A stretch of DNA of 64,000 bases from Microbacterium murale (lineage in GTDB: Bacteria; Actinomycetota; Actinomycetes; Actinomycetales; Microbacteriaceae). The translations under genes were made by a program, and so were the position numbers. The notes beneath the pieces were generated by a model. The model ran no database searches, was not told the origin of the DNA, and was given only the letters and a program-made list of their open reading frames with translations. This document shows positions 1 through 64,000 of the stretch, in pieces (the first letter of the stretch is position 1; each line of letters starts with the position of its first letter). The stretch spans positions 2,108,001 to 2,172,000 of the forward strand of contig NZ_JAUSXK010000001.1 of NCBI RefSeq assembly GCF_030815955.1, written 5' to 3'.

Positions 1-2416
1 AAAGCGCGAGGCCGAGTCCGAGACCGGTGGTGTTGTCGGTGTCTCCGTAGCGCTGGAACGGCTGGAAGATGGCGTTCTGGCGTTCTGGCGGAACCCCGGC
101 TCCTCGATCGATGATGCGCAGCTCGGCCCGGTCGCCCAGACGACTCGTCGAGACGATCACGTGCTGGTCCGGTGGCGAATGCCGGAACGCGTTGGTCAGC
201 AGATTCACGAGCACCCGTTGCAGCAGCACCGGATCCGCCTGCAGCGGCGGGAGAGCGGGGTCGAGCGCGAGCTCGATGTCGGAGGGGCCGAGCGAGAGCT
301 CATCGAGGGCGGCCAGGATGCTGCCGGCGGCATCCACGCGCGTGGCGGAGACCGCCAGGACGCCGGCCTCCACCCGGCTCACGTCGAGAAGGTCGGTGAC
401 GAGAGTCGACAGGGCCGCCAGACTCTCATCTGCCGTGGCGAGGAGCTCATCGCGATCGGATGCCGAGAGCCGATGGGATCCGCGCAGTCCACCGATGGCG
501 GCGACGGCGGCGGCCAGTGGGCGACGGACGTCATGGCTCAGGGCGGACAGCAGTGCGCTGCGCACCTGATCCGTTTCGGCGAGTGCCTCGGCCGCTCGTG
601 CGGTCGCGCTGAGATCGGTGTGCTCGATGGCTGCCGACAACTGCGCCACGATCACATCCAGCAGCCTGCGGGACGGAGTGTCGAGGGGGCCGCCGTGCAG
701 TTCCAGGAACGCACGGGGCTCACCGTTGGCTCCGCGACCGACCGGAATCGTGGTCGCGCGGCCGTCGCGCAGGGGCTCCCCGTCTCTCGCAAGGACCTCG
801 CCGTCAGGTGCGACGAGGCGCACGCCGGACAGGGCGAACGCCTCTCTGGTGCGTGTGACGATGGCGAGCACCGCGCTGTCGCCGCGCAGCACGTTGCCGG
901 CGATGGAGGCGAGCAGCTCTGCTTCAGCTGTCGCGCGTTGCGCGGAGCGTGCGCGGCGAGCGGCCTGGTCGACGATCAGGCTGACCAGGATGGCGATGAT
1001 GACGTAGAGCGCGAGGGCGATCGCGTGCAGAGGGTGCGCGACGGTCACGGTGTACAGCGGGGCGACGAACAGGAAGTCCAGCGTTATCCCGGAGAGCACA
1101 GCGGCGAAGAGCGCGGGGCGCAGGCCGCCGATGAGCGCGACCACGACCACGAGCAGCTGATACGACAGCACGTCGGAGGTGATCGACTCAGGGGTGCGCA
1201 GCGTGATCAGCAGCCACGACAGCAGCGGACCGCCGACGAGCGCCACCACGAAGCCGAGCACCTGGCGGCGCCACCCGAGTGCCCCACCGGTGATCCGAGG
1301 CAGGGCGGTGCGACCACCGGCGTGGGCGTGCGTGACGATGTGCACATCGATGTCGCCTGAGCGTCTGATGACCTCGGCGCCGATGCCGGGGCCGGTGAGC
1401 ATCGTGGCCAGACGTCCTCGGCGGCTCACGCCGATCACGAGCTGCGTGGCATCGACGGATTGCGCGAACTCGACCAGCGTCTCGGGCACATCATCGCCGA
1501 TGACCTGGTGGTAGCTGCCGCCGAGCGACTCCACCAGCGCGCGCTGCGCCGTCAGCGCCCCCGGCGCCTCTGTACGCAGGCCGTCCTGTGTGGACACGTG
1601 CACGCCGAGCAGTTCGCCTCCCGCAGAGCGCGCGGCGATCCGTGCGCCGCGTCGCAGCAGCGTCTCGCCCTCCGCGCCGCCCGTGAGGGCGACGACGACA
1701 CGTTCCCTGGCCTGCCAGGCCCCCTCGATGCCCTGTTCCGCGCGATAGCTGCGCAGCGCGCTGTCGACCTCGTCGGCGAGCCACAGCAGTGCGAGTTCCC
1801 GGAGCGCCGTGAGGTTGCCGAGCCGGAAGTAGTTCGACAGCGCGGCGTCGACGCGTTCGGCGGGGTATACCAGGCCGGCTGCCAGACGATCGCGAAGCGA
1901 TTGCGGTGCGAGGTCGATGACTTCGATCTCGTCGGCGGCGCGCACGACGGCATCCGGAATCGTCTCCTGCTGGGCGATCCCGGTGATCTTCTCCACGACG
2001 GCGTTGAGCGATTCGACGTGCTGCACGTTGACGGTCGTGATGACATCGATGCCGGCGTCGAGGAGGACCTGGACGTCCTCCCAGCGCTTGCGATGCGCTG
2101 AGCCGGGGATGTTGGTGTGTGCGAGCTCGTCGACGAGAGCGATCTCCGGTGCGCGGGCGAGCACGGCTTCCAGGTCGAGCTCGGTGAGCGCGACTCCACG
2201 GTGCCGGTCGCCGCGGCGTGGAACCTCGGGCAGCCCGACCGTCTGGGCCAGGGTCGCTGCCCGCTCGTGGGTCTCGACGATCGCGATCACGACGTCGCGC
2301 CCTTCGTCCAGCAGTCGGCGGCCTTCGTCGAGCATCTCGAAGGTCTTGCCGACGCCAGGGGCGGCACCCAGCAGAACGCGGAGCCGGCCGCGCCGTGGCA
2401 TCCGCTCTGCGCGCAT
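1..2416 (-). CDS. kdpD: KdpD potassium sensor histidine kinase (C-terminus cut by window edge)
   Basis: Membrane sensor kinase that phosphorylates KdpE and controls potassium uptake genes. About 805 codons are visible. The N-terminal KdpD domain begins MRAERMPRRGRLRVLLGAAP and holds the Walker-like GAAPGVGKT. A universal-stress-protein-like segment follows, then four closely spaced membrane helices, a GAF-like region, the H-box ALSHDVRRPLA (RRP where RTP is usual), and ATPase boxes DRGAGVP and GLGLGLA. The window ends inside the last glycine box, so only a short tail is missing. The ATG overlaps the kdpC stop by one base (TGATG), so the genes are translationally coupled. KdpE probably lies just beyond the left edge. 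Confidence 0.95.
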   Translation of the reverse strand, partial: MRAERMPRRGRLRVLLGAAPGVGKTFEMLDEGRRLLDEGRDVVIAIVETHERAATLAQTVGLPEVPRRGDRHRGVALTELDLEAVLARAPEIALVDELAHTNIPGSAHRKRWEDVQVLLDAGIDVITTVNVQHVESLNAVVEKITGIAQQETIPDAVVRAADEIEVIDLAPQSLRDRLAAGLVYPAERVDAALSNYFRLGNLTALRELALLWLADEVDSALRSYRAEQGIEGAWQARERVVVALTGGAEGETLLRRGARIAARSAGGELLGVHVSTQDGLRTEAPGALTAQRALVESLGGSYHQVIGDDVPETLVEFAQSVDATQLVIGVSRRGRLATMLTGPGIGAEVIRRSGDIDVHIVTHAHAGGRTALPRITGGALGWRRQVLGFVVALVGGPLLSWLLITLRTPESITSDVLSYQLLVVVVALIGGLRPALFAAVLSGITLDFLFVAPLYTVTVAHPLHAIALALYVIIAILVSLIVDQAARRARSAQRATAEAELLASIAGNVLRGDSAVLAIVTRTREAFALSGVRLVAPDGEVLARDGEPLRDGRATTIPVGRGANGEPRAFLELHGGPLDTPSRRLLDVIVAQLSAAIEHTDLSATARAAEALAETDQVRSALLSALSHDVRRPLAAAVAAIGGLRGSHRLSASDRDELLATADESLAALSTLVTDLLDVSRVEAGVLAVSATRVDAAGSILAALDELSLGPSDIELALDPALPPLQADPVLLQRVLVNLLTNAFRHSPPDQHVIVSTSRLGDRAELRIIDRGAGVPPERQNAIFQPFQRYGDTDNTTGLGLGLAL

Positions 2417-3015
2417 CAGCCCTCCCGCTCGTCGAGTGCGAGATTGAGCTCGACGACGTTGATGCGTTCTTCGCCGAGGAAGCCCAGGTCCCGCCCTTGA
2501 ATCCTAGACTCCACTGCGCTGCGGACCTCCGCCTCTGACAGCCCGCGTGCCTCGGCGACCCGCGGTATCTGGATCAGGGCGTAGGCGACGCTGATGTGCG
2601 GATCGAGACCGGATCCGGATGCTGTCACCGCATCGGCCGGAATCTCGGACGCCTCCACCCCTTCGCGCTCGGCGATCTGCGCCTTTCGGTCTTCGATCGC
2701 CGCGACCAGATCGGGGTTCTCCGGACCGAGGTTGCTGCCGCTGGAGGAGGCGCCGTCGTACCCGTCTCCTGCGGCCGAAGGGCGTGACTGGAAGTACTCC
2801 GGCAGGGCCTCGCCGTCGGCATCCGTGAAGGACTGGCCGATCAGGGCGCTTCCCTTCCCGTCGTCGACGGCCGATCCGTTCGCCTGCCACGGCAGGATCA
2901 ACTGGCCGATGCCGGTGACCAGCAGCGTGTAGCCGACGCCGAGGAGGAGTGTGATGACGAGCATCGCGCGGACGGCGACGCCTGCGGTACGAGCCGCGGT
3001 GCGGGTGGAGGACAT
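2416..3015 (-). CDS. kdpC: Potassium-transporting ATPase subunit KdpC
   Basis: Single-span subunit that stabilises the KdpA-KdpB pump. It has 199 residues, the normal family length. One membrane helix lies at about residues 18-43, followed by the periplasmic-facing domain with conserved blocks GSALIGQSF, YFQSRPSA, SGSNLGPENPDL and TASGSGLDPHIS. The start ATG is preceded by a TAGGAA ribosome site. It sits 25 bases after kdpB and overlaps kdpD by one base. Confidence 0.97.
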   Translation of the reverse strand: MSSTRTAARTAGVAVRAMLVITLLLGVGYTLLVTGIGQLILPWQANGSAVDDGKGSALIGQSFTDADGEALPEYFQSRPSAAGDGYDGASSSGSNLGPENPDLVAAIEDRKAQIAEREGVEASEIPADAVTASGSGLDPHISVAYALIQIPRVAEARGLSEAEVRSAVESRIQGRDLGFLGEERINVVELNLALDEREG

Positions 3016-3040
3016 GTCTCTGATTCCTAACGGGTGCCGG

Positions 3041-5185
3041 TCAGAAACCGGGGATGAGGCTGACGACGAGGTCGATGAGCTTGATGCCGATAAACGGCGC
3101 GATCACGCCGCCGAGGCCGTAGATGAGCAGGTTGCGCTGCAGGATCCGCGAGGCGCTCGCCGGGCGGTACTTCACTCCGCGCAGGGCGAGCGGGATGAGG
3201 AAGACGATCACGATCGCATTGAAGATGATCGCGCTGGTCACGGCGGATGCCGGCGAGTGCAGCTGCATGATGTTCAGCGCCGCGAGTCCGGGGAAGACGC
3301 CCATGAACATGGCGGGGATGATCGCGAAGTACTTCGCGATGTCGTTCGCCAGTGAGAACGTCGTGAGCGCACCTCGGGTGATGAGCAGCTGCTTGCCGAT
3401 GCGCACGATGTCGATGAGCTTGGTCGGGTCCGAGTCGAGGTCGACCATGTTGCCGGCCTCCTTCGCGGCCGATGTGCCCGTGTTCATCGCCACGCCGACG
3501 TCGGCCTGGGCGAGGGCAGGGGCGTCGTTCGTGCCGTCACCCGTCATCGCGACCAGCCGGCCGCCCTCCTGCTCGCGGCGGATGAGCTCGAGCTTGTCCT
3601 CCGGGGTGGCTTCGGCGAGGAAGTCGTCGACGCCCGCCTCCTTCGCGATCGCGGCCGCGGTCAGCGGGTTGTCGCCCGTGATCATGACGGTGCGGATGCC
3701 CATGCTGCGCAGCTCATCGAACCGCTCCCGCAGGCCGTCCTTCACGATGTCCTTGAGATGCACGACGCCGAGCACGTGGCCGGAGCCGGCAGCGTCCTTC
3801 ACCGCGACGACCAGGGGTGTGCCACCGCTCTGCGCGATGGCCTCGGTGCGGGACGTCAGCTCGTCGTCGTCCGGCGCGCCGAGCCAGGCCTGCACGGCGG
3901 AACCTGCGCCCTTGCGGATCTGCGTGCCGTCCGGGAGGTCGAGCCCGCTCATCCTGGTCTGCGCTGTGAACGGCACGATGATCGCGTCAGCGGGCTCGTC
4001 GACCCGGATGCCGCGAGCAATGGCCAGCTCGACGATCGACGCGCCCTCTGGAGTCGGATCCGCAAGCGATGACAGTGCGGCGGTGCGGAGCAGCTCGTCC
4101 GGATCGATGTCCGGCATCCGCACCACTTCATGTGCACGGCGGTTGCCGTAGGTGATGGTGCCGGTCTTGTCGAGCAGCAGGGTCGTCACGTCGCCTGCGG
4201 CCTCGACCGCGCGACCCGACATGGCCAGGACGTTGCGCTGCACGAGTCGGTCCATCCCGGCGATGCCGATCGCGGAGAGCAGTGCGCCGATCGTCGTCGG
4301 GATGAGGCATACGAGCAGGGCGATCAGCACGGGGATGCTCACGGGGGACGCCGCGTACGCGGCGATCGGGTTGAGTGCCAGCACGACGATCAGGAACACG
4401 ATCGACAGGCTCGCGAGCAGGATGTTCAGGGCGATCTCGTTCGGGGTGCGCTGACGGCTCGCCCCTTCGACGAGCGCGATCATCCGATCGACGAAGGTCT
4501 CGCCCGGCTTGGATGTGATGCGCACGACGATGCGGTCCGAGAGCACTCGCGTGCCTCCGGTGACGGCGCTGCGGTCGCCTCCCGATTCGCGGATCACAGG
4601 GGCGCTCTCGCCGGTGATCGCCGATTCGTCGACCGTCGCGATGCCGGAGATGATGTCACCGTCGCCGGGGATCAGTTCTCCGGCTTCGACGATCACGATG
4701 TCGTCGCGCTGCAGATCGGCGGATGACACCTGGGATGTCGCGGAGCTGGTCGCCGCGACATCCGATGCCTGGTCATAAGCGGACACGCGACGTGCGAGCG
4801 TGCTCGTGCGCGTCTTGCGCAGGCTGGCGGCCTGGGCCTTGCCGCGCCCCTCGGCGATCGATTCCGCGACGTTTGCGAAGAGCACAGTGAGCCAGAGCCA
4901 CACGGCGATGCCCCAGGTGAACGGCGCGGGCACCGCGGTGCCGCCGGACTCGCCAGGGCCGCCGAGGAACGGCTCGGCGATCGCGAGAACAGTCGTGAAC
5001 GCCGCTCCGGCCCACACGAGCAGCATCACGGGGTTGCGGACGAGGCTCACCGGATTGAGTCTGCGCACCGCGCCAGGAAGGGCCTGACCGAGCTGCGCCC
5101 AGCCGAACGCCCGCGATGTCGAACTCTGCGAGGGTGCGGATGCCGCAGCATCCTGCTGTTCAGAAACGGAGGTGATGAGTGTCAT
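3041..5185 (-). CDS. kdpB: Potassium-transporting P-type ATPase subunit KdpB
   Basis: Catalytic P-type ATPase of the high-affinity K+ pump, 714 residues, membrane bound. The actuator motif TGES is at about residue 191, the phosphorylation motif DKTGT has Asp339, and the hinge motif [16 protein letters not shown] is intact. Membrane helices flank these domains in the usual order. The start is one base after the kdpA stop. Nothing suggests loss of function. Confidence 0.98.
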
Positions 5186-5186
5186 G

Positions 5187-6866
5187 TCAGACGAGTCCTT
5201 CGGCGAGCGGGCCCAGAGTGAGCACCGGGAAGTACGTGAGCGCGGTGACGATGACCGTCACGGCGAGGAGGAGGCCGACGAACTGCGGCCGGTGGGTGGG
5301 GAGCGTCCCTGATGTCGCGGGGATGCGCTCCTGCGCTGCGAACGAACCGGCGAGAGCCAGCACGAGCACGATCGGTATGAACCGTCCGAGCAGCATCGCG
5401 ATGCCCAGCGCGGTGTTGAACCACGGAGTGTTCGCGGTGAGGCCGGCGAACGCGGAGCCGTTGTTGTTGGCTGCCGAGGTGAACGCATAGAGCACCTCGC
5501 TCATGCCGTGCACGCCGGGGTTCAGGATGCTGGTCGATTCGACGTCTTCCCGGATGCCCGGAATGGCGAAGCTCAGGGCGGTGCCGCCCAGCACGAGTGC
5601 CGGCACGACCAGGATGTAGAGGCTCGCGAGTTTGATCTCCCGCGGCCCGATCCGCTTGCCGAGGTATTCGGGCGTGCGCCCGATGAGCAGCCCGCCGACG
5701 AACACGGCGATGATCGCGAGCACGAGCATTCCGTAGAGGCCCGAGCCGACGCCGCCGGGGGCGACCTCGCCGAGCATCATGTTGAGCATCGGCATCATGC
5801 CGCCCAACGCCGTGTAGGAGTCGTGCATGGAGTTCACCGCGCCGGTGGAGGTGAGGGTCGTCGCACTGCCGAACAGTGTTGATCCGAGGATGCCGAATCG
5901 CTGCTCCTTACCCTCCATGGCGGCGCCGGCGAGTTCGGGTGCGGTGCCGCGGCCTGCCAGTTCGAGGGCGGACAGGGCGAACGTCGAGAGCAGGAAGATC
6001 GTGCCCATGACGGCCGCGATCGCGTAGCCCTGGCGGTGGTCGCCGATCATGCGCCCGAAGGTGCGCGGCAGTGCGAAGGGGATCGCGAGCACGAGGATGA
6101 TCTCCAGCAGGCTCGTCCAGGCCGTGGGATTCTCGAACGGGTGCGCGGAGTTCGCGTTGAAGAATCCGCCTCCGTTCGTGCCCAGCAGTTTGATCGCCTC
6201 CTGCGAGGCCACCGGCCCGCCGGGAATCGTCTGCGTCCCGCCCGAGACGGTCTGCACCTCGGTGAAGCCGGCGAAGTTCTGCACGACGCCTCCGACGATC
6301 AGGGCGACGGCCCCGATCAGGGCGATCGGCAGCAGGATGCGGCCGAGTCCGCGGATGAGGTCGACCCAGAAGTTGCCGATCGTCGCGGAGCCGCGACGGG
6401 AGAGCCCGCGGATCAGAGCGATCGCGATCGTGAGGCCGACAGCCGCGGAGGCGAAGTTCTGCACCGTGAGACCGGCGAGCTGTACGACGTAGCCCATGGT
6501 CTGCTCGGGCGAGTACGACTGCCAGTTCGTGTTGGCCACGAAGGACGCGGCGGTGTTGAACGCGAGGCCCTCCGGCACGGCCGGGAGCCCGAGCGACTGC
6601 GGCAGGAACGCCTGCAGGCGCTGCAGCCCGTATACCAGGAGGAACCCGACCAGCGAGAAGGCGAGCACGCTGCGCGCGTAGGCGCGCCAGGTCTGCTCCG
6701 ATGCGGAGTCGACGCCGATCAGGCGGTAGATGCCGCGCTCGACGCGAAGGTCGCGTGCCGAGGAGTAGACGTGCGCGATGCCGTCTCCGAGTGGGCGGTA
6801 GAGGAGCACGAGGGCGACGATGAGCGTCGCGGCCTGGAGGATGCCGAACCAGATAGTGGCATCCAT
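5187..6866 (-). CDS. kdpA: Potassium-transporting ATPase subunit KdpA
   Basis: Channel-like subunit that selects and moves K+ through the membrane; 559 residues with about ten helices. The filter loops of the superfamily are present ([49 protein letters not shown]). Its ATG overlaps the kdpF stop by one base (TGATG). Kdp order F-A-B-C-D is canonical. Confidence 0.98.
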
Positions 6867-6955
6867 CAGAACTTCTCCGGTGCGACGAGGGCGACCACGA
6901 GGTAGACGATCGCGGCGACGGCGAGAGCCACGGCGGCGATCTCGAAGACGATCAC
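6866..6955 (-). CDS. kdpF: KdpF small membrane subunit
   Basis: A 29-residue single-helix peptide starting [20 protein letters not shown] and ending VAPEKF, the typical KdpF ending. The GTG start is preceded by GGGGGTGG at a suitable distance. In Escherichia coli KdpF stabilises the KdpABC complex in the membrane. It overlaps the upstream 27-codon ORF by four bases (GTGA) and kdpA by one base. Confidence 0.9.
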
Positions 6956-7035
6956 AGTCGTTCCACCCCCTTCGCGATCAGAGCGACGAGGGCGAAGAGC
7001 GCGAATGTCAGCGCGAGGTAGATGATGTCGAGCAC
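6952..7035 (-). CDS. 27-residue hydrophobic peptide, first cistron of the kdp operon
   Basis: A very short reading frame ([20 protein letters not shown], then AKGVERL) that forms one membrane helix with a basic end. Its stop overlaps the kdpF start (GTGA), which implies coupled translation. The GTG lies 8 bases after a TTGTAT -10-like hexamer and 40 bases after the shared potassium operator, so the message may be leaderless. I do not recognise a named family. It could be a second small subunit or a leader that sets kdpF translation. Confidence 0.6.
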
Positions 7036-7074
7036 GAGACTCGATACAACTCCGGTGCGGGCGCCGCGGCCATG

Positions 7075-7096
7075 ATCCTCACGCTTTCCCTACGGC
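7075..7096 (-). promoter_or_regulatory. Putative KdpE-type operator of the kdp operon
   Basis: Two 11-bp units read in gene direction as GCCGTAGGGAA and AGCGTGAGGAT. The near edge is 40 bases from the operon's first start codon. The same tandem site with the same spacing precedes the KimA-type gene and ktrB. An 11-bp phased direct repeat is what OmpR/PhoB-family regulators, which include KdpE, recognise. Assignment to KdpE is inference. Confidence 0.6.
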
Positions 7097-7132
7097 TGCA
7101 GGGGCGATGCATGCGGGATGCTCACATCGGCG

Positions 7133-7723
7133 CTAGTTCGTCTGCCATTCCTCGGAGAGGAGCCCGTAGTTCATCCCGTCCATCCACTCGCCCGAGCGGT
7201 GCAGGGCTGTCTTGCGGCTGAACTCCTCGCGGCGCATGCCGATGCGCTCCATGAGTCGCCACGACGGCTCGTTGTCGGCGAAGCATCCGGCATGCACGCG
7301 GCGCAGCCCCATCGGGCCGAAGCACACGTCGATCGCGGCCTTGACGGCCTCGGTGGCGTAACCGCGCCCCGCGAACGCGGGGTCGAGCGCCCAGCCGAGC
7401 TCGGCTTCGACGGCCTTGGCGTCGTCGGCCACCTCCAGCTGCGCCCACGCGTCTTGGATGCGCACCATGAGGTCGCCGATGATCACGGGTTCGTTGTCTG
7501 AAGTCGGCAGCAGCTCGATGACGAAGGTCGCTGCGAGGCGGTCGGGATCGAGGTAGCGCTCATGGAACTCTTCGCGAGTGGCCGGCGCGACGCCGAGCCA
7601 GCGGTTGACTGCGGGGAGCCGCCTGAACTCCCAGATCGGGTCGAGGTCGTCCGGTGCGCAGCGACGGATCTCGAGCCGGGAGGTGCGGATCGGCCACGGG
7701 TCGATGCGCTGCGCGTCGGTCAT
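7133..7723 (-). CDS. GNAT family N-acetyltransferase
   Basis: A 196-residue protein of the RimJ/RimL-like GNAT group: TSRLEIRRCAPDDL near the N-terminus, the acetyl-CoA loop region GYATEAVKAAI at about residues 130-140, and FADNEPSWRLMERIGMR further on. It should transfer an acetyl group from acetyl-CoA to an amine or protein N-terminus; the substrate cannot be told. A TACTCT hexamer six bases before the ATG suggests a leaderless message. Confidence 0.85.
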   Translation of the reverse strand: MTDAQRIDPWPIRTSRLEIRRCAPDDLDPIWEFRRLPAVNRWLGVAPATREEFHERYLDPDRLAATFVIELLPTSDNEPVIIGDLMVRIQDAWAQLEVADDAKAVEAELGWALDPAFAGRGYATEAVKAAIDVCFGPMGLRRVHAGCFADNEPSWRLMERIGMRREEFSRKTALHRSGEWMDGMNYGLLSEEWQTN

Positions 7724-7754
7724 GGTTTCAGAGTAGACCGGGGCTGTGATCCGC

Positions 7755-8723
7755 TCATCGTGAGGACAGGAAGATGGCGGTGTCCTGAGCGATCTCCTTC
7801 GAGAGGGTGTGGTGGAGATAGTGCTCTCCCGCCATCGGGATGACCTGACCGAAGTCGACGCTTGCCGCCTGCTCCTCGTGGAGCGCCATCCACCCCGGCA
7901 CCTCGGCGCCGTCCGACACCACGAAGAGCAGCACCGGCAGGTTGGGTGGGAACGTCATTCCGCTGGCCGCAGCGAAATTGGCGGGGATGCGATCCATCTC
8001 GTCGATCAGCGTCGAGGCGGTGGCGTTCTTCGTTGTGAGCAGCGCCATCTGTTCCTTGACGTGCTCGTCGTAGGGGAGGCCGGCAAAAGGATCGCCTGCA
8101 ATCGCCGTGAGTATGCGCGTGATTCCGAGATTGCGGAGCGCGACAAGTGTCGAGGTCTGGACCGGGTCATCCATTCCCGGCTGATCGGGGACACTGCTGT
8201 CGATCCCCACGAAAGCAGTGAGCTCGTCGGGGTAGGCGGCCGCGTAAGTCAGTGCGTATATGCCCGCGATCGAATGGCCCATCAGCGCGTATCGGTCGAC
8301 GTCGAGTTGCTGCAGCGCTTCATGCACTTCTCGCGTGATGTTCTGGGCCGTGCGCGGTGTATCGGTCGCGTCGCTCAGTCCGGTGCCGAAGGGTTCCACT
8401 GCCACAACGCGATAGGTGTCGTCGAGCTCGTCGATCAGCGGACGGAAGTCGAGTCCTGGTGCGGCGGTGCCGAGGCCGGGGAGGAGCACGATGGTCTCGT
8501 CTCCCGCACCGCTGACCACGACGTTCATCTGTTTGCCGTCGACGGGTACGAGCTGACCGTACGACTCGATCGAGTCCTTCTCCACTGCCGTCGCGACCAC
8601 GTTGACGACGGTGGTCGTCGTGAGAAGGAGCACCGGGATCGCGACGATGACGCCGACGGTCGTGAGGGCGATTCTCCAGGGCTTGCGCATCTTGCTCTTC
8701 TCGATTCGGCGGAGCAAGGGCAT
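7755..8723 (-). CDS. Membrane-anchored alpha/beta hydrolase
   Basis: The chosen start (MPLLRRIEKSK) gives 322 residues; a start at 8768 would add 15. One N-terminal membrane helix (about residues 16-38) is followed by an alpha/beta hydrolase domain with the oxyanion region LLPGLGTAAPG, nucleophile elbow GHSIAG and a late GEHYLHH that supplies the histidine. This fits an extracytoplasmic esterase, lipase or peptidase-like enzyme tethered to the membrane. Substrate unknown. A perfect 7-bp inverted repeat lies about 60 bases upstream. Confidence 0.75.
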   Translation of the reverse strand: MPLLRRIEKSKMRKPWRIALTTVGVIVAIPVLLLTTTTVVNVVATAVEKDSIESYGQLVPVDGKQMNVVVSGAGDETIVLLPGLGTAAPGLDFRPLIDELDDTYRVVAVEPFGTGLSDATDTPRTAQNITREVHEALQQLDVDRYALMGHSIAGIYALTYAAAYPDELTAFVGIDSSVPDQPGMDDPVQTSTLVALRNLGITRILTAIAGDPFAGLPYDEHVKEQMALLTTKNATASTLIDEMDRIPANFAAASGMTFPPNLPVLLFVVSDGAEVPGWMALHEEQAASVDFGQVIPMAGEHYLHHTLSKEIAQDTAIFLSSR

Positions 8724-8781
8724 CGCTCTACGGGTGTCCGACCAGTCAAGCAATCGGTCGGCGTGCACAGAAGTGCTGCGC

Positions 8782-8801
8782 TGTCACCCATGTCGGTGAC
8801 A
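8782..8801. promoter_or_regulatory. Inverted repeat TGTCACC-N6-GGTGACA, possible operator
   Basis: A perfect 7-bp inverted repeat with a six-base centre lies upstream of the hydrolase and in the spacer before the divergent HNH gene. The size suits a dimeric repressor. No adjacent regulator gene claims it. Confidence 0.4.
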
Positions 8802-8997
8802 ACTGTCATGGCTTCGGGTCAGGGGGCGTGGGGGCGGTGCGCGTCGTGCCGGCATCGGCTCGGAGAAGTCGCTGTCCGGTGTTGAAACCTGTAGCGTGTG
8901 CGGGTTTGTGCGGCGCTTCGAAAGTTGTTGGGAAAGGTTCTCTGACCTGGGTGAAAGCGGGGTGGGAATGTCGGTGGTCCGGTGTTGAATAGTTGGT

Positions 8998-10486
8998 ATG
9001 AACAGCATCGTTGCTCGGCTTCGGGAACTCGAGGAGTCCCTCGATTCCGTGGCGTGTGATGCGTTCGGTTCGGAGCAGATTCCGGGGTTGTCTGATCAGG
9101 ATGCGGCGGAGGTTCTTGTACTGACGGGGAAGATTCAGCGGCGACTGGAAGGTATGCAGGTCGAGACGACAGTTCTCGTCAGTGACCGGTCGCAGGGGCT
9201 CAACGAAGAGCGGATGACGACTCGTTATGGGTGTGCGAAGCCTGCGGATCTGGTGCGGATGCTGGTCGGCACGGACACGCGTGGCGCGGCGCGGTTGGTG
9301 CGGGCGGCGCGGTTGGTGCGCCGCGAGGTGGGGATCACGGATGGGGCGTTCCTTCCGGCCCGGTATCAGGCGCTGCGGGAGGTGATGGTCGAGGGCGGTC
9401 TGGGGGTGGCGGGGTTGTTGGCGGCAACGGATCCGATCGAGCAGTCCGCGCGTCGGATCAGTGACGAGAACCGGGTCGAGGCGGACCGGCAGCTCGCGGA
9501 CTTCGCCCCGCGGCATGGACGCCGGTGCCGCGGTGGACGAGGGGGTGCCGCGTCCGATCCCTCTTCCGGAGGATCTGGGTGTGTTGGCGCGGGTGATGGT
9601 GGCGTATCTGGATCCGGATGGTGCCGAACCGGCGGAAGAGGCGGCGATGCGGGGCCGGTACTTCTCGATCGGGAGGGTCAAGGACGGTGCGGCACCGGTA
9701 CGGGGCAGCCTCCTGCCCGAAGTCGCCGCGCAGCTGAGCCTGCTGATCGACAGTCTGTTGAACCCGAAGGTGAATAGGGCGGACGACCCGGATCAGGATG
9801 GCGGGTCGATGGGTGCGGGTGGTGGGGTGCGGTTCGTCCCGTCCGCCCACGAGGACGCAGACGCGGGTCCCGCGGATGTGACGGATACGGGTGTCACGGA
9901 TACCCGTACGCGTGGGCAGAGGCTGCATGATGCGTTGGCGGCGATTCTGAACACGGCGGCCCGGACTGACCTGTTCCCGCACCTGGGCGGTGCGGCACCG
10001 ACGCTCACTGTCTCCGCGACCGAGGCGGACCTTTCGGCCGGTTACGGGTGGGCGCAGATCGGGCACACCGGTGATCTGGTTCCGCTCGCTGCGGCGTTGC
10101 AGACTGGGTGCGCCGGTGGCATCCAACGGATCCTGTTCGATGACCACGGTCGGATCGTGTCGATCGGCACCAGTGGTCGTATCTTCAACGCCCTGCAACG
10201 CCGCGCCATCACCGCACGGGATGGCGGGTGCGTGATCCCGGGGTGCACGATCCCCGCGACGTGGTGCGAAGTGCACCACGTGCAGGAGCACGCCGGCGGC
10301 GGCCCGACCCATACCGACAACGGGGTGCTGTTGTGCTGGTTCCATCACCGCACCCTGCACCTGACCGAGTGGGTGATCCGCATGAACCACGGCGTTCCCG
10401 AAGTCCGCGGCCCCGCCTGGTGGGACCGCCACCAGAGATGGCACCCCACCCGCAGCCCCCACCACCGACAACCCATCCCCGGATAG
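8998..10486 (+). pseudogene. DUF222/HNH endonuclease-domain protein, frameshifted
   Basis: Two overlapping frames together encode about 496 residues of the actinobacterial DUF222-HNH (13E12 repeat) family. Frame one (from 8998) carries the DUF222 start through ADRQLADFA. At the C run 9506-9509 the frame shifts, and removing one C restores FARGMDAGAAVDEG into the second frame. The second frame ends with an intact HNH nuclease motif (RDGGCVIPGC, then EVHHVQEH, then LCWFHHRTLH). The family is multicopy in these genomes and its role is unclear. The break may be a sequencing error. Confidence 0.8.
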
Positions 10487-10506
10487 GGAGAGCGAGCCGA
10501 TTGAAT

Positions 10507-10595
10507 CGGCCGAAAGGGTTGAGTCGGCCGAAGAGATAGGTCGGCGGAAAGCGTCGGATCCGGCCGAAGAGGTGAGTCGGCAGAAAGCGGCGGAG
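10507..10595. repeat. Degenerate tandem repeat, about 18-bp unit
   Basis: Five imperfect copies of a CGGCCGAA-containing unit begin near 10507, 10525, 10542, 10561 and 10578 (periods 17-19). They lie between the ends of the convergent HNH and KimA-type genes, so they may be decayed coding repeats of the HNH tail or a slippage-prone spacer. The units are too short and variable for a CRISPR. Confidence 0.5.
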
Positions 10596-10609
10596 CGGGT
10601 GAGACGCGC

Positions 10610-12700
10610 TCAGTCCTCCGTCGGCGGGCCGGCGGGCCGGTGCGCCCGGCGGCCGCTGGTGGCGGTGAGTACCGGGCGGCCGGCGCGCTCCTGCCCCGGA
10701 ATCGGCCGTGAGCGCCGCCCGTAGATCAGCTCCGACGAGTCCAGCAGCCACGGCACAAGCGTGATGGAGACGCCGTGCACGAGCATGAGCTGGTTCGCCA
10801 TGCGGCGAGCCCGCCGGTTGTGCAGGAAGCTCTCCCACCAGTGCCCCACGATGTACTGCGGCAGGTAGACCGTCACCACCGAGGAACCGTGCTTCTGTCG
10901 GTACTGCTTGATGAACTGGGCGACCGGCTGCGCGAACGAGCGGTACGGCGAATCCACGATGATCAGCGGGATGGGGATGCGATGCTCCGCCCACTCCCGC
11001 TGCAGGCGCTCCGCATCGTCCTCGGAGACCGCAATGTGCACCGCGAGCGTCTTTCCGTGTTTCGCCGCGATCGCGTAATCGATCGCCTTGATGACCGGCT
11101 TCTGCAGTTTGCTGACCAGCACCAGCGCCACATCACCGCTCGCACCGAAGTGGGTCGTGTCGTCGATCGCGATCTCGTGGTCGACATCTCGGTAGTAGCG
11201 CTTCACCCCCATCATCAGGAAGGCGAGGATCGGGATCGCGAAGAACACGAGATACGCCCCGTGCGTGAACTTCGTGATCGTCACGATGAGGAGCACGAGG
11301 ATCGTCAGAGTGGCACCGGCCGAGTTGATGATCAGCCCGACCCGAGCTGACCGGCGATCGGATGCTGCGGCACCGTCGACCGCGACGTCAGCGTCGTCTT
11401 CGCCCGACGACGTCGTCCGCAGGATCCGCCGCCAGTGCCGCACCATTCCGATCTGGCCGAGCGAGAACGAAACGAAGACGCCGATGATGTAGAGCTGGAT
11501 GAGCGTCGTGAGCTGTGCCTGGAACACCACGAGCACGGCGATCGCTGCGATGCCCAGCAGGATCATCCCGTTCGAGAAGACCAGTCGGTCGCCGCGCGTG
11601 TTCAGGGCCTTGGGAGCGTATCCGTCACGGGCGAGGACGGAACCGAGCAACGGGAAGCCGTTGAACGCCGTGTTCGCGGCCAGCAGCAGCACGCAGGCGG
11701 TGGCCGCCTGCACGATGAAGAAGAGGATGCTGCCGCCGCCGAATGTCGCCGCCGCGATCTGCGCCATCAGGCTCGGCTGCGGATTGGAGCAGTCGAAGCC
11801 GACCAGATCGCAGGGGTTCTCGGCGTAGTGCACGCCGGTGATGAGTGCGAGCGCAGTGAGACCGGCGAAGAGGCAGATGGCGATGGATCCCATGAGCACT
11901 AGCGTCGCCTGCGCATTGCGCACCTTGGGCGTGCGGAACGCGGGCACACCGTTGGAGACGGCTTCGACACCCGTCAGGGCGGAGCATCCGCTGGAGAATG
12001 CGCGAAGCACCAAGAGGATGACGGCGGCCTGGCTGAGATCCTCGGAATGCACGGCGAACTCGGCGCTCGACGCCACTGGAGCGTTCCCGAGGAACGTCTG
12101 GACGAGACCGGTGACGATCATGAAACCGACGGAGGCGATGAACACGTAGGTGGGGATCGCGAACACCGTGGATGCCTCACGGACGCCCCGCAGGTTGACG
12201 ATGATGATCAGGATGACGAAGCCGACGGCCAGCTCGACGCGCCAGGCGTTCAAGCCGGGCACAGCCGAGATGATGTTGTCGACCCCGGATGCCACGGACA
12301 CCGCGACTGTGAGCACGTAGTCGACCAGCAGCGCTGCCGCGACCACCACACCGGGAATCTCGCCGAGATTCTTCGACGCGACCTCGTAGTCGCCGCCGCC
12401 GGACGGATACGCCTTGATGAGCTGCCGATAGCTGAGCACGACGACGATCAGCAGCACGACGACTGCTGCGGCGACCAGCGGGGTGAACGAAAGGAAGGTC
12501 AGCCCGCCGATCAAGAGGATCATCACGAGTTCCTGGGGCGCATAGGCCACCGAGCTCAGTGCGTCCGATGCGAAGATCGGCAGCGCCATCCGCTTGGGCA
12601 GCAGCTGATCGTCGACCTGCTTCGAGGTGAGCGGGTCGCCGAGGAGGATGCGTTTGGCGAGCGGTGGGGCGTCCGGGAGCGCGCGGGTTTCTTCTGTCAC
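10610..12700 (-). CDS. KimA-type APC family potassium transporter (predicted)
   Basis: A 696-residue membrane protein from the GTG at 12700 (a start at 12712 would add four residues). About twelve helices contain family blocks SYRQLIKAYPSGGGDYEVA and DYVLTVAVSVASGVDN. They are followed by a roughly 200-residue cytosolic, USP-like domain (SKLQKPVIKAIDYA, IIVDSPYRSF, YLPQYIVGHWW). This layout matches Bacillus KimA, an APC-family K+ importer, but the family also includes amino-acid carriers. The potassium role is supported by an operator shared with kdp and ktrB. GTG 12700 is preferred because TAATGT ends eight bases upstream, as at the other two promoters. Confidence 0.7.
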   Translation of the reverse strand: MTEETRALPDAPPLAKRILLGDPLTSKQVDDQLLPKRMALPIFASDALSSVAYAPQELVMILLIGGLTFLSFTPLVAAAVVVLLIVVVLSYRQLIKAYPSGGGDYEVASKNLGEIPGVVVAAALLVDYVLTVAVSVASGVDNIISAVPGLNAWRVELAVGFVILIIIVNLRGVREASTVFAIPTYVFIASVGFMIVTGLVQTFLGNAPVASSAEFAVHSEDLSQAAVILLVLRAFSSGCSALTGVEAVSNGVPAFRTPKVRNAQATLVLMGSIAICLFAGLTALALITGVHYAENPCDLVGFDCSNPQPSLMAQIAAATFGGGSILFFIVQAATACVLLLAANTAFNGFPLLGSVLARDGYAPKALNTRGDRLVFSNGMILLGIAAIAVLVVFQAQLTTLIQLYIIGVFVSFSLGQIGMVRHWRRILRTTSSGEDDADVAVDGAAASDRRSARVGLIINSAGATLTILVLLIVTITKFTHGAYLVFFAIPILAFLMMGVKRYYRDVDHEIAIDDTTHFGASGDVALVLVSKLQKPVIKAIDYAIAAKHGKTLAVHIAVSEDDAERLQREWAEHRIPIPLIIVDSPYRSFAQPVAQFIKQYRQKHGSSVVTVYLPQYIVGHWWESFLHNRRARRMANQLMLVHGVSITLVPWLLDSSELIYGRRSRPIPGQERAGRPVLTATSGRRAHRPAGPPTED

Positions 12701-12728
12701 GAGGCGTGACATTACGCCGATTCGCGGC

Positions 12729-12793
12729 ATCCTCACGGGATCCTTACGAAATCCCTACGGGTGCCGGCATCCCCCATACGGAATCCTCATGCC
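12729..12793 (-). promoter_or_regulatory. Putative KdpE-type operator array of the KimA-type gene
   Basis: Three perfect 11-bp-phased units begin at 12729, 12740 and 12751. In gene direction they read CCCGTAGGGAT, TTCGTAAGGAT and CCCGTGAGGAT. The core pair (12740-12761) begins 40 bases from the GTG at 12700, as at kdp and ktrB. A degenerate pair follows at 12772-12793, one base out of phase. The tract is non-coding if the start is at 12700. Confidence 0.6.
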
Positions 12794-12857
12794 CGCGGCA
12801 TCCGCCCACAGCGAAACGCACAGCGCGTTCTGATCACGCTCACGTAACGTCGATCTC

Positions 12858-13557
12858 ATGACGACCATTCAGGTCAGCGAAGACGATATCCGCCAGACGC
12901 GCGAGCTCCGTGACGAATTCCAGAAGTTCCTGCGCGAGTACGAGTTCGGGATGCGTGAAGTCGAGACGAAGATCTCGATCCTGCGGGACGAGTTCCTGCA
13001 CGATCACCGCGTACAACCCGATCGAGCATGTGAAGAGCCGCATCAAGACGCCGGACAGCATCGTCGAGAAGATCGCCCGCAAGGGGATCGAAGAGCCCGA
13101 CTTCGAGCGCATCCGCGAGGAGATCACCGACATCGCAGGCGTCCGAGTCACCTGCAGCTTCGTCGCCGACGTGTACCAGCTGTTCGACCTGCTCACGCAG
13201 CAGGACGACATCACGGTGCGAGCCGTCAAGGACTACATCAAGAACCCCAAGCCCAACGGCTACAAGAGCCTCCACGTCATCATCGAGGTGCCGGTGTTCC
13301 TGTCGACCGGGCCGCTCCTGGTGCCCGTCGAGGTGCAGTTCCGCACGATAGCGATGGACTTCTGGGCGAGCCTCGAGCACAAGATCTACTACAAGTTCTC
13401 CAACCAGGTGCCCTCGCATCTCGTCGAGAGCCTGTCGGACGCGGCGGATGCCGCCGCGGAGCTCGACTCGCGCATGGAGCGACTGCACCGCGAGGCGCAC
13501 GGCGTGCCACAGCGTCAGCTGGATCCGCCGCCCCCGCCGCGCATCGTCGAGGTGTGA
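12858..13557 (+). pseudogene. Small alarmone synthetase (RelA/SpoT-domain GTP pyrophosphokinase), frameshifted
   Basis: Frame one gives the N-terminus (MTTIQVSEDDIRQTRELRDE through RDEFLHDH). The rest continues in another frame as AYNPIEHVKSRIKTPDSI, then IAGVRVTCSFVADVY, NGYKSLHVIIEVPVF and VEVQFRTIAMDFWASLEHKI, the RelA/SpoT synthetase core. Dropping one C at 13007-13008 joins them into about 233 residues, the usual size of a RelQ-like single-domain synthetase that makes (p)ppGpp from GTP/GDP and ATP. No hydrolase domain is present. The shift may be a sequencing error, since both halves are well conserved. Confidence 0.8.
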
Positions 13558-13581
13558 GCCGGCAGAGGCTCAGCTCGAGGG

Positions 13582-14235
13582 TCAGGGGGCGGCAGCGCAG
13601 ATCTCGCTGCGGATGAGATGACTGGTCGAAGCCCGCGTCGCCTGCTGGAACTCTTCGAGCGCGGCGTCGTCGACGCCGGAGACGCCGCCGACGAGTTCCA
13701 GCACCGGGCAGGGATCGATCTGAGCATCCACCACGACAGTCGTGACCACCTCGTACCCATCGCCGGGCACGTACTCCTGCTCTTCCTGGTACGAGCGCAA
13801 CCCGTTGATCATGCTCAGCGCCAGCGCGCGATCGATGATGCCGTCGCTTTCACCCGACCACGGCATCTCGATCGTGATGCTCGCTCCGTCTGCGGGAGCA
13901 TCGCCGGGGGTGTCGAACCCTTCGGAGAACTCGACGATCAGCCACTTCACACTGACGGTGCTGGGGACATCGAACTCCAGCGCATGCTCCAGCGCGGCGT
14001 CGAGCACGTCAACGTCGCTCCGGGAATCCAGCTCCACCGCAAGATCGCCGCTGCCTTGGAAGGGCAGGTCGTTGCTCATCGAGCCGCTCGCCTGGAGCAC
14101 CCCCGGAGTGGCCGCCATGTGCTCGACGAAGAGTTCCTCCGCCCAGGAACCCGCATCGATGTTCCCGCATCCGGCCAGCACGACAGCGACTCCCGCCGCG
14201 CCGGCGACGGCGAGGGGTGTGCGCCGTTTCCGCAC
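13582..14235 (-). CDS. Putative lipoprotein of unknown function
   Basis: 217 residues with a type II signal peptide: basic MRKRR, a hydrophobic stretch and lipobox VLAGC (Cys23). The mature part is acidic and shows no domain I recognise. Two bases separate its start from the stop of the upstream M20 gene, so the two are probably co-transcribed. Confidence 0.7.
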   Translation of the reverse strand: MRKRRTPLAVAGAAGVAVVLAGCGNIDAGSWAEELFVEHMAATPGVLQASGSMSNDLPFQGSGDLAVELDSRSDVDVLDAALEHALEFDVPSTVSVKWLIVEFSEGFDTPGDAPADGASITIEMPWSGESDGIIDRALALSMINGLRSYQEEQEYVPGDGYEVVTTVVVDAQIDPCPVLELVGGVSGVDDAALEEFQQATRASTSHLIRSEICAAAP

Positions 14236-14237
14236 GC

Positions 14238-15452
14238 TCAGCCCAGGAACTCGCGCACCGCCGTCGCCATCGCGGTGACCCCGACCTCGATGGTCGGATG
14301 GATCTCCGGCGCGAACAGCGGCGAGTGGTTGGTGGGGATGTCGTGGGCGACCGAGCCGCCTGCGACCGCCGCCGCGAACGTCGCCGGGTCGACACCGCCC
14401 CAGAACCAGAAGACCAGAGGCGCGCCGGCATCACGCGCGAACCATGAGACGTCCTCGCTGCCGGTGATCATCCCTGGGTCGATCACAGCGGCTTCGCCGA
14501 GGACGCGCTGGAACGCGGTCGTGACCCGCGCGACGGCATCCTCGTCGTTGATCGTGGGCGGCAGCGTGTGGTCGGTGCGGATCTCGGGCTCGCGCTCGGC
14601 GCCGGATGCGAGGGCCTCAGCCCGGACGATCCGCTCCACGCTCGCGAGCACGGTCGCGCGGGCCTCGTCGTTCGGGTAGCGCAGGCTGAGCTCGAGCGTC
14701 GCCTCGGCGGGGATGATGTTGTTCTTCAGGCCGGCGTGGATCGAGCCGACCGTGACGACCGCCACGTCCTGCGGGTCGGTCTCGCGAGAGGCGATCGTCT
14801 GCAGGCGCATCACGGTGGCAGCGGCCATCACCACCGGGTCGACGGTCGTGTGCGGTCTTGATCCGTGCCCGCCGCGGCCGTGCAGAGTGACGGTGAGGCC
14901 GTCGGATGCTGCCATCTGCGTGCCGCTGCGGACGCCGATGATGCCTGCGGCGAAGGGGGTCACGTGCTGGCCGAGCACGATGTCGGGCTTCGGATAGCGA
15001 TCGAGGATGCCGGCGTCCAGCATCGCCCTGGCGCCGGCGCCGTACTCCTCGGCCGGCTGGATGATGACGACGAGTGTTCCCGACCATTCCGCCCGGTCGG
15101 CGACGAGCCGCTCGACAGCGCCGATCATTGCGGTGACATGCATATCGTGTCCGCAGGCGTGCATCACAGGGACGGTGTGGCCGGCAGGGTCGACGCCGGT
15201 CGCTGTGCTGGCGTACGCCAGTCCGGTCTGCTCTTCTACGGGGAGAGCGTCCATGTCTGCGCGCGCCCAGATCGTAGGGCCATCGCCGTTGCGCAGCAGT
15301 CCGACGACGCCGGTGATGCCGACACCCTCTTCGACCTCGAGCCCGAGATCACGCAGGTGTCCGGCGGCGATGCCGGCCGTCCGGGTCTCCTGGAACGAGA
15401 GCTCGGGATGCTGATGGAGGTCGATGTACAACGCTTCGAGATCGATGCTCAT
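14238..15452 (-). CDS. M20 family metal-dependent amidohydrolase
   Basis: 404 residues, the usual size for M20D amidohydrolases (hippurate hydrolase, N-acyl amino acid hydrolases). Metal and catalytic motifs are intact: DLHQHPELSF at the start, HACGHDMHVT, QPAEEYGAGA, the lid-domain HGRGGHGSRPH and GSEDVSWF. It should cleave an N-acyl or amide bond in the cytoplasm; the substrate is not evident. TAGGCT lies six bases before the ATG, so it is likely leaderless. Confidence 0.9.
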   Translation of the reverse strand: MSIDLEALYIDLHQHPELSFQETRTAGIAAGHLRDLGLEVEEGVGITGVVGLLRNGDGPTIWARADMDALPVEEQTGLAYASTATGVDPAGHTVPVMHACGHDMHVTAMIGAVERLVADRAEWSGTLVVIIQPAEEYGAGARAMLDAGILDRYPKPDIVLGQHVTPFAAGIIGVRSGTQMAASDGLTVTLHGRGGHGSRPHTTVDPVVMAAATVMRLQTIASRETDPQDVAVVTVGSIHAGLKNNIIPAEATLELSLRYPNDEARATVLASVERIVRAEALASGAEREPEIRTDHTLPPTINDEDAVARVTTAFQRVLGEAAVIDPGMITGSEDVSWFARDAGAPLVFWFWGGVDPATFAAAVAGGSVAHDIPTNHSPLFAPEIHPTIEVGVTAMATAVREFLG

Positions 15453-15467
15453 GGCCCGAGCCTACTG

Positions 15468-16112
15468 TCAGACCTCGCGGACGTACGTCTCCAATTCAGG
15501 CGGTTGCCGCAGCACGGCGCCCACGATCGCGCGGATCGCGAACTCGCTGGCTTCGCCGAGTCCGACGATCTCGGGATGCAGCAACCACTGCAGCTGCAGG
15601 CCGTCCATGACGGCGAGGATGCTGGCCGATGCTGCCGCAATCGTGTCGGGCTCTGTCACGCCCTCCTGCGCGCACAGCTCACGGAACGCCTCTGACACCT
15701 CGCGGCGGAGAGTCGTGTAGCGCTCCTCGAAGAAGCCGCGTGCGGGGTGGTCATCGGTCACGGACTCGTTGGAGAGCACGGTGTACGCCTGCACGATGCC
15801 GGGGCGCAGCTCGTTCGCGAACGCCGTGCGCACCAGGTGCAGGAACAGCTCGGGCCCGCCGGGGATGTGCTTCTCGTCGAGCTCGGCGACGTCCGCCTGA
15901 TCGCGGTAGGCGAGCACCTCGAGCAGCAGCTTCTGCTTCGAGCCGAAGTGGTGGAGCACACCGGCGTGCGTCATCCCGACCTGCTCGGCGACGTCGGCGA
16001 GCGTGCCGTTCGTCGACCCCTTGTTGCCGAAGATCTCGACCGCTGCTTCCAGGATGTCGGTGCGCTTCTGCCTGGTGGCAGGGCGCGTGCGCGTCGAATT
16101 CTCTGTTGCCAC
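15468..16112 (-). CDS. TetR family transcriptional regulator
   Basis: 214 residues from a GTG start with GAGGGGG upstream. The N-terminal helix-turn-helix is clear (TLADVAEQVGMTHAGVLHHF, then GSKQKLL), followed by a variable ligand domain. It is divergent from the oligosaccharide ABC operon, with two matching 18-bp palindromes in the shared spacer, so it probably represses that operon and itself. The likely inducer is an oligosaccharide or a product of the GH3 enzyme (inference). Confidence 0.85.
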   Translation of the reverse strand: MATENSTRTRPATRQKRTDILEAAVEIFGNKGSTNGTLADVAEQVGMTHAGVLHHFGSKQKLLLEVLAYRDQADVAELDEKHIPGGPELFLHLVRTAFANELRPGIVQAYTVLSNESVTDDHPARGFFEERYTTLRREVSEAFRELCAQEGVTEPDTIAAASASILAVMDGLQLQWLLHPEIVGLGEASEFAIRAIVGAVLRQPPELETYVREV

Positions 16113-16164
16113 GGCATCCCCCTCTGAGGTGAGTGTAACGGTCCGGCATCGCGTACTTGCAAGC

Positions 16165-16212
16165 TTACTTACTTGTCGGTAACCTCGCTTCAGTTTACTT
16201 TCTCATGAGTAA
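16165..16212. promoter_or_regulatory. Two putative TetR operators, TTACT-N8-RGTAA
   Basis: An 18-bp site at 16165-16182 and a second at 16195-16212 share the pattern TTACT-N8-(G/A)GTAA. Their start points are 30 bp apart, about three helical turns. They lie between the TetR gene and the divergent ABC operon. Confidence 0.5.
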
Positions 16213-16273
16213 GCTAAAGCGTCACACCGACGCGAGCCACACCCGCACAATGACCCGTGTCCAAGGAGAAGCA

Positions 16274-17941
16274 ATGAAGCTCAGCAGATCTCTGATCGCG
16301 ATCAGCGCGATCGCGACCCTCAGCATCGGCGTGCTCGCCGGGTGCTCGCCGGCCTCGAATGACGGCGGCGGGGATTCCGGCTCATCGGCCGCCGCACTCA
16401 CGATCGCCAAGCCCGACGGCGCGATCACCACCGAGTCGCACAACCCGTATCTCGGAGACTCGTCCGCGTCGAAGTACGGCTACGCCAAGGTCATCTTCGA
16501 GCCGCTCGCGCTCGTCAACCCCACCGGCGACCTCGCCACCACCCCATGGCTCGCTGAGTCTGTCGAGTGGAACGACGACTACACCGAGCTCACCGTCGTC
16601 CCACGAAGCGGCGTCAACTGGAGCGACGGCGAGCCGTTCACCGGCGAAGACATCGTGTTCACGTTCGATCAGTTCCTGAACGGCAAGCTCACCGACGCCC
16701 AGGGCCTGAACTACCAGGGCGCAACGGTCGACGGCGACAAGATCACCCTGAAGTTCGGCGACTCCAAGTACACCGCCCAGGCGCGCGTGCTGCACACCCC
16801 GATCGTGCCGAAGCACATCTGGGAGAGCATCGAAGACCCCAACACCGACCCGCTGACCGAAGAGGGTCTCGCCGTCGGTACCGGACCCTACGCGCTCTCG
16901 AGCTGGACGACCGAATCGGTCACCCTGACGGCGAACGACGACTACTGGGGCGGTGAGCTGGCAGTTCCAGAGCTGCACTACGTCTCCTACGGTGACAACG
17001 CAGCCCTTACAACGGCGCTCGCGTCCGGTGAGGCCGATTGGGCCCAGGCATTCATCCCGCAGATCGAGGACAGCTACCTCTCCGCCGACGAGGACAACCA
17101 GTTCCTGGTATCGCCCACGGCCGGCGCGGGAACGCTGTTCTTCAACCTGCAGACCAAGCCCTTCAACAATCCGGCACTCCGAGAGGCGCTGGCCTGGACG
17201 ATCGACCGCGAGGCATATGTCGACATCGCCCGTGAGGGCGCGAGCGAACCGGTCTGGAACGTGACCGGCCTCGGCACTCTTCTCGAAGACGAGATCCTCC
17301 CCGAGTACCAGGAAGAGAACTACTCCGTCGACGTCGACAAGGCCAAGCAGATCCTCACCGACGCCGGCTACACGTGGAAGAGCGACAAGCTCATCGACCC
17401 CGATGGCGAGGCGGTCTCGTTCTCGATCTCCGTCCCCGCCGGATGGAGCGACTGGAACACCGAGCAGGCGCTCATCGCCGAAGAGCTGGATGAGGCCCTC
17501 GGCATCGAGGTCAAGGTCGACCAGCCCGACTGGGGCGGCTGGGACGCCGCCCGCCAGGAGGGCACCTTCCAGGCGATCATCCACTGGCTCGAAGACACCG
17601 GCAATGTCTACGGCCTGTACACCTCGACCATGGACCCGAAGTGGATCGTCGACGACAAGGCGCAGTACAACTTCGGCCGCTTCGACGACCCGGCCGTGAC
17701 CGAGGCGCTGAACACGTACGCCAACGCGTCGACCGACGAGGACCGTGCGGCGGCCTCGGCGGTGCTGCAGACGGCTTTCGCTGAGAACGTCCCGGCGATC
17801 CCGCTGGGGGCGCATCCGCTGCTGGGCGAGTTCAACACCCGCAACTACGTCGGATGGCCCAGCGAGGACGACCAGTACGCGTCGGGCGACCCGACCCAGC
17901 CTGGCATCGTGCAGGTGCTGACGCAGCTCGAATCCAAGTAA
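16274..17941 (+). CDS. ABC transporter substrate-binding lipoprotein, family 5
   Basis: 555 residues, the right size for family-5 (oligopeptide/oligosaccharide) binding proteins. A type II signal ends in lipobox VLAGC (Cys24), followed by a Ser/Gly-rich tether. Typical motifs are SGVNWSDGEPFTGEDIVFT and REALAWTIDREAYVDIA. The ATG has AAGGAGAA upstream; a longer frame from 16157 runs through the operators and is rejected. The downstream GH3 beta-glucosidase suggests beta-glucoside or cello-oligosaccharide binding, as for CbtA-like proteins, not peptides. Confidence 0.85.
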   Translation: MKLSRSLIAISAIATLSIGVLAGCSPASNDGGGDSGSSAAALTIAKPDGAITTESHNPYLGDSSASKYGYAKVIFEPLALVNPTGDLATTPWLAESVEWNDDYTELTVVPRSGVNWSDGEPFTGEDIVFTFDQFLNGKLTDAQGLNYQGATVDGDKITLKFGDSKYTAQARVLHTPIVPKHIWESIEDPNTDPLTEEGLAVGTGPYALSSWTTESVTLTANDDYWGGELAVPELHYVSYGDNAALTTALASGEADWAQAFIPQIEDSYLSADEDNQFLVSPTAGAGTLFFNLQTKPFNNPALREALAWTIDREAYVDIAREGASEPVWNVTGLGTLLEDEILPEYQEENYSVDVDKAKQILTDAGYTWKSDKLIDPDGEAVSFSISVPAGWSDWNTEQALIAEELDEALGIEVKVDQPDWGGWDAARQEGTFQAIIHWLEDTGNVYGLYTSTMDPKWIVDDKAQYNFGRFDDPAVTEALNTYANASTDEDRAAASAVLQTAFAENVPAIPLGAHPLLGEFNTRNYVGWPSEDDQYASGDPTQPGIVQVLTQLESK

Positions 17942-17948
17942 GACGGCG

Positions 17949-17990
17949 GATGCTGAGCCCGTCGAGGCGCACTTCGACGGGCTCAGCATC
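17949..17990 (+). repeat. Perfect 17-bp hairpin (GCTGAGCCCGTCGA family)
   Basis: Arms 17949-17965 and 17974-17990 are perfectly complementary with an eight-base loop. The core GACGGGCTCAGC resembles the hairpin at 41984-42024. Both lie between a binding-protein gene and the downstream transport genes of its operon. This suits an mRNA-stabilising or attenuating hairpin that keeps binding-protein levels high. Confidence 0.7.
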
Positions 17991-18029
17991 GTTCCGCCCG
18001 GCATCCATCCCTGCACGAAAGCGATACCC

Positions 18030-18855
18030 ATGCCAGATCCCCTGCTGTCCGTCCGCGACTTCTCTGTCGTGTACGACGTGGACCCGCCCGTCGCGGCGGT
18101 GAAGAACGTCACTCTCGAGTTGCAGCGCGGCGAGATCCTCGGCCTCGCCGGCGAGAGCGGGTGCGGAAAGACGACGCTCGCCTACGGCATCCAGCGGCTG
18201 CTGAAGGCGCCGGCCGTGATCACGAACGGATCCGTCGTCTTCCACGACGCCGACGGTGATGACATCGACGTGAACGTGCTCGACGCCGAGCAGATGCGCC
18301 GATTCCGGTGGGACAAGATCTCGATGGTGTTCCAAGGTGCGATGAACGCGCTGAACCCCGTCGCCACGATCGGTGCGCAGCTCGAGGACGTGTTCGAGGT
18401 GCACCGCCCAGGGATGAACAGGAAGCAGCGCAGAGACGCGGTCGCCGAACTTCTGGAGATCGTCAAGGTGGGGGCGCAGCGCGTCCGCTCCTTCCCTCAC
18501 GAGCTGTCCCGGCGGTATGCGCCAGCGCGTGATGATCGCGATGGCACTCGCCCTCCGGCCGCAGTTGATGGTGATGGACGAGCCGACGACGGCGCTGGAC
18601 GTGCTCGTACAGCGCGAGATCCTTCGCCAGATATCCCAGCTGAGGGCGGAGTTCGGATTCTCGGTGATCTTCATCACCCACGACCTCCCCCTGCTGCTGG
18701 AGATCAGCGATCGCATCGCGATCATGCGTGAGGGCGAGATCGTCGAACTCGACACCGCCGAGCGGATCTGGAACGCTCCGCAGGACGAGTACACCAGGAC
18801 TCTTCTGTCATCGTTCCCGCGCCTCACCGGAGAGAAGGGGGTGGTGGTGCGATGA
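18030..18855 (+). pseudogene. ABC transporter ATP-binding protein (DppD-like), frameshifted
   Basis: Frame one gives Walker A (GESGCGKTT) and continues to SFPHELS. The C run 18508-18510 then breaks the signature motif. Removing one C restores LSGGMRQRVMIAMAL and leads into Walker B (LMVMDEPTTALD) and the H-loop (FITHDLPLLL). The repaired protein has about 275 residues. Its stop overlaps the next ATPase start (ATGA). It would energise the family-5 importer with the following ATPase. All core motifs survive around the shift, so an error in the sequence is likelier than decay. Confidence 0.85.
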
Positions 18856-19652
18856 GTGTTCTCGAGGTGCGTCACGTCACCAAGACGTACAACGTTCGCG
18901 GAGCCGGTCAGATCACCGCACTCGACGATGTGAACTTCGTGCTGCGTTCCGGGCAGACGATCGGCCTGGTCGGACAGTCCGGCAGCGGCAAGTCGACGAT
19001 CGCCAAGATCCTGACGCAGTTGGAGACGCCGACAAGCGGGGAGGTGCTCCTCGACGGCAAGCCGATTCCACGCCGTGGCCGCGGGCTGCGCACGTACCGA
19101 CAGCAGCTGCGGATGGTCTTCCAGGATCCGTTCGCCTCGCTGAACCCGTACCACTCGATCCGTTACCACCTCGAGCGGCCGCTGCGGCTCGATGCGGTGG
19201 TTCCCAAGGACGAGACCGAGGCGGAGGTGCGCCGGCTCCTGGAGCGCGTTCGCCTGGTTCCGGATGCCGTGATCGATCGCCGCCCGCACGAGCTGTCCGG
19301 CGGTCAGCGTCAGCGCGTCGCGATCGCCCGTGCGCTCGCCTCGCGTCCGAAGATCCTCGTCGCCGATGAGCCGGTGTCGATGCTCGACGTCTCCATCCGT
19401 CTCGGCGTGCTGAATCTGCTCGCCGACCTGCAGCGCGAGGAGGGACTCGGCGTGCTCTACATCACGCACGATCTCGCCACCGCCCGCCATTTCAGCGACG
19501 AGATCATGGTGCTCAATCAGGGGCGGATCGTGGAGCACGGCACGGCGGACGACGTCATCCTCCGGCCCCAGGATCCGTACACGCAGGAGCTGCGCGCAGC
19601 CTCCCCCGACCCCGAGCGATTCTTCGCCGACACTCTCGGAGGTGCACGATGA
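18852..19652 (+). CDS. ABC transporter ATP-binding protein (DppF-like)
   Basis: 266 residues with Walker A GQSGSGKST, signature LSGGQRQRV, Walker B ILVADEPVSMLD and switch histidine YITHDLATA. It is the second nucleotide-binding subunit of the importer and overlaps both neighbours by four bases (ATGA). Oligopeptide/oligosaccharide importers of this family normally use two different ATPases. Confidence 0.93.
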   Translation: MSVLEVRHVTKTYNVRGAGQITALDDVNFVLRSGQTIGLVGQSGSGKSTIAKILTQLETPTSGEVLLDGKPIPRRGRGLRTYRQQLRMVFQDPFASLNPYHSIRYHLERPLRLDAVVPKDETEAEVRRLLERVRLVPDAVIDRRPHELSGGQRQRVAIARALASRPKILVADEPVSMLDVSIRLGVLNLLADLQREEGLGVLYITHDLATARHFSDEIMVLNQGRIVEHGTADDVILRPQDPYTQELRAASPDPERFFADTLGGAR

Positions 19653-20740
19653 CCGCCGTCGAACCCCAACTGCCCGTCACCGACGATCGACCAGACGTCG
19701 ATGCCGTCGAGATCGGCACCACCGCGACGAAGGCGGTCGCCGGACGTTCCCGCATCCCGTGGCGATTCCTCGGCGGCCGCGCGGCGTTCTACCTCTTCAC
19801 GCTCTGGGCTGCGCTCACGATCAACTTCTTCCTTCCTCGCATGATGAAGGGCGACGCGGTCAGTCAGTACCTCTCGCGAAACCGCAATGTCTCGCCGGAG
19901 GCCGCCGACGCTCTGCGCTCGCTGCTGGGGCTCGACACCGACAAGACGCTGTTCCAGCAGTACCTCGACTACTGGGGTCTGCTGCTGCGGGGAGATCTCG
20001 GTGTTTCTCTGCTGCATGGCCTCCGCCCTGTCACCGAGGTGGTCAGTCAGGCGCTGCCATGGACGGTGGGCCTGGTCGGCTTCGCGACCATCGTGTCCTT
20101 CCTGATCGGCACAGTGGGCGGCGCGGTCATCGGATGGCGGCGTGGGAGTCGGCTGGAAGCACTGATCCCTGTCACCACCTTCCTCAGCACGATCCCCTAC
20201 TTCTGGCTGGGACTGCTCGCGATCGCCGTCTTCTCCGTCAACCTCGGTTGGTTCCCGATCGGCAAGGCGTACGGAGTCGGGATGGAGCCCGGCTGGAACT
20301 TCGAGTTCATCGGTCAGGTCGTCCACCACGGCACTCTTCCCGCAGTCACGATCGTCATCGCATCGCTCGGCGGGTGGATGCTGGGCATGCGCAACATGAT
20401 GCTCACCGTCCTCGATGAGGACTACATCACCGTGGCGCAGGCGAAGGGCATGCCGAACCAGCGCGTGCTGTGGCGGTACGCCGCTCGTAACGCCGTGCTG
20501 CCCCAGATCCAGAGTTTCGCGCTCTCGATCGGGTTCATCGTCGGCGGCACGATCGTGATGGAGATGGTGTTCAGCTATCCCGGGGTGGGAAAGCTGCTGC
20601 TGGATGCCACCAATGCCAAGGACTATGCGCTGATGCAGGGCGTCTTCCTGGTCATCACCCTCTCGGTGCTGGTCGCGAACATCCTCGCGGATGTCGCCTA
20701 CGCATTCCTCGATCCGCGCACGCGCCAGACGGAGGCCTGA
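19649..20740 (+). CDS. ABC transporter permease (DppB-like)
   Basis: 363 residues, about six membrane helices after an unusually long cytoplasmic N-terminus of about 48 residues. The EAA-type coupling loop reads EDYITVAQAKGMPNQRVLW. It is one of two permeases of the family-5 importer. The start overlaps the upstream ATPase stop. Confidence 0.92.
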   Translation: MTAVEPQLPVTDDRPDVDAVEIGTTATKAVAGRSRIPWRFLGGRAAFYLFTLWAALTINFFLPRMMKGDAVSQYLSRNRNVSPEAADALRSLLGLDTDKTLFQQYLDYWGLLLRGDLGVSLLHGLRPVTEVVSQALPWTVGLVGFATIVSFLIGTVGGAVIGWRRGSRLEALIPVTTFLSTIPYFWLGLLAIAVFSVNLGWFPIGKAYGVGMEPGWNFEFIGQVVHHGTLPAVTIVIASLGGWMLGMRNMMLTVLDEDYITVAQAKGMPNQRVLWRYAARNAVLPQIQSFALSIGFIVGGTIVMEMVFSYPGVGKLLLDATNAKDYALMQGVFLVITLSVLVANILADVAYAFLDPRTRQTEA

Positions 20741-20743
20741 GCC

Positions 20744-21805
20744 ATGTCAACAACAGAGAAAGCCGGTCGGCGCCAGGCGAGTGCTCCGGACACCTTCCTC
20801 ATCCGCACCAGCGGTGCCGGCAACGGCAACGGCGGCCAGGGCCAGAGCTTCTGGGCGAAGATCGTGTCCGCCTTCGCGATGTTCCGTAACCGCAAGTCGA
20901 TCGCCGGCCTGGCGATCCTCGGGTTCTTCGTGCTGGTCGCGATCTTCGCCGACGTGCTGGCACCGTTCTCTCCGACGCAGATCGACAACTCCGCCCGGCT
21001 CCAGCCGCCGTCCGCAGCGCACTGGCTGGGCACGACGCACATCGGTGAAGACGTGCTGAGCCAGGTCATCCACGGCACGCGCGGCGTCATCGTCGTCGGA
21101 TTTCTCGCGGCATTGATCGCGACGGTGATCGCCATCACGGTCGGCGTGATCGCCGGATACCTTTCCGGCTGGAAGAGCGAGGCGCTGTCGGCGTTGACCA
21201 ATGTGTTCCTGGTGATCCCCGGTCTTCCGCTGATCATCATCGTGGCCTCGATGTTCGAGGATCCACCTCTGGTGCTGATCGCCGCAGTGCTGGGCCTCAC
21301 AGGATGGGCCTGGGGTGCGCGCGTGCTGCGGGCCCAGACCATGTCACTGCGCAATCGCGACTTCGTGCAGGCCGCCCGTGCGAACGGCGAGCCGCTGCGC
21401 CGCATCATCACGGTGGAGATGCTGCCGAACCTGATGGCGCTGATCGCTGCGAGCTTCGTCGGCACGGTGACCGCCGCCATCCTCGGCCTCACGACACTCT
21501 CGTACATCGGCGTGATCCCGGTGACCACCTACAACTGGGGCACGATCCTGAACTGGGCATCCGCCCAGGGCGCGTTCGGGCAGAACCAGTGGTGGTGGTA
21601 TCTGCCGCCGGGGTTGTGCATCGCCGCGATCGGCGTGGCTCTGTCGCTGATCAACTTCGGCATCGACGAGTACGTCAACCCGCGCCTGCGCTCCGCCGGC
21701 GAGCGGGCGCGCGCGATGAAGAAGAAGGGCCTGAACGTGAACGACGCGGTCACGGCCGTGCGCACCACCGACGTGGCCGTTCCGGCTGCAGAGAACAAGA
21801 AGTGA
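20744..21805 (+). CDS. ABC transporter permease (DppC-like)
   Basis: 353 residues with the DppC-type N-terminal helix and extracytoplasmic loop (LAPFSPTQIDNSARLQPPSA, then HWLGTTHIGEDV), then a permease core with the coupling loop RDFVQAARANGEPLRRII. It starts three bases after the first permease. It is followed by a one-base TGATG overlap with the GH3 gene, which places the enzyme in the same operon. Confidence 0.92.
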   Translation: MSTTEKAGRRQASAPDTFLIRTSGAGNGNGGQGQSFWAKIVSAFAMFRNRKSIAGLAILGFFVLVAIFADVLAPFSPTQIDNSARLQPPSAAHWLGTTHIGEDVLSQVIHGTRGVIVVGFLAALIATVIAITVGVIAGYLSGWKSEALSALTNVFLVIPGLPLIIIVASMFEDPPLVLIAAVLGLTGWAWGARVLRAQTMSLRNRDFVQAARANGEPLRRIITVEMLPNLMALIAASFVGTVTAAILGLTTLSYIGVIPVTTYNWGTILNWASAQGAFGQNQWWWYLPPGLCIAAIGVALSLINFGIDEYVNPRLRSAGERARAMKKKGLNVNDAVTAVRTTDVAVPAAENKK

Positions 21806-24090
21806 TGACCTCTGAGACACTGACGCTCCCGTACCTGAATCCCGACCTGGCCGTCTCGGCGCGCGTCGCCGACCTCCTCGATCGCATGACGCTCGAGGAG
21901 AAGGTCGGGCAGATGCTGCAGCTCGACGCTCGCGACGATCTCGATGATCATGTGCTGCGCCGGACGGTCGGGTCGATCCTGCACACCTCGCCCGAGCGGA
22001 TCGTCGCTGCCCGTGAGCTGACGCTGCGCACGCGACTGCAGATCCCGCTGCTCGTCGGTGAGGACTGCATCCACGGTCACTCGTTCTGGCCGGGTGCGAC
22101 CATCTACCCGACACAACTGGGAATGGCGGCATCGTGGGATGCCTCGCTGCTGGAGAAGGTCGCCCGCGCGACGGCCGTCGAGGTGGCGGCGACCGGAATC
22201 CACTGGACGTTCTCACCCGTACTCTGCATCGCCCGTGACCTGCGCTGGGGGCGCGTCAACGAGACGTTCGGCGAAGACCCGTTCCTGTTGGGCGAGCTCG
22301 CATCGGCCATGGTCCGCGGCTATCAGGGCGAGGGGCTCGAGGATCCGACGGCGATCCTCGCGACGGCGAAGCACTTCGCCGGATACTCCGAGACCCAGGG
22401 AGGCCGCGACGCCAGCGAAGCCGACATCTCGCGGCGGAAGCTGCGGTCGTGGTTCCTGCCGCCGTTCGAGCGCGTCGCCCGTGAGGGATGCCGTTCGTTC
22501 ATGCTGGGCTACCAGAGCATGGACGGCGTGCCGATCACCCTCAACGACTGGCTGCTCAGCGACGTGCTGCGCGGCGAGTGGGGGTACACCGGCACACTCA
22601 TCACCGACTGGGACAACGTCGGCCGGATGGTCTGGGAGCAGCACGTGCAGCCCGACATCACGCACGCTGCGGCCGCCGCGGTGAGCGCGGGCAACGACAT
22701 GATCATGAACACGCCCACCTTCTTCGAGGGTGCTCTGGATGCCGTCGCGCACGGCCTGCTCGCACCGGATGCGTTCGATGCCGCGGTCGAGCGGATCCTC
22801 ACACTGAAGTTCGAGCTCGGGCTGTTCGAGAACCCGCGCACACCGGTCGACGGTCTCGAGCAGATCATCGGCAGCGCGGAGCACGCTGAACTGAACCTCG
22901 AGATCACGCGGCGCTCGCTCGTGCTGCTGGAGAACGACGGCACGCTGCCGTTACGGCCGGCTGCGCCCGGTGGGACTCTTTCGCCGGTTGCGCCGGGAGG
23001 TGCCGCCGCGACCGCACGCGTCGCGGTCGTCGGGCCGCTTGCGGATGACGCGCAGGAGCAGCTCGGCGACTGGGCCGGTGGCTCAGGGCAGGCCGGCTGG
23101 CTGGACGGACAGCCGCGCGAGATGATCACGACGGTGCTCGACGGACTGCGCGAGATCGCCCCGTGGGAGATCGTGCACGCGCGAGGAGCCGATATCCTCA
23201 CGCTCGCGCCCGATCCCGCCGGCGCGACGTGGCCAGATGGTCAGCCGCGTCCGCCAGTAGTGAAGCCGTGCGCCCCGGATGCCGTGCAGATCGCGGAAGC
23301 CGTCGCTGCAGCGGAGGCGGCGGATGTCGTCGTAGCTGTCGTCGGCGACGCACAGGGACTGTACGGCGAGGGTCGCTCGACCGCGACGCTCGAGCTGATC
23401 GGCGGCCAGAACGCGTTGCTCGACGCCCTCGTCGACACAGGCACGCCCGTGGTCGTCATACTGCTGTCATCGAAGCCGCTGGTGCTGCCGGCATCTGTCT
23501 CGAATGCCGCTGCCGTGCTGTGGGTTGCGAATCCCGGCATGCAGGGCGGCCGTGCGATCGCCGAACTGCTGACGGGTGCGATCGAGCCGACCGGACGTCT
23601 GCCGATCTCGTTCGCGCGGCATGCCGGTCAGCAGCCGACGTACTACAACCAGATCCGCGGCCAGCACGGCGATCGCTACGCCGACCTCACGCAGTCGCCC
23701 GCGTGGTCGTTCGGCGAGGGGCTGTCGTACACGACCGTCTCCTACTCGGACCTCGTTCTCGAGGAGGCGGCGCTCGCGGCATCCGACACCATCGTCGCCG
23801 ACGTGACGGTGACGAACACGGGCGAGCGCCCGACCATCGAGACCATGCAGGTGTACGTGCGGGATCGGGTGACCAGCGTCAGCTGGGCGGACAAGGAGCT
23901 CAAGGCCTATCGTCAGGTGTCGCTGGCGCCGGGAGAGAGCGCTCGCGTGCGCATAGAGCTGCCGGTCGAAGACTGCACGATCGTCGACTCCGCCGGTGAC
24001 CGCGTCGTCGAGCCAGGGGAGTTCGAACTGCTGGTGGGTCCGAGTTCACGGGACGAGGTGCTGCTGACCGCGGGGTTCACGATTACCTGA
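21805..24090 (+). CDS. GH3 family beta-glucosidase (BglX-like)
   Basis: 761 residues: (beta/alpha)8 domain with KHFAGYSE and catalytic nucleophile Asp268 in LITDWDNV, then the alpha/beta sandwich (VVAVVGDAQGLYGEG) and a C-terminal fibronectin-III-like domain (VTVTNTGERPTIETMQVYV). There is no signal peptide, so it acts in the cytoplasm on imported oligosaccharides. It removes terminal beta-linked glucose, or possibly xylose. Translation is coupled to the upstream permease (TGATG). Confidence 0.92.
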   Translation: MTSETLTLPYLNPDLAVSARVADLLDRMTLEEKVGQMLQLDARDDLDDHVLRRTVGSILHTSPERIVAARELTLRTRLQIPLLVGEDCIHGHSFWPGATIYPTQLGMAASWDASLLEKVARATAVEVAATGIHWTFSPVLCIARDLRWGRVNETFGEDPFLLGELASAMVRGYQGEGLEDPTAILATAKHFAGYSETQGGRDASEADISRRKLRSWFLPPFERVAREGCRSFMLGYQSMDGVPITLNDWLLSDVLRGEWGYTGTLITDWDNVGRMVWEQHVQPDITHAAAAAVSAGNDMIMNTPTFFEGALDAVAHGLLAPDAFDAAVERILTLKFELGLFENPRTPVDGLEQIIGSAEHAELNLEITRRSLVLLENDGTLPLRPAAPGGTLSPVAPGGAAATARVAVVGPLADDAQEQLGDWAGGSGQAGWLDGQPREMITTVLDGLREIAPWEIVHARGADILTLAPDPAGATWPDGQPRPPVVKPCAPDAVQIAEAVAAAEAADVVVAVVGDAQGLYGEGRSTATLELIGGQNALLDALVDTGTPVVVILLSSKPLVLPASVSNAAAVLWVANPGMQGGRAIAELLTGAIEPTGRLPISFARHAGQQPTYYNQIRGQHGDRYADLTQSPAWSFGEGLSYTTVSYSDLVLEEAALAASDTIVADVTVTNTGERPTIETMQVYVRDRVTSVSWADKELKAYRQVSLAPGESARVRIELPVEDCTIVDSAGDRVVEPGEFELLVGPSSRDEVLLTAGFTIT

Positions 24091-24091
24091 C

Positions 24092-24173
24092 GCCGAGACC
24101 CCCGGTTATCGTCGAGACCCCTAGGTAGCTGCGTGAATAGACAGGGGTCTCGGCGCGAAGGTGGGGTCTCGGC
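24092..24173. repeat. 19-bp-phased R-R-loop-R'-R' palindromic element (copy 1)
   Basis: GCCGAGACCCC at 24092 and GTCGAGACCCC at 24111 are followed by two inverted copies GGGGTCTCGGC at 24144 and 24163. Both pairs have exactly 19-bp spacing. It begins one base after the GH3 stop codon. It can fold as a long stem with internal loops and may act as a terminator. Confidence 0.75.
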
Positions 24174-24195
24174 GACAGGAATAGGGTTGAGTCTC

Positions 24196-25692
24196 GTGAC
24201 AACTGTGACCGACCGCGAGCGCTACCGCGCGAACCCCTCCGTGCTCACGGCGCTGAAGTCGCCGCGGATGCTGACGCGCGAGGTGCTCGCCGGACTCGTG
24301 GTGGGGCTCGCACTGATCCCCGAGGCCATCGCCTTCTCGGTCATCGCCGGAGTCGATCCCAAGGTCGGGCTGTTCTCGTCGTTCATCATGGCGGTGGCGA
24401 TCTCGTTCCTCGGCGGGCGACCGGCGATGATCACCGCGGCCACCGGAGCTGTCGCGCTCGTCATCGCCCCTGTCGCACCGACGTACGGCATCGACTACTT
24501 CATCGCGACCGTGCTGCTCGCCGGTGTCTTCCAGGTGCTGCTCGCGGTGCTCGGCGTCGCGAAGCTCATGCGCTTCATCCCCCGCAGCGTCATGACCGGC
24601 TTCGTCAACGCGCTCGCCATCTTCGTCTTCAGCTCGCAGGTGCCGCATCTGCTGAACGTGCCGTGGCTGGTGTATCCCCTTGTCGTCCTCGGCATCCTCG
24701 TCATGATCTTCATGCCGAAGATCACCAAGATCATTCCGGCGCCGCTGGTCTCGGTGGTCATCGTCACCGCCGTGGTCATCGTGTTCGCGATCAACGTGCC
24801 GACCGTGGGGGATCAGGGTGAGCTGCCGCGCAGCCTTCCCGAACTGTTCATCCCGAATGTGCCGCTCACCTGGGAGACTTTCACCATCATCGCGCCGTTC
24901 GCGCTCGGTGTCGCTGTGGTCGGGCTGCTCGAATCGCTGATGACCGCGAAGCTCGTCGACGAGATCACCGACACGCACTCCCGCAAGACGCGTGAGGCCT
25001 GGGCACAGGGCGTCGCGAACATGCTCTCCGGCATCTTCGGCGGCATGGGCGGCTGCGCGGTGATCGGCCAGACGATGATCAACGTGAAGTCCGGGGCGCG
25101 CACCCGCATCTCGACGTTCTTCGCCGGTGTCTTCCTCTTCCTGCTGGTCGTCGTGTTCGGCGACTTCGTGGCCACGATCCCGATGGCGGCGCTCGTCGCA
25201 GTGATGATCATGATCGCGATCGGAGCGTTCGACTGGCACAGCATCCGTCCGTCGACTCTGAAGCGGATGCCGAAGAGCGAGACCTTCGTCATGCTCGTGA
25301 CCGTGCTGGCAGTCGTCATCACGCACAACCTCGCCATCGGTGTGGTGGCAGGGGTGATCGTGGCATCCGTCCTGTTCGTCAGGCGCGTCGCGCACTTCGT
25401 CACCGTCACCCGCACCGTGTCGGACGACACCGCGCACTACGTCGTCGACGGCGAACTGTTCTTCGCCAGCAGCAACGACCTCACGACGCAGTTCGAGTAC
25501 GCGGCAGATCCTGAACGAATCGTGATCGACATGTCGCGCTCGCACGTCTGGGATGCGTCGACCGTCGCCGCGTTGGACGCGATCGAGACCAAATACGCAC
25601 AGCACGGCAAGACCGTGCAACTGCTCGGGCTGAACGACGCCAGCGGATCGTTCCACGGCAGGCTGACCGGGAGGCTCGGCGGCGAGGGCTGA
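24196..25692 (+). CDS. SulP family anion transporter with STAS domain
   Basis: 498 residues from the GTG at 24196. A longer frame from 24133 overlaps the palindromic element and is rejected; TTG 24187 is an alternative. About 10-14 helices include GLVVGLALIPEAIAFSVIAG near the N-terminus and LLESLMTAKLVDEIT. A short C-terminal STAS domain follows (RIVIDMSRSHVWDASTVAAL). Members move sulfate, bicarbonate or dicarboxylates; the substrate cannot be decided here. Confidence 0.88.
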   Translation: MTTVTDRERYRANPSVLTALKSPRMLTREVLAGLVVGLALIPEAIAFSVIAGVDPKVGLFSSFIMAVAISFLGGRPAMITAATGAVALVIAPVAPTYGIDYFIATVLLAGVFQVLLAVLGVAKLMRFIPRSVMTGFVNALAIFVFSSQVPHLLNVPWLVYPLVVLGILVMIFMPKITKIIPAPLVSVVIVTAVVIVFAINVPTVGDQGELPRSLPELFIPNVPLTWETFTIIAPFALGVAVVGLLESLMTAKLVDEITDTHSRKTREAWAQGVANMLSGIFGGMGGCAVIGQTMINVKSGARTRISTFFAGVFLFLLVVVFGDFVATIPMAALVAVMIMIAIGAFDWHSIRPSTLKRMPKSETFVMLVTVLAVVITHNLAIGVVAGVIVASVLFVRRVAHFVTVTRTVSDDTAHYVVDGELFFASSNDLTTQFEYAADPERIVIDMSRSHVWDASTVAALDAIETKYAQHGKTVQLLGLNDASGSFHGRLTGRLGGEG

Positions 25693-25695
25693 GCG

Positions 25696-26184
25696 TCAGT
25701 CGTCGGAGTCTTCCAGATCCTGCAGTCGCTGCGGGCCCGAGCCCTGGCTTCCGAGGGCGTCGTCGGGGTTGAGCAGGCCGCACGCCTTCATCGACAGGCA
25801 GCCGCAGCCGATGCATCCCGTCAGCTCTCGTTCCAGACGCTCGATCCCCTCGCGTCGTCGCTCCAGGTCGCGCTTCCATCGTCGTGATGCACGCTGCCAG
25901 TCCTCGTGGCTCGGCGTCTCTGTGAGGGGGACGTCGGCGAACGCCTCCTGCACGTCGGCGAGCGGGATGCCGAGTCTCTTGGAGACCGTGATCAGAGAGA
26001 CGCGCCTGAGCATGTGGCGAGGGTATCGACGCTGATTGCCTGGTGTGCGCGTCGATGCGATGAGGTTGAGCTTCTCGTAGAAGTGCAGGGCGGAGACAGC
26101 CACGCCGGTGCGCCTGCTCATCTCGCCGATGCTGAGCAGCTCATCCGGGGCGTGCGACGGTGACGTCTCGCCCGATTCGACCAT
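25696..26184 (-). CDS. soxR: Redox-sensing MerR-family activator SoxR
   Basis: 162 residues: N-terminal winged helix (LLSIGEMSRRTGVAVSALHF), dimerisation helix, and the [2Fe-2S] cluster motif CIGCGCLSMKAC near residues 119-130 (Cys-X2-Cys-X-Cys-X5-Cys). SoxR senses redox-cycling compounds and activates promoters with over-long spacers. Its site lies in the divergent spacer in front of the ferredoxin operon, so it should activate that operon. Confidence 0.95.
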   Translation of the reverse strand: MVESGETSPSHAPDELLSIGEMSRRTGVAVSALHFYEKLNLIASTRTPGNQRRYPRHMLRRVSLITVSKRLGIPLADVQEAFADVPLTETPSHEDWQRASRRWKRDLERRREGIERLERELTGCIGCGCLSMKACGLLNPDDALGSQGSGPQRLQDLEDSDD

Positions 26185-26199
26185 GCGACCCTCCTCGAT

Positions 26200-26230
26200 T
26201 TGACCTCAAGTGTACTTGAGGTTTTAGCGT
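26200..26230 (+). promoter_or_regulatory. SoxR-controlled promoter with operator
   Basis: The -35 TTGACC (26200-26205) and -10 TAGCGT (26225-26230) are 19 bp apart, the long spacer typical of MerR-family activation. The inverted repeat CCTCAAGT-GT-ACTTGAGG (26204-26221) fills the spacer and matches the known SoxR box pattern. It drives the ferredoxin operon and may also control soxR. Confidence 0.85.
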
Positions 26231-26237
26231 AGAGAGC

Positions 26238-26264
26238 ATGACCCGGAAGAACATGCCCCTATGA
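26238..26264 (+). CDS. Putative 8-codon leaderless leader peptide
   Basis: ATG at 26238 is seven bases after the -10 hexamer, about where transcription should begin. It encodes MTRKNMPL and its stop overlaps the ferredoxin start as ATGA. The ferredoxin ATG lacks a close Shine-Dalgarno, so translation may depend on termination-reinitiation from this peptide. This is a sequence-based inference. Confidence 0.4.
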
Positions 26265-26587
26265 CGTATGTGATCGCGCTGCCCTGCGTCGATGTCAAAG
26301 ATCGAGCGTGCATCGACGAATGCCCTGTCGACTGCATCTACGAGGGGGAGCGTTCGCTCTACATCCATCCGGACGAATGCGTGGATTGCGGTGCGTGCGA
26401 GCCGGTGTGCCCTGTCGAGGCGATCTACTACGAGGACGATCTGCCCGAGGAATGGGCCGACTACTACAAGGCGAATGTCGAGTTCTTCGACGACATCGGC
26501 TCCCCAGGCGGCGCCGCGAAGCTCGGGGTGATCGCGCACGATCATCCGCTGGTCGACGCCCTGCCTCCACAGGGAGGAACCGAATGA
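26261..26587 (+). CDS. fdxA: Seven-iron ferredoxin FdxA
   Basis: 108 residues with the 7Fe ferredoxin pattern: Cys9, Cys17, Cys21 and Cys25, then Cys40-X2-Cys43-X2-Cys46-X3-Cys50-Pro, enough for one 3Fe-4S and one 4Fe-4S cluster. The family is a cytoplasmic electron carrier. Its stop overlaps the reductase start (ATGA), so it is probably the partner of that enzyme. Confidence 0.95.
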
Positions 26588-28410
26588 CAACCGCACCTCG
26601 CGTGGCCATCGTCGGCGCCGGTCCAGCCGGAATCTATGCGGCAGACATCCTCCTCTCCCGCGTTCCAGATGCCCGCATCGACCTGCTGGAGAAGCTCCCC
26701 GCCCCCTACGGCCTGGTGCGATACGGAGTCGCCCCCGATCATCCACGCATCCGCAAGATCATCGATGCGCTGCACGATGTGCTGCAGCACCCATCGATCC
26801 GGCTGCGCGCGAACGTCGAGGTCGGCGTCGACATCACGCTCGATGAGCTGCGCGCTGCCTATGACGGCGTGATCCTCGCCACGGGCGCCGACCGTGACGT
26901 GGCACTCGAGCTGCCTGGTGCTGATCTGCCAGGATCCTTCGGCGCCGCGGACTTCGTCGCCTGGTACGACGCGCATCCAGACGTGCCGCGCACCTGGCCG
27001 CTCGCGGCCGAGACCGTCGCTGTGCTCGGTGCCGGCAACGTGGCGCTGGACGTCACCCGCATCCTCGCCAAACATGGGAAGGACCTCGATCGCACCGACA
27101 CCCCGGACGATGTGCTCGAGGCACTGGCGGCGAACCCGCTCCGTGACATCCATCTCTTCGTCCGCCGTGGGCCGGCAGACGTCCGATTCTCGGCGCTCGA
27201 GCTGCGTGAGCTCGGCGAGCAGCGCGACGTCGACGTCATCGTCGACCCGGCCGAACTGGAACTGGATGCGCACGGCGAGCGGATGCTGGAGCAGTTCTCG
27301 CAGCGTCGCATCATCCTGCGGACGCTGCGCGCCTGGGCCGAACGTCCGTCGTCCTCACTGACCGCGTCGCGCCGCATCCACCTGCACTTTCGCCAGCGGC
27401 CGGTACGGATCGTGGGTGCGCAGGATGTCACCGGCATCGAGATGGAGCGCACGGCATCCGACCCGCTTGGCCGCATGGTGGGTGCCGGCGACCTCGTTCG
27501 ACACGACGTCGGCGCTGTCTATCGGGCGATCGGCTACCGGTCATCGCCCGTGCCCGGCGCGCCCTTCGATGAGGATTCCGGCGTCGTACCGCACCGAGAA
27601 GGTCGCGTCGTTGACGCGGAGGGCGTGCCGATCCCGCGCCTGTACGCCACAGGATGGATCAAACGCGGACCGATCGGACTCATCGGTTCGACCAAGTCGG
27701 ATGCGGCGCAGACCGTGCAGCACCTGGTCGACGACCTCGCAGCCTCCGGTCGGATCGGCGACGAGCGCGACCCGCTCGTGCATCTCACTCACGCCGTCGA
27801 CTGGACGGGCTGGCTGAGGATCGACGCGGCCGAGCGCAGTGCCGGCGCACAGCGCGGCCGCGAGCGCACGAAGCTGGTCGACCGCGGCGAGATGACTGCG
27901 ACCGCGACACCGACGCCTTCAGCAGTGGGTGACAGATTGAAGGCCGCATTTCGTACGCATCCGGCCGGCATCGCGGTCATCACCGCCGCGACGCCGACAG
28001 GCCCCGTGGGTCTCACGGCTTCCAGCGTCGCCTCGGTCGCGGTGGACCCCGCGGCGATCATGTTCTCGGTCACGAGGGCGACGGGCAGCGCGGGCGCGCT
28101 TCTCGATGCAGACACCTTCGTCGTGCACCTCATCGACGACGACCACGCCGACCTCGCTCAGGCCTTCGCGACCAGCGGCGCCGATCGGTTCACCTCCGAG
28201 CAGGGGTGGATCACGCTCGGCTCCGGCGAACCGCACCTGCCCAGCGCAAGAGCCGCGCTGCGCTGCCGGGCGCTGCACACCATTCCGGTCGGGTCATCGA
28301 CCGTGGTGATCGCCGAGGTGCTCGACGTCGTCGCCGGCCCATCCGGCCGACCCCTCGTCTACCTCGACCGACGCTTCCACTCCCTGCCGACCCTCTCTGA
28401 AAGGAACTGA
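26584..28410 (+). CDS. Ferredoxin-NADP reductase fused to a flavin reductase-like domain
   Basis: 608 residues in one open frame. Residues 1-436 are an adrenodoxin-reductase/FprA-type enzyme: FAD motif [14 protein letters not shown] motif [14 protein letters not shown] and FAD C-terminal motif [20 protein letters not shown]. From Met437 ([16 protein letters not shown]) a complete flavin reductase-like FMN-binding domain follows ([29 protein letters not shown]). It should move electrons between NADPH, ferredoxin and flavin under redox stress. The join falls where FprA proteins normally end, at an ATGA, so one indel could have removed a stop; otherwise it is a true fusion. Confidence 0.85.
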
Positions 28411-28411
28411 C

Positions 28412-29041
28412 ATGCCCACTCCCTATACCCTCCCCGAACTGCCCTACGACTATGCGGCGCTCGAGCCGCACATCTCCGCAACGATCATGGAGCTGCATCA
28501 CTCCAAGCACCATCAGGCCTATGTCACTGGCGCGAACACCGCACTCGAGCAGCTGGCCGCCGCACGCGAGGCTGGTGACCTCGCGAACGTGAACAAGCTC
28601 GAGAAGGACCTCGCCTTCAACCTGGGCGGCCACATCAATCACTCGGTGTTCTGGCAGAACATGTCGCCCAACGGGGGCGGGGCTCCGGAGGGCGAACTCG
28701 CCGCCTCGTTGGAAGACTCCTTCGGCTCGATCGACGCCTTCCGTGCTCACTTCACGGCCACGGCGCTCGGCGTTCAGGGATCGGGATGGTCCGTTCTCGC
28801 GTGGGACAGCCTCGGTGCGCGACCGGTGATCTTCCAGCTCTTCGATCAGCAGGGCAACGCTCCGCTCGGCGTCACGCCGTTGCTGCAGCTGGACGTATGG
28901 GAGCACGCGTACTACCTCGACTACCGGAATGTCCGCGCCGATTACGTCAAGGCGTTCTGGGAGATCGTGAACTGGGCCGACGTGCAGCAGCGGTTCGAGA
29001 AGGCTCGGGCAGCGACGCAGGGGCTGATCTCGGTGCCATGA
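28412..29041 (+). CDS. sodA: Superoxide dismutase (Mn/Fe type)
   Basis: 209 residues, normal length. Metal ligands are present: the histidine in MELHHSKHHQAYV, the one in FNLGGHINHSVFW, and Asp and His in DVWEHAYYLDYRN. It converts superoxide to oxygen and hydrogen peroxide in the cytoplasm. It begins one base after the reductase fusion, preceded by AAAGGAA, so it belongs to the SoxR-controlled operon. Confidence 0.97.
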   Translation: MPTPYTLPELPYDYAALEPHISATIMELHHSKHHQAYVTGANTALEQLAAAREAGDLANVNKLEKDLAFNLGGHINHSVFWQNMSPNGGGAPEGELAASLEDSFGSIDAFRAHFTATALGVQGSGWSVLAWDSLGARPVIFQLFDQQGNAPLGVTPLLQLDVWEHAYYLDYRNVRADYVKAFWEIVNWADVQQRFEKARAATQGLISVP

Positions 29042-29060
29042 CTCAGTGACGTCGTGGCGG

Positions 29061-30380
29061 TCAGTGTTCGCCTGCGCTGTCGTGCTCGCCGACCTCGCGC
29101 TCTTCGGCCTTGCGGTAGCGCCGATTTCGCAGCCCGAGCACGACCGCCGCGAGTACGGCCGCCACGACGGACGCCGTCAGGATCGCCACCTTGCTGTGGT
29201 CGTAGTGCGGGCTGCCGGCCGCGAAGCTCAGCTCGGCCACGAGGAGCGAGACGGTGAATCCGATGCCGGCGAGGACGCCGACCCCGGCGATGTCGATCCA
29301 GCGCAGGGACGGATCAAGGTTGATGCGGCGGATCCGGGTGATGAGCCAGGTCGCAGCCGTGATGCCGAGAGGCTTGCCGACCACGAGGCCCAGGACGATC
29401 CCTATCAGCACAGGATCGGTCAACGCCGACACGAATCCCTCGGCACCACCGATCGCGACGCCGGCGGAGAAGAACGCGAACACCGGAACGGCGAACCCTG
29501 CGGACAACGGACGGAATCGGTGCTCGAAGATCTCGGCAAGCCCTGGGCCGGCATCGTGAGACCGATGCGCCTTCCTGTGCAGCACCGGGATCGTGAACCC
29601 GAGCAGCACGCCGGCGATCGTGGCGTGGATCCCCGATGCGTGCATCAGAGCCCAGGCGGTGAATCCGATGGGCAGCAGGATCAGCCACGCAGCTCCAGGG
29701 CGAACATGGAAGAACTGCCGGAAGCGCTGCGCGATCGCACCGTAGAGGGCGATGGCCACCAGCGCGAGCAGCAGCGGCACGAGCTCGATGGACTCGGTGT
29801 AGAAGATCGCGATGATCCCGATCGCGATGAGGTCGTCGACGACGGCCAATGTCAGCAGGAAGATGCGCAGCGCGCTGGGCAGATGTGATCCGATGATCGC
29901 GAGCACTGCGACGGCGAATGCGATGTCGGTCGCCGTCGGAATCGCCCAGCCGCGGGCCTCGCTCGTGGTCGTGCCCACCACGGCCACGTACAGGAGTGCG
30001 GGGACGGCGACGCCACCGATCGCTGCGACGACGGGGACGATGGCCGTGCTCGGCTTTCGGAGGTCACCCGCGACGAACTCGCGTTTGAGCTCGAGGCCGA
30101 CCAGGAAGAAGAAGATCGCGAGCAGGCCGTCCGCGGCCCACGCGCCCAACGACAGCTTGAGGTGCCACGGTTCGTAGCCGACCTCGAAGTCGCGGATCGC
30201 GAAGTACGAATCAGCCCAGGGCGAATTGGCCCAGATCAGCGCGATGGCTGCGAAGATCACCAGCAGGATGCCGCCGACCGTCTCCTTGCGCAGGATCTCG
30301 GTGACGCGGATCGACTCCGCTCGGGATGCCGAGGGAAAGATGCTGCGAACGCGGGAGAAGCGGGACGGGGAGGGCGACAT
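29061..30380 (-). CDS. nhaA: Na+/H+ antiporter NhaA
   Basis: 439 residues from the ATG at 30380, which has AAAGG upstream; a start at 30434 lacks this. Twelve-helix antiporter with the family motifs [27 protein letters not shown] and [15 protein letters not shown], whose two Asp residues bind the ion. It exports Na+ for protons and maintains pH and sodium balance. It lies directly downstream of the Ktr potassium genes, a salt-homeostasis neighbourhood. Confidence 0.95.
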
Positions 30381-30460
30381 GAGCGCCTTTCTGGTCGATG
30401 ACGGGGCCGTCGACCAGGCTTCCCGACACTCCATTGCCCATTCTAGTCGACAGGCCTGCG

Positions 30461-31156
30461 TCAGCGCAGCTGGGCGAAGCGCTCCACCTCGACCGTCGGG
30501 CCGACCACGAGCACGATGTCACCGTCATGCAGGACGGTGTCGGCCTGGGCATTGCGCCATGAGCCCTTCGCGTCGCGATAGGCCGCGATCGTCACGCCGT
30601 GCGCATGACGAACTGCACCTTCGGTGAGGGTGATGTCATGGAGGAACTGCGGCACGACGGTCTTGACCACCGCGTACCCCTTGTCGATCTCCAGATAGTC
30701 GGCGGCCGCGCCGCGGACGAGGTGCGCGACCCGGCGTCCCATATCCTTCTCCGGGTAGATCACCTTGTGCACACCGAGCTGCTCGAGCACGGCACCGTGC
30801 CGCTCATCGACCGCCTTCGCCCAGATGACGGGAACATCGAGTTTGAGCAGCAGGGACGCCGTGAGGATGGATGCGGTGATGTCGCTGCCGATCGCGAGAA
30901 CGACGCGGTCGAACTCGCCGATCGCGAGCTGCTCCAGCACCTCCAGCCGCGTCGAGTCGGCGCGGACCACCTGGGTCAGGACACCGTTGAGCGACTGCAC
31001 CATGTCCTCGTCCTCATCGATGCCGAGGACCTCGGTGCCGGAGTCCATCAGCTCGATGGCGAGGGACGTACCGAATCGGCCGAGGCCGATGACGGCTACG
31101 GAGTCGGCTTCGGCGATCCGTCGGGCGTCCTGCCCGAATGAGAGGAATCTGGTCAT
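30461..31156 (-). CDS. ktrA: Potassium channel regulatory subunit KtrA (TrkA family)
   Basis: 231 residues: RCK N-domain with nucleotide motif [12 protein letters not shown], acidic strand end GIDEDED, then a C-terminal TrkA-C domain ([13 protein letters not shown] at the end). The octameric ring binds nucleotides, and in many species c-di-AMP, and gates KtrB. AAAGGA precedes the ATG. It follows ktrB by 37 bases and is presumably co-transcribed. Confidence 0.93.
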
Positions 31157-31193
31157 GTGCGGTCCTTTCGATCAGACGTGCGTCGGAGAGAGA

Positions 31194-32561
31194 TCATCCG
31201 ATCGCCGGGCGTTCTTTAGGGAGCTCGTACGCCGTCGCCCGCTCCCGCAGAGCGAGCGCCGACCCGAGCGTCAGCGGGCCCAGTCGCCCGAGGAACATGA
31301 GCAGTATCAGTATGAGCTGAGCAGCTACCGGAAGGTCCGCCGTGATTCCGGTCGACATCCCCACCGTTCCGAACGCGGACACCACCTCGAACAGCACTCG
31401 ATCGAGGTCGAGATCCGTGATGGCGAGAATGGCGATCACCGCTGACATCACAGCGCCAAGGGCGACCAGCACCACCGTGATCGCCTCGCGGTGGACTGCG
31501 CGCGACAGGCGCTTGCCGAACACGTTCACGGCGGTGCCGCCGCGAAGCTCGGTGTACATGATGAAGAACAGCACGGCGAAGGTCGTGACCTTTATCCCGC
31601 CTGCGGTTCCGGCTGGTCCTCCGCCGATGAACATCAGGACGTCGGTGCCGAGCCACGTCTCGTCGTGCAGCTGAGACGTGTCGACGGAGTTGAAGCCCGC
31701 AGTGCGGGACTGGACAGCGTGGAAGAAGCCCGCCAGGATCCGGGAGCCGGGGTCGAGAGCGCCAAGGGTCTCAGGGTTGTGCCACTCGATCGCCACGACG
31801 TAGACCGTGCCGAGAACGAGCAGTCCGATCGTCGCCCACAGGACGATGCGAGTGTTCATCGTCCAGTGCAGCGGCCGACGGAACTCCTTGCGCAGCTGAC
31901 GAAGCACCGGGAACCCGAGACCACCGAGGATGATCGCGGCGCAGATCGGAAGGCAGATCCACGGATCGGAGACGAATCCCATCAAGCTGTCGGTGTACAG
32001 CGCGAAACCGGCATTGTTGAATGACGAGACCGCGTGGAACACCGCGTGCCATGCGGCGCGAACGGGCTCGTAGCCGTAGCCCATCGTGAAACGGGCGAAC
32101 AGGAGCACGGCGACGGCGGCCTCGATCACCAGGGTCGTCACCAGGATGCCGGTCGCGACGCGCTTCATGTCTCCGCCGCCGGTCGTCTTGGTCTCCGTGC
32201 CGGCGATGACGCGCGAGCGCACGGACAACTTGCGAGCCAGCGCGAGGCCGATGAGCGAGGCGAACAGCATGATCCCGAGCCCGCCGAGCTGGATGAGCAG
32301 CAGGATCACGACCTTGCCGAACGGACTCCAGTAGACCGCCGTGTCGACGACGATGAGTCCCGTGACGCATACGGCGGATGTCGAGGTGAACAGCGCGTCG
32401 ACCAGACCGGTCCATCTGCCACTCGCTGAAGAGATCGGCAGCATCAGCAGGAGGGTGCCGATCACGATCGCGGCACCGAATCCGGTGGCTATCGCCCGTG
32501 CGGGGGCGAGGTTCCGCTGCTTCGGGCGACGCGAGCGCGCGAAGGAGTCGGTTCGAACCAC
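31194..32561 (-). CDS. ktrB: Potassium channel-transporter KtrB (TrkH/KtrB family)
   Basis: 455 residues with four membrane-pore-membrane repeats; pore segments include STSAVCVTGL, SSFNNAGFALY, SRTAGFNSVD and AFGTVGMSTG, the glycine-filter pattern of Trk/Ktr channels. The GTG start is eight bases after TAGCGT and lacks a Shine-Dalgarno, so it is likely leaderless. A two-unit potassium operator sits 40 bases upstream. Works with KtrA. Confidence 0.94.
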   Translation of the reverse strand: MVRTDSFARSRRPKQRNLAPARAIATGFGAAIVIGTLLLMLPISSASGRWTGLVDALFTSTSAVCVTGLIVVDTAVYWSPFGKVVILLLIQLGGLGIMLFASLIGLALARKLSVRSRVIAGTETKTTGGGDMKRVATGILVTTLVIEAAVAVLLFARFTMGYGYEPVRAAWHAVFHAVSSFNNAGFALYTDSLMGFVSDPWICLPICAAIILGGLGFPVLRQLRKEFRRPLHWTMNTRIVLWATIGLLVLGTVYVVAIEWHNPETLGALDPGSRILAGFFHAVQSRTAGFNSVDTSQLHDETWLGTDVLMFIGGGPAGTAGGIKVTTFAVLFFIMYTELRGGTAVNVFGKRLSRAVHREAITVVLVALGAVMSAVIAILAITDLDLDRVLFEVVSAFGTVGMSTGITADLPVAAQLILILLMFLGRLGPLTLGSALALRERATAYELPKERPAIG

Positions 32562-32600
32562 AAGAGGGAACGCTACGCGAGCGCCGACGTCTATGACGGA

Positions 32601-32622
32601 ATCCTAACGGGATCCATACGCC
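32601..32622 (-). promoter_or_regulatory. Putative KdpE-type operator of ktrBA
   Basis: Two 11-bp units read in gene direction as GGCGTATGGAT and CCCGTTAGGAT. A weak third unit lies at 32590-32600. The near edge is exactly 40 bases from the ktrB GTG, matching kdp and the KimA-type gene. Confidence 0.6.
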
Positions 32623-32663
32623 TCACGACCGATCACGTCGACGGTCCGGGCGCGCACCCGGCG

Positions 32664-33668
32664 TCAGACCCGCGCGGTCGTCCCGCGGACGAGGAGCTCA
32701 AACGGCAGCGCTCCCGGAGGAGCGGCAGGCACGGCATCCTCGAGTTTCGCCAGCACAGCGGCGGCCGCGCGCTCGCCCTGGCCCAACGGGAACTGGTCGA
32801 CGGTGGTGAGCTGGAAGAACTCGCCCAGCTCGTGGCCATCGATGCCGATGATCGAGAGGTCCTCCGGCACGCGGAAACCGAGATCGCGCGCGGCGAGCAC
32901 CGCGCCGATCGCCATCTCATCGGATGCCGCGAACACGGCTGTCGGCCGACGCCCCGGCCTGCCGAGCAGCTGCTTGGCGGCGCGATAACCGCCCTCGACG
33001 GTGAAATCCGCAGGCTCGATGAACGCGGGCTTCGGTGTGATACCGGCATCCGCCAGGGCCTTCTCGAAGCCGAGCCGACGCTGGGTGGGGATGTGGAAGT
33101 CGATGTCGAATTCCGGGTTCGCTCCGATGTGCGCGATGGCGGTGTGGCCGAGGCTGAGCAGGTGCTCGGTCGCAAGCTGCGCGACTGCGCCGTCGTCCAC
33201 CGTCAGGGTGTCGAGCTGCGGATTCGGTCCGCCGATCGCGATGATGGGGAGTCCGAGTTCGAGGAGCTGGGTCGTCTCGGCCTCATCGAGTTCGATCGAC
33301 ACGGCGATCACGGCATCCACCCGCTGGCGCCTCAACGCCGTGTCGAAGACGTTGCGTCGAACGTCCTTGTCGGCCGTGATGTTGTACAGCGTGATGTCGT
33401 AGCCCTGGCGCATCAGGGCGCTCGAGACTCCCGAGAGCACCGTGCTGAAGAACCAGCGGTCAAGGAACGGTACGACCACGCCGATGTTGCGCGTGCGACC
33501 CGAGGCGAGTGACGAGGCGCGCGACGAGACGACGTAGCCGAGCGTCTGCGCCGCGACGAGCACGCGGTCGCGGGACGCCGCAGACACGTGCCCCCGACCG
33601 CTGAGAGCGCGCGAGACCGTCGCCGTGGAGACGCCGGCCAGTCGCGCGACCTCATCGATGCTCACCAT
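32664..33668 (-). CDS. LacI family transcriptional regulator
   Basis: 334 residues: N-terminal helix-turn-helix (SIDEVARLAGVSTATVSRAL), then a periplasmic-binding-protein-like sensor domain (RNIGVVVPFLDRWFF at the start, AVFAASDEMAIGAVLAARDL later). It lies immediately after the alpha-glucosidase on the same strand. A LacI-type palindrome abuts the -10 of that glucosidase, so local repression by an alpha-glucoside-responsive regulator is likely. Confidence 0.9.
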   Translation of the reverse strand: MVSIDEVARLAGVSTATVSRALSGRGHVSAASRDRVLVAAQTLGYVVSSRASSLASGRTRNIGVVVPFLDRWFFSTVLSGVSSALMRQGYDITLYNITADKDVRRNVFDTALRRQRVDAVIAVSIELDEAETTQLLELGLPIIAIGGPNPQLDTLTVDDGAVAQLATEHLLSLGHTAIAHIGANPEFDIDFHIPTQRRLGFEKALADAGITPKPAFIEPADFTVEGGYRAAKQLLGRPGRRPTAVFAASDEMAIGAVLAARDLGFRVPEDLSIIGIDGHELGEFFQLTTVDQFPLGQGERAAAAVLAKLEDAVPAAPPGALPFELLVRGTTARV

Positions 33669-33677
33669 GGAATACGT

Positions 33678-35339
33678 TCAGGCCTTGGTGTACCAGGCGG
33701 CATGATCGACCGGCAGAGCGGCGCCGTCGAAGGGCTGGCTCTGCACGACGAATGTGACGCCGTCGCCGAGATCCAGCGGCTCGGTGCCGATGTTGACAGC
33801 CACGTGCAGGTCGCCGCGGCGGAACGCGACTGCCGATGCACCCAGGTCTTCCCACACCAGCGAACCCGTGCCCAGCGAGCGCTCGCGCCGCAGCTGGAGC
33901 AGCTGCTTGTACAGGTTGAGGGTGGATGTGGCATCCGCCTCTTCCGCATCGCGCGCGAACGTCGCCCACTCCGCCGGCTGCGGCAGCCATGCGTCACCGG
34001 TGGTGTTGAAGCCGAAGGCCGGTGCATCCGCCTCCCACGGGATCGGCACGCGACACCCGTCGCGGCCGTACCGCTTGCCGTTCGTGCGGAACCATGTCGG
34101 GTCCTGGCGGAACTCGTCGGGAATCTCCATGGCTTCCGGGAGGCCGAGCTCCTCACCCTGGTAGAGGTACGACGAGCCGGGAAGCGCGAGCATCACGGTC
34201 GTCGCGGCGCGTGCGCGGGCGAGACCGACGACCGCATCGGGCTTGCCGGGCGACTTCGGGCCGATGCCCTCGCCCTGCGGGTTGTCGGCCGTCAGCGCGA
34301 GGCGTGAAGCGTGTCGGACGACGTCATGGTTCGAGAGCACCCATGTGCTCGGGGCGCCTACGCCGCCGAACTCCGTGAGCGATTCGCGGATGACATCGCC
34401 GAGGGCTTTCGCGTCCCAGGAGGTCATCATGTACGGGAAGTTGAACGTCTGGTGCATCTCGTCAGGACGCACCCAGAGCGCTGTCTGCTTGAGCGTCGGC
34501 AGCCAGGCCTCGCCGCACAGGGCGCGGTCGCCGTCGTACTCCGCTAGCACCTCATGCCAGTCGCGGTATATGTCGTGCACGCCGTCCTGACCCCAGTACG
34601 GCACGCTGTCCTCGCCGCCGCCCATGGAGTCGGCATCTGCGACAGGGGCGTAGTCGGGAAGGCCGGCCTCCTTGACCATGCCGTGGGCGACGTCCACGCG
34701 GAAGCCGTCGACGCCACGGTCGAGCCAGAAGCGCAGCACGGAACGGAACTCCTCCTTCACTTCCTCGTTCGTCCAGTCGAAGTCGGGCTGTGTCGGGTCG
34801 AAGATGTGCAGGTACCACTGGCCGGGGGAGCCATCGGCCTCGGTGACGCGCTCCCACATGCCGCCGCCGAAGACGCTCTCCCAGTTGTTCGGGGGGATCT
34901 CGCCGTTCTCGCCCTTGCCGTCGCGGAAAACGTAACGGGCCCGCTCGCGGCTGCCCGGTCCGGCCTTGAGCGCCTCCTGGAACCAGACGTGCTGATCGGA
35001 GGAGTGATTGGGGACGAGATCGACGATGAGGCGGATACCGCGGGCGTGGGCCTGCGCGATCATCTCATCGAAGTCGGCGAGGGTGCCGAAGATCGGGTCG
35101 ACGTCTCGGTAGTCGGCCACGTCGTAGCCGGCATCCTTCTGGGGGCTCGTCATGAACGGGCTCAACCAGATCGCGTCGACGCCCAGTTCCTTCAGCGAAT
35201 CGAGGCGGCTCGTGATGCCAGGAAGGTCTCCGATGCCGTCGCCGGACGCATCCGCGAACGAGCGCGGGTAGATCTGGTAGATGACGGCGCTGCGCCACCA
35301 CTCTGCTCCGGGGGCGGCGAACTGTTCAAGCTCTGTCAT
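33678..35339 (-). CDS. GH13 family alpha-glucosidase
   Basis: 553 residues, cytoplasmic (no signal). GH13 regions are complete: VIYQIYPRSF, GIRLIVDLVPNHSSD, GFRVDVAHG with nucleophile Asp216, CGEAW with acid/base Glu277, and LSNHDV with Asp339. It resembles oligo-1,6-glucosidase and alpha-glucosidases that act on maltose, isomaltose or short malto-oligosaccharides. The LacI regulator gene follows within ten bases. TAGGCT six bases before the ATG suggests a leaderless message. Confidence 0.92.
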   Translation of the reverse strand: MTELEQFAAPGAEWWRSAVIYQIYPRSFADASGDGIGDLPGITSRLDSLKELGVDAIWLSPFMTSPQKDAGYDVADYRDVDPIFGTLADFDEMIAQAHARGIRLIVDLVPNHSSDQHVWFQEALKAGPGSRERARYVFRDGKGENGEIPPNNWESVFGGGMWERVTEADGSPGQWYLHIFDPTQPDFDWTNEEVKEEFRSVLRFWLDRGVDGFRVDVAHGMVKEAGLPDYAPVADADSMGGGEDSVPYWGQDGVHDIYRDWHEVLAEYDGDRALCGEAWLPTLKQTALWVRPDEMHQTFNFPYMMTSWDAKALGDVIRESLTEFGGVGAPSTWVLSNHDVVRHASRLALTADNPQGEGIGPKSPGKPDAVVGLARARAATTVMLALPGSSYLYQGEELGLPEAMEIPDEFRQDPTWFRTNGKRYGRDGCRVPIPWEADAPAFGFNTTGDAWLPQPAEWATFARDAEEADATSTLNLYKQLLQLRRERSLGTGSLVWEDLGASAVAFRRGDLHVAVNIGTEPLDLGDGVTFVVQSQPFDGAALPVDHAAWYTKA

Positions 35340-35345
35340 GCGACG

Positions 35346-35366
35346 AGCCTACTGCAAGCGCTTACA
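35346..35366 (-). promoter_or_regulatory. LacI-type operator next to the alpha-glucosidase -10
   Basis: TGTAAGCGCTTGCA in gene direction (35353-35366) is a near-perfect palindrome of the LacI/CRE class. It sits one base upstream of the -10 hexamer TAGGCT (35346-35351), so a bound repressor would block RNA polymerase. Confidence 0.75.
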
Positions 35367-35423
35367 GTTGCGCGAGGGCCGGGATCGAATCGGTTCGGAG
35401 GTCTGATGGAACGTGCGCTGTGC

Positions 35424-35503
35424 ACAGATGCAGGGCGATCGTACAGATGCAGGGCGACTCGCCGACGGACGGCCCTGCATCCGTGAAATCGCCCTGCATC
35501 CGT
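35424..35503. repeat. 19-bp-phased R-R-loop-R'-R' palindromic element (copy 2)
   Basis: ACAGATGCAGGGCGA occurs at 35424 and 35443 (19 bp apart). The inverted CCCTGCATCCGT occurs at 35473 and 35492 (19 bp apart). It ends eight bases from the stop of the hydroxyacid dehydrogenase, so it lies in that gene's 3' region. Confidence 0.8.
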
Positions 35504-35510
35504 ACACGGA

Positions 35511-36440
35511 TCAGGAGCCGTCGAGCACGACGTTCACCGGGGCCTCGCCGCGCAGCATCCGCTCGATCTGCTTGCGGATGAGTTTCGCGATGCGCGGGTT
35601 CATCGCAGTCGAGGCTCCGCCGACGTGCGGCGAGATGAGCACGCCCTCGGTCTTCCAGAGCGGATGCTCCGCCGGGAGCGGTTCCGGATCCATCACGTCG
35701 AGCGCGGCGCGGATGCGTCCGTTCTGGCGTACGAGCGCGTCGGTGTCGACGAGGGTGCCGCGACCGACGTTGACGAGCAGCGCGCCGTCGGGCAGGAACG
35801 CGAGCATCTCGTCGTCGAAGAGGTGGCGGGTCTCGTCACCACCGGGCAGCGCGAGCACGACGACCTCGGCGTTCGGGAGCAGCTCGGCGAGCTCGTCTAT
35901 GGCGTGCACCTGCACGCGTCCGAGCCGCTCGTGCCAGACCGGGCGGGCGGTGCGGGCGACGACGGTCAGCTCGACCTCGAACGGCTCAAGGCGCAGGGCG
36001 ATCGCCTCGCCGACGCCGCCGAAGCCGACCAGCAGCACGCGTCGATCTGCGAGGCTCTCGGCGAAGGCCGGTGCCCATTCGCCGTTCTGCTGGGCGAGCA
36101 CGAATCGGGGGAACTGCCGCTGCGCGGCCAGTGTCAGTGCGAGGGCGATCTCCGCGGTCGAGGTCTCATGCACGCTGGCCGCATTTGCGAACGGGATGCC
36201 GGCGGGCAACTTCTCCCCGATGCCTTCGTAACCGATCGATTGGCTCTGCACCAGTCCGACATCGAGCCCCTCCAATGCCTCCAACGCCGACGATCCGCCC
36301 ATGTACGGCGGTACCACGAGGTCGATCTTCTCTCGCGGTGCGGGGGATGCGAGATCCCAGACCTCGAGCTCGACGCCCTCGGGGAGCGGGCCGATGCTCT
36401 CGGCCAGGCGGGCAGTGGGAACGGTGACGAAGAGACTCAC
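35511..36440 (-). CDS. D-2-hydroxyacid dehydrogenase
   Basis: 309 residues with a Rossmann NAD-binding motif (VLLVGFGGVGEAIALRL), the signature VNVGRGTLVDTDAL, the catalytic Arg/Glu region (RAALDVMDPEPLP) and His in LISPHVGG. It oxidises or reduces a D-2-hydroxyacid, such as glyoxylate/hydroxypyruvate or a phosphoglycerate-like acid; the substrate is undecided. The start is a GTG six bases after TAGGCT, a likely leaderless message. Confidence 0.88.
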   Translation of the reverse strand: MSLFVTVPTARLAESIGPLPEGVELEVWDLASPAPREKIDLVVPPYMGGSSALEALEGLDVGLVQSQSIGYEGIGEKLPAGIPFANAASVHETSTAEIALALTLAAQRQFPRFVLAQQNGEWAPAFAESLADRRVLLVGFGGVGEAIALRLEPFEVELTVVARTARPVWHERLGRVQVHAIDELAELLPNAEVVVLALPGGDETRHLFDDEMLAFLPDGALLVNVGRGTLVDTDALVRQNGRIRAALDVMDPEPLPAEHPLWKTEGVLISPHVGGASTAMNPRIAKLIRKQIERMLRGEAPVNVVLDGS

Positions 36441-36527
36441 ACGTCGAGCCTATCGATCAAGGACGGTTCGGAGAGTAGCGTCAGCGGCAACAGCGACGCT
36501 CGGTCGCTCGAGCGCGGAGGAGGAGCC

Positions 36528-36956
36528 ATGATTCCGGAGATCAACTACTGGGCGGTGCTGCTGGCCATGATCTCGAGCATGATCGTCGGATCGATCTGGT
36601 ACACCCCGAAGGTGTTCGGCACTCGCTGGGCGAAGCTCGCGAATGTCGACATGAGCGGCTCCGCGAAGAGCGCCGTCTGGCCGATCGTCACCACATTGAT
36701 CGTGAGTTTCGTGACCGCATGGGTGCTCGCCGGAGCATCCGCCATCGCCTGGCACTTCTACGAGGGCTCGTTCTTCGTATCCGCAGTGGTGACGTCGATA
36801 CTGCTGTGGGCGGGATTCACCGCGGCACGGTTCATCACTCACGACGCCTTCGAGGGGCGCCCGACTGCGCTCACCACCATGAACATCGCGCACGAGCTGG
36901 TCACGCTCGTGATCATGGCCGTGCTCATCGGCGTGTGGCCTCCGGCCGGGATCTGA
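36528..36956 (+). CDS. DUF1761 family membrane protein
   Basis: 142 residues with four predicted helices. The start region (INYWAVLLAMISSMIVGSIW, then YTPKVFG) and the HDAFEGRPTALTTMNIAHEL block are typical of DUF1761. GGAGGAGG precedes the ATG; frames extending upstream run antisense to the dehydrogenase and are rejected. Function unknown. Confidence 0.85.
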   Translation: MIPEINYWAVLLAMISSMIVGSIWYTPKVFGTRWAKLANVDMSGSAKSAVWPIVTTLIVSFVTAWVLAGASAIAWHFYEGSFFVSAVVTSILLWAGFTAARFITHDAFEGRPTALTTMNIAHELVTLVIMAVLIGVWPPAGI

Positions 36957-36970
36957 GACGCGCCTCGCAG

Positions 36971-37060
36971 CGACACTCTGGGGGCCGAACGCACGGATGT
37001 CGGACTCGGACACATCCGTCGGTTCAGTCCGACATCTGTGTTCCGAGCCCCCGAAGTGTG
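36971..37060. repeat. Dispersed bipartite palindrome, about 90 bp (copy A)
   Basis: Inner arms GATGTCGGACT (36996-37006) and AGTCCGACATC (37026-37036), outer arms CTGGGGGC and GCCCCC. Three blocks, TCTGGGGGCCG, TCCGACATCTGTG and CCCCCGAAGTGT, recur at 59143-59219 with identical 20-bp spacing between the last two. It starts 15 bases after the DUF1761 gene. Confidence 0.75.
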
Positions 37061-37096
37061 GCGGGAGAGCACCGATCGAATGCCTAGGCTGAGAAG

Positions 37097-37978
37097 GTGA
37101 ATCTTCCTGACCTCGGTCTGCTCCTCGACGTCGATGGCCCGGTTGCCAGTCCCGTCACCCGCACCATCGCGATCGGATCCATCGCCCGTGACCTCGTGGA
37201 TCTCGTCGCCGAAGGCGTTCCGATCGCTTTCATCACCGGGCGCTCGCACGAGTTCATCGCCGACGTGGTGATTCCGGCGCTTCAGGATGCGGGGCTGCGC
37301 GAAGCGCTGCTTCGACCCGAGGCGCGCATGTTCGGCGTCTTCGAGAAGGGCGGCGCCTGGTCGACGATCGACGCGGATGGCATGGGGGAGCCGACGATCG
37401 ATCAGACGGTGGCCTTCGGCGCGGATGCTGTCTACGCGATCCGCGACCTGGTCGAACGGCGCTTCGCCGACACGATGTTCTTCGACGAGACCAAGCGCGC
37501 GATGATCTCGGTGGAGCAGCGCACGGATGTCGGATCCGAGGAGTACCGCCGTGCCCAGCGCGACTTCCAGGACGAGGCGTTTCGGATCCTGATTGCGCAG
37601 GGCGTCGGGCTGCGCTACGAAGAACAGGTCGTTCCCGACGCGGACGGTGCTGTACCTTTCCGTATCGATCCGACGGTGATCTCCACCGACGTCGAGTCGA
37701 TCCGGCTCGACAAGGATCACGCCGCCCAGCGCGCGCTGGAGCACTTCCGGGCGCGCGGTCCGATGCCTCGCAAGTGGCTCAGCGTGGGTGATTCACGCAG
37801 CGACTATCTGATGGCCGATCAGCTCCACGCGGAGGGGTTCGACACGGCCCATCTGGACGTACGCCCCGGCGACGGCATCCTCGAGCGTCCATACGCGGTG
37901 CTCACGGAGGAGGGCCTCATCCACGACGAGGCGTTCGCCGCCCACCTCACTCGCATCAGAGCCGAGCTCGGCGTCTGA
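37097..37978 (+). CDS. HAD-superfamily phosphatase-like protein
   Basis: 293 residues. The N-terminal LLLDVDGPVASPVTRTI matches HAD motif I (DxDG), FITGRSHE is motif II-like, and KDHAAQRALEHF plus VGDSRSDYLMAD supply motifs III and IV. It should be a Mg-dependent phosphohydrolase in the cytoplasm; the substrate is unknown. The GTG start is six bases after TAGGCT (37085-37090). Confidence 0.8.
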   Translation: MNLPDLGLLLDVDGPVASPVTRTIAIGSIARDLVDLVAEGVPIAFITGRSHEFIADVVIPALQDAGLREALLRPEARMFGVFEKGGAWSTIDADGMGEPTIDQTVAFGADAVYAIRDLVERRFADTMFFDETKRAMISVEQRTDVGSEEYRRAQRDFQDEAFRILIAQGVGLRYEEQVVPDADGAVPFRIDPTVISTDVESIRLDKDHAAQRALEHFRARGPMPRKWLSVGDSRSDYLMADQLHAEGFDTAHLDVRPGDGILERPYAVLTEEGLIHDEAFAAHLTRIRAELGV

Positions 37979-38018
37979 TCACGCGGGCGGATACCACCTG
38001 GGCGACCTGATCCGGCGA

Positions 38019-38726
38019 CTAGGCGGCAACGCGGCTGACGGCGGCGATCGCGCTCGTGAAGAACGCGAGGCCGTCGGTGCCGGAGCGCATGGCGTCGGAG
38101 GTGTTCGGGCCGAAGCCGGCCTCGGTCGCGTGCTCAGGGTGCGGCATGAGGCCGACGACGTTGCCTGCAGTATTCGTGAGGCCGGCGATGTCGCGCAGTG
38201 AGCCGTTCGGGTTCACGCCCGCGTAGCGGAACGCGACCAGGCCTTCGCCTTCGATACGATCCAGCGTCTCCTCCGAGGCGATGTATCCGCCGTCGGCGTT
38301 CTTCAGCGGGATGGTGATCTCCTGGCCCGCGGTGAATCCGCCGGTCCAGGCCGTGCCGGCGTTCTCCACCTTCAGTTTCTGGTCGCGACGCACGAAGTGC
38401 TGGTGATCGTTGCGGATCAGGCCGCCCGGCAGCAGGTGCGCCTCGACGAGCATCTGGAAACCGTTGCAGATGCCGAGTATCGGCATGCCCTTGGCCGCGG
38501 CATCTTTCACCTCGGTCATGATCGGCGACAGCGCTGCGATCGCGCCGGCGCGCAGGTAGTCGCCGTAGCTGAACCCACCCGGCAGTACGAGTGCGTCCAC
38601 GCCGGCGAGATCGTGCGAGCCATGCCAGAGGGCGACGGGCTCGCCGCCGGCGAGGCGGACCGCTCGCTGGGCGTCGCGGTCGTCGAGCGAACCCGGCCAG
38701 GTGATGACGCCGATGCGGACCGTCAC
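38019..38726 (-). CDS. purQ: Phosphoribosylformylglycinamidine synthase glutaminase subunit PurQ
   Basis: 235 residues of the class I glutamine amidotransferase fold: nucleophile in [12 protein letters not shown], catalytic His/Glu in GLMPHPEHA, and [19 protein letters not shown]. It feeds ammonia to PurL in the fourth step of purine synthesis. It overlaps purS by four bases (ATGA). PurL is not in the window. Confidence 0.97.
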
Positions 38727-38971
38727 TGGACGACCTCGATGCCGACGACGTCCTCGATGACCGCGTTGGAGAGCACGTCGTCTGCGAGCTTCTTGACCTC
38801 GGCGAGCACGGCATCCGTGACCTCGCCGTCGACCGTGAGCTCGAAGCGCTTGCCGATGCGCACATCGCTGAAGCCCTCTACGCCCAACCGTGCGAAAGCG
38901 CCGGACACGGCCTTCCCCTGCGGGTCGAGCAGTTCGGACTTGGGCATGACGTCGACGACGATGGTGGGCAT
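38723..38971 (-). CDS. purS: Phosphoribosylformylglycinamidine synthase subunit PurS
   Basis: 82 residues, the normal PurS size ([20 protein letters not shown] at the start, [13 protein letters not shown] in the middle). It bridges PurQ and PurL in the FGAM synthase complex. The ATG has GGAG upstream. A TAGACT -10 hexamer lies at 39009-39014, giving a leader of about 30 bases. Confidence 0.95.
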
Positions 38972-39278
38972 TGAAGGCTCCAGAAGTCGCGGGAAGGCGG
39001 GCAGTTCCAGTCTAGCGTCCGGGTAGTGACGCCCGGATGCTCGGGAAGCTCGTCGGGCGCGGCTTCGGATGCGGGACGGGAATGCCCGGACGGATGACGC
39101 ACCCCCCGGTAAATCCGTCCGGGCCCGTCGAGGAGCCCCCCTCGTCGACGATCCCGTCCGCGAACCCCAGCGGCGAGAAAGCCCTCCACAAGCAGGTTAG
39201 AGTCATCGCACAGAAGCCGCATCGTGGAGAGTTGCGAGGCATGCCACTCTCCAATGATCGACCTCGAGGGAGGGACGC
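38972..39278. other. 307-bp spacer between purS and the MerR-type gene, with three inverted repeats
   Basis: No supportable gene lies here. It contains the purS -10 TAGACT (39009-39014, minus strand), a short repeat TCCGGG/CCCGGA (39018-39037), a perfect 11-bp hairpin CCCGGACGGAT/ATCCGTCCGGG (39085-39095 and 39113-39123), and GTCGA/TCGAC flanking a C run (39127-39149). The operator-like repeat at 39225-39253 is listed separately. Confidence 0.6.
39225..39253 (+). promoter_or_regulatory. Inverted repeat TGGAGAGT-N13-ACTCTCCA, possible autoregulatory site
   Basis: Perfect 8-bp arms with a 13-base centre lie 25 bases before the MerR-type start. MerR-family regulators often bind such palindromes in their own promoters. 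It could also fold in the mRNA leader. Confidence 0.45.
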
Positions 39279-39944
39279 ATGAAGCTCAACGAGCTCGCGC
39301 TTCAGAGCGGAGTCAGCACGACGACACTCAAGCACTGGATACGGGTGGGGATCATGCCTGCTGGGCGGCTGCGCAATCGCACCACAGCCGTCTATGAGAG
39401 GCGCCACGTCGATCGCGCGCGGCTGATCGTCGTGATGCGCGATTCCTATCGCGCATCGACAGCCGCGATCAGATCACTCACGGATGTGATCGATTCCGAC
39501 GCGGCCACTCTCGAAGTGATGAACGCCTGTCAGGCGTTCGCGCTCGGAATCTCCGAGGGCGTCGCCTCCGACCCTGACTACGAGGTCTTCCGCGAACGTA
39601 CGCACGAGCTGATGCGGCGCCGCGACTGGCGCGGTTACCCTGGCGCGGCCGAGCAGGGCCTCGCGCACGCGCTGGCGCAGGCCGCCACGGTCGGTCTGGA
39701 CTACGACGTCGAAGAGCTCATGGAGTACGCCGATGCGCTCGAGCCGCTCGCGGGGCGGAACATCGCCGCCCTCCAGCCGGATGGATCGCGCGACGAGGTG
39801 GCCACGAGGATGCTGCTCGCCGTCCACGCGCGCGCTCGACAGCTCGTCGCGGTGAGCAGTCTTGCGCACGCGGCAGTATCCATCCGCTCTGCGATAGATC
39901 GCGGCGTCGCGCCGGCCGACCTCGCGAAGCCTCCCGGAAAGTAG
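39279..39944 (+). CDS. MerR-family-like transcriptional regulator
   Basis: 221 residues. The N-terminus has a MerR-type winged helix (MKLNELALQSGVSTTTLKHW, with RVGIMPAGRL and the wing YERRHVDRARLI). The C-terminal 150 residues are helical with no metal-binding cysteines, so this is not a metal sensor. Ligand and targets are unknown. GAGGGAGG precedes the ATG. Confidence 0.75.
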   Translation: MKLNELALQSGVSTTTLKHWIRVGIMPAGRLRNRTTAVYERRHVDRARLIVVMRDSYRASTAAIRSLTDVIDSDAATLEVMNACQAFALGISEGVASDPDYEVFRERTHELMRRRDWRGYPGAAEQGLAHALAQAATVGLDYDVEELMEYADALEPLAGRNIAALQPDGSRDEVATRMLLAVHARARQLVAVSSLAHAAVSIRSAIDRGVAPADLAKPPGK

Positions 39945-39954
39945 CGCGCCGCTG

Positions 39955-40488
39955 TCAGGCCGAGTGGAAGACCGTGTGCAGGTCACCGATGAGGTCGCGT
40001 CCGCCGAGGCCGTCGATCTCGAACAGCACCGAGATGCCGGCGACGTGCGAACCCAGCTGCTCGATCAGCTGGCGTCCGGCGGCGAGAGTTCCACCGGTTG
40101 CGAGCACGTCATCGATCAAGAGGACGCGTGAGCCGGCAGGCAGGTCATCGTGCATCTCGATCGTCGCGGTGCCGTACTCGAGGGCGTAGTCGACGGATGC
40201 TGCGGGTCGAGGCAGCTTGCCCGCCTTGCGGATCGGGATGAGCCCGACGCCGGCCGATATCGCTGCGGCGCTCGCGATCAGGAATCCGCGCGCCTCGATT
40301 CCGGCGATGACGTCGAACTGCCCGGCGAAAGGCTCGATGATCGCCTCGGTCGTGACGCGTAGCGCCTCTGCATCCGCCAGCAGTGGCGTGATGTCGCGGA
40401 ACAGGATGCCGGGTTCGGGGTAGTCCGGGATGCTGCGGATCAGCGATGCGGCGCGGGTGAGAGCGGGGGAGAGTTCGGCGGACGGCAC
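39955..40488 (-). CDS. apt: Adenine phosphoribosyltransferase
   Basis: 177 residues with the PRPP-binding motif VLLIDDVLATGGTLAAG, the substrate loop GLIPIRKAGKLP and the start IRSIPDYPEPGILFRDITPL. It salvages adenine to AMP. It is divergent from cebE; the CebR-controlled promoter points the other way. Confidence 0.96.
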   Translation of the reverse strand: MPSAELSPALTRAASLIRSIPDYPEPGILFRDITPLLADAEALRVTTEAIIEPFAGQFDVIAGIEARGFLIASAAAISAGVGLIPIRKAGKLPRPAASVDYALEYGTATIEMHDDLPAGSRVLLIDDVLATGGTLAAGRQLIEQLGSHVAGISVLFEIDGLGGRDLIGDLHTVFHSA

Positions 40489-40526
40489 TGCCCAAGGCTA
40501 CTTCAGTGCCACCCGCATGGGCTCGC

Positions 40527-40584
40527 TTGACATTCATGGGAGCGCTCCCATACAGTGGCACTCACGTTCGTGGGAGCGCTCCCA
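40527..40584 (+). promoter_or_regulatory. cebE promoter with two perfect CebR boxes
   Basis: The -35 TTGACA (40527-40532) and -10 TACAGT (40551-40556) are 18 bp apart. Operator 1, ATGGGAGCGCTCCCAT (40536-40551), is a perfect 16-bp palindrome inside the spacer. Operator 2, TGGGAGCGCTCCCA (40571-40584), lies just past the expected start of transcription. TGGGAGCGCTCCCA is the CebR consensus known from Streptomyces and Thermobifida. Confidence 0.93.
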
Positions 40585-40660
40585 GGGGGGCGCACGCCCA
40601 GCGACGCACGCGAACGCCTACCTGCACCACAACCACTGCACGACCACAAAGGAGTGACCT

Positions 40661-41974
40661 GTGAACACACGCGCCCGCCGACGGATCCTGACGACAGCAG
40701 CCGTCGCATCCGTCTCCGCTCTCGCCCTGGCCGGCTGTTCAGCCGGCGCAGACGGCGACACCTCCGGCGGCAGCGCCGATGGCGACATCACGCTGACTGT
40801 CACCACGTTCGGAACCTTCGGTTACGAAGACCTCTACGAGCAGTACGAGGAGGAGAACCCGAACATCACGATCGAGGCGACGAACATCGACACCGGTGGC
40901 AACGCACGCACCGATGCCTTCACCAAGATCGCCGCCGGCTCCGGCCTCAGCGACATCGTCGCCGTCGAAGAAGGCTGGCTCGGCGCGATCATGGAGGTCT
41001 CCGACACCTTCGTCGATCTGCGCGACTACGGCATCGAGGACCGCAAGGACGACTGGGTCGACTGGAAGTACGCCCAGGGAACCGACGCCGAGGGTCGCGT
41101 GATCGGCTACGGCACCGATATCGGCCCGAGTGGCATCTGCTACAACGGTGCGGCCTTCGAGGCCGCCGGGCTGCCCAGCGACCGCGAGTCCGTCGCGGAG
41201 CTGCTCAACGGCGACTGGGAGAACTACTTCACCGTCGGCGCCGACTACACGGCGAAGACCGGCAAGGCCTGGTACGACCACTCCGGCTTCGTCTGGAACT
41301 CGATGGTCAACCAGCTCGACGAGGGCTATTACACCGTGGACGGTGAGCTGAACGTCGAGGGCAACGCCGAGCTCAAGGAACGCTTCGAGATGCTCGGAGC
41401 AGCGACCGAGGGCGGCCAGTCCGCCGCGCAGGCGGCGTGGGACTGGAACGGCGGCAAGTCGTTCGTCGACGGCACCTTCGCGACGTTCGTCTGCCCCGGC
41501 TGGATGCTGGGAACCATTCAGGGTCAGGTCGAAGCAGGCGGCGGCGACGCTTCGACGGGCTGGGACTTCGCCGATGTCTTCCCCGGAGGTGCAGCCAACT
41601 GGGGCGGCGCATTCCTCTCCGTCCCGGAGAGCTCTGAGCACAAGGAGGCGGCAGCGGCTCTCGCCGACTGGCTGACGCAACCCGAGCAGCAGGTCAAGCA
41701 GTCCGAGGCCGCTGGCAACTTCCCGTCGACCGTCGAGGCGCAGGAAGAGCTCGCTGCCGCCGCGGCACCGAACGAGTTCTTCAACGACGCTCCCACCGGC
41801 GCCATCCTCGCCGAGCGGGCGAAGGGCGTCGTCGCCCAGTTCAAGGGTGCCGATGACTCGGTCATCCAGGAGAACGTCTTCGGCCCGGCACTGAGCAGCC
41901 TCGACCGGGGCGAGACAGACACCAAGGGCGCCTGGGATCAGGCGATCAAGCTCCTGGACGAGCTCGTCGGCTGA
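40661..41974 (+). CDS. cebE: Cello-oligosaccharide ABC transporter binding lipoprotein CebE
   Basis: 437 residues from a GTG, family-1 sugar-binding protein. Type II signal with lipobox LALAGC (Cys26), then a Gly/Ser-rich tether and an extracellular-solute-binding domain. Two CebR boxes upstream and the downstream permease pair, GH1 enzyme and LacI regulator support cellobiose or cello-oligosaccharide binding. GGAG lies close to the start codon. Confidence 0.9.
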   Translation: MNTRARRRILTTAAVASVSALALAGCSAGADGDTSGGSADGDITLTVTTFGTFGYEDLYEQYEEENPNITIEATNIDTGGNARTDAFTKIAAGSGLSDIVAVEEGWLGAIMEVSDTFVDLRDYGIEDRKDDWVDWKYAQGTDAEGRVIGYGTDIGPSGICYNGAAFEAAGLPSDRESVAELLNGDWENYFTVGADYTAKTGKAWYDHSGFVWNSMVNQLDEGYYTVDGELNVEGNAELKERFEMLGAATEGGQSAAQAAWDWNGGKSFVDGTFATFVCPGWMLGTIQGQVEAGGGDASTGWDFADVFPGGAANWGGAFLSVPESSEHKEAAAALADWLTQPEQQVKQSEAAGNFPSTVEAQEELAAAAAPNEFFNDAPTGAILAERAKGVVAQFKGADDSVIQENVFGPALSSLDRGETDTKGAWDQAIKLLDELVG

Positions 41975-41983
41975 CGTGCATCC

Positions 41984-42024
41984 CGACAGGCTCAGCGGCC
42001 GGCCTCCGGTTGCTGAGCCTGTCG
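41984..42024 (+). repeat. 13-bp hairpin between cebE and cebF (GACAGGCTCAGC family)
   Basis: CGACAGGCTCAGC (41984-41996) pairs perfectly with GCTGAGCCTGTCG (42012-42024). It shares its core with the hairpin after the other binding-protein gene (17949-17990). Likely effect: protection of cebE mRNA or partial termination before cebF. Confidence 0.7.
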
Positions 42025-42071
42025 AGGCACGCTCCCTGTTACTCGTACGAGACGCGACAAGGAAACACACA

Positions 42072-43136
42072 ATGACTCTCACCGCTCCGCCGAAGGAGCG
42101 CCGGGACACGGCATCCGCACAGCAGACGGATGCCCCGCCGAGGCCTTCCTGGCGCCACCGTCTCTCGCGATTCGACCAGAATGCCTCGCCGTACGCCTAC
42201 GTCGCGCCCTTCTTCCTGTTGTTCGGTCTCGTCGGGCTGTTCCCGCTGGTGTACACGGTGTACGTCGCCGTGCACGAGTGGGACCTGCTCAAGGGCGAAG
42301 GCGACTTCGTCGGCTTCGGCAACTTCATCGAGATCCTCGGCGACTCGATGTTCTGGAACTCGATCTTCAACACGCTGAGCATCTTCCTGCTCTCCGCGAT
42401 CCCGCAGCTGTCGGTCGCCCTGCTGGTCGCCTACCTGCTCGATCGGGGACTCCGCGCCCCGACCATCTGGCGGATGAGCGTGCTCATCCCGTTCGTGGTC
42501 ACCCCGGTCGCGGTCGCCATCATCTTCTCCAGCATCTTCAATGAGGCCGACGGCCTCGCCAACAACCTGCTGAACCTGATCGGCATCGTCGATCAGGAGT
42601 GGAAGCACAACACGTTCCTCTCTCACGTCGCGGTCGCAGTCATGGTGAACTTCCGCTGGACCGGCTACAACGCACTCATCCTTCTCGCCGCGATGCAGGC
42701 GGTGCCACGTGACCTGTACGAATCGGCCGCGATCGACGGGGCGGGGCCTGCAAGACGGTTCTTCTCGATCACGATTCCCACGATCCGCCCGACGCTGATC
42801 TTCGTGATCATCACCGCGACGATCGGCGGTCTGCAGATCTTCGCCGAGCCGCGACTGTTCGATGTGTCGACGGCCGGAGGCATCGGTGGCAGCGACCGGC
42901 AGTTCCAGACCACTGTGCTCTTCCTGTGGGAACTCGCGTTCTTCCGCAGGAACCTCGGCGAAGCATCCGCAGTCGCCATCCTCCTGTTCCTGCTCATCGT
43001 CGGGATCGGCGTGATCAACTTCCTGCTCTCCCGGCGGATCGCCACCGGATCCGCACCCAGGAGCGGCCGTGCCGTCAGGCGTCGAACCCGCAAGAGCACC
43101 GCGTCCGCCGACAACACTCAGGAGGAGGCGCGATGA
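42072..43136 (+). CDS. cebF: Cello-oligosaccharide ABC transporter permease CebF
   Basis: 354 residues, MalF-like permease with six main helices (YVAPFFLLFGLVGLFPLVYT at about residues 46-65) and coupling loop DLYESAAIDGAGPARRFFSI. Start ATG 42072 was chosen over a longer frame from 41976, which runs through the intercistronic hairpin. It overlaps cebG by four bases. No ATPase is encoded here; CebEFG systems usually share MsiK. Confidence 0.92.
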   Translation: MTLTAPPKERRDTASAQQTDAPPRPSWRHRLSRFDQNASPYAYVAPFFLLFGLVGLFPLVYTVYVAVHEWDLLKGEGDFVGFGNFIEILGDSMFWNSIFNTLSIFLLSAIPQLSVALLVAYLLDRGLRAPTIWRMSVLIPFVVTPVAVAIIFSSIFNEADGLANNLLNLIGIVDQEWKHNTFLSHVAVAVMVNFRWTGYNALILLAAMQAVPRDLYESAAIDGAGPARRFFSITIPTIRPTLIFVIITATIGGLQIFAEPRLFDVSTAGGIGGSDRQFQTTVLFLWELAFFRRNLGEASAVAILLFLLIVGIGVINFLLSRRIATGSAPRSGRAVRRRTRKSTASADNTQEEAR

Positions 43137-44020
43137 CCGCCACGCAGGCACTCAGCGTGCCCGAGAAGATCCGACGCCGTCGCAGTGCCGGCGGTAATGC
43201 CGGCGTCGGCAGCCGTCCAGGCTTCCTCACGTACGGGCTGCTCGCCGCCTTCATCATCGGCAGCATCTACCCGCTGTGGTGGTCGGTCGTGGTCGCGAGT
43301 GGCACGAACTCGACCCGCGCTGAGACGCTGCCGATGATCCCGGGTGGGAACTTCTTCGCGAACGCCGCGAAGGTCTTCGACGCCATCCCGTTCTGGCTGG
43401 CGCTCGGAAACTCGTTCCTCGTGTCGACGATCATCACACTGTCGGTCGTGACCTTCTCGACCCTCGCCGGCTACGCCTTCGCGAAACTGCGCTTCAAGGG
43501 CCGCGAGGGCCTCATGGTCTTCGTCATCGCGACGATGGCGATTCCGACGCAGCTCGGTATCATCCCGTTGTTCATGGTGATGCGCGAGCTCGGCTGGACC
43601 GGATCCATCGGTGCGGTGATCATCCCGACGCTCGTCACGGCGTTCGGCGTGTTCTTCATGCGCCAGTACCTCGTCGACGTGATCCCGGACGAGCTCATCG
43701 AGGCGGCGCGGATGGACGGCGCGAACCAGTTCCGCACGTTCCTCACGGTCGGCATCCCCGCTGCAAGACCCGCCATGGCGATCCTCGGTCTCTTCACCTT
43801 CATGACCGCATGGACCGACTACCTGTGGCCGTTGATCGTGCTCTCCCCGCAGAACCCGACCCTGCAGACGGCGCTGAGCCAGCTGCAGTCCGGGTACTAC
43901 GTCGACTACTCGATCGTGCTGACCGGCGCTGTGCTCGCGACGCTGCCCCTGCTCGTCCTCTTCGCGGTCGCAGGCAAGCAGCTCGTCAGTGGAATCATGG
44001 CCGGCGCGGTGAAAGGATGA
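43133..44020 (+). CDS. cebG: Cello-oligosaccharide ABC transporter permease CebG
   Basis: 295 residues, MalG-like permease; coupling loop DELIEAARMDGANQFRTFL, six helices. GGAGGAGG precedes the ATG, which overlaps the cebF stop (ATGA). Its own stop overlaps the GH1 start. Confidence 0.93.
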   Translation: MTATQALSVPEKIRRRRSAGGNAGVGSRPGFLTYGLLAAFIIGSIYPLWWSVVVASGTNSTRAETLPMIPGGNFFANAAKVFDAIPFWLALGNSFLVSTIITLSVVTFSTLAGYAFAKLRFKGREGLMVFVIATMAIPTQLGIIPLFMVMRELGWTGSIGAVIIPTLVTAFGVFFMRQYLVDVIPDELIEAARMDGANQFRTFLTVGIPAARPAMAILGLFTFMTAWTDYLWPLIVLSPQNPTLQTALSQLQSGYYVDYSIVLTGAVLATLPLLVLFAVAGKQLVSGIMAGAVKG

Positions 44021-45456
44021 CCTCTATGACCCGCCCCTTCCCCGAGAAGTTCCTGTTCGGAGCGGCCACCGCGGCGTACCAGATCGAGGGGGCAGCGCAC
44101 GAGGACGGCCGCACCGACTCGATCTGGGATGCGTTCGCCCGTGTGCCCGGCGCGGTCGTCGGCGGCGAGAGCGGGGATGTGGCATGCGATCACTACCACC
44201 GCTACCCGGAGGACGTCGCCCTCATGACCGAACTCGGTCTGCAGACGTACCGCTTCTCGACCTCATGGTCGCGGGTGCGCCCCGAGGGCGGCGCGGTGAA
44301 TCAGAAGGGTGTCGACTTCTACAGCCGACTCGTGGACGAGCTGCTGGGCGCAGACATCCTGCCGTGGCTCACGCTGTACCACTGGGACATGCCGCAGGCG
44401 CTTCAGGAGCGCGGCGGCTGGACGAACCGCGACACGGTCGACCGGTTCCTCGAGTACGCCGGCACCATGCACGACGCGCTCGGCGACCGGGTGAACGTGT
44501 GGACCACGCTGAACGAGCCGTGGTGCTCATCGTTCCTCTCCTACACCGGGGGCGAACACGCACCGGGGCACACGAGCATCGCTGAAGGGCTGCTCGCTTC
44601 GCACCATCAGCTCCTCGCTCACGGCCGCACGATCCAGGAACTGCGCGGCCGTGACGCTGCGCTGAACCTCGGCATCACGCTGAACCATACCGTCGCCGAC
44701 CCGGCCGATCCGCAGAACCCGGCGGACCTCGATGCCGTCCGACGGGTCGATGGACAGTTCAACCGCTGGTTCCTCGACCCGATCTATCGGGGGACGTACC
44801 CGGCTGACATCGTCGAGGACATCCGCGCGGTCGATGCAGAAGCTGTCGCACGATTCGAGGCGGTGATCCACGATGGTGATCTCGCGATGATCGCGCAGAA
44901 GATCGACACCCAGGGCGTCAACTATTACCACGGTGACTTCCTCGCAGGCGAGGCGCCGGCCGAGCCGCCGGTCGCGGGCGGACCCGCGACTGAACGGGCG
45001 ACTCGAAGTCCGTATCCGTCGAGCGACGGCATCCATTCCGTCGAGCGCGGCCTTCCGCGCACGGCCCAGAACTGGGAGGTGCAGCCGGAAGGGCTGACGC
45101 GCCTGCTAAAGAGGGTCTGGTTCGAGTACGCCGAGCCGGCAGGCACGGTGCTGCACGTGACCGAGAACGGCGCCGCGTACGACGACGTCGTGGTCGTGGA
45201 GGACGGCGAGACGCGGGTTCACGATGAGCGGCGCGCAGACTATCTTCGCGCGCACCTCGGCGCCGCGCTGGATGCTGCGGATGCCGGTGTCGATGTGCGC
45301 GGCTACTTCTACTGGTCGATGTTCGACAACTTCGAGTGGGCTTGGGGCTACGACAAGCGCTTCGGCATCGTCCGCGTCGACTACGACACCCAGGAGCGGA
45401 GCATCAAGGACAGCGGTCGGGAGTACGCTCGCATCATTGCCGCGCGGGCCCTCTGA
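44017..45456 (+). CDS. GH1 family beta-glucosidase
   Basis: 479 residues from ATG 44017 (ATGA overlap with cebG); ATG 44026 is an alternative. GH1 motifs are complete: FLFGAATAAYQIEGAAHEDG, acid/base Glu167 in TLNEPW, nucleophile Glu383 in HVTENGAAYDD and SMFDNFEWAWGYDKRFGIV. There is no signal peptide, so it cleaves imported cellobiose to glucose inside the cell, the role of BglC in Streptomyces. Confidence 0.95.
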   Translation: MTSMTRPFPEKFLFGAATAAYQIEGAAHEDGRTDSIWDAFARVPGAVVGGESGDVACDHYHRYPEDVALMTELGLQTYRFSTSWSRVRPEGGAVNQKGVDFYSRLVDELLGADILPWLTLYHWDMPQALQERGGWTNRDTVDRFLEYAGTMHDALGDRVNVWTTLNEPWCSSFLSYTGGEHAPGHTSIAEGLLASHHQLLAHGRTIQELRGRDAALNLGITLNHTVADPADPQNPADLDAVRRVDGQFNRWFLDPIYRGTYPADIVEDIRAVDAEAVARFEAVIHDGDLAMIAQKIDTQGVNYYHGDFLAGEAPAEPPVAGGPATERATRSPYPSSDGIHSVERGLPRTAQNWEVQPEGLTRLLKRVWFEYAEPAGTVLHVTENGAAYDDVVVVEDGETRVHDERRADYLRAHLGAALDAADAGVDVRGYFYWSMFDNFEWAWGYDKRFGIVRVDYDTQERSIKDSGREYARIIAARAL

Positions 45457-45545
45457 CCGGTGCCGACGGCCTTCAAGTCGCGCAAAGCGCTGCATTCGAC
45501 TTCTGAACGCAACCCTTCGCGCGATTCGAACGAAGGAGGAAGTCG

Positions 45546-46539
45546 ATGACGAGGGCGACGATAGAAGAGGTGGCGGCGACCGCCGGAGTGTCACGCTCGA
45601 CCGTGTCGCGGGTGGTCAACGGGTCGACCGCGGTGAGTCCCGAGGCTCTCGCCGCAGTGCAGGCCGCGATCGCCGAGCTCAGTTATGTGCCGAACCGGGC
45701 CGCCCGGTCGCTTGCCTCGAGGCAGACGCACGCGATCGCGCTGATCGTCCCCGAAGACACCACGCGCTTCTTCGGCGACCCCTTCTTCGCCTCGATCGTC
45801 GCCGGCATCACCGGTGCGCTCAGAGGCTCGGACTACCTGCTCAATCTGCTGATCGCCAGTGACGACCCCGGCGACAAGATGACGAGTTTCGTACGCAACG
45901 GCGGGGTCGACGGCGCACTGATCGTCTCGCACCACACGAGTGACGCGTTCATCGATCGGATCGCGGATGCCGTGCCGGTGGTGTGGGGCGGACGTCCGCT
46001 GCGGCCGCGGGGTGAGTGATTACATCGTCGACGTCGACAACGTCGCTGCAGGGCGCGCCGCCACTCAGCATCTCGTCGACACCGGCCGGACGCGCATCGC
46101 GACCATCTCCGGACCGCTCACGATGCTCGCGTCCGTCGACCGGGCGCAGGGCTTCCGTGATGCGCTCGCGGATGCAGGGCTCACGCCTCTCGCAGAGGAG
46201 GAGGGCGACTACAGCGAAGCGAGTGGAGCGGAGGCCGTGCGTCGGATTCTTGCATCAGGCACTCCCGACGCGATCTTCGTCGCCAGCGACCTCATGGCAC
46301 GTGGCGCGCTGACGGCCATGCGTTCGATAGGGCTGCGGGTGCCGGAGGACGTGGCGCTGATGGGATTCGACGACTCTTCGGTGGCGCTGTCGACCGACCC
46401 CCCGCTGACGACTATGCGTCAGCCGATGTATCTGCAGGGCGAGACCATGACGGCTGTGCTGCTGTCCCGTCTCGCCGGCGGCGAGCCGGAGAAGATGACG
46501 ATCCTGCCTACGGAGCTGGTCGTTCGCGCTTCGGCCTAG
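45546..46539 (+). pseudogene. cebR: LacI-family repressor CebR, frameshifted
   Basis: Frame one encodes the helix-turn-helix (TIEEVAATAGVSRSTVSRVV) and half of the sensor domain to WGGRPLRP, then stops at 46019. The second frame resumes with GVSDYIVDVDNVAAGRAATQ and runs to the normal C-terminus (LMGFDDSSVALSTDPPLTTM). Omitting C46008 joins them into about 330 residues. GGAGGAAG precedes the ATG. Its place at the end of cebEFG-GH1 and the CebR boxes at cebE identify it. If the break were real, the ceb operon would be constitutive. Confidence 0.88.
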
Positions 46540-46591
46540 CAGGCGGTTGCGCCCCAGCTTCTATCAAGCGAGCGGGGACCCCCGCCGCCGC

Positions 46592-48535
46592 TCAGAACCG
46601 GCGGCCACCGGAACGACCCGACGACCTGCTGCCACCGGAGGAGCCGCCGAAGGACCGGCTGCTCGATGAGCGCGAAGAGCTGCTCCGCGACGAACTGCTC
46701 CGCGAAGATCCGCCCCAACCGGAAGAGCTGCTGCTGCCGCCTCCGCTACCGCCGAAGGCACCGGAGAGCGCGCCGATCACCGCCCCGCCGAGGACGAACA
46801 GCAGGATGAGCCCCGGCTGCTCCGCGGCGACGCTCATACTGCCGAAGAATCCGAGGGCGCCACCGCAGACCCCGCCCCACACGGCCTTCCCTGCTGTGCC
46901 GTCGTCCTCTTCGTATACGCGCGGGCGCTGCCATTCGGAGCGCTCGGTCGCGCGAGAGGCAGGTGAGTCGTACATGACAGGACCGCTCTCGGACGGCTGC
47001 GCGGATCGGGCGAACCGGCGGCTCTCGGGTGCCGTCGATGAGCCGACGAGGCTCTGCACCTGCTCGGCGGCGGACAGGGCGGATGCCGCCAGCCGCTCCG
47101 CGTCATCCGTGCCGGCGGCAGCCACGGACTCGGCGAGCTGCCGCTGGGCCAGCTGCAACCGCATCAACGGGAACGACGTCACCTCACCAGGCCGCGCTTG
47201 CACCGACATCTCCGCCGCGTGCACGGCTGCCTTCGCCCGGTCGATGATCGAGCCCGCAGCTTCGGCGGGTGGCACAGACCGCGCAGCGAGCGCGTCCGCC
47301 TGGGCGCCGACGGCGTCGCGGAGGTCCCTCGCCTCTGCGAGCAGTCGCTCGATCTCGTGCACGGCCTGGGTGATCGCCCGCGGTTTGCGCGCGTGAACCG
47401 CCTTCTGCAGTGCGTCGAGCTGGCCGTCTGCGGCGGCCAGCCGACGGCCGATCTCGTCGGCGTTGTCCGCTACACCGACGAGATCCGCCGGCGGGAATGC
47501 GGCAGCGAGGGAGGTGAGACGAACTGCCGCCTCGTTCTGGAAAGCTGCAGCGTCCGCGCGTTCCGACTTCAGCCGGGTCAGGGTGTCCGCCGCTCCGTCG
47601 GCCAGGGCCCGAAGGGAGGCCATCTCACGCTTGCGCCCTTCGAGATCGCCGTCGACCTGCGCGCACAGCCGGATGATCGTGTCGGTCCAGGACCGGGTTT
47701 CCTGCGTGGAGTCCTCGTCGGCGTCCTCCAGCTTCTCGAGAAGCTGGAACGCTTCCTGCAGACGGGATCGGCACGCGTCCAGGACGTCGGCGTACTCGGA
47801 GGTGGTCTCCTCGCCGAACTCCGCGGTCACGAATCCGAGCTCCTGCTCGCTGGTGCGCACCGCCTCATCGGTCTGGACCAGTTGACGGGCGGCGCGCTTC
47901 TTCTGTCCTTCAAGCGTTCGCAGCTCGGCGGCCAGACTCGCACGGCGGCGCAGGAAGAGCACGAGCCGTGTGATGAGGAAGATGACCAGGATGAGTCCGG
48001 CTGCCCCCAGCAGCCACACCCACCACGGCGTCGGGACCTTCGAGAATTCGTCGGCGACGTACTCGATCCCGCCGGCCCAGTCGTCGTCCGCGAGGTAGCC
48101 TCCGCCCAGCCCGTTCTCGATGTCGAGCACCCGGGATTCGGAGAGGGGGCCGGCTGAGACGCCCTCGCCGCCGTACTCGGCCGATATGGCGAGACTGCGG
48201 CCGTCCGTGGCGATCGCGAGAAGGTACTGGTCGGGTGCGAGATTGTTGCGCTGGGCGGTGTCGTCGGCCCAGGCGAGCGCGTTGGAGGGGCTCTCGAAGT
48301 CGGGTACCAGCACCACGTAGAGCTCGGGGAGGCGCTCGTCGGACGCGAGCTCCCCGAGACGTTCCTCGAGACGTGCCTCGTCTGCGTCGTCGAGCACACC
48401 GGAAAGGTCGCTGACATACCCCGGGTCGAGTCTCGGCGGAGTCTCGGCGTTGGCGGCGATGGCAGGAGTGAGGACGAGGGCGCTGAGCAACAGCGCCGAT
48501 CCCGCTGTCATCGCACGTCGTACCCGATTCGTCAT
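46592..48535 (-). CDS. TPM-domain membrane protein with serine-rich tail
   Basis: 647 residues from ATG 48535 (48574 is an alternative). Order: signal peptide ending near IAANAETPP, TPM (YgcG-like) domain with YVSDLSGVLDDADEARLEER, one helix (WWVWLLGAAGLILVIFLITR), a long coiled-coil-prone cytoplasmic region, a second hydrophobic pair near residues 570-610, and a C-terminal Ser/Gly/Arg tail of SSSSRSSSSR type. TPM proteins occur in envelope and photosystem assembly. Specific role unknown. Confidence 0.8.
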   Translation of the reverse strand: MTNRVRRAMTAGSALLLSALVLTPAIAANAETPPRLDPGYVSDLSGVLDDADEARLEERLGELASDERLPELYVVLVPDFESPSNALAWADDTAQRNNLAPDQYLLAIATDGRSLAISAEYGGEGVSAGPLSESRVLDIENGLGGGYLADDDWAGGIEYVADEFSKVPTPWWVWLLGAAGLILVIFLITRLVLFLRRRASLAAELRTLEGQKKRAARQLVQTDEAVRTSEQELGFVTAEFGEETTSEYADVLDACRSRLQEAFQLLEKLEDADEDSTQETRSWTDTIIRLCAQVDGDLEGRKREMASLRALADGAADTLTRLKSERADAAAFQNEAAVRLTSLAAAFPPADLVGVADNADEIGRRLAAADGQLDALQKAVHARKPRAITQAVHEIERLLAEARDLRDAVGAQADALAARSVPPAEAAGSIIDRAKAAVHAAEMSVQARPGEVTSFPLMRLQLAQRQLAESVAAAGTDDAERLAASALSAAEQVQSLVGSSTAPESRRFARSAQPSESGPVMYDSPASRATERSEWQRPRVYEEDDGTAGKAVWGGVCGGALGFFGSMSVAAEQPGLILLFVLGGAVIGALSGAFGGSGGGSSSSSGWGGSSRSSSSRSSSSRSSSSRSFGGSSGGSRSSGRSGGRRF

Positions 48536-48654
48536 GGTGTCCCCCAGCGGTGGAATGTGGTTCCGGCCCATCATGACACGCCGGTCGCGAAGGGGTATTC
48601 GAGTGCGGCCGGCTCGGCAGCGGTGCGAGCGACCGTCCTTCTAGACTGACCGAC

Positions 48655-49689
48655 ATGAGCGACGAAGTCGGCCGAGCATTGATCGCGGATCTGTGCCGCA
48701 TCCCCAATCCTGAAGCGATCGATCGCACGACGTTCGTCGAGCTGGGTGGAGTCGAGCAATTCGTCTCGATCCGCGGTCGAGACTCCACCAACCCGGTGCT
48801 GATCGTCTGCCACGGCGGCCCGGCGCTTCCTTCACTGCCGTCGTCGTGGATCTGGCAGCGAGGAGTCGAGGACTACTTCACAGTCGTCAACTACGACCAG
48901 CGTGCGAGTGGTAAGTCTGCGGCACGCGTGAACGACGAGACGGACCTGAGCGTCGACCGGTACGTCGAAGATCTCGTGGAGCTGATCGCCTGGCTCCAGG
49001 GCGAGCTCGGCGTGAGGAAAGTGGGTGTACTCGGCCACAGCTGGGGAACGATCCTCGGAGTCACGTTGGCGCAGAGACGACCCGACCTGCTCTGGTGCTA
49101 CATCGGTGTCGGCCAGGTGATCTCCGGTCCCGAGAACGAAGTGGAGAGCTTCGGACACGCCGTGCGCAGCGCGACCGCGGATCAGAACGACGAAGCCCTC
49201 GCGGAGCTTCGAGCGCTCGGCGAGTACCCCGGCGCGCAACCCTTGACGATCGAACGGATCGTGACCTGCCGGAAGTGGGCGCAACACTACGGGGGCCTGT
49301 CCGCGTTTCGATCCGAGTTCGCCTACTTCACGGATGCGACAGAGCTGTCGCCGTACTACACGGATGATGATCTGGAGCTCATCGGTGTCGGACAGCAGGC
49401 GACGATGCCGAAGGCGCTCCCCGCACTGCTCGGCTTCGATGCGCGGGATCAGGTCGCGTTCGATGTGCCCATGGTGCAGTTTCTCGGCCGCCACGACTGG
49501 ACGACTCCGACGGCTCCTGTCGAGCGTTGGATCGAACGGGTGACTGCGCCATCGAAGGACGTCGTCTGGTTCGAGAACTCGGCACACCTGTGCATGCACG
49601 AGGAGCCCGGGAAGTTCGTGGTGAGCCTGGTGAACCTGGCGTTGCCGCACGCCGCAGCGACCGCATCCGCGCGGGGCGGGGTGAACTGA
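48655..49689 (+). CDS. Alpha/beta hydrolase, proline iminopeptidase-like
   Basis: 344 residues. Oxyanion motif CHGGPALPSLPSSW, a YDQRASGKS block typical of the S33 iminopeptidase group, nucleophile GHSWGTILG, acid near FLGRHDWTTP and a late histidine (FENSAHLCMHEEP). It probably cleaves an N-terminal proline or a related small ester or amide. TAGACT seven bases before the ATG suggests a leaderless message. Confidence 0.85.
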   Translation: MSDEVGRALIADLCRIPNPEAIDRTTFVELGGVEQFVSIRGRDSTNPVLIVCHGGPALPSLPSSWIWQRGVEDYFTVVNYDQRASGKSAARVNDETDLSVDRYVEDLVELIAWLQGELGVRKVGVLGHSWGTILGVTLAQRRPDLLWCYIGVGQVISGPENEVESFGHAVRSATADQNDEALAELRALGEYPGAQPLTIERIVTCRKWAQHYGGLSAFRSEFAYFTDATELSPYYTDDDLELIGVGQQATMPKALPALLGFDARDQVAFDVPMVQFLGRHDWTTPTAPVERWIERVTAPSKDVVWFENSAHLCMHEEPGKFVVSLVNLALPHAAATASARGGVN

Positions 49690-49735
49690 ACGTGCTCAAC
49701 GCGCGCCGGTAGCTGTCGCTGTCGCGCCACGGTCC

Positions 49736-50587
49736 TCAGGCGGCGAGCTCTGCCTTCAGCGTGTTGTTCCACGGATCCTGGAACATCAGAGTGCGGCCGT
49801 CGTCGCGCACCTCGGTGCCGTAGTGCGCAAGGCGCTCGCCGAGTTCACCCAGCGCGTCCGCGTTCGGCAGGGCGAGATCGACCTGCCCGAGCCCGAGTGC
49901 CGGCATCCGCGGGCCGGCGCCGCGCGAGTTCCAGACGTTCATGGCCATGTGGTGGTGGTATCCGCCCGCGCTGACGAACAGCGCCTGCTCACCGAGGGAT
50001 GCAGTGCTGTCGAAGCCCAGGCGATTCACGTAGAACTCGCGGGCGGTAGCGACGTCGCCGACAGAGAGGTGCACGTGCCCGATCCGCGCGGCGGCGGTGT
50101 TCGTCGCGCCCTCGACGAGATGCTTGCGGAGGAACGCGTTCGGATCGAGATAGAGCGTGGCCATCTCGATCTGGCCGTGCGTCCACGACCATTCACTGCG
50201 GTCGCGGTCCCAGTACAGCTCGATGCCGTTGCCCTCGGGGTCGGTGAGATAGAACGCCTGGCTGACCAGGTGGTCGGCGCTGCCCGTGAACGTCTGGGGC
50301 GCGCGTTGCGCGACCGAGAACAGGGCGCCGGCGAGCGCCGCCTGCGACTCGAACACGATCGCCGTGTGGAAGAGCCCGGCGGAGCCGGCGGCGGCATGGC
50401 TCAACGACGGATCGTGATGGAGCACGACCAGCGGAGTGCGGGCGCGCCCGAGCGTCACGGTGTCACCGGCAGCATCCTGCACCTCGAGCGTGACGACATC
50501 GCGGTAGAACGCCGTCATCGCATCGAGGTCGGCGACGAACAGGGTGACGGCACCCATCGATGTCGCCGCGGCAAGCTTTTCATTCAT
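49736..50587 (-). CDS. VOC family protein (glyoxalase/dioxygenase, CatE-like)
   Basis: 283 residues from ATG 50587 with two tandem vicinal-oxygen-chelate domains (VTLFVADLDAMTAFYRDVV and GHVHLSVGDVATAREFYVN). Possible metal ligands are His in GLFHTAIVF, Glu in EGNGIELYWDR and His in GHVHLSV. It resembles catechol-2,3-dioxygenase-like CatE proteins of Gram-positive bacteria; activity is unproven. Confidence 0.82.
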   Translation of the reverse strand: MNEKLAAATSMGAVTLFVADLDAMTAFYRDVVTLEVQDAAGDTVTLGRARTPLVVLHHDPSLSHAAAGSAGLFHTAIVFESQAALAGALFSVAQRAPQTFTGSADHLVSQAFYLTDPEGNGIELYWDRDRSEWSWTHGQIEMATLYLDPNAFLRKHLVEGATNTAAARIGHVHLSVGDVATAREFYVNRLGFDSTASLGEQALFVSAGGYHHHMAMNVWNSRGAGPRMPALGLGQVDLALPNADALGELGERLAHYGTEVRDDGRTLMFQDPWNNTLKAELAA

Positions 50588-50625
50588 ACACATATGAACC
50601 TGCCGCGACCAGAAGGTATTCCGGT

Positions 50626-51264
50626 CTACCCGCGCCCCATGCGGGCGAACGCGCCGAGAACGGTGCGCTCGGACGAGATGAGATAGCTCTCCAGCGCATC
50701 GGCCGCAGCATGCGGGCCGTCTTCGAGAAGGGTCTTGAGGACGATGCGGTTCTTGCGCACGAACGGTTCGTGCAGTGCGCGGGGGTCGTCGATCTCCAGG
50801 AACACCAGACGAAGCTCTGCCGCGACGTCACGATAAGTGCGGGCGAGTCGGGGGCTGTCGGCGAGGGAGACGATCGCATCATGGAAGGCCATGTTCGCGC
50901 TGCCGACCCGGTGCCATTCCTCGTTCGGCAGATGCTGCTCGGCCTCGGCGAGAGCGGATCGCATCAGTTGCACCGCCGGATGTTCCGGCTCCGACTGGCG
51001 CAGCGCAGAGCACTCGATCACGCGGCGCGCACGGTAGATGTCGATGACATCGGCTATCGAGGGCGCCGCTACCGAGACGCCGCGGTGCGGGATGTGCTCG
51101 ATGAGCCCCTGCTCTGCCAGCACGCGGAACGCCTCCCGCAGGGTGTTGCGGGAGACCTCGAACCGTTCTGCCAGCGCTGCCTCCGAGAGGCGGGCCCCTG
51201 GCGCGAAGTCGCCGTCGATGATGCTCTGCCGCAGCACATCGGCCAGCGCTCCTTGATGGTTCAC
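50626..51264 (-). CDS. GntR family regulator (FadR/FCD subgroup)
   Basis: 212 residues: winged helix (ARLSEAALAERFEVSRNTLR, EAFRVLAEQGLIEHIPHRG) and a helical FCD sensor domain with His/Asp ligands (AFHDAIVSLADSPRL). It is divergent from the NRAMP-pxp operon, with a perfect palindrome over that promoter's -35, so it most likely represses that operon. Confidence 0.9.
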   Translation of the reverse strand: MNHQGALADVLRQSIIDGDFAPGARLSEAALAERFEVSRNTLREAFRVLAEQGLIEHIPHRGVSVAAPSIADVIDIYRARRVIECSALRQSEPEHPAVQLMRSALAEAEQHLPNEEWHRVGSANMAFHDAIVSLADSPRLARTYRDVAAELRLVFLEIDDPRALHEPFVRKNRIVLKTLLEDGPHAAADALESYLISSERTVLGAFARMGRG

Positions 51265-51314
51265 GCCTTCATGTTAAGCGGGCGAGTCCTCCCGCGTAGC
51301 ATCCCGGAAACATA

Positions 51315-51349
51315 ATTGTTGAACAATCGGACCTAATCCGTTCTACACT
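51315..51349 (+). promoter_or_regulatory. GntR operator and promoter of the pxp operon
   Basis: ATTGTT-G-AACAAT (51315-51327) is a perfect palindrome covering the -35-like TTGAAC (51319-51324). The -10 TACACT is at 51344-51349, a 19-bp spacer. FadR-type regulators bind palindromes of this form. Confidence 0.65.
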
Positions 51350-51350
51350 C

Positions 51351-51368
51351 GGGTGTCATCCGACACCC
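51351..51368 (+). promoter_or_regulatory. Hairpin GGGTGTC-N4-GACACCC at the transcription start
   Basis: A perfect 7-bp inverted repeat with a four-base centre follows the -10, at about where transcription starts, 26 bases before the NRAMP-like ATG. It may be a second operator or a 5' mRNA hairpin. Confidence 0.45.
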
Positions 51369-51393
51369 GCCAAAGACGATGGGAACCCCCGCC

Positions 51394-52665
51394 ATGTCCG
51401 AGCAGTCCCAGACTGACGACCAGACCGACGCCAAGCTCGCCGCAGTGAAGAAGCGCGTCGGCCGCAGCGCGGTCATCGGTGCGATCTTCCTGATGGCCAC
51501 ATCCGCCATCGGCCCCGGCTTCATCACGCAGACCGCGACATTCACCGCATCGATGGGGGCCGCGTTCGCGTTCGCCATCCTCGTGTCGGTGCTGATCGAC
51601 ATCGCCGTCCAGCTCAACGTCTGGCGCATGATCACCTCCTCAGGCAAGCGCGCCGGCGAACTCGCGAACTCGGCCATCCCGTTCTCGGGCCACGTGATCG
51701 CGATCCTCGTGGTGATCGGCGGCCTCGCCTTCAACATCGGCAACATCGCCGGCGGTGGCCTGGGCTTGAACGCACTGCTGGGCGTCGATCCCAAGATCGG
51801 CGGCCTGCTCACCGCGGCGCTGGCGATCGTGATCTTCCTCATCAAGAAGGCCGGCAAGGTGATGGACATCGTCCTGGTCGTCCTCGGCATCGGCATGATC
51901 GTGATGACGGTCGTCGTCGCGATCGTCGCCCAGCCGCCGATCGGCGAGGCATTGCGCCAGACGTTCGTGCCGGATGAGCTGAACTTCGCCACCATCACCA
52001 CGATCGTCGGCGGCACCGTCGGCGGCTACATCACCTACTCCGGCGCACATCGCTATCTCGACTCCGGTCAGACCGGTCCGCAGTACGCGGGCCCGGTCAT
52101 GCGGGCAGCGGCCAACGGCATCCTGATCACCGGCATCATGCGCTACGTGCTGTTCCTCGCGATCCTCGGCGTCGTCGCATCCGGTGTCGCGCTCGACCTG
52201 TCCAGCCAGGCTGCCAACCCGGCGGGTCAGGCCTTCGGATCCGTGCTGGGCGACGCCGGTCTGCGCATCTTCGGCGCGATCTTCTGGGCCGCGGCCCTCA
52301 GCTCGGTGATCGGCGCCGCATACACCTCGGCGACGTTCCTGTCGTCGTTCCACAAGCGCTTCCTCGGCGGCTGGTCGCTTCAGATCGCCACGGTGGCGTT
52401 CATCGTCGTCTCGCTGATCGTCTACCTGTCGATCGGTACTGCGCCCGCAGCGATCCTGGTGTTCGTCGGCGGCTTCAACGGACTCATCCTGCCGATCGGA
52501 CTTACGGTGTTCATGTACATCGGATGGTTCCGCCGCGACCTGCTCGGCACGAAGAAGTACCCGCTGGTACTGCTCATCGCCGGCACTCTGGTGACGCTGC
52601 TCACCTGGTACATGGGCATCGTCTCAGTCGGCCCCATCTTCGCCTTCCTCGGAACCGGAGCGTGA
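51394..52665 (+). CDS. NRAMP-like transporter of the 5-oxoproline operon
   Basis: 423 residues (ATG 51379 would add five), about eleven helices, NRAMP fold, similar in setting to YcsG of Bacillus subtilis. Helix 1 reads [14 protein letters not shown] where metal transporters have DPGN. Helix 6 reads [12 protein letters not shown] where they have the metal-binding MPH. The metal ligands are therefore absent, and import of 5-oxoproline or a related lactam is more plausible than Mn2+ (inference from residues and neighbours). Confidence 0.8.
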
Positions 52666-52667
52666 CA

Positions 52668-53432
52668 ATGCCCACTATCGACCTGAACTCCGACCTCGGC
52701 GAGAACGTCCCGGACCGCATCGTCAGCGACGATGTCGCGATGCTCGAGATCGTCACCAGTGCCAACGTGTCCTGCGGGTTCCACGCCGGTAGTCCTGAGG
52801 GCATCCGCGACACCTTGGCGGCCGCGGTGCGCGGTGGGGTCGTGATCGGCGCGCACCCCGGTTACCGCGACTACGAGAACTTCGGCCGCACGAACGTCGA
52901 GATCGACTCTCCGACGCTGCAGGCGCATGTCGAGTACCAGCTCGGCGCCCTCATAGGCCTCGCCTCGTCCGTGGGTGGCAGGGTCTCGTACGTGAAACCG
53001 CACGGGGCGCTGTACAACACGATCGCCCGCGATGAGCGGCAGGCAGCGGACGTGGTGGCGGCCATCAAGGCGATCGATCCCAGCCTCGTGCTGCTCGGCC
53101 TCGCCGGTGGTGTCGTGCTGGATGTCGCGTCGCGCGCGGGGCTCGCGGTAGCCGCAGAGGCCTTCGCCGATCGTGCGTATCAGCCCGACGGACAGCTCGT
53201 CTCGCGCACCCAGGACGGTGCCGTGCTGCACGACCCCGCCACGGTCGCCGAGCGCATGGTGCGGCTCGCCTCCGACGGTGTGATCCGGGCGATCGACGGC
53301 TCCGACGTGCGCGTCGAGGCGCAGTCGATCTGCGTGCACGGCGACAGCCCGGGTTCCATCGCGATGGCGGCGGAGACGAGGCGGATGCTGCAGGCAGCAG
53401 GCGTCACGATCGCACCGTTCGCCGGGGTCTGA
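52668..53432 (+). CDS. pxpA: 5-oxoprolinase subunit PxpA (LamB/YcsF family)
   Basis: 254 residues: [15 protein letters not shown] at the start, [40 protein letters not shown] and [17 protein letters not shown] are family blocks. With PxpB and PxpC it hydrolyses 5-oxoproline to glutamate using ATP. It starts two bases after the transporter stop. Confidence 0.94.
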
Positions 53433-53433
53433 G

Positions 53434-54234
53434 ATGGTCGTGCTCGCGACTTCGGTCCAGGTCACCGCCGCCAGGGCGGCGCGTGAGGCGTACCGTGCGG
53501 GACACGCGACGCCGACGAGCGGTATCGCAGCGGGGCTCACGCAGGCGAACCTCATCGCTGTGCCGGCGGACTGGGCGTTCGAGACACTGCTCTACGCGCA
53601 GCGCAATCCGAAGCCGTGCCCGGTGCTCGAGGTCATCGAGCCGGGACAGGTGGAATCCGTGCTGGCGCCCGGCAGCGACATCCGCACCGACATCGGCCGG
53701 TACCGGATCTGGCGCGACGGCGAACTCACCTCCGAAACGACCGATGCGACGGCTGCGTGGGAGGAGCATCCGGACCTGGTCGCCTTCCTGATCGGATGCA
53801 GCTTCACATTCGAGACAGGGCTCGTGGATGCCGGCATCCCGATCCGGCACCAGGAACTCGGCCGCAACGTGCCGATGTACCGCACGAACATCGACTGCAC
53901 GCCGGCCGGGCGCCTGCGCGGCGAGATGGTCGTGTCGATGCGGCCGATTCCCGCCGGACGGGTGGCGGATGCCGTGCAGATCTCGGGGCGGACTCCTGCT
54001 GTGCATGGAGCACCTGTGCACATCGGCGACCCCGCGTCACTCGGCGTCGCCGACCTGAGCCGGCCCGATTTCGGCGATGCGCCGGAGATGCGCGAGGGGG
54101 AGATCCCGGTGTTCTGGGCCTGCGGCGTCACCCCGCAGGCGGCGATCATGGCGTCGAAGCCACCGTTCGCGGTCACGCATGCGCCCGGCTACATGTTCAT
54201 CACCGACGTGCCGGACGCGGAGTACATCGTCTGA
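53434..54234 (+). CDS. YcsI family putative hydro-lyase (DUF1445)
   Basis: 266 residues of the YcsI family ([20 protein letters not shown], then [10 protein letters not shown] and [17 protein letters not shown]). Related proteins include D-glutamate cyclases, which interconvert D-glutamate and 5-oxo-D-proline, fitting the operon. It starts one base after the pxpA stop and overlaps the next gene by one base (TGATG). Confidence 0.88.
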
Positions 54235-55871
54235 TGCGCATCCTCACTGCATCCGATCGCACCCTGCTCGTCGAGGCGGCCGACCTCGACGAAGCCATGC
54301 GGCTGAACCTCGCATGGGATGGAGTGCCCGGCATCGTCGAGCGCATCCCCGGGGCCCGTACGGTGCTCGTGCGATTCGATCCACTGCAGACGTCGGCCGC
54401 CGCGCTGGCCGCAGTGCTCCAGGCGACCGAGGTCGACGCCGAGCACGTGCCGCATACCCGCGAGATCACGGTGCCAGTGCACTACGACGGTGAGGATCTC
54501 TCTGAAGCCGCCGGGCTGCTCGGTGTCTCGGCGGAGGAGCTCGTGAACCGGCATCTCGCCGCCGACTGGCAGGTCGCGTTCTCGGGGTTCGCTCCGGGCT
54601 TCGGATACGTGGTGAGCGGGGATCCGCTGTTCGACGTACCGCGCAGGTCATCGCCGCGCACTCGCGTGCCGGCCGGATCGGTCGCGCTCGCCGGACAGTT
54701 CACCGGGGTGTACCCGCGGGAGAGCCCTGGCGGCTGGCAGCTGATCGGACACACGGATGCCGTGATGTGGGACATCGACCGCGACCCTCCGGCGCTGCTG
54801 TCGCCAGGGGCGTTGGTGCGGTTCGAGCGTGCTGCACGACAGACGTTGCCGCTTCCGGCCTCTCCACCACTTCCGGCCTCTCCACCACGGGAAAACAGAG
54901 ACGAACTGGCGAGTCGCCGGAGTGTTGCCGCTCGCCACGCCGAGGACACGCCAGGTCGTCCGGGTTCTCCAGCACGCGGCAGCGTCGAGATCGTCCGGAC
55001 GTCGATGCAGCTGCTGGTGCAGGATGCCGGCCGGCCGGGGCATGCCGCCCTCGGAGTTTCGGCATCCGGAGCCGCCGACCGTCGCGCGCTGCGCGACGCC
55101 AATCGCGCGGTGGGCAATGAGCCGGATGCCGCCGTGCTCGAGAGCGTGGGCGGAGCGGTGCTGAGGTTCCACGGCGAGGGCGTCGCGGCCGTCGCCGGCG
55201 CTATCGGGGAGCTCACCCTGACGGATGCTCCGGGCATCACCCGCAGCATCGCGCACGGCACCCCGTTCGCCACGGCCGACGGCGACGAGCTCAGTCTCGG
55301 CCACCCGACACGTGGGCTGCGATACGTGATCGGGATACGCGGTGGGCTCGCCGCTGCATCCGCTCTGGGCAGCCGTTCCAGCGACACGCTCGCGGGTCTC
55401 GGGCCAGACCCGCTCGTCGTGGGTGCGATCGTCGAGGTCGGCGACGCCGCACCGCACTCGGTCGAACCCGTGGCGCCCCTGCGCGACCTGCCGGCATCCA
55501 GCGACCTCGTCGACCTCGACATCACTCTCGGCCCGCGCGACGACTGGTTCTCGGCATCCGCTCTTGAGACGCTGACGGCGCAGGAGTGGGTGGTGACGCC
55601 GCGCTCCGATCGGGTCGGTATCCGTCTGCAGGGCGATGTGCCGCTCGAGCGCACGACCCAGGGCGAGCTGCCCAGCGAAGGCGCTGTCACCGGCGCGATC
55701 CAGGTGCCGCCGGACGGACAGCCCGTGCTGTTCCTGCCAGATCATCCGCTCACCGGCGGCTACCCGATCATCGGCGCGCTCACCGATCGCTGCCTGGATC
55801 TCGCCGCACAGCTGCCGCCAGGAGCACGCATCCGTTTCCGTATCGCCCGCATCGAAGAAGGACTGTCATGA
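54234..55871 (+). CDS. Fused 5-oxoprolinase subunits PxpB-PxpC (KipI-KipA; AHS1-AHS2)
   Basis: 545 residues. The N-terminal PxpB/KipI half has FSGFAPGFGYVVSGDP, RVPAGSVALAGQFTGVYP and GGWQLIGHTD. From about residue 245 the PxpC/KipA half follows (LVQDAGRPGHAALGVSASGA, YVIGIRGGLA, VTPRSDRVGIRLQG, DHPLTGGYPIIGALT). A low-complexity linker holds two exact 18-bp repeats at 54852-54887 encoding LPASPP twice. The two domains together match the carboxyltransferase part of urea carboxylase. It overlaps the biotin carboxylase gene by four bases. Confidence 0.92.
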   Translation: MRILTASDRTLLVEAADLDEAMRLNLAWDGVPGIVERIPGARTVLVRFDPLQTSAAALAAVLQATEVDAEHVPHTREITVPVHYDGEDLSEAAGLLGVSAEELVNRHLAADWQVAFSGFAPGFGYVVSGDPLFDVPRRSSPRTRVPAGSVALAGQFTGVYPRESPGGWQLIGHTDAVMWDIDRDPPALLSPGALVRFERAARQTLPLPASPPLPASPPRENRDELASRRSVAARHAEDTPGRPGSPARGSVEIVRTSMQLLVQDAGRPGHAALGVSASGAADRRALRDANRAVGNEPDAAVLESVGGAVLRFHGEGVAAVAGAIGELTLTDAPGITRSIAHGTPFATADGDELSLGHPTRGLRYVIGIRGGLAAASALGSRSSDTLAGLGPDPLVVGAIVEVGDAAPHSVEPVAPLRDLPASSDLVDLDITLGPRDDWFSASALETLTAQEWVVTPRSDRVGIRLQGDVPLERTTQGELPSEGAVTGAIQVPPDGQPVLFLPDHPLTGGYPIIGALTDRCLDLAAQLPPGARIRFRIARIEEGLS

Positions 55872-57580
55872 AGAAGGTGCTGATCGCCAACCGCGGCGAG
55901 ATCGCGGTGCGCGTGATCCGCGCGTGCGCAGAAGCCGGGTACGGTTCGGTCGCCGTGTACGCCGATCAGGATGCCGACGCGCTGCACGTGCGTCTGGCCG
56001 ATGAGGCGGTGGGACTGGACGGCTCGACTGCCGCCGACACGTACCTCTCGATCGCCGCATTGCTGCGCGCTGCCGCCGACAGCGGAGCGGATGCCGTGCA
56101 CCCCGGATACGGGTTCCTCTCCGAGAGCGCGGACTTCGCACGTGCTGTCGAGGGCGCCGGTCTCGTCTGGATCGGCCCGGCACCGGACAGCATCGACGCG
56201 CTCGGTGACAAGATGACCGCACGCCGGATCGCGCAGAGGGTGAATGCGCCCCTTGCGGCCGGCACCGATCAGCCACTCGAAGGGCCGGCCGAAGCCGTCG
56301 CGTTCGCCGAGGAGCATGGGCTGCCCATCGCGATCAAGGCCGCGTTCGGCGGCGGCGGCCGAGGGCTGAAGGTCGTCCGCGAGCTCTCCGAGGTGGCGGA
56401 GGCGTTCGACGCCGCCACCCGCGAGGCGATCGTGGCCTTCGGTCGTGGTGAGTGCTTCGTGGAGCGGTTCCTCGAGAGTCCGCGCCACATCGAGGTGCAG
56501 GTGCTCGGCGACGGTCAGGGTGAGATCGTGGTCGTCGGTGACCGCGACTGCTCGATGCAGCGCCGGAACCAGAAGCTGATCGAAGAGGCTCCGGCTCCCG
56601 GTCTGACCGTCGAGCAGCGTTCCGAGATCCATGACGCTGCGCGCCGGATCTGCGCCGAGGTGTCCTACCGTGGCGCCGGAACGGTCGAGTTCCTGCTGGC
56701 GGCCGACGGAACCATCTCGTTCCTCGAGGTGAACACGCGGCTGCAGGTCGAGCATCCGGTCACCGAAGAGGTCACCGGGGTCGACCTGGTGCGGGAGCAG
56801 TTCCGGATCGCCTTCGGTGACGGGCTGTCGTTCCGCGACACACCTGAGCCCGCCGGGCATGCGTTCGAGTTCCGGATCAATGCCGAGGACCCGGGGCGCG
56901 GCTTCCTGCCCAGCCCCGGGCTCGTCGAGTCGTTGCGGATTCCCGGTGGCCCGGGCGTGCGATGGGACAGCGGGATCGAAGCAGGAGATGCCGTGCAGCC
57001 CGCGTTCGACTCGATGATCGCGAAGCTCATCGTGCACGCTGACTCGCGGGATGCTGCACTGATCCGCGCGCGCCGTGCGCTGCGCGAGCTGTCGGTCGAA
57101 GGACCGGCGACCGTGATCCCGTTCGATCGGCTCGCGGTGGACGAGCCGGAGTTCCAGACCTCGACGTTCGCCGTGCACACGCAGTGGATCGAGAGCACAC
57201 TGCTGCCGCGCCTGGAGCCGCAACTGCGACCGGCTCCCGTCGAGGACGCCGCGCTGCAGCGCTTCCCGGTCGAGATCGACGGGCGGCGCGTGATGCTCGG
57301 GGTTCCGGCCGCACTTCTGCGGGGGCTCGGTTCTTCGACCGTGCAGGCGGATGCTCCGGCATCCGCCGATCCGGCTGAACTGCGCGCACCGGCCCCCGGC
57401 ACGCTGGTGCGATGGCTCGTGGACGACGGCGCTTCAGTCGCGGCGGGGGATGCCGTCGCAGTACTCGACGCGATGAAGATGGAGACGCAGGTCACCGCGC
57501 ACCGCGCCGGCGCACTCGTGCACGGTGCCGAAGCGGGCGCAGCAGTGGCCGCGGATGCCGTGATCGGCCGCATCGGCTGA
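55868..57580 (+). CDS. Biotin carboxylase fused to biotin carboxyl carrier domain
   Basis: 570 residues. Biotin carboxylase domain: KKVLIANRGEIAVRVIRA, ATP-grasp glycine loop FGGGGRGLKVV, EVNTRLQVEHPVTEEVTG. The C-terminal biotinyl domain carries Lys538 in DAMKMETQV. It carboxylates biotin with ATP and bicarbonate. No separate carboxyltransferase is nearby except the PxpB-PxpC fusion, with which it is translationally coupled (ATGA), so the two may form one enzyme. Confidence 0.93.
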   Translation: MKKVLIANRGEIAVRVIRACAEAGYGSVAVYADQDADALHVRLADEAVGLDGSTAADTYLSIAALLRAAADSGADAVHPGYGFLSESADFARAVEGAGLVWIGPAPDSIDALGDKMTARRIAQRVNAPLAAGTDQPLEGPAEAVAFAEEHGLPIAIKAAFGGGGRGLKVVRELSEVAEAFDAATREAIVAFGRGECFVERFLESPRHIEVQVLGDGQGEIVVVGDRDCSMQRRNQKLIEEAPAPGLTVEQRSEIHDAARRICAEVSYRGAGTVEFLLAADGTISFLEVNTRLQVEHPVTEEVTGVDLVREQFRIAFGDGLSFRDTPEPAGHAFEFRINAEDPGRGFLPSPGLVESLRIPGGPGVRWDSGIEAGDAVQPAFDSMIAKLIVHADSRDAALIRARRALRELSVEGPATVIPFDRLAVDEPEFQTSTFAVHTQWIESTLLPRLEPQLRPAPVEDAALQRFPVEIDGRRVMLGVPAALLRGLGSSTVQADAPASADPAELRAPAPGTLVRWLVDDGASVAAGDAVAVLDAMKMETQVTAHRAGALVHGAEAGAAVAADAVIGRIG

Positions 57581-57598
57581 GCCGCGGCATCCCTCCGC

Positions 57599-57687
57599 CA
57601 CACGGATGCGGAGGAGAACGCACGAACGGGAGGATCCACGCGCCGGATCTCGTCCTCCGGATCGTGTGAACTCCTCCCGTTCGGGTG
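57599..57687. repeat. 19-bp-phased R-R-loop-R'-R' palindromic element (copy 3)
   Basis: CGGAGGA at 57609 and GGGAGGA at 57628, then inverted TCCTCCG at 57653 and TCCTCCC at 57672, each pair exactly 19 bp apart. The outer stem extends to 12 bp (CGAACGGGAGGA at 57623, TCCTCCCGTTCG at 57672). It sits between the convergent ends of the biotin carboxylase and NCS2 genes, where a bidirectional terminator is expected. Confidence 0.75.
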
Positions 57688-57711
57688 AGCAGCCCGGTGA
57701 GGGTGGGCGGC

Positions 57712-59052
57712 CTACTCCGGGTCGCCGCCCAGTGGGCCGACGGCGGGGATGGGGCCGCCGTCATCCGCGCCGGTCTTGCGGGCTCGGGCGATCGCGTTGC
57801 CGACGTGGTACACCAGCAGGGCCGCGACCGTGCCGATCACGATCGCACCGAGCTGGAAGGCACCCCACTGCATCGCGAAGCCGCCGACAGCGATGACGAA
57901 AGAGATCGCGACGGTGTACTGGTTGACCGGGCGGGAGAAGTCCACGCGGTTGTCGACCCAGATCTTGATGCCGATGACGCCGATGAGGCCGTAGAGGGCG
58001 GTGGTCACTCCGCCGAGGACTCCGGGCGGGATCGTGTTGAAGATCACGCCGATCTTCGGCGAGAAGGCCAGCAGGATCGCGGCGAAGCCGGCCACCCAGT
58101 ACGCGGCCGTGGAGTAGACCCGGGTCGCAGCCATCACGCCGATGTTCTCGCCGTACGTGGTGGTGGCCGAGCCGCCGAAGCCACCGGCGAGCGTGGTGGC
58201 GAGGCCATCGGCGACCAAGGCGCGTCCGGTGTGCTTGTTGATGGACGGGTCGTTCGTCATGGTCGCGACGCCGCGCACGTGCCCGACGTTCTCGGCGATG
58301 AGCACCAGTACGACGGGCAGGAACATCGGCACGATGGTCCATGCGCCGGGGTCCGTCACCGCAGCGAGGTGGAACTCGGGCAGGCCGATCCACGCGGCAT
58401 CCGCGATCGGTGCGAAGTCGACCTGACCGGTGAAGGCGGCGACGATGTAGCCGACGATCACACCGAGGAAGATCGAGATGCGGCCGAGGAACCCGCGGAA
58501 AAGCACGCTGAACAGCACGACGGCGATGAGTGTGACGGATGCGAGTTCGGGCTGCAGCGTGAAGTTGTTCCAGGCGGCCGGGGCCAGGTTGAAGCCGATC
58601 AGAGCGACGATGGAGCCGGCGACGACCGGCGGCATGAGCTTGTCGATCCAGCCGCTGCCGACCGCCTGCACGAGAAATCCGATGCCGGCCAGCAGCAGGC
58701 CGACCACGAGCACGCCGACCAGCGCCTGGGCGATCTGCTCCGGCGTCTCGAGGGCGTTGCCGCCGTTGAGCGCGGTGATCGGCGCGAGGAACGCGAATGA
58801 CGAACCCAGATAACTGGGCAGGCGATTGCGCGTGAGCAGCAGGAAGAGCAGGGTGCCGAGGCCCGAGAACAGCAGGGTCGTCGAGACGGGGAATCCGGTG
58901 ATGATCGGCACCAGGAAGGTCGCGCCGAACATCGCGATGACGTGCTGTGCGCCTATCGCGAAGGTGGCGGGCCAGTTCAGCCGCTCTTCGGGTCGGACGA
59001 CCTCACCGGGGGCGACGGTGTGACCGTTGCCATGGATCTTCCACACGGGCAT
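57712..59052 (-). CDS. NCS2 family uracil/xanthine permease
   Basis: 446 residues from ATG 59052, which has GAGGAG five bases upstream (59094 would add 14). Twelve to fourteen helices with family motifs FAIGAQHVIAMFGATFLVPI, LIAENVGHVRG and the NCS2 signature around GGSATTTYGENIGVMA. Sequence style is nearer to uracil permease UraA than to xanthine carriers. It imports a nucleobase with protons. Confidence 0.9.
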   Translation of the reverse strand: MPVWKIHGNGHTVAPGEVVRPEERLNWPATFAIGAQHVIAMFGATFLVPIITGFPVSTTLLFSGLGTLLFLLLTRNRLPSYLGSSFAFLAPITALNGGNALETPEQIAQALVGVLVVGLLLAGIGFLVQAVGSGWIDKLMPPVVAGSIVALIGFNLAPAAWNNFTLQPELASVTLIAVVLFSVLFRGFLGRISIFLGVIVGYIVAAFTGQVDFAPIADAAWIGLPEFHLAAVTDPGAWTIVPMFLPVVLVLIAENVGHVRGVATMTNDPSINKHTGRALVADGLATTLAGGFGGSATTTYGENIGVMAATRVYSTAAYWVAGFAAILLAFSPKIGVIFNTIPPGVLGGVTTALYGLIGVIGIKIWVDNRVDFSRPVNQYTVAISFVIAVGGFAMQWGAFQLGAIVIGTVAALLVYHVGNAIARARKTGADDGGPIPAVGPLGGDPE

Positions 59053-59366
59053 GGGGGCTCCTCGGTAATCGGGTGGGGGATGCTGGAGAAACACTATCGA
59101 GTTGCGAACGGCCGCCGCGTCGACGCGGGTGGCACGCGACAGTCTGGGGGCCGGAACGACAGGCGTCGGACCATTCGGGCGGTCGAGTCCGACATCTGTG
59201 CAAGCGGCCCCCGAAGTGTCGGGCGCGTGTGGCGCGGCGCGAGCGGGTGGGTCCTCGCCGGGCGGGTGGCGCGGGCGGGTGGGTCCTCGCCGGGTGGCGC
59301 GGGTGGCGAGGCGGGGCGGGGCGAGGCCGGGCGGGGCGGCCGATCACGGCTCCCCGCGGGCCATCC
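59053..59366. other. 314-bp spacer with a palindrome and G-rich repeats
   Basis: No gene is supported. It holds the dispersed palindrome copy B (59137-59222), and then a strongly G-rich tract on the plus strand with the 20-base repeat GCGGGTGGGTCCTCGCCGGG at 59243-59262 and 59275-59294 (32-bp period), followed by more G runs to 59340. Such runs may form G-quadruplexes in the 3' region of purC. Confidence 0.6.
59137..59222. repeat. Dispersed bipartite palindrome, about 86 bp (copy B)
   Basis: Inner arms GTCGGAC (59165-59171) and GTCCGAC (59187-59193); outer arms GGGGGCC (59146-59152) and GGCCCCC (59206-59212). It shares three blocks and their right-side spacing with copy A at 36971-37060. Confidence 0.75.
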
Positions 59367-60227
59367 CTACGCGGTCAGGCGCTCGATGAGCTCGCGGTAC
59401 CGGTCTGCGGTGCGCTCGACGATCTCGTCGGGCAGCACGGGCGGTTCGCCCTGCTTGTCCCAGTTCGACGCGAGCCAGTCGCGCACGATCTGCTTGTCGA
59501 AGCTCGCCATCCGCTCGGCCGGAGTCGTGCCGGATTCCCACGTCGCCGCATCCCAGTAACGCGACGAGTCGCTCGTGAGAACCTCGTCGGCCAGGCGCAG
59601 GATGCCGTCGGCATCCGTTCCGAACTCGAACTTGGTGTCGGCGAGGATGAGCCCGCGCTGCTCGGCGATCGCCGCAGCCTTCGCGTAGATCGCAATGGAG
59701 GCGTCGCGCAGCTCGGCTGCGCGCTCCGCGCCCACCAGCTCGGCGACGCGATCGAACGTGATGTTCTCGTCGTGCTCGCCCATCGGCGCCTTGTACGCCG
59801 GGGTGAACAACGGCTCTGGAAGGCGGTCGCCGTTCTCCAGACCGGACGGCAGCGGGATGCCGCACACGGTCCCGCTCTGCTGATACTCGGCCCAGCCGGT
59901 ACCGGTGATGTATCCGCGCACGACGCACTCGATCGGCAGCATCTCCAGCGACTGCGCGAGCATGGCGCGATCGGCGACGGCATCCGGAATCTCCCCCTCG
60001 GCGAGGTGATTCGGGAAGTCGAGCTGCGCGAACCACCAGCGGCTGAGCGTAGTCAGCAGAGCACCCTTCTCCGGGATGCCGGGGGAGAGCACGAAGTCGA
60101 AGGCGCTCACCCTGTCGCTCGCGACGACGAGGATGCGGGTGTCAGCGGGGTCCTGCGAGGCATAGAGATCACGGACCTTGCCGGAGTAGAGGTGACGCCA
60201 GCCGGGGATGTTCAGTGCATCGCTCAT
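59367..60227 (-). CDS. purC: Phosphoribosylaminoimidazole-succinocarboxamide synthase PurC
   Basis: 286 residues from ATG 60227 (MSDALNIPGWRHLYSGKVRD). Family motifs include LVVASDRVSAFDFVL, IECVVRGYITGTGW and LADTKFEFG. It makes SAICAR in purine synthesis. A longer frame to 60326 overlaps the divergent exporter and is rejected. Confidence 0.97.
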   Translation of the reverse strand: MSDALNIPGWRHLYSGKVRDLYASQDPADTRILVVASDRVSAFDFVLSPGIPEKGALLTTLSRWWFAQLDFPNHLAEGEIPDAVADRAMLAQSLEMLPIECVVRGYITGTGWAEYQQSGTVCGIPLPSGLENGDRLPEPLFTPAYKAPMGEHDENITFDRVAELVGAERAAELRDASIAIYAKAAAIAEQRGLILADTKFEFGTDADGILRLADEVLTSDSSRYWDAATWESGTTPAERMASFDKQIVRDWLASNWDKQGEPPVLPDEIVERTADRYRELIERLTA

Positions 60228-60269
60228 CCGCCCATTATCCCTGTCGGTGGCCGGGTGTAGCGTTACCGC

Positions 60270-61787
60270 GTGACTGACTCTTCGCCCTCCTCCGGACCAT
60301 CGACGGGCACCTACGCGACCGGGCATCGTCCGCGCAGCCCGTGGCCCGCCCTGTGGGCGATGGTCATCGGGTTCTTCATGATCCTCGTCGACACGACCAT
60401 CGTCGGCGTCGCGAACCCTGCCATCAAGGAGGCGCTCGACTCGACGTCGAACAATCTCGACCGCGTCGTATGGGTCACGAGCGCCTACCTGCTCGCGTAC
60501 GCCGTTCCACTGCTGATCACCGGCAGGTTGGGCGACCGCTTCGGCCCGAAGAACATCTACCTCATCGGCCTCGCGGTGTTCACACTCGCGTCGCTGTGGT
60601 GCGGTCTATCGACGACACTGGACGGCCTGATCTGGGCGCGTGCGGTGCAGGGGCTGGGTGCGGCATTGCTCACGCCGCAGACGATGGCCGTGATCACCCG
60701 CACCTTCCCGCCGGAGCGTCGAGGCGCAGCGATGGGGCTGTGGGGCGCAGCGTCCGGTGTTGCGATGCTCGTCGGCCCGCTCGCGGGCGGATTCCTCGTC
60801 GATGGCCTCGGCTGGGAGTGGATCTTCTTCATCAACCTGCCGGTCGGCGTCGTCGGGTTCGTCCTGGCGTGCATCCTCGTGCCGAAGCTGCAGACGCACA
60901 AGCACCGGTTCGACGTCCCCGGTGTCTTCCTCAGCGCGATCGCCCTGTTCCTGATCGTCTTCGGTCTGCAGGAAGCAGAGGCGTATGACTGGGGTGTGAT
61001 CTGGGGACCGATCTCGGTGTTGAGCCTGATCATCACCGGCTTCGTCGTGCTGGTGCTGTTCCTCTGGTACCAATCGCGGACGAAGAACGAGCCGCTCGTA
61101 CCGTTGGAGCTGTTCCGCAACCGCAATTTCGCCTGGTCGAACATCACGATCGCCATCGTCGGATTCACTGTGACGGCTCAGGGATTGCCGCTGATGTTCT
61201 TCCTGCAGCTCGCTCGCGGTCTGTCACCGACCGAGTCCGCGCTGCTGCTGATTCCGATGGCTCTCGCCGCCGGCATCGTCTCGCCGTTCGCCGGCAGGCT
61301 GCTCGACCGGATCGATCCGCGCCTCATGCTGGTGCCCGGCCTGCTGCTGGTGTCGATCTCGCTGTTCCTGTTCGCCATGATGATGAACACCGAGATCCCG
61401 ATCGGGTGGCTGCTGCTCCCCTCGGCCATCCTCGGATTCGGCAACGCGGGAATGTGGGGTCCGCTCGCCACGACGGCCACCCGCGACCTGCCGCCGCGTC
61501 AGGCCGGTGCCGGCTCCGGCATCTACAACACGATGCGCACGGTCGGCTCGGTGCTCGGCTCAGCAGCGATCGCTTCGTTCATGCAGAACCGACTCGAGGC
61601 GAACCTGCCTGGCGCATCGGATGCCACCGGCGAATTCGGTGGGGGCCCGATGCCCGATGCTGTCGCCGGTCACTTCGCGGATGCGATGGCGCAGACGATG
61701 CTGCTGCCTGCGGCCGTCATCCTGTTGGGAGTCGCGGCCGTGCTGGTGCTGCGCCGTCCTGCTCACCTGGGGGCGCGCAAGAAGTAG
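60270..61787 (+). CDS. MFS multidrug exporter, DHA2 family (EmrB/QacA type)
   Basis: 505 residues with about fourteen helices. Motif A GRLGDRFGPKN follows helix 2, and GAASGVAMLVGPLAGGFLVD gives motif C. It should export hydrophobic compounds in exchange for protons; the substrate is unknown. The GTG start is six bases after TAGCGT (60258-60263), so probably leaderless. Confidence 0.92.
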   Translation: MTDSSPSSGPSTGTYATGHRPRSPWPALWAMVIGFFMILVDTTIVGVANPAIKEALDSTSNNLDRVVWVTSAYLLAYAVPLLITGRLGDRFGPKNIYLIGLAVFTLASLWCGLSTTLDGLIWARAVQGLGAALLTPQTMAVITRTFPPERRGAAMGLWGAASGVAMLVGPLAGGFLVDGLGWEWIFFINLPVGVVGFVLACILVPKLQTHKHRFDVPGVFLSAIALFLIVFGLQEAEAYDWGVIWGPISVLSLIITGFVVLVLFLWYQSRTKNEPLVPLELFRNRNFAWSNITIAIVGFTVTAQGLPLMFFLQLARGLSPTESALLLIPMALAAGIVSPFAGRLLDRIDPRLMLVPGLLLVSISLFLFAMMMNTEIPIGWLLLPSAILGFGNAGMWGPLATTATRDLPPRQAGAGSGIYNTMRTVGSVLGSAAIASFMQNRLEANLPGASDATGEFGGGPMPDAVAGHFADAMAQTMLLPAAVILLGVAAVLVLRRPAHLGARKK

Positions 61788-61836
61788 CGGGCGCGTCAGT
61801 TTGCGCGCACGGCCGCGGCCGTGATGTTCTGTTGCG

Positions 61837-62367
61837 ATGACGATCGAGCTCACCCGCCCCACGACCGCGCTCTTCGAATCCTGGGCGGCCGCTGTCGCGG
61901 AGTTCGAGGGCGGGCACGTCGACGGCGGTGGATACGACGCCGGTATGGTGCCTGATCGTGCCGCGTGCGAGGCCTTCGTCGCGAAGGCTGCGCGGTACGC
62001 CGATCCTGCCGCCGAACTTCCCGACGGTCATGTGCCGTGCGACTTCCTGTGGATCACGGACTCGGGCGAGGTCGCCGGGTTCATCGCTCTGCGCCGTGAA
62101 CTGAACGAGCATCTGCGGCAGTTCGGCGGGCACATCGGCTATTCCGTGCGATCCTCACGCCGTCGTGAAGGAATAGCGAAGGAGGCGTTGAGGCTCGTGC
62201 TCGACATCGCGCGGGAGCAAGGACTCGACCGCGTCATGCTGACCTGCGACGACGACAACCCCGGCTCGTTCCGCACGATCGAGGGTGCCGGTGGCGAGTT
62301 GCAGGACGTCATCGACGCGTCGGAAGAGGGGCACCCGCGGCTGCGCCGCTACTGGATCACGCTCTAG
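61837..62367 (+). CDS. GNAT family N-acetyltransferase
   Basis: 176 residues: the acetyl-CoA site region is SVRSSRRREGIAKEALRLVL and VMLTCDDDNPGSFRTIEGAG completes the fold. GFIALRRELNEHLRQFGGHI resembles the YjdJ/predicted-acetyltransferase subgroup. Substrate unknown. Confidence 0.85.
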   Translation: MTIELTRPTTALFESWAAAVAEFEGGHVDGGGYDAGMVPDRAACEAFVAKAARYADPAAELPDGHVPCDFLWITDSGEVAGFIALRRELNEHLRQFGGHIGYSVRSSRRREGIAKEALRLVLDIAREQGLDRVMLTCDDDNPGSFRTIEGAGGELQDVIDASEEGHPRLRRYWITL

Positions 62368-62417
62368 ACCGCGCGATCCAGCAGCCTGCGACCGTCCTCA
62401 GCGGGCCCGGAACGTCT

Positions 62418-63425
62418 TCACTTCGCGGAGAAAGCACTGTCGAACGCGGCAACCGACGGCTTGTACGTCGACAGCTTGCGCACGAACTCCAAAGCCTCCG
62501 GCGCGCCGACGAGCCGGTCCATCCCGGCGTCCTCCCACTCGACCGACAGCGGCCCCGTGTAGCCGATCGCGTTCATCATGCGGAACGCGTCCTCCCACGG
62601 CACGTCACCGTGACCCGTCGAGATGAAGTCCCAGCCGCGCCGAGGGTCGGCCCACGGCAGGTGCGACGACAGGCGACCGTTGCGACCGTTGCCCAGGCGC
62701 TTCTTCGTGTCCTTGCAGTGCACGTGGTAGATCCGATCCTGGAAGTCCCACAGGAATCCGACCGGGTCGATGTCCTGCCACACCATGTGCGAGGGGTCCC
62801 AGTTGAGCCCGAACGCCTCACGGTGTCCGATCGCCTCGAGGGCGCGCGTGGTGGTCCAGTAGTCGTACGCGATCTCCGACGGGTGCACTTCGTGCGCGAA
62901 GCGCACGCCGACCTCGTCGAACACATCGAGAATCGGGTTCCACCTGTCGGCGAAGTCCTGATATCCGGCCTCCACCATCTCGTCGGTGGCCGGCGGGAAC
63001 ATCGCGACGTACTTCCAGATCGATGACCCCGTGAACCCCGTGACCGTCTTCACGCCGAGCTTGGCGGCCAGGCGCGCAGTGTTCTTCATCTCCTCCGCAG
63101 CGCGCTGGCGCACGCCCTCGGGGTCGCCGTCTCCCCAGACATGATCGGAGACGATGTTGCGGTGACGCTGATCGATCGGGTCGTCGCATACGACCTGGCC
63201 CTTGAGGTGGTTCGAGATCGTCCAGACTTTCAGACCGTTGTGCTCGAGGACCTCCAGGCGGTCCTGGATGTACGCGTCGTCATCCCAGCGCCACGGGTCG
63301 AGGTGATCGCCCCAACATGCGATCTCGAGGCCGTCATAGCCCCACTCGCCCGCGAGCCGCGCGACCTCTTCGAACGGCAGGTCGGCCCACTGGCCGGTGA
63401 ACAGGGTGACAGGTCGTGACATCAT
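62418..63425 (-). CDS. Sugar phosphate isomerase/epimerase family protein
   Basis: 335 residues with the xylose-isomerase-like TIM barrel: start TLFTGQWADLPFEEVARLAG, EIACWGDHLDP, AHEVHPSEIAYD, LNWDPSHMVWQDIDP, HVHCKDTKKR and VEWEDAG hold the usual metal-binding Glu, Asp and His. It pairs with the upstream Gfo/Idh/MocA oxidoreductase, a combination typical of inositol or rare-sugar catabolism. Confidence 0.88.
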   Translation of the reverse strand: MMSRPVTLFTGQWADLPFEEVARLAGEWGYDGLEIACWGDHLDPWRWDDDAYIQDRLEVLEHNGLKVWTISNHLKGQVVCDDPIDQRHRNIVSDHVWGDGDPEGVRQRAAEEMKNTARLAAKLGVKTVTGFTGSSIWKYVAMFPPATDEMVEAGYQDFADRWNPILDVFDEVGVRFAHEVHPSEIAYDYWTTTRALEAIGHREAFGLNWDPSHMVWQDIDPVGFLWDFQDRIYHVHCKDTKKRLGNGRNGRLSSHLPWADPRRGWDFISTGHGDVPWEDAFRMMNAIGYTGPLSVEWEDAGMDRLVGAPEALEFVRKLSTYKPSVAAFDSAFSAK

Positions 63426-63461
63426 CGTCCTCTTCTCATGAGATTCGTATCGTGGTCGTTC

Positions 63462-64000
63462 TCAGACGCCGGTCCAGGCCGAGCCGTTCGACGAACTGCG
63501 CTCGACAGCATCGAGCACCCGCTGCACGTGCAGCCCTTCGGTGAACGTCGGGTGCGCGGCGCTCCCGCTCGCAATCGCCTCCACGAGATCCTTCGCCTGG
63601 TGCGAGAAACCGTGCTCGTAGCCGAGCATATGCCCGGTCGGCCACCATCCCGCAAGGTACGGATGCTCTGGTTCGGTGACCAGGATGCGAGTGAAGCCCT
63701 GCTCTCCTGCGGGCTGCGTGGCGTCGTAGAAGTCGAGCACATTCATGTCCTCGAGGTTCCAGTGCAGCGCGCCGCCGTCGCCCGAGATCTCGATGTCGAG
63801 CGCGTTCTTGCGGCCGGTCGCGAAGCGGGTGGCTTCGAAGGTCGCCAGGGTCCCCGACTCGAGTCGGCCGGTGAACAGAGCGACGTCGTCGACCGTGACC
63901 TTCCCGCGCTCGGTGCTCGCGGTGCCGCTGAGTCCGACGGATTCGCCCAGCAGCGGGCGCTCGTCGACCAGGGTCTCCAGTACCGCCGAGACCTGCGTCA
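63462..64000 (-). CDS. Gfo/Idh/MocA family oxidoreductase (N-terminal part beyond window)
   Basis: The C-terminal 179 residues are visible; the frame is open to the right edge, and the true start is outside. The visible part is the C-terminal substrate domain (FTGRLESGTLATFEATRFAT, GGALHWNLEDMNVLDFY, GHMLGYEHGFSHQAKDLVEA, HPTFTEGLHVQRVLDAVE). The NAD-binding Rossmann half is missing. The 36-base gap to the isomerase suggests one operon. Confidence 0.88.
   Translation of the reverse strand, partial: TQVSAVLETLVDERPLLGESVGLSGTASTERGKVTVDDVALFTGRLESGTLATFEATRFATGRKNALDIEISGDGGALHWNLEDMNVLDFYDATQPAGEQGFTRILVTEPEHPYLAGWWPTGHMLGYEHGFSHQAKDLVEAIASGSAAHPTFTEGLHVQRVLDAVERSSSNGSAWTGV

Follow-up and report, generated by a model that had tools for sequence, protein, structure and literature searches.

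Textbooks present the KdpD/KdpE two-component system as the regulator of a single high-affinity potassium pump. In Bacillus, kimA and ktr genes are controlled by a c-di-AMP riboswitch and by protein binding. According to excerpts of a study of M. smegmatis (PMC5401905), KdpE activates kdp, with kdpFABC as the only target shown there, and other K+ uptake genes, including trk, go down at low K+. Its authors saw no likeness between their site and the KdpE sites then known, and the excerpted text describes neither a direct repeat nor a second pair. In E. coli KdpE, residues R193, R200 and T215 are reported in part of another paper to be important for DNA binding (PMC3264566). KdpD was characterised in 2024 as a tandem serine/histidine kinase whose serine-kinase domain inhibits KdpB; in the excerpted survey of Kdp-pump species, this domain is kept in almost all versions (PMC11018627). 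A literature search for Actinobacteria returned no paper in which KdpE acts on kimA or ktr.

The window, i.e. the whole 64,000-nt stretch of soil-bacterium DNA analysed here, carries genes for three K+ importers (Table 1). A first-pass annotation of this DNA had placed tandem 11-bp direct repeats before kdp, kimA and ktrB, with a further unit at kimA (12729). All of these are present at those positions, on the minus strand. With up to three mismatches, the pattern CGTNAGGATNNCGTNAGGAT matches the window six times where 0.66 matches are expected, and 0 of 100 shuffles reached six. The four best are at kdp (7075-7094), kimA (12729-12748 and 12740-12759) and ktrB (32601-32620). Across the genome of 4,111,363 bp, the 16-position pattern CGTNNGGATNNCGTNAGGAT gave 19 matches with at most two mismatches, compared to 2 for the reversed pattern used as control. 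Only four of its matches have no or one mismatch, and these lie exclusively at the kdp, kimA and ktrB loci. A chance origin of the repeats is ruled out by the window shuffles, the genome rarity and the reversed-pattern controls. On a matrix built from the genus sites, the four sites score 30.2-32.2 and the other 15 matches, all with two mismatches, 14.9 or less, ruling out a wide regulon in the host genome. The looser pattern CGTNNGGANNNCGTNAGGAT (at most one mismatch) adds two places in the genome, scoring 14.9 and 11.7, with one match for its control. Matches of the CGGTCGGATGCCGTGAGGAT type are recurrent, e.g. at window positions 54240-54259; since this one lies inside open frames, such matches were set aside. 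The three loci had also been called unlinked. This term is too strong, as all three sites fall within 25.6 kb and those of kdp and kimA are 5.6 kb apart.

Table 1. Features of the kdp, kimA and ktrB loci, with positions in the window unless stated otherwise.
Feature	Position	Strand	Basis or remark
kdp operator unit U3 (CGTAGGGAAAG)	7084..7094	-	pattern scan, geometry
kdp operator unit U4 (CGTGAGGATCA)	7073..7083	-	conserved end 7075, 25 nt before -10; column conservation over 68 kdp promoters, with the G011 row off register
kdp upstream pair U1-U2 (TGTGAGCATCC CGCATGCATCG)	7105..7126	-	32 bp upstream of U3-U4
kdp -10-like hexamer TTGTAT, within conserved GTTGNATCG	7044..7049	-	
27-aa hydrophobic ORF, first of kdp operon	6952..7035	-	leaderless start predicted
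kdpF, 29 aa	6866..6955	-	named from position and look of sequence
kdpA	5187..6866	-	PF03814
kdpB	3041..5185	-	E1-E2 ATPase and HAD domains, position
kdpC	2416..3015	-	PF02669
kdpD, 846 aa	1..2416, beyond window edge (genome 2107876-2110416)	-	
kdpE	outside window, after kdpD (genome 2107208-2107879)		best PDB match E. coli KdpE
kimA operator unit U3 (CGTAGGGATTT)	12749..12759	-	
kimA operator unit U4 (CGTAAGGATCC)	12738..12748	-	conserved end 12740, 25 nt before -10
kimA extra unit U5 (CGTGAGGATGC)	12727..12737	-	conserved end 12729, 14 nt before -10
kimA upstream pair U1-U2 (CATGAGGATTC CGTATGGGGGA)	12770..12791	-	32 bp upstream of U3-U4
kimA -10-like hexamer TAATGT	12709..12714	-	
kimA, KimA-type K+ importer	10610..12700	-	PDB 6s3k (KimA), E 2.3e-115
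ktrB operator pair (CGTATGGATCC CGTTAGGAT)	32601..32620	-	unit end 32601
ktrB -10-like hexamer TAGCGT	32570..32575	-	
ktrB	31194..32561	-	PF02386; PDB 7zp9 (KtrB), E 1.4e-82
ktrA, beside ktrB	30461..31156	-	TrkA_N and TrkA_C
NhaA-type Na+/H+ antiporter	29061..30434	-	PF06965; 26 bp after ktrA

One geometry is found at all three genes: the last common unit, 25 nt, the -10-like hexamer, 8 nt and a GTG (at 7035, 12700 and 32561 for kdp, kimA and ktrB, respectively). The fixed spacing proposed earlier is thus borne out by the coordinates. At kdp, the GTG is the start of the 27-aa ORF, with kdpF starting at 6955. The start of kimA is assigned to its GTG; the longest-ORF start (12736) falls within the operator. 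Because the -10 hexamer ends 8 nt before the start codon, the kdp, kimA and ktrB mRNAs are predicted to be leaderless, a point that the first-pass annotation missed. It also missed that kdp and kimA have a second, weaker pair, placed exactly 32 bp further upstream; no such pair lies 32 bp before the ktrB operator. A pair resembling kimA U1-U2 was seen in M. murale. Within the genus, 64 of 69 kdp upstreams have a spacing of 25 nt between unit and -10, and 30 of 31 at kimA have 14, 25 or 36 nt, phases that lie one unit apart.

Riboswitch control by c-di-AMP as for Bacillus kimA/ktr, with the repeats being incidental, is practically excluded. Partially consulted sources place ydaO-type riboswitches before K+ transporter genes elsewhere. 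The spacing from -10 to start leaves no room for a leader, however, and the repeats are conserved and phased. At the gathering threshold, Rfam gave no match anywhere in the window, and it gave none in four loci with relatives' kdp promoters. In 23 kdp leaders, MAFFT with RNAalifold found no common pair. Another possibility might be that KdpE, while binding every site, acts as a repressor of kimA or ktrB or as a switch. The fifth kimA unit reaches to within 14 nt of the -10, thereby covering the -35 region. PhoB-type activators also cover this region, the 25-nt phase is common to kdp and kimA, and kdp is activated by KdpE in M. smegmatis (PMC5401905, in excerpt), so that repression or a switch is considered unlikely.

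The genes kdpC, kdpD and kdpE are contiguous, and the last two of them close the kdp operon. The best PDB match of the host KdpE is KdpE (E 3.1e-61, compared to 1.7e-46 for MtrA), and R193, R200 and T215 of the E. coli protein align to R, R and T when numbered backwards from the C terminus. The motif had been expected to be conserved in relatives, which holds at kdp in the genus members compared. Upstreams were taken from 69 of the 70 genomes with KdpA (G064 was left out because of a contig end). A site agreeing at 11 or more of 14 positions is found in 69/69 (reversed control 5/69), and one agreeing at 12 or more in 65/69 (control 0/69). Order and class levels are represented by best-matching loci, with 26 new ones from 79 KdpA genomes and 23 of 94 KdpA, respectively. 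At order level, 16 of 26 reach a genus-matrix score of at least 19 (control 0/26), namely 6/6 within the family and 10/20 outside it. At class level, 0/23 reach this score. The relaxed four-unit geometry is found there in 19/23 against 0/23 controls, using a unit chosen after the genus-matrix results at this level had been seen; beyond the order, the motif is recognised only with this relaxed unit.

For kimA, upstreams were compared in 79 of the 82 genomes with a match, excluding G030 and G092 (weak paralogues only) and G044 (contig-end start); at order and class level, 26 best-matching loci of 149 were used. The kimA site occurs in 31/68 genomes with KdpE and 0/11 without it (Fisher 0.0027). 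Among genomes lacking kdpFABC, the figures are 7/7 and 0/10 (p 5e-5), so that pump-less genomes with kimA have kept KdpE exactly where kimA carries the site. These are counts over genomes that share ancestry, and in 2 of the 10 (G036 and G091, the latter 68% complete) the kimA frame is broken. Strict independent pairs number only 3 in the pump-less set, all agreeing (p 0.25). The full set has 8 pairs, of which 1 has the site following KdpE and 7 show no difference in the site. As such pairs are too few, an event count (6 versus 7) was read by eye from a tree in which G036 is absent and the 7 include the clade of G091, G094 and G097 among site-bearing relatives. The remaining 37 of the 68 genomes with KdpE and kimA have no kimA site, making the link lineage-specific.

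In the pump-less genomes with KdpE, the KdpD (here kdpD') is without the serine-kinase domain and has kept the histidine kinase. The kdpD'-kdpE pair has been seen with its own operator, and the kimA-kdpD'-kdpE arrangement also occurs in two other families. On the genus matrix, G128 and G121 have kimA sites with scores of 8.3 and -6.5, respectively, both resting on the relaxed unit. The suggestion that KdpE is not the regulator, with pump-less genomes keeping the motif, was rejected after a separate search found KdpE there. A different OmpR/PhoB-family regulator might still bind the units, with KdpE as a mere neighbour, given that 11-bp direct repeats suit this whole family and that, among the matches listed, OmpR-family regulators about 40% identical to KdpE occur in most genus genomes. 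This is highly improbable, as the kimA site tracks KdpE orthologues, 6 of the 7 pump-less genomes with KdpE have kdpD' and kdpE no more than 3 kb from kimA, the M. smegmatis KdpE site is in register, and the operator at kdp extends far beyond the genus. The repeats before kdp, kimA and ktrB are thus very probably a KdpE operator, judging from these sequence comparisons.

The picture is less uniform at ktrB, whose product has KtrB as the best five of its 13 PDB matches. Among 27 of 28 orthologues with a readable upstream, the site is found in 5, i.e. 5/22 with KdpE and 0/5 without (p 0.55), hence no significant association. It is missing from the close orthologues of G002 and G022 (85 and 82% identity). 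Together with the lack of an upstream pair, this would fit a regulon in which KdpE controls kdp and kimA, while the ktrB site is young, lineage-specific or weak and has little effect. This is a lesser but serious possibility. Against it, the two-unit match at ktrB is among the four best of the genome and has the 25-nt phase, which the ktrB of G034 shares, and G069 has a single kimA-kdpD'-kdpE-ktrB-ktrA cluster. The earlier proposal of one potassium regulon acting through KdpE is therefore supported for kdp and kimA and less so for ktrB, which appears to be its weakest link, with a presumed function for the site. The NhaA-type antiporter gene is possibly part of the ktrBA operon.

Taken together, it is highly likely that the repeats are a KdpE operator activating KdpFABC, KimA and KtrBA at low K+. 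In the proposed mechanism, phosphorylated KdpE would bind head-to-tail on 11-bp half-sites (CGTNNGGAT) at low K+ and activate the promoters of leaderless mRNAs for three importers: KdpFABC, together with its own regulator KdpDE, KimA and KtrBA. KdpE binding, activation rather than repression and K+ as the signal are what we infer from sequence. If true, one operator code links the ATP-driven Kdp pump with a KimA-type importer and a KtrAB system; adaptation of these bacteria to low K+ would then be one co-ordinated regulon, and a readable KdpE code would be on offer for Actinobacteria. It also seems likely that actinobacterial KdpDE is a K+-uptake switch beyond one pump, that pump loss left a stand-alone kimA-kdpD'-kdpE module where kimA has the operator, and that modules like it have arisen in further families of Actinobacteria.

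Compared with described systems, the KdpE-bound CCGTAAAGAAACCATCAAGGCC of M. smegmatis (PMC5401905, in excerpt) is in register with the host kdp site at 14 of 22 positions and is read here as two 11-bp units. Using a matrix built from 101 collected sites, it fits in register better than all except 30 shuffled and 55 random 22-mers, with 100,000 of each kind scored; its genus-matrix score is only 3.7, far under the genus sites. In both species, kdpFABC is followed by kdpDE, but the site core is A-rich in M. smegmatis and G-rich in the host. As in the host, the E. coli kdpFABC operator consists, in the excerpted description, of a pair of direct half-sites spaced by 11 bp (6 bp + 5 bp); these are T-rich (TTTATA/TTTACA) and lie within -72 to -50 (PMC3264566), whereas the GC-rich host units, up to five in number, stop 25 nt short of the -10. 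The host transporters are related by sequence to Bacillus KimA (6s3k) and KtrB (7zp9). Unlike in Bacillus, the control proposed here acts through the operator of a two-component system, at promoters predicted to be leaderless. The host KdpD, with N-terminal KdpD serine-kinase, USP, DUF4118, HisKA and HATPase domains, shares these parts with the tandem-kinase KdpD, as far as the excerpts describe it (PMC11018627). The pump-less relatives differ from the surveyed KdpD proteins: where the pump is missing, so is the KdpB-inhibiting serine-kinase domain, and the histidine kinase stays beside KdpE and KimA. With KdpE and a serine-kinase-less KdpD kept after pump loss, evolution appears to have separated the two activities of KdpD, and these genomes would be a natural experiment on the 2024 two-kinases-in-one finding.

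Upstream of kdp, kimA and ktrB, units of CGTNNGGAT recur with an 11-bp period, as the first-pass annotation had described for these three K+ importers. In a scan of the 4.11 Mb genome (single contig), the pair CGTNNGGATNNCGTNAGGAT, allowing at most one mismatch, was found at kdp, kimA and ktrB only. The genome lies close to M. murale, the top named KimA match standing at 96% in a listing that may omit records of the window's own genome. A looser pattern added two places, both low-scoring. On a matrix built from the genus sites, the four best matches score 30.2-32.2 vs at most 14.9 for the other 15 matches in the genome. A weaker second pair lies 32 bp upstream at kdp and kimA; at kdp, this pair coincides with columns that stay conserved when 68 kdp promoters are aligned, one row being out of register. 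The genes kdpD and kdpE directly follow kdpC and extend beyond the window edge, the regulator encoded after kdpD being KdpE by sequence. A further site-like sequence on the minus strand of the window, recurring as CGGTCGGATGCCGTGAGGAT or CGATCGGATGCCGTGAGGAT in several genus genomes, was rejected as an operator: in the window it lies inside open frames and probably represents conserved coding sequence, i.e. a false positive for motif scans.

Features of the window and of relatives' loci discussed in the text
Feature	Position	Strand	Remark
kdp operon	window	minus	
kimA-type gene	window	minus	PDB 6s3k, E 2.3e-115
ktrB-ktrA	window	minus	KtrB: PDB 7zp9, E 1.4e-82
27-aa hydrophobic ORF	6952-7035	minus	upstream of kdpF
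NhaA-type antiporter gene	29061-30434	minus	26 bp past ktrA
Site-like sequence (rejected)	54240-54259	minus	
KdpE-relative loci, G032/G038	L204 4463-8285, L205 6588-10400		
KdpE-like pairs, G065, G049, G028, G012	L232:5821, L234:5136, L235:4945, L240:6646		
Single-genome pair, G009	L241:6247		before corA-like gene
Single-genome pair, G086	L236, offset 7423	reverse	before 167-aa ORF

The promoters share a common geometry, confirming the spacing reported earlier: the last common unit is followed by 25 nt, a -10-like hexamer, 8 nt and the GTG. A -10 at 8 nt from the start codon sets the transcription start approximately at that codon. With the hexamer ending 8 nt before the GTG, the kdp, kimA and ktrB mRNAs should be leaderless, a prediction from promoter sequence. 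Across the genus, 64 of 69 kdp promoters have 25 nt between the site and the -10. For kimA this spacing is 14, 25 or 36 nt in 30/31 promoters, i.e. steps of one 11-bp unit, and 26 nt in one. Three of the five ktrB promoters have 25, 25 and 26 nt, and the other two 5 or none.

Across the loci collected, the 27-aa ORF pattern LD(I/L/V)(I/V/L)Y...VE(K/R)L gave 53 matches, corresponding to 33 distinct peptides. In the predicted kdp mRNA of many Microbacterium clades, a 5'-terminal hairpin and a second hairpin precede this ORF, as seen outside the window in the kdp promoters of relatives (loci L226, L175, L207, L103 and others). A 5'-terminal stem of at least 5 bp occurs in 21/22 leaders vs 224/2200 shuffles, the 22 leaders being chosen by eye from 30 with a located ORF and cut behind the second hairpin. 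Four loci compared with Rfam gave no match, and RNAalifold returned no common pair on a MAFFT alignment of 23 leaders.

Next, 99 genus genomes were surveyed. KdpA and the KdpD serine-kinase domain PF02702 are each present in 70 genomes and together in 69, the discrepancies coming from the incomplete genome G046 and from G030, where the match is weak. KimA is matched in 82 genomes, a close KtrB (identity of at least 57%) in 28 and, among the matches listed, a KdpE orthologue (identity of at least 64%) in 75; two further genomes have a KdpE relative at 55-56%, the remaining listed matches being at about 40% or lower. Upstream regions were scored over 14 fixed positions, with the reversed pattern run on the same upstreams as control. 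The site is kept at kdp in relatives, with at least 11 positions in 69/69 genomes: 65 score at least 12 and four score 11 (control: 0/69 at 12, 5/69 at 11). The kimA scores are bimodal: 31/79 reach at least 12, 48 stay at 10 or below, and no upstream scores 11 (control: two at 12, none at 13). Five of 27 ktrB upstreams reach at least 13, the others at most 10; taken by itself, the ktrB site finds no support in the comparison of genomes.

The kimA site occurs in 31/68 genomes with KdpE vs 0/11 without (Fisher 0.0027). As 37 of these 68 genomes do not have it, the putative wider regulon is lineage-specific. The clearest association is seen in pump-less genomes, i.e. those without kdpFABC (29/99; kimA upstream read in 17), where the site is present in 7/7 with a KdpE orthologue and 0/10 without (p 5e-5); two of these ten, G036 and G091, have a broken kimA frame. 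The remaining 12 have no KimA orthologue nor, among the matches listed, a KdpE orthologue. Two of them carry the 55-56% KdpE relative. In G032 and G038, which have neither kdpFABC nor KimA, a KdpE relative (54-56%) is accompanied by a short kinase resembling KdpD; these loci also show a CGTCAGGATNNCGTCAGGAT pair and a divergent 643-aa protein, the G032 protein giving no Pfam match. Counted by eye on the KimA tree, six separate pump losses kept KdpE and seven lost it, with the site in 6/6 vs 0/7 events (p ~6e-4, own arithmetic). Strictly independent pairs from the pump-less set agree in 3/3 cases, too few to decide (p 0.25); in the full set, the site moved with KdpE in 1/8 pairs and 7/8 showed no difference.

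Gene order also links kimA to the regulator. In pump-less G098 and G057, kimA is directly followed by kdpD' (a truncated kdpD without the serine-kinase domain) and kdpE. In G068, G010, G095 and G017, kdpD'-kdpE lies 1.9-2.6 kb past kimA in the same direction, and in G014 about 18 kb away; a separate operator precedes kdpD' in G014, G068, G095 and G017. Genome G069 carries kimA-kdpD'-kdpE-ktrB-ktrA in one direction besides a kdp operon. The remnant starts around residue 370 (236 in G095 and G017) and comprises DUF4118, HisKA and HATPase, with PF02702 absent (Pfam scan of G014, G098, G095 and G069); a domain search found PF02702 in 0/7 pump-less KdpE-keeping genomes. The USP domain is retained in G095 and, judged by coverage, G017. 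According to PMC11018627, whose KdpD survey covers species carrying the pump, PF02702 is a serine kinase inhibiting KdpB. Among 80 named loci read, 34 have a kimA site of at least 12 (control 1). Truncated KdpD and KdpE lie within 6 kb of kimA in six of the named loci (M. murale, M. allomyrinae, M. sorbitolivorans, Microbacterium sp. Bi121, CH12i and cf046), all six with the site; a seventh, L331, has full-length KdpD instead. For M. murale, the reading covers 14 kb around kimA.

As judged from sequence, the repeats are very probably a real KdpE operator, most likely delimiting a three-importer K+ regulon. Membership of this putative regulon is firm for kdp, strong for kimA and plausible for ktrB. 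The NhaA-type gene may be co-transcribed with ktrA, which, if true, would couple Na+ export to K+ uptake; in G014, an NhaA-like gene (similarity by eye) is on the opposite strand. In G065, G049, G028 and G012, a KdpE-like pair is followed by 25 nt, a -10-like TAGNGT, 7 nt and an ATG that opens an apparent ABC transporter ATPase gene, possibly a further KdpE target; a partly palindromic TTCACAAATTTGTGAA-like stretch adjoins the pair. Single-genome pairs were seen in G009, before a gene called corA-like on the appearance of its sequence, and in G086, before the 167-aa ORF situated about 1 kb beyond kdpE.

Outside the genus, a two-unit kdp site (matrix at least 19) was found in 16/26 order-level upstreams read (control 0/26), being 6/6 inside the family and 10/20 outside. 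At class level, 0/23 loci reach 19 (best 13.5). A relaxed four-unit scan (CGTNARGA at offsets 0, 11, 32 and 43), relaxed after this class-level result was known, gave at least 20 of 28 in 19/23 class-level loci vs 0/23 controls and in 17/26 vs 2/26 at order level. Among 26 order-level kimA loci read, G128 and G121 reach 24-25 on the relaxed unit (controls all below 20) and 8.3 and -6.5 on the genus matrix; in both, kdpD' and kdpE follow kimA. In G113, kimA and kdpD'-kdpE are divergent, with a two-unit site oriented toward kdpD'. The set of genomes matched by KdpA does not include G128 (88% complete), G121 or G113.

Searches of the open-licence literature gave neither an account of kimA or ktr being controlled by KdpE in Actinobacteria nor a description of a kimA-kdpD'-kdpE module. 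In M. smegmatis, no co-induction of other K+ genes was observed. The 22-mer bound by M. smegmatis KdpE, as given in PMC5401905, matches the kdp site here at 14/22 positions in register; it is beaten by only 30/100,000 shuffles, with a score of 3.7, far under the genus sites. According to PMC3264566, the half-sites of E. coli KdpE are likewise 11 bp apart, with a different sequence.
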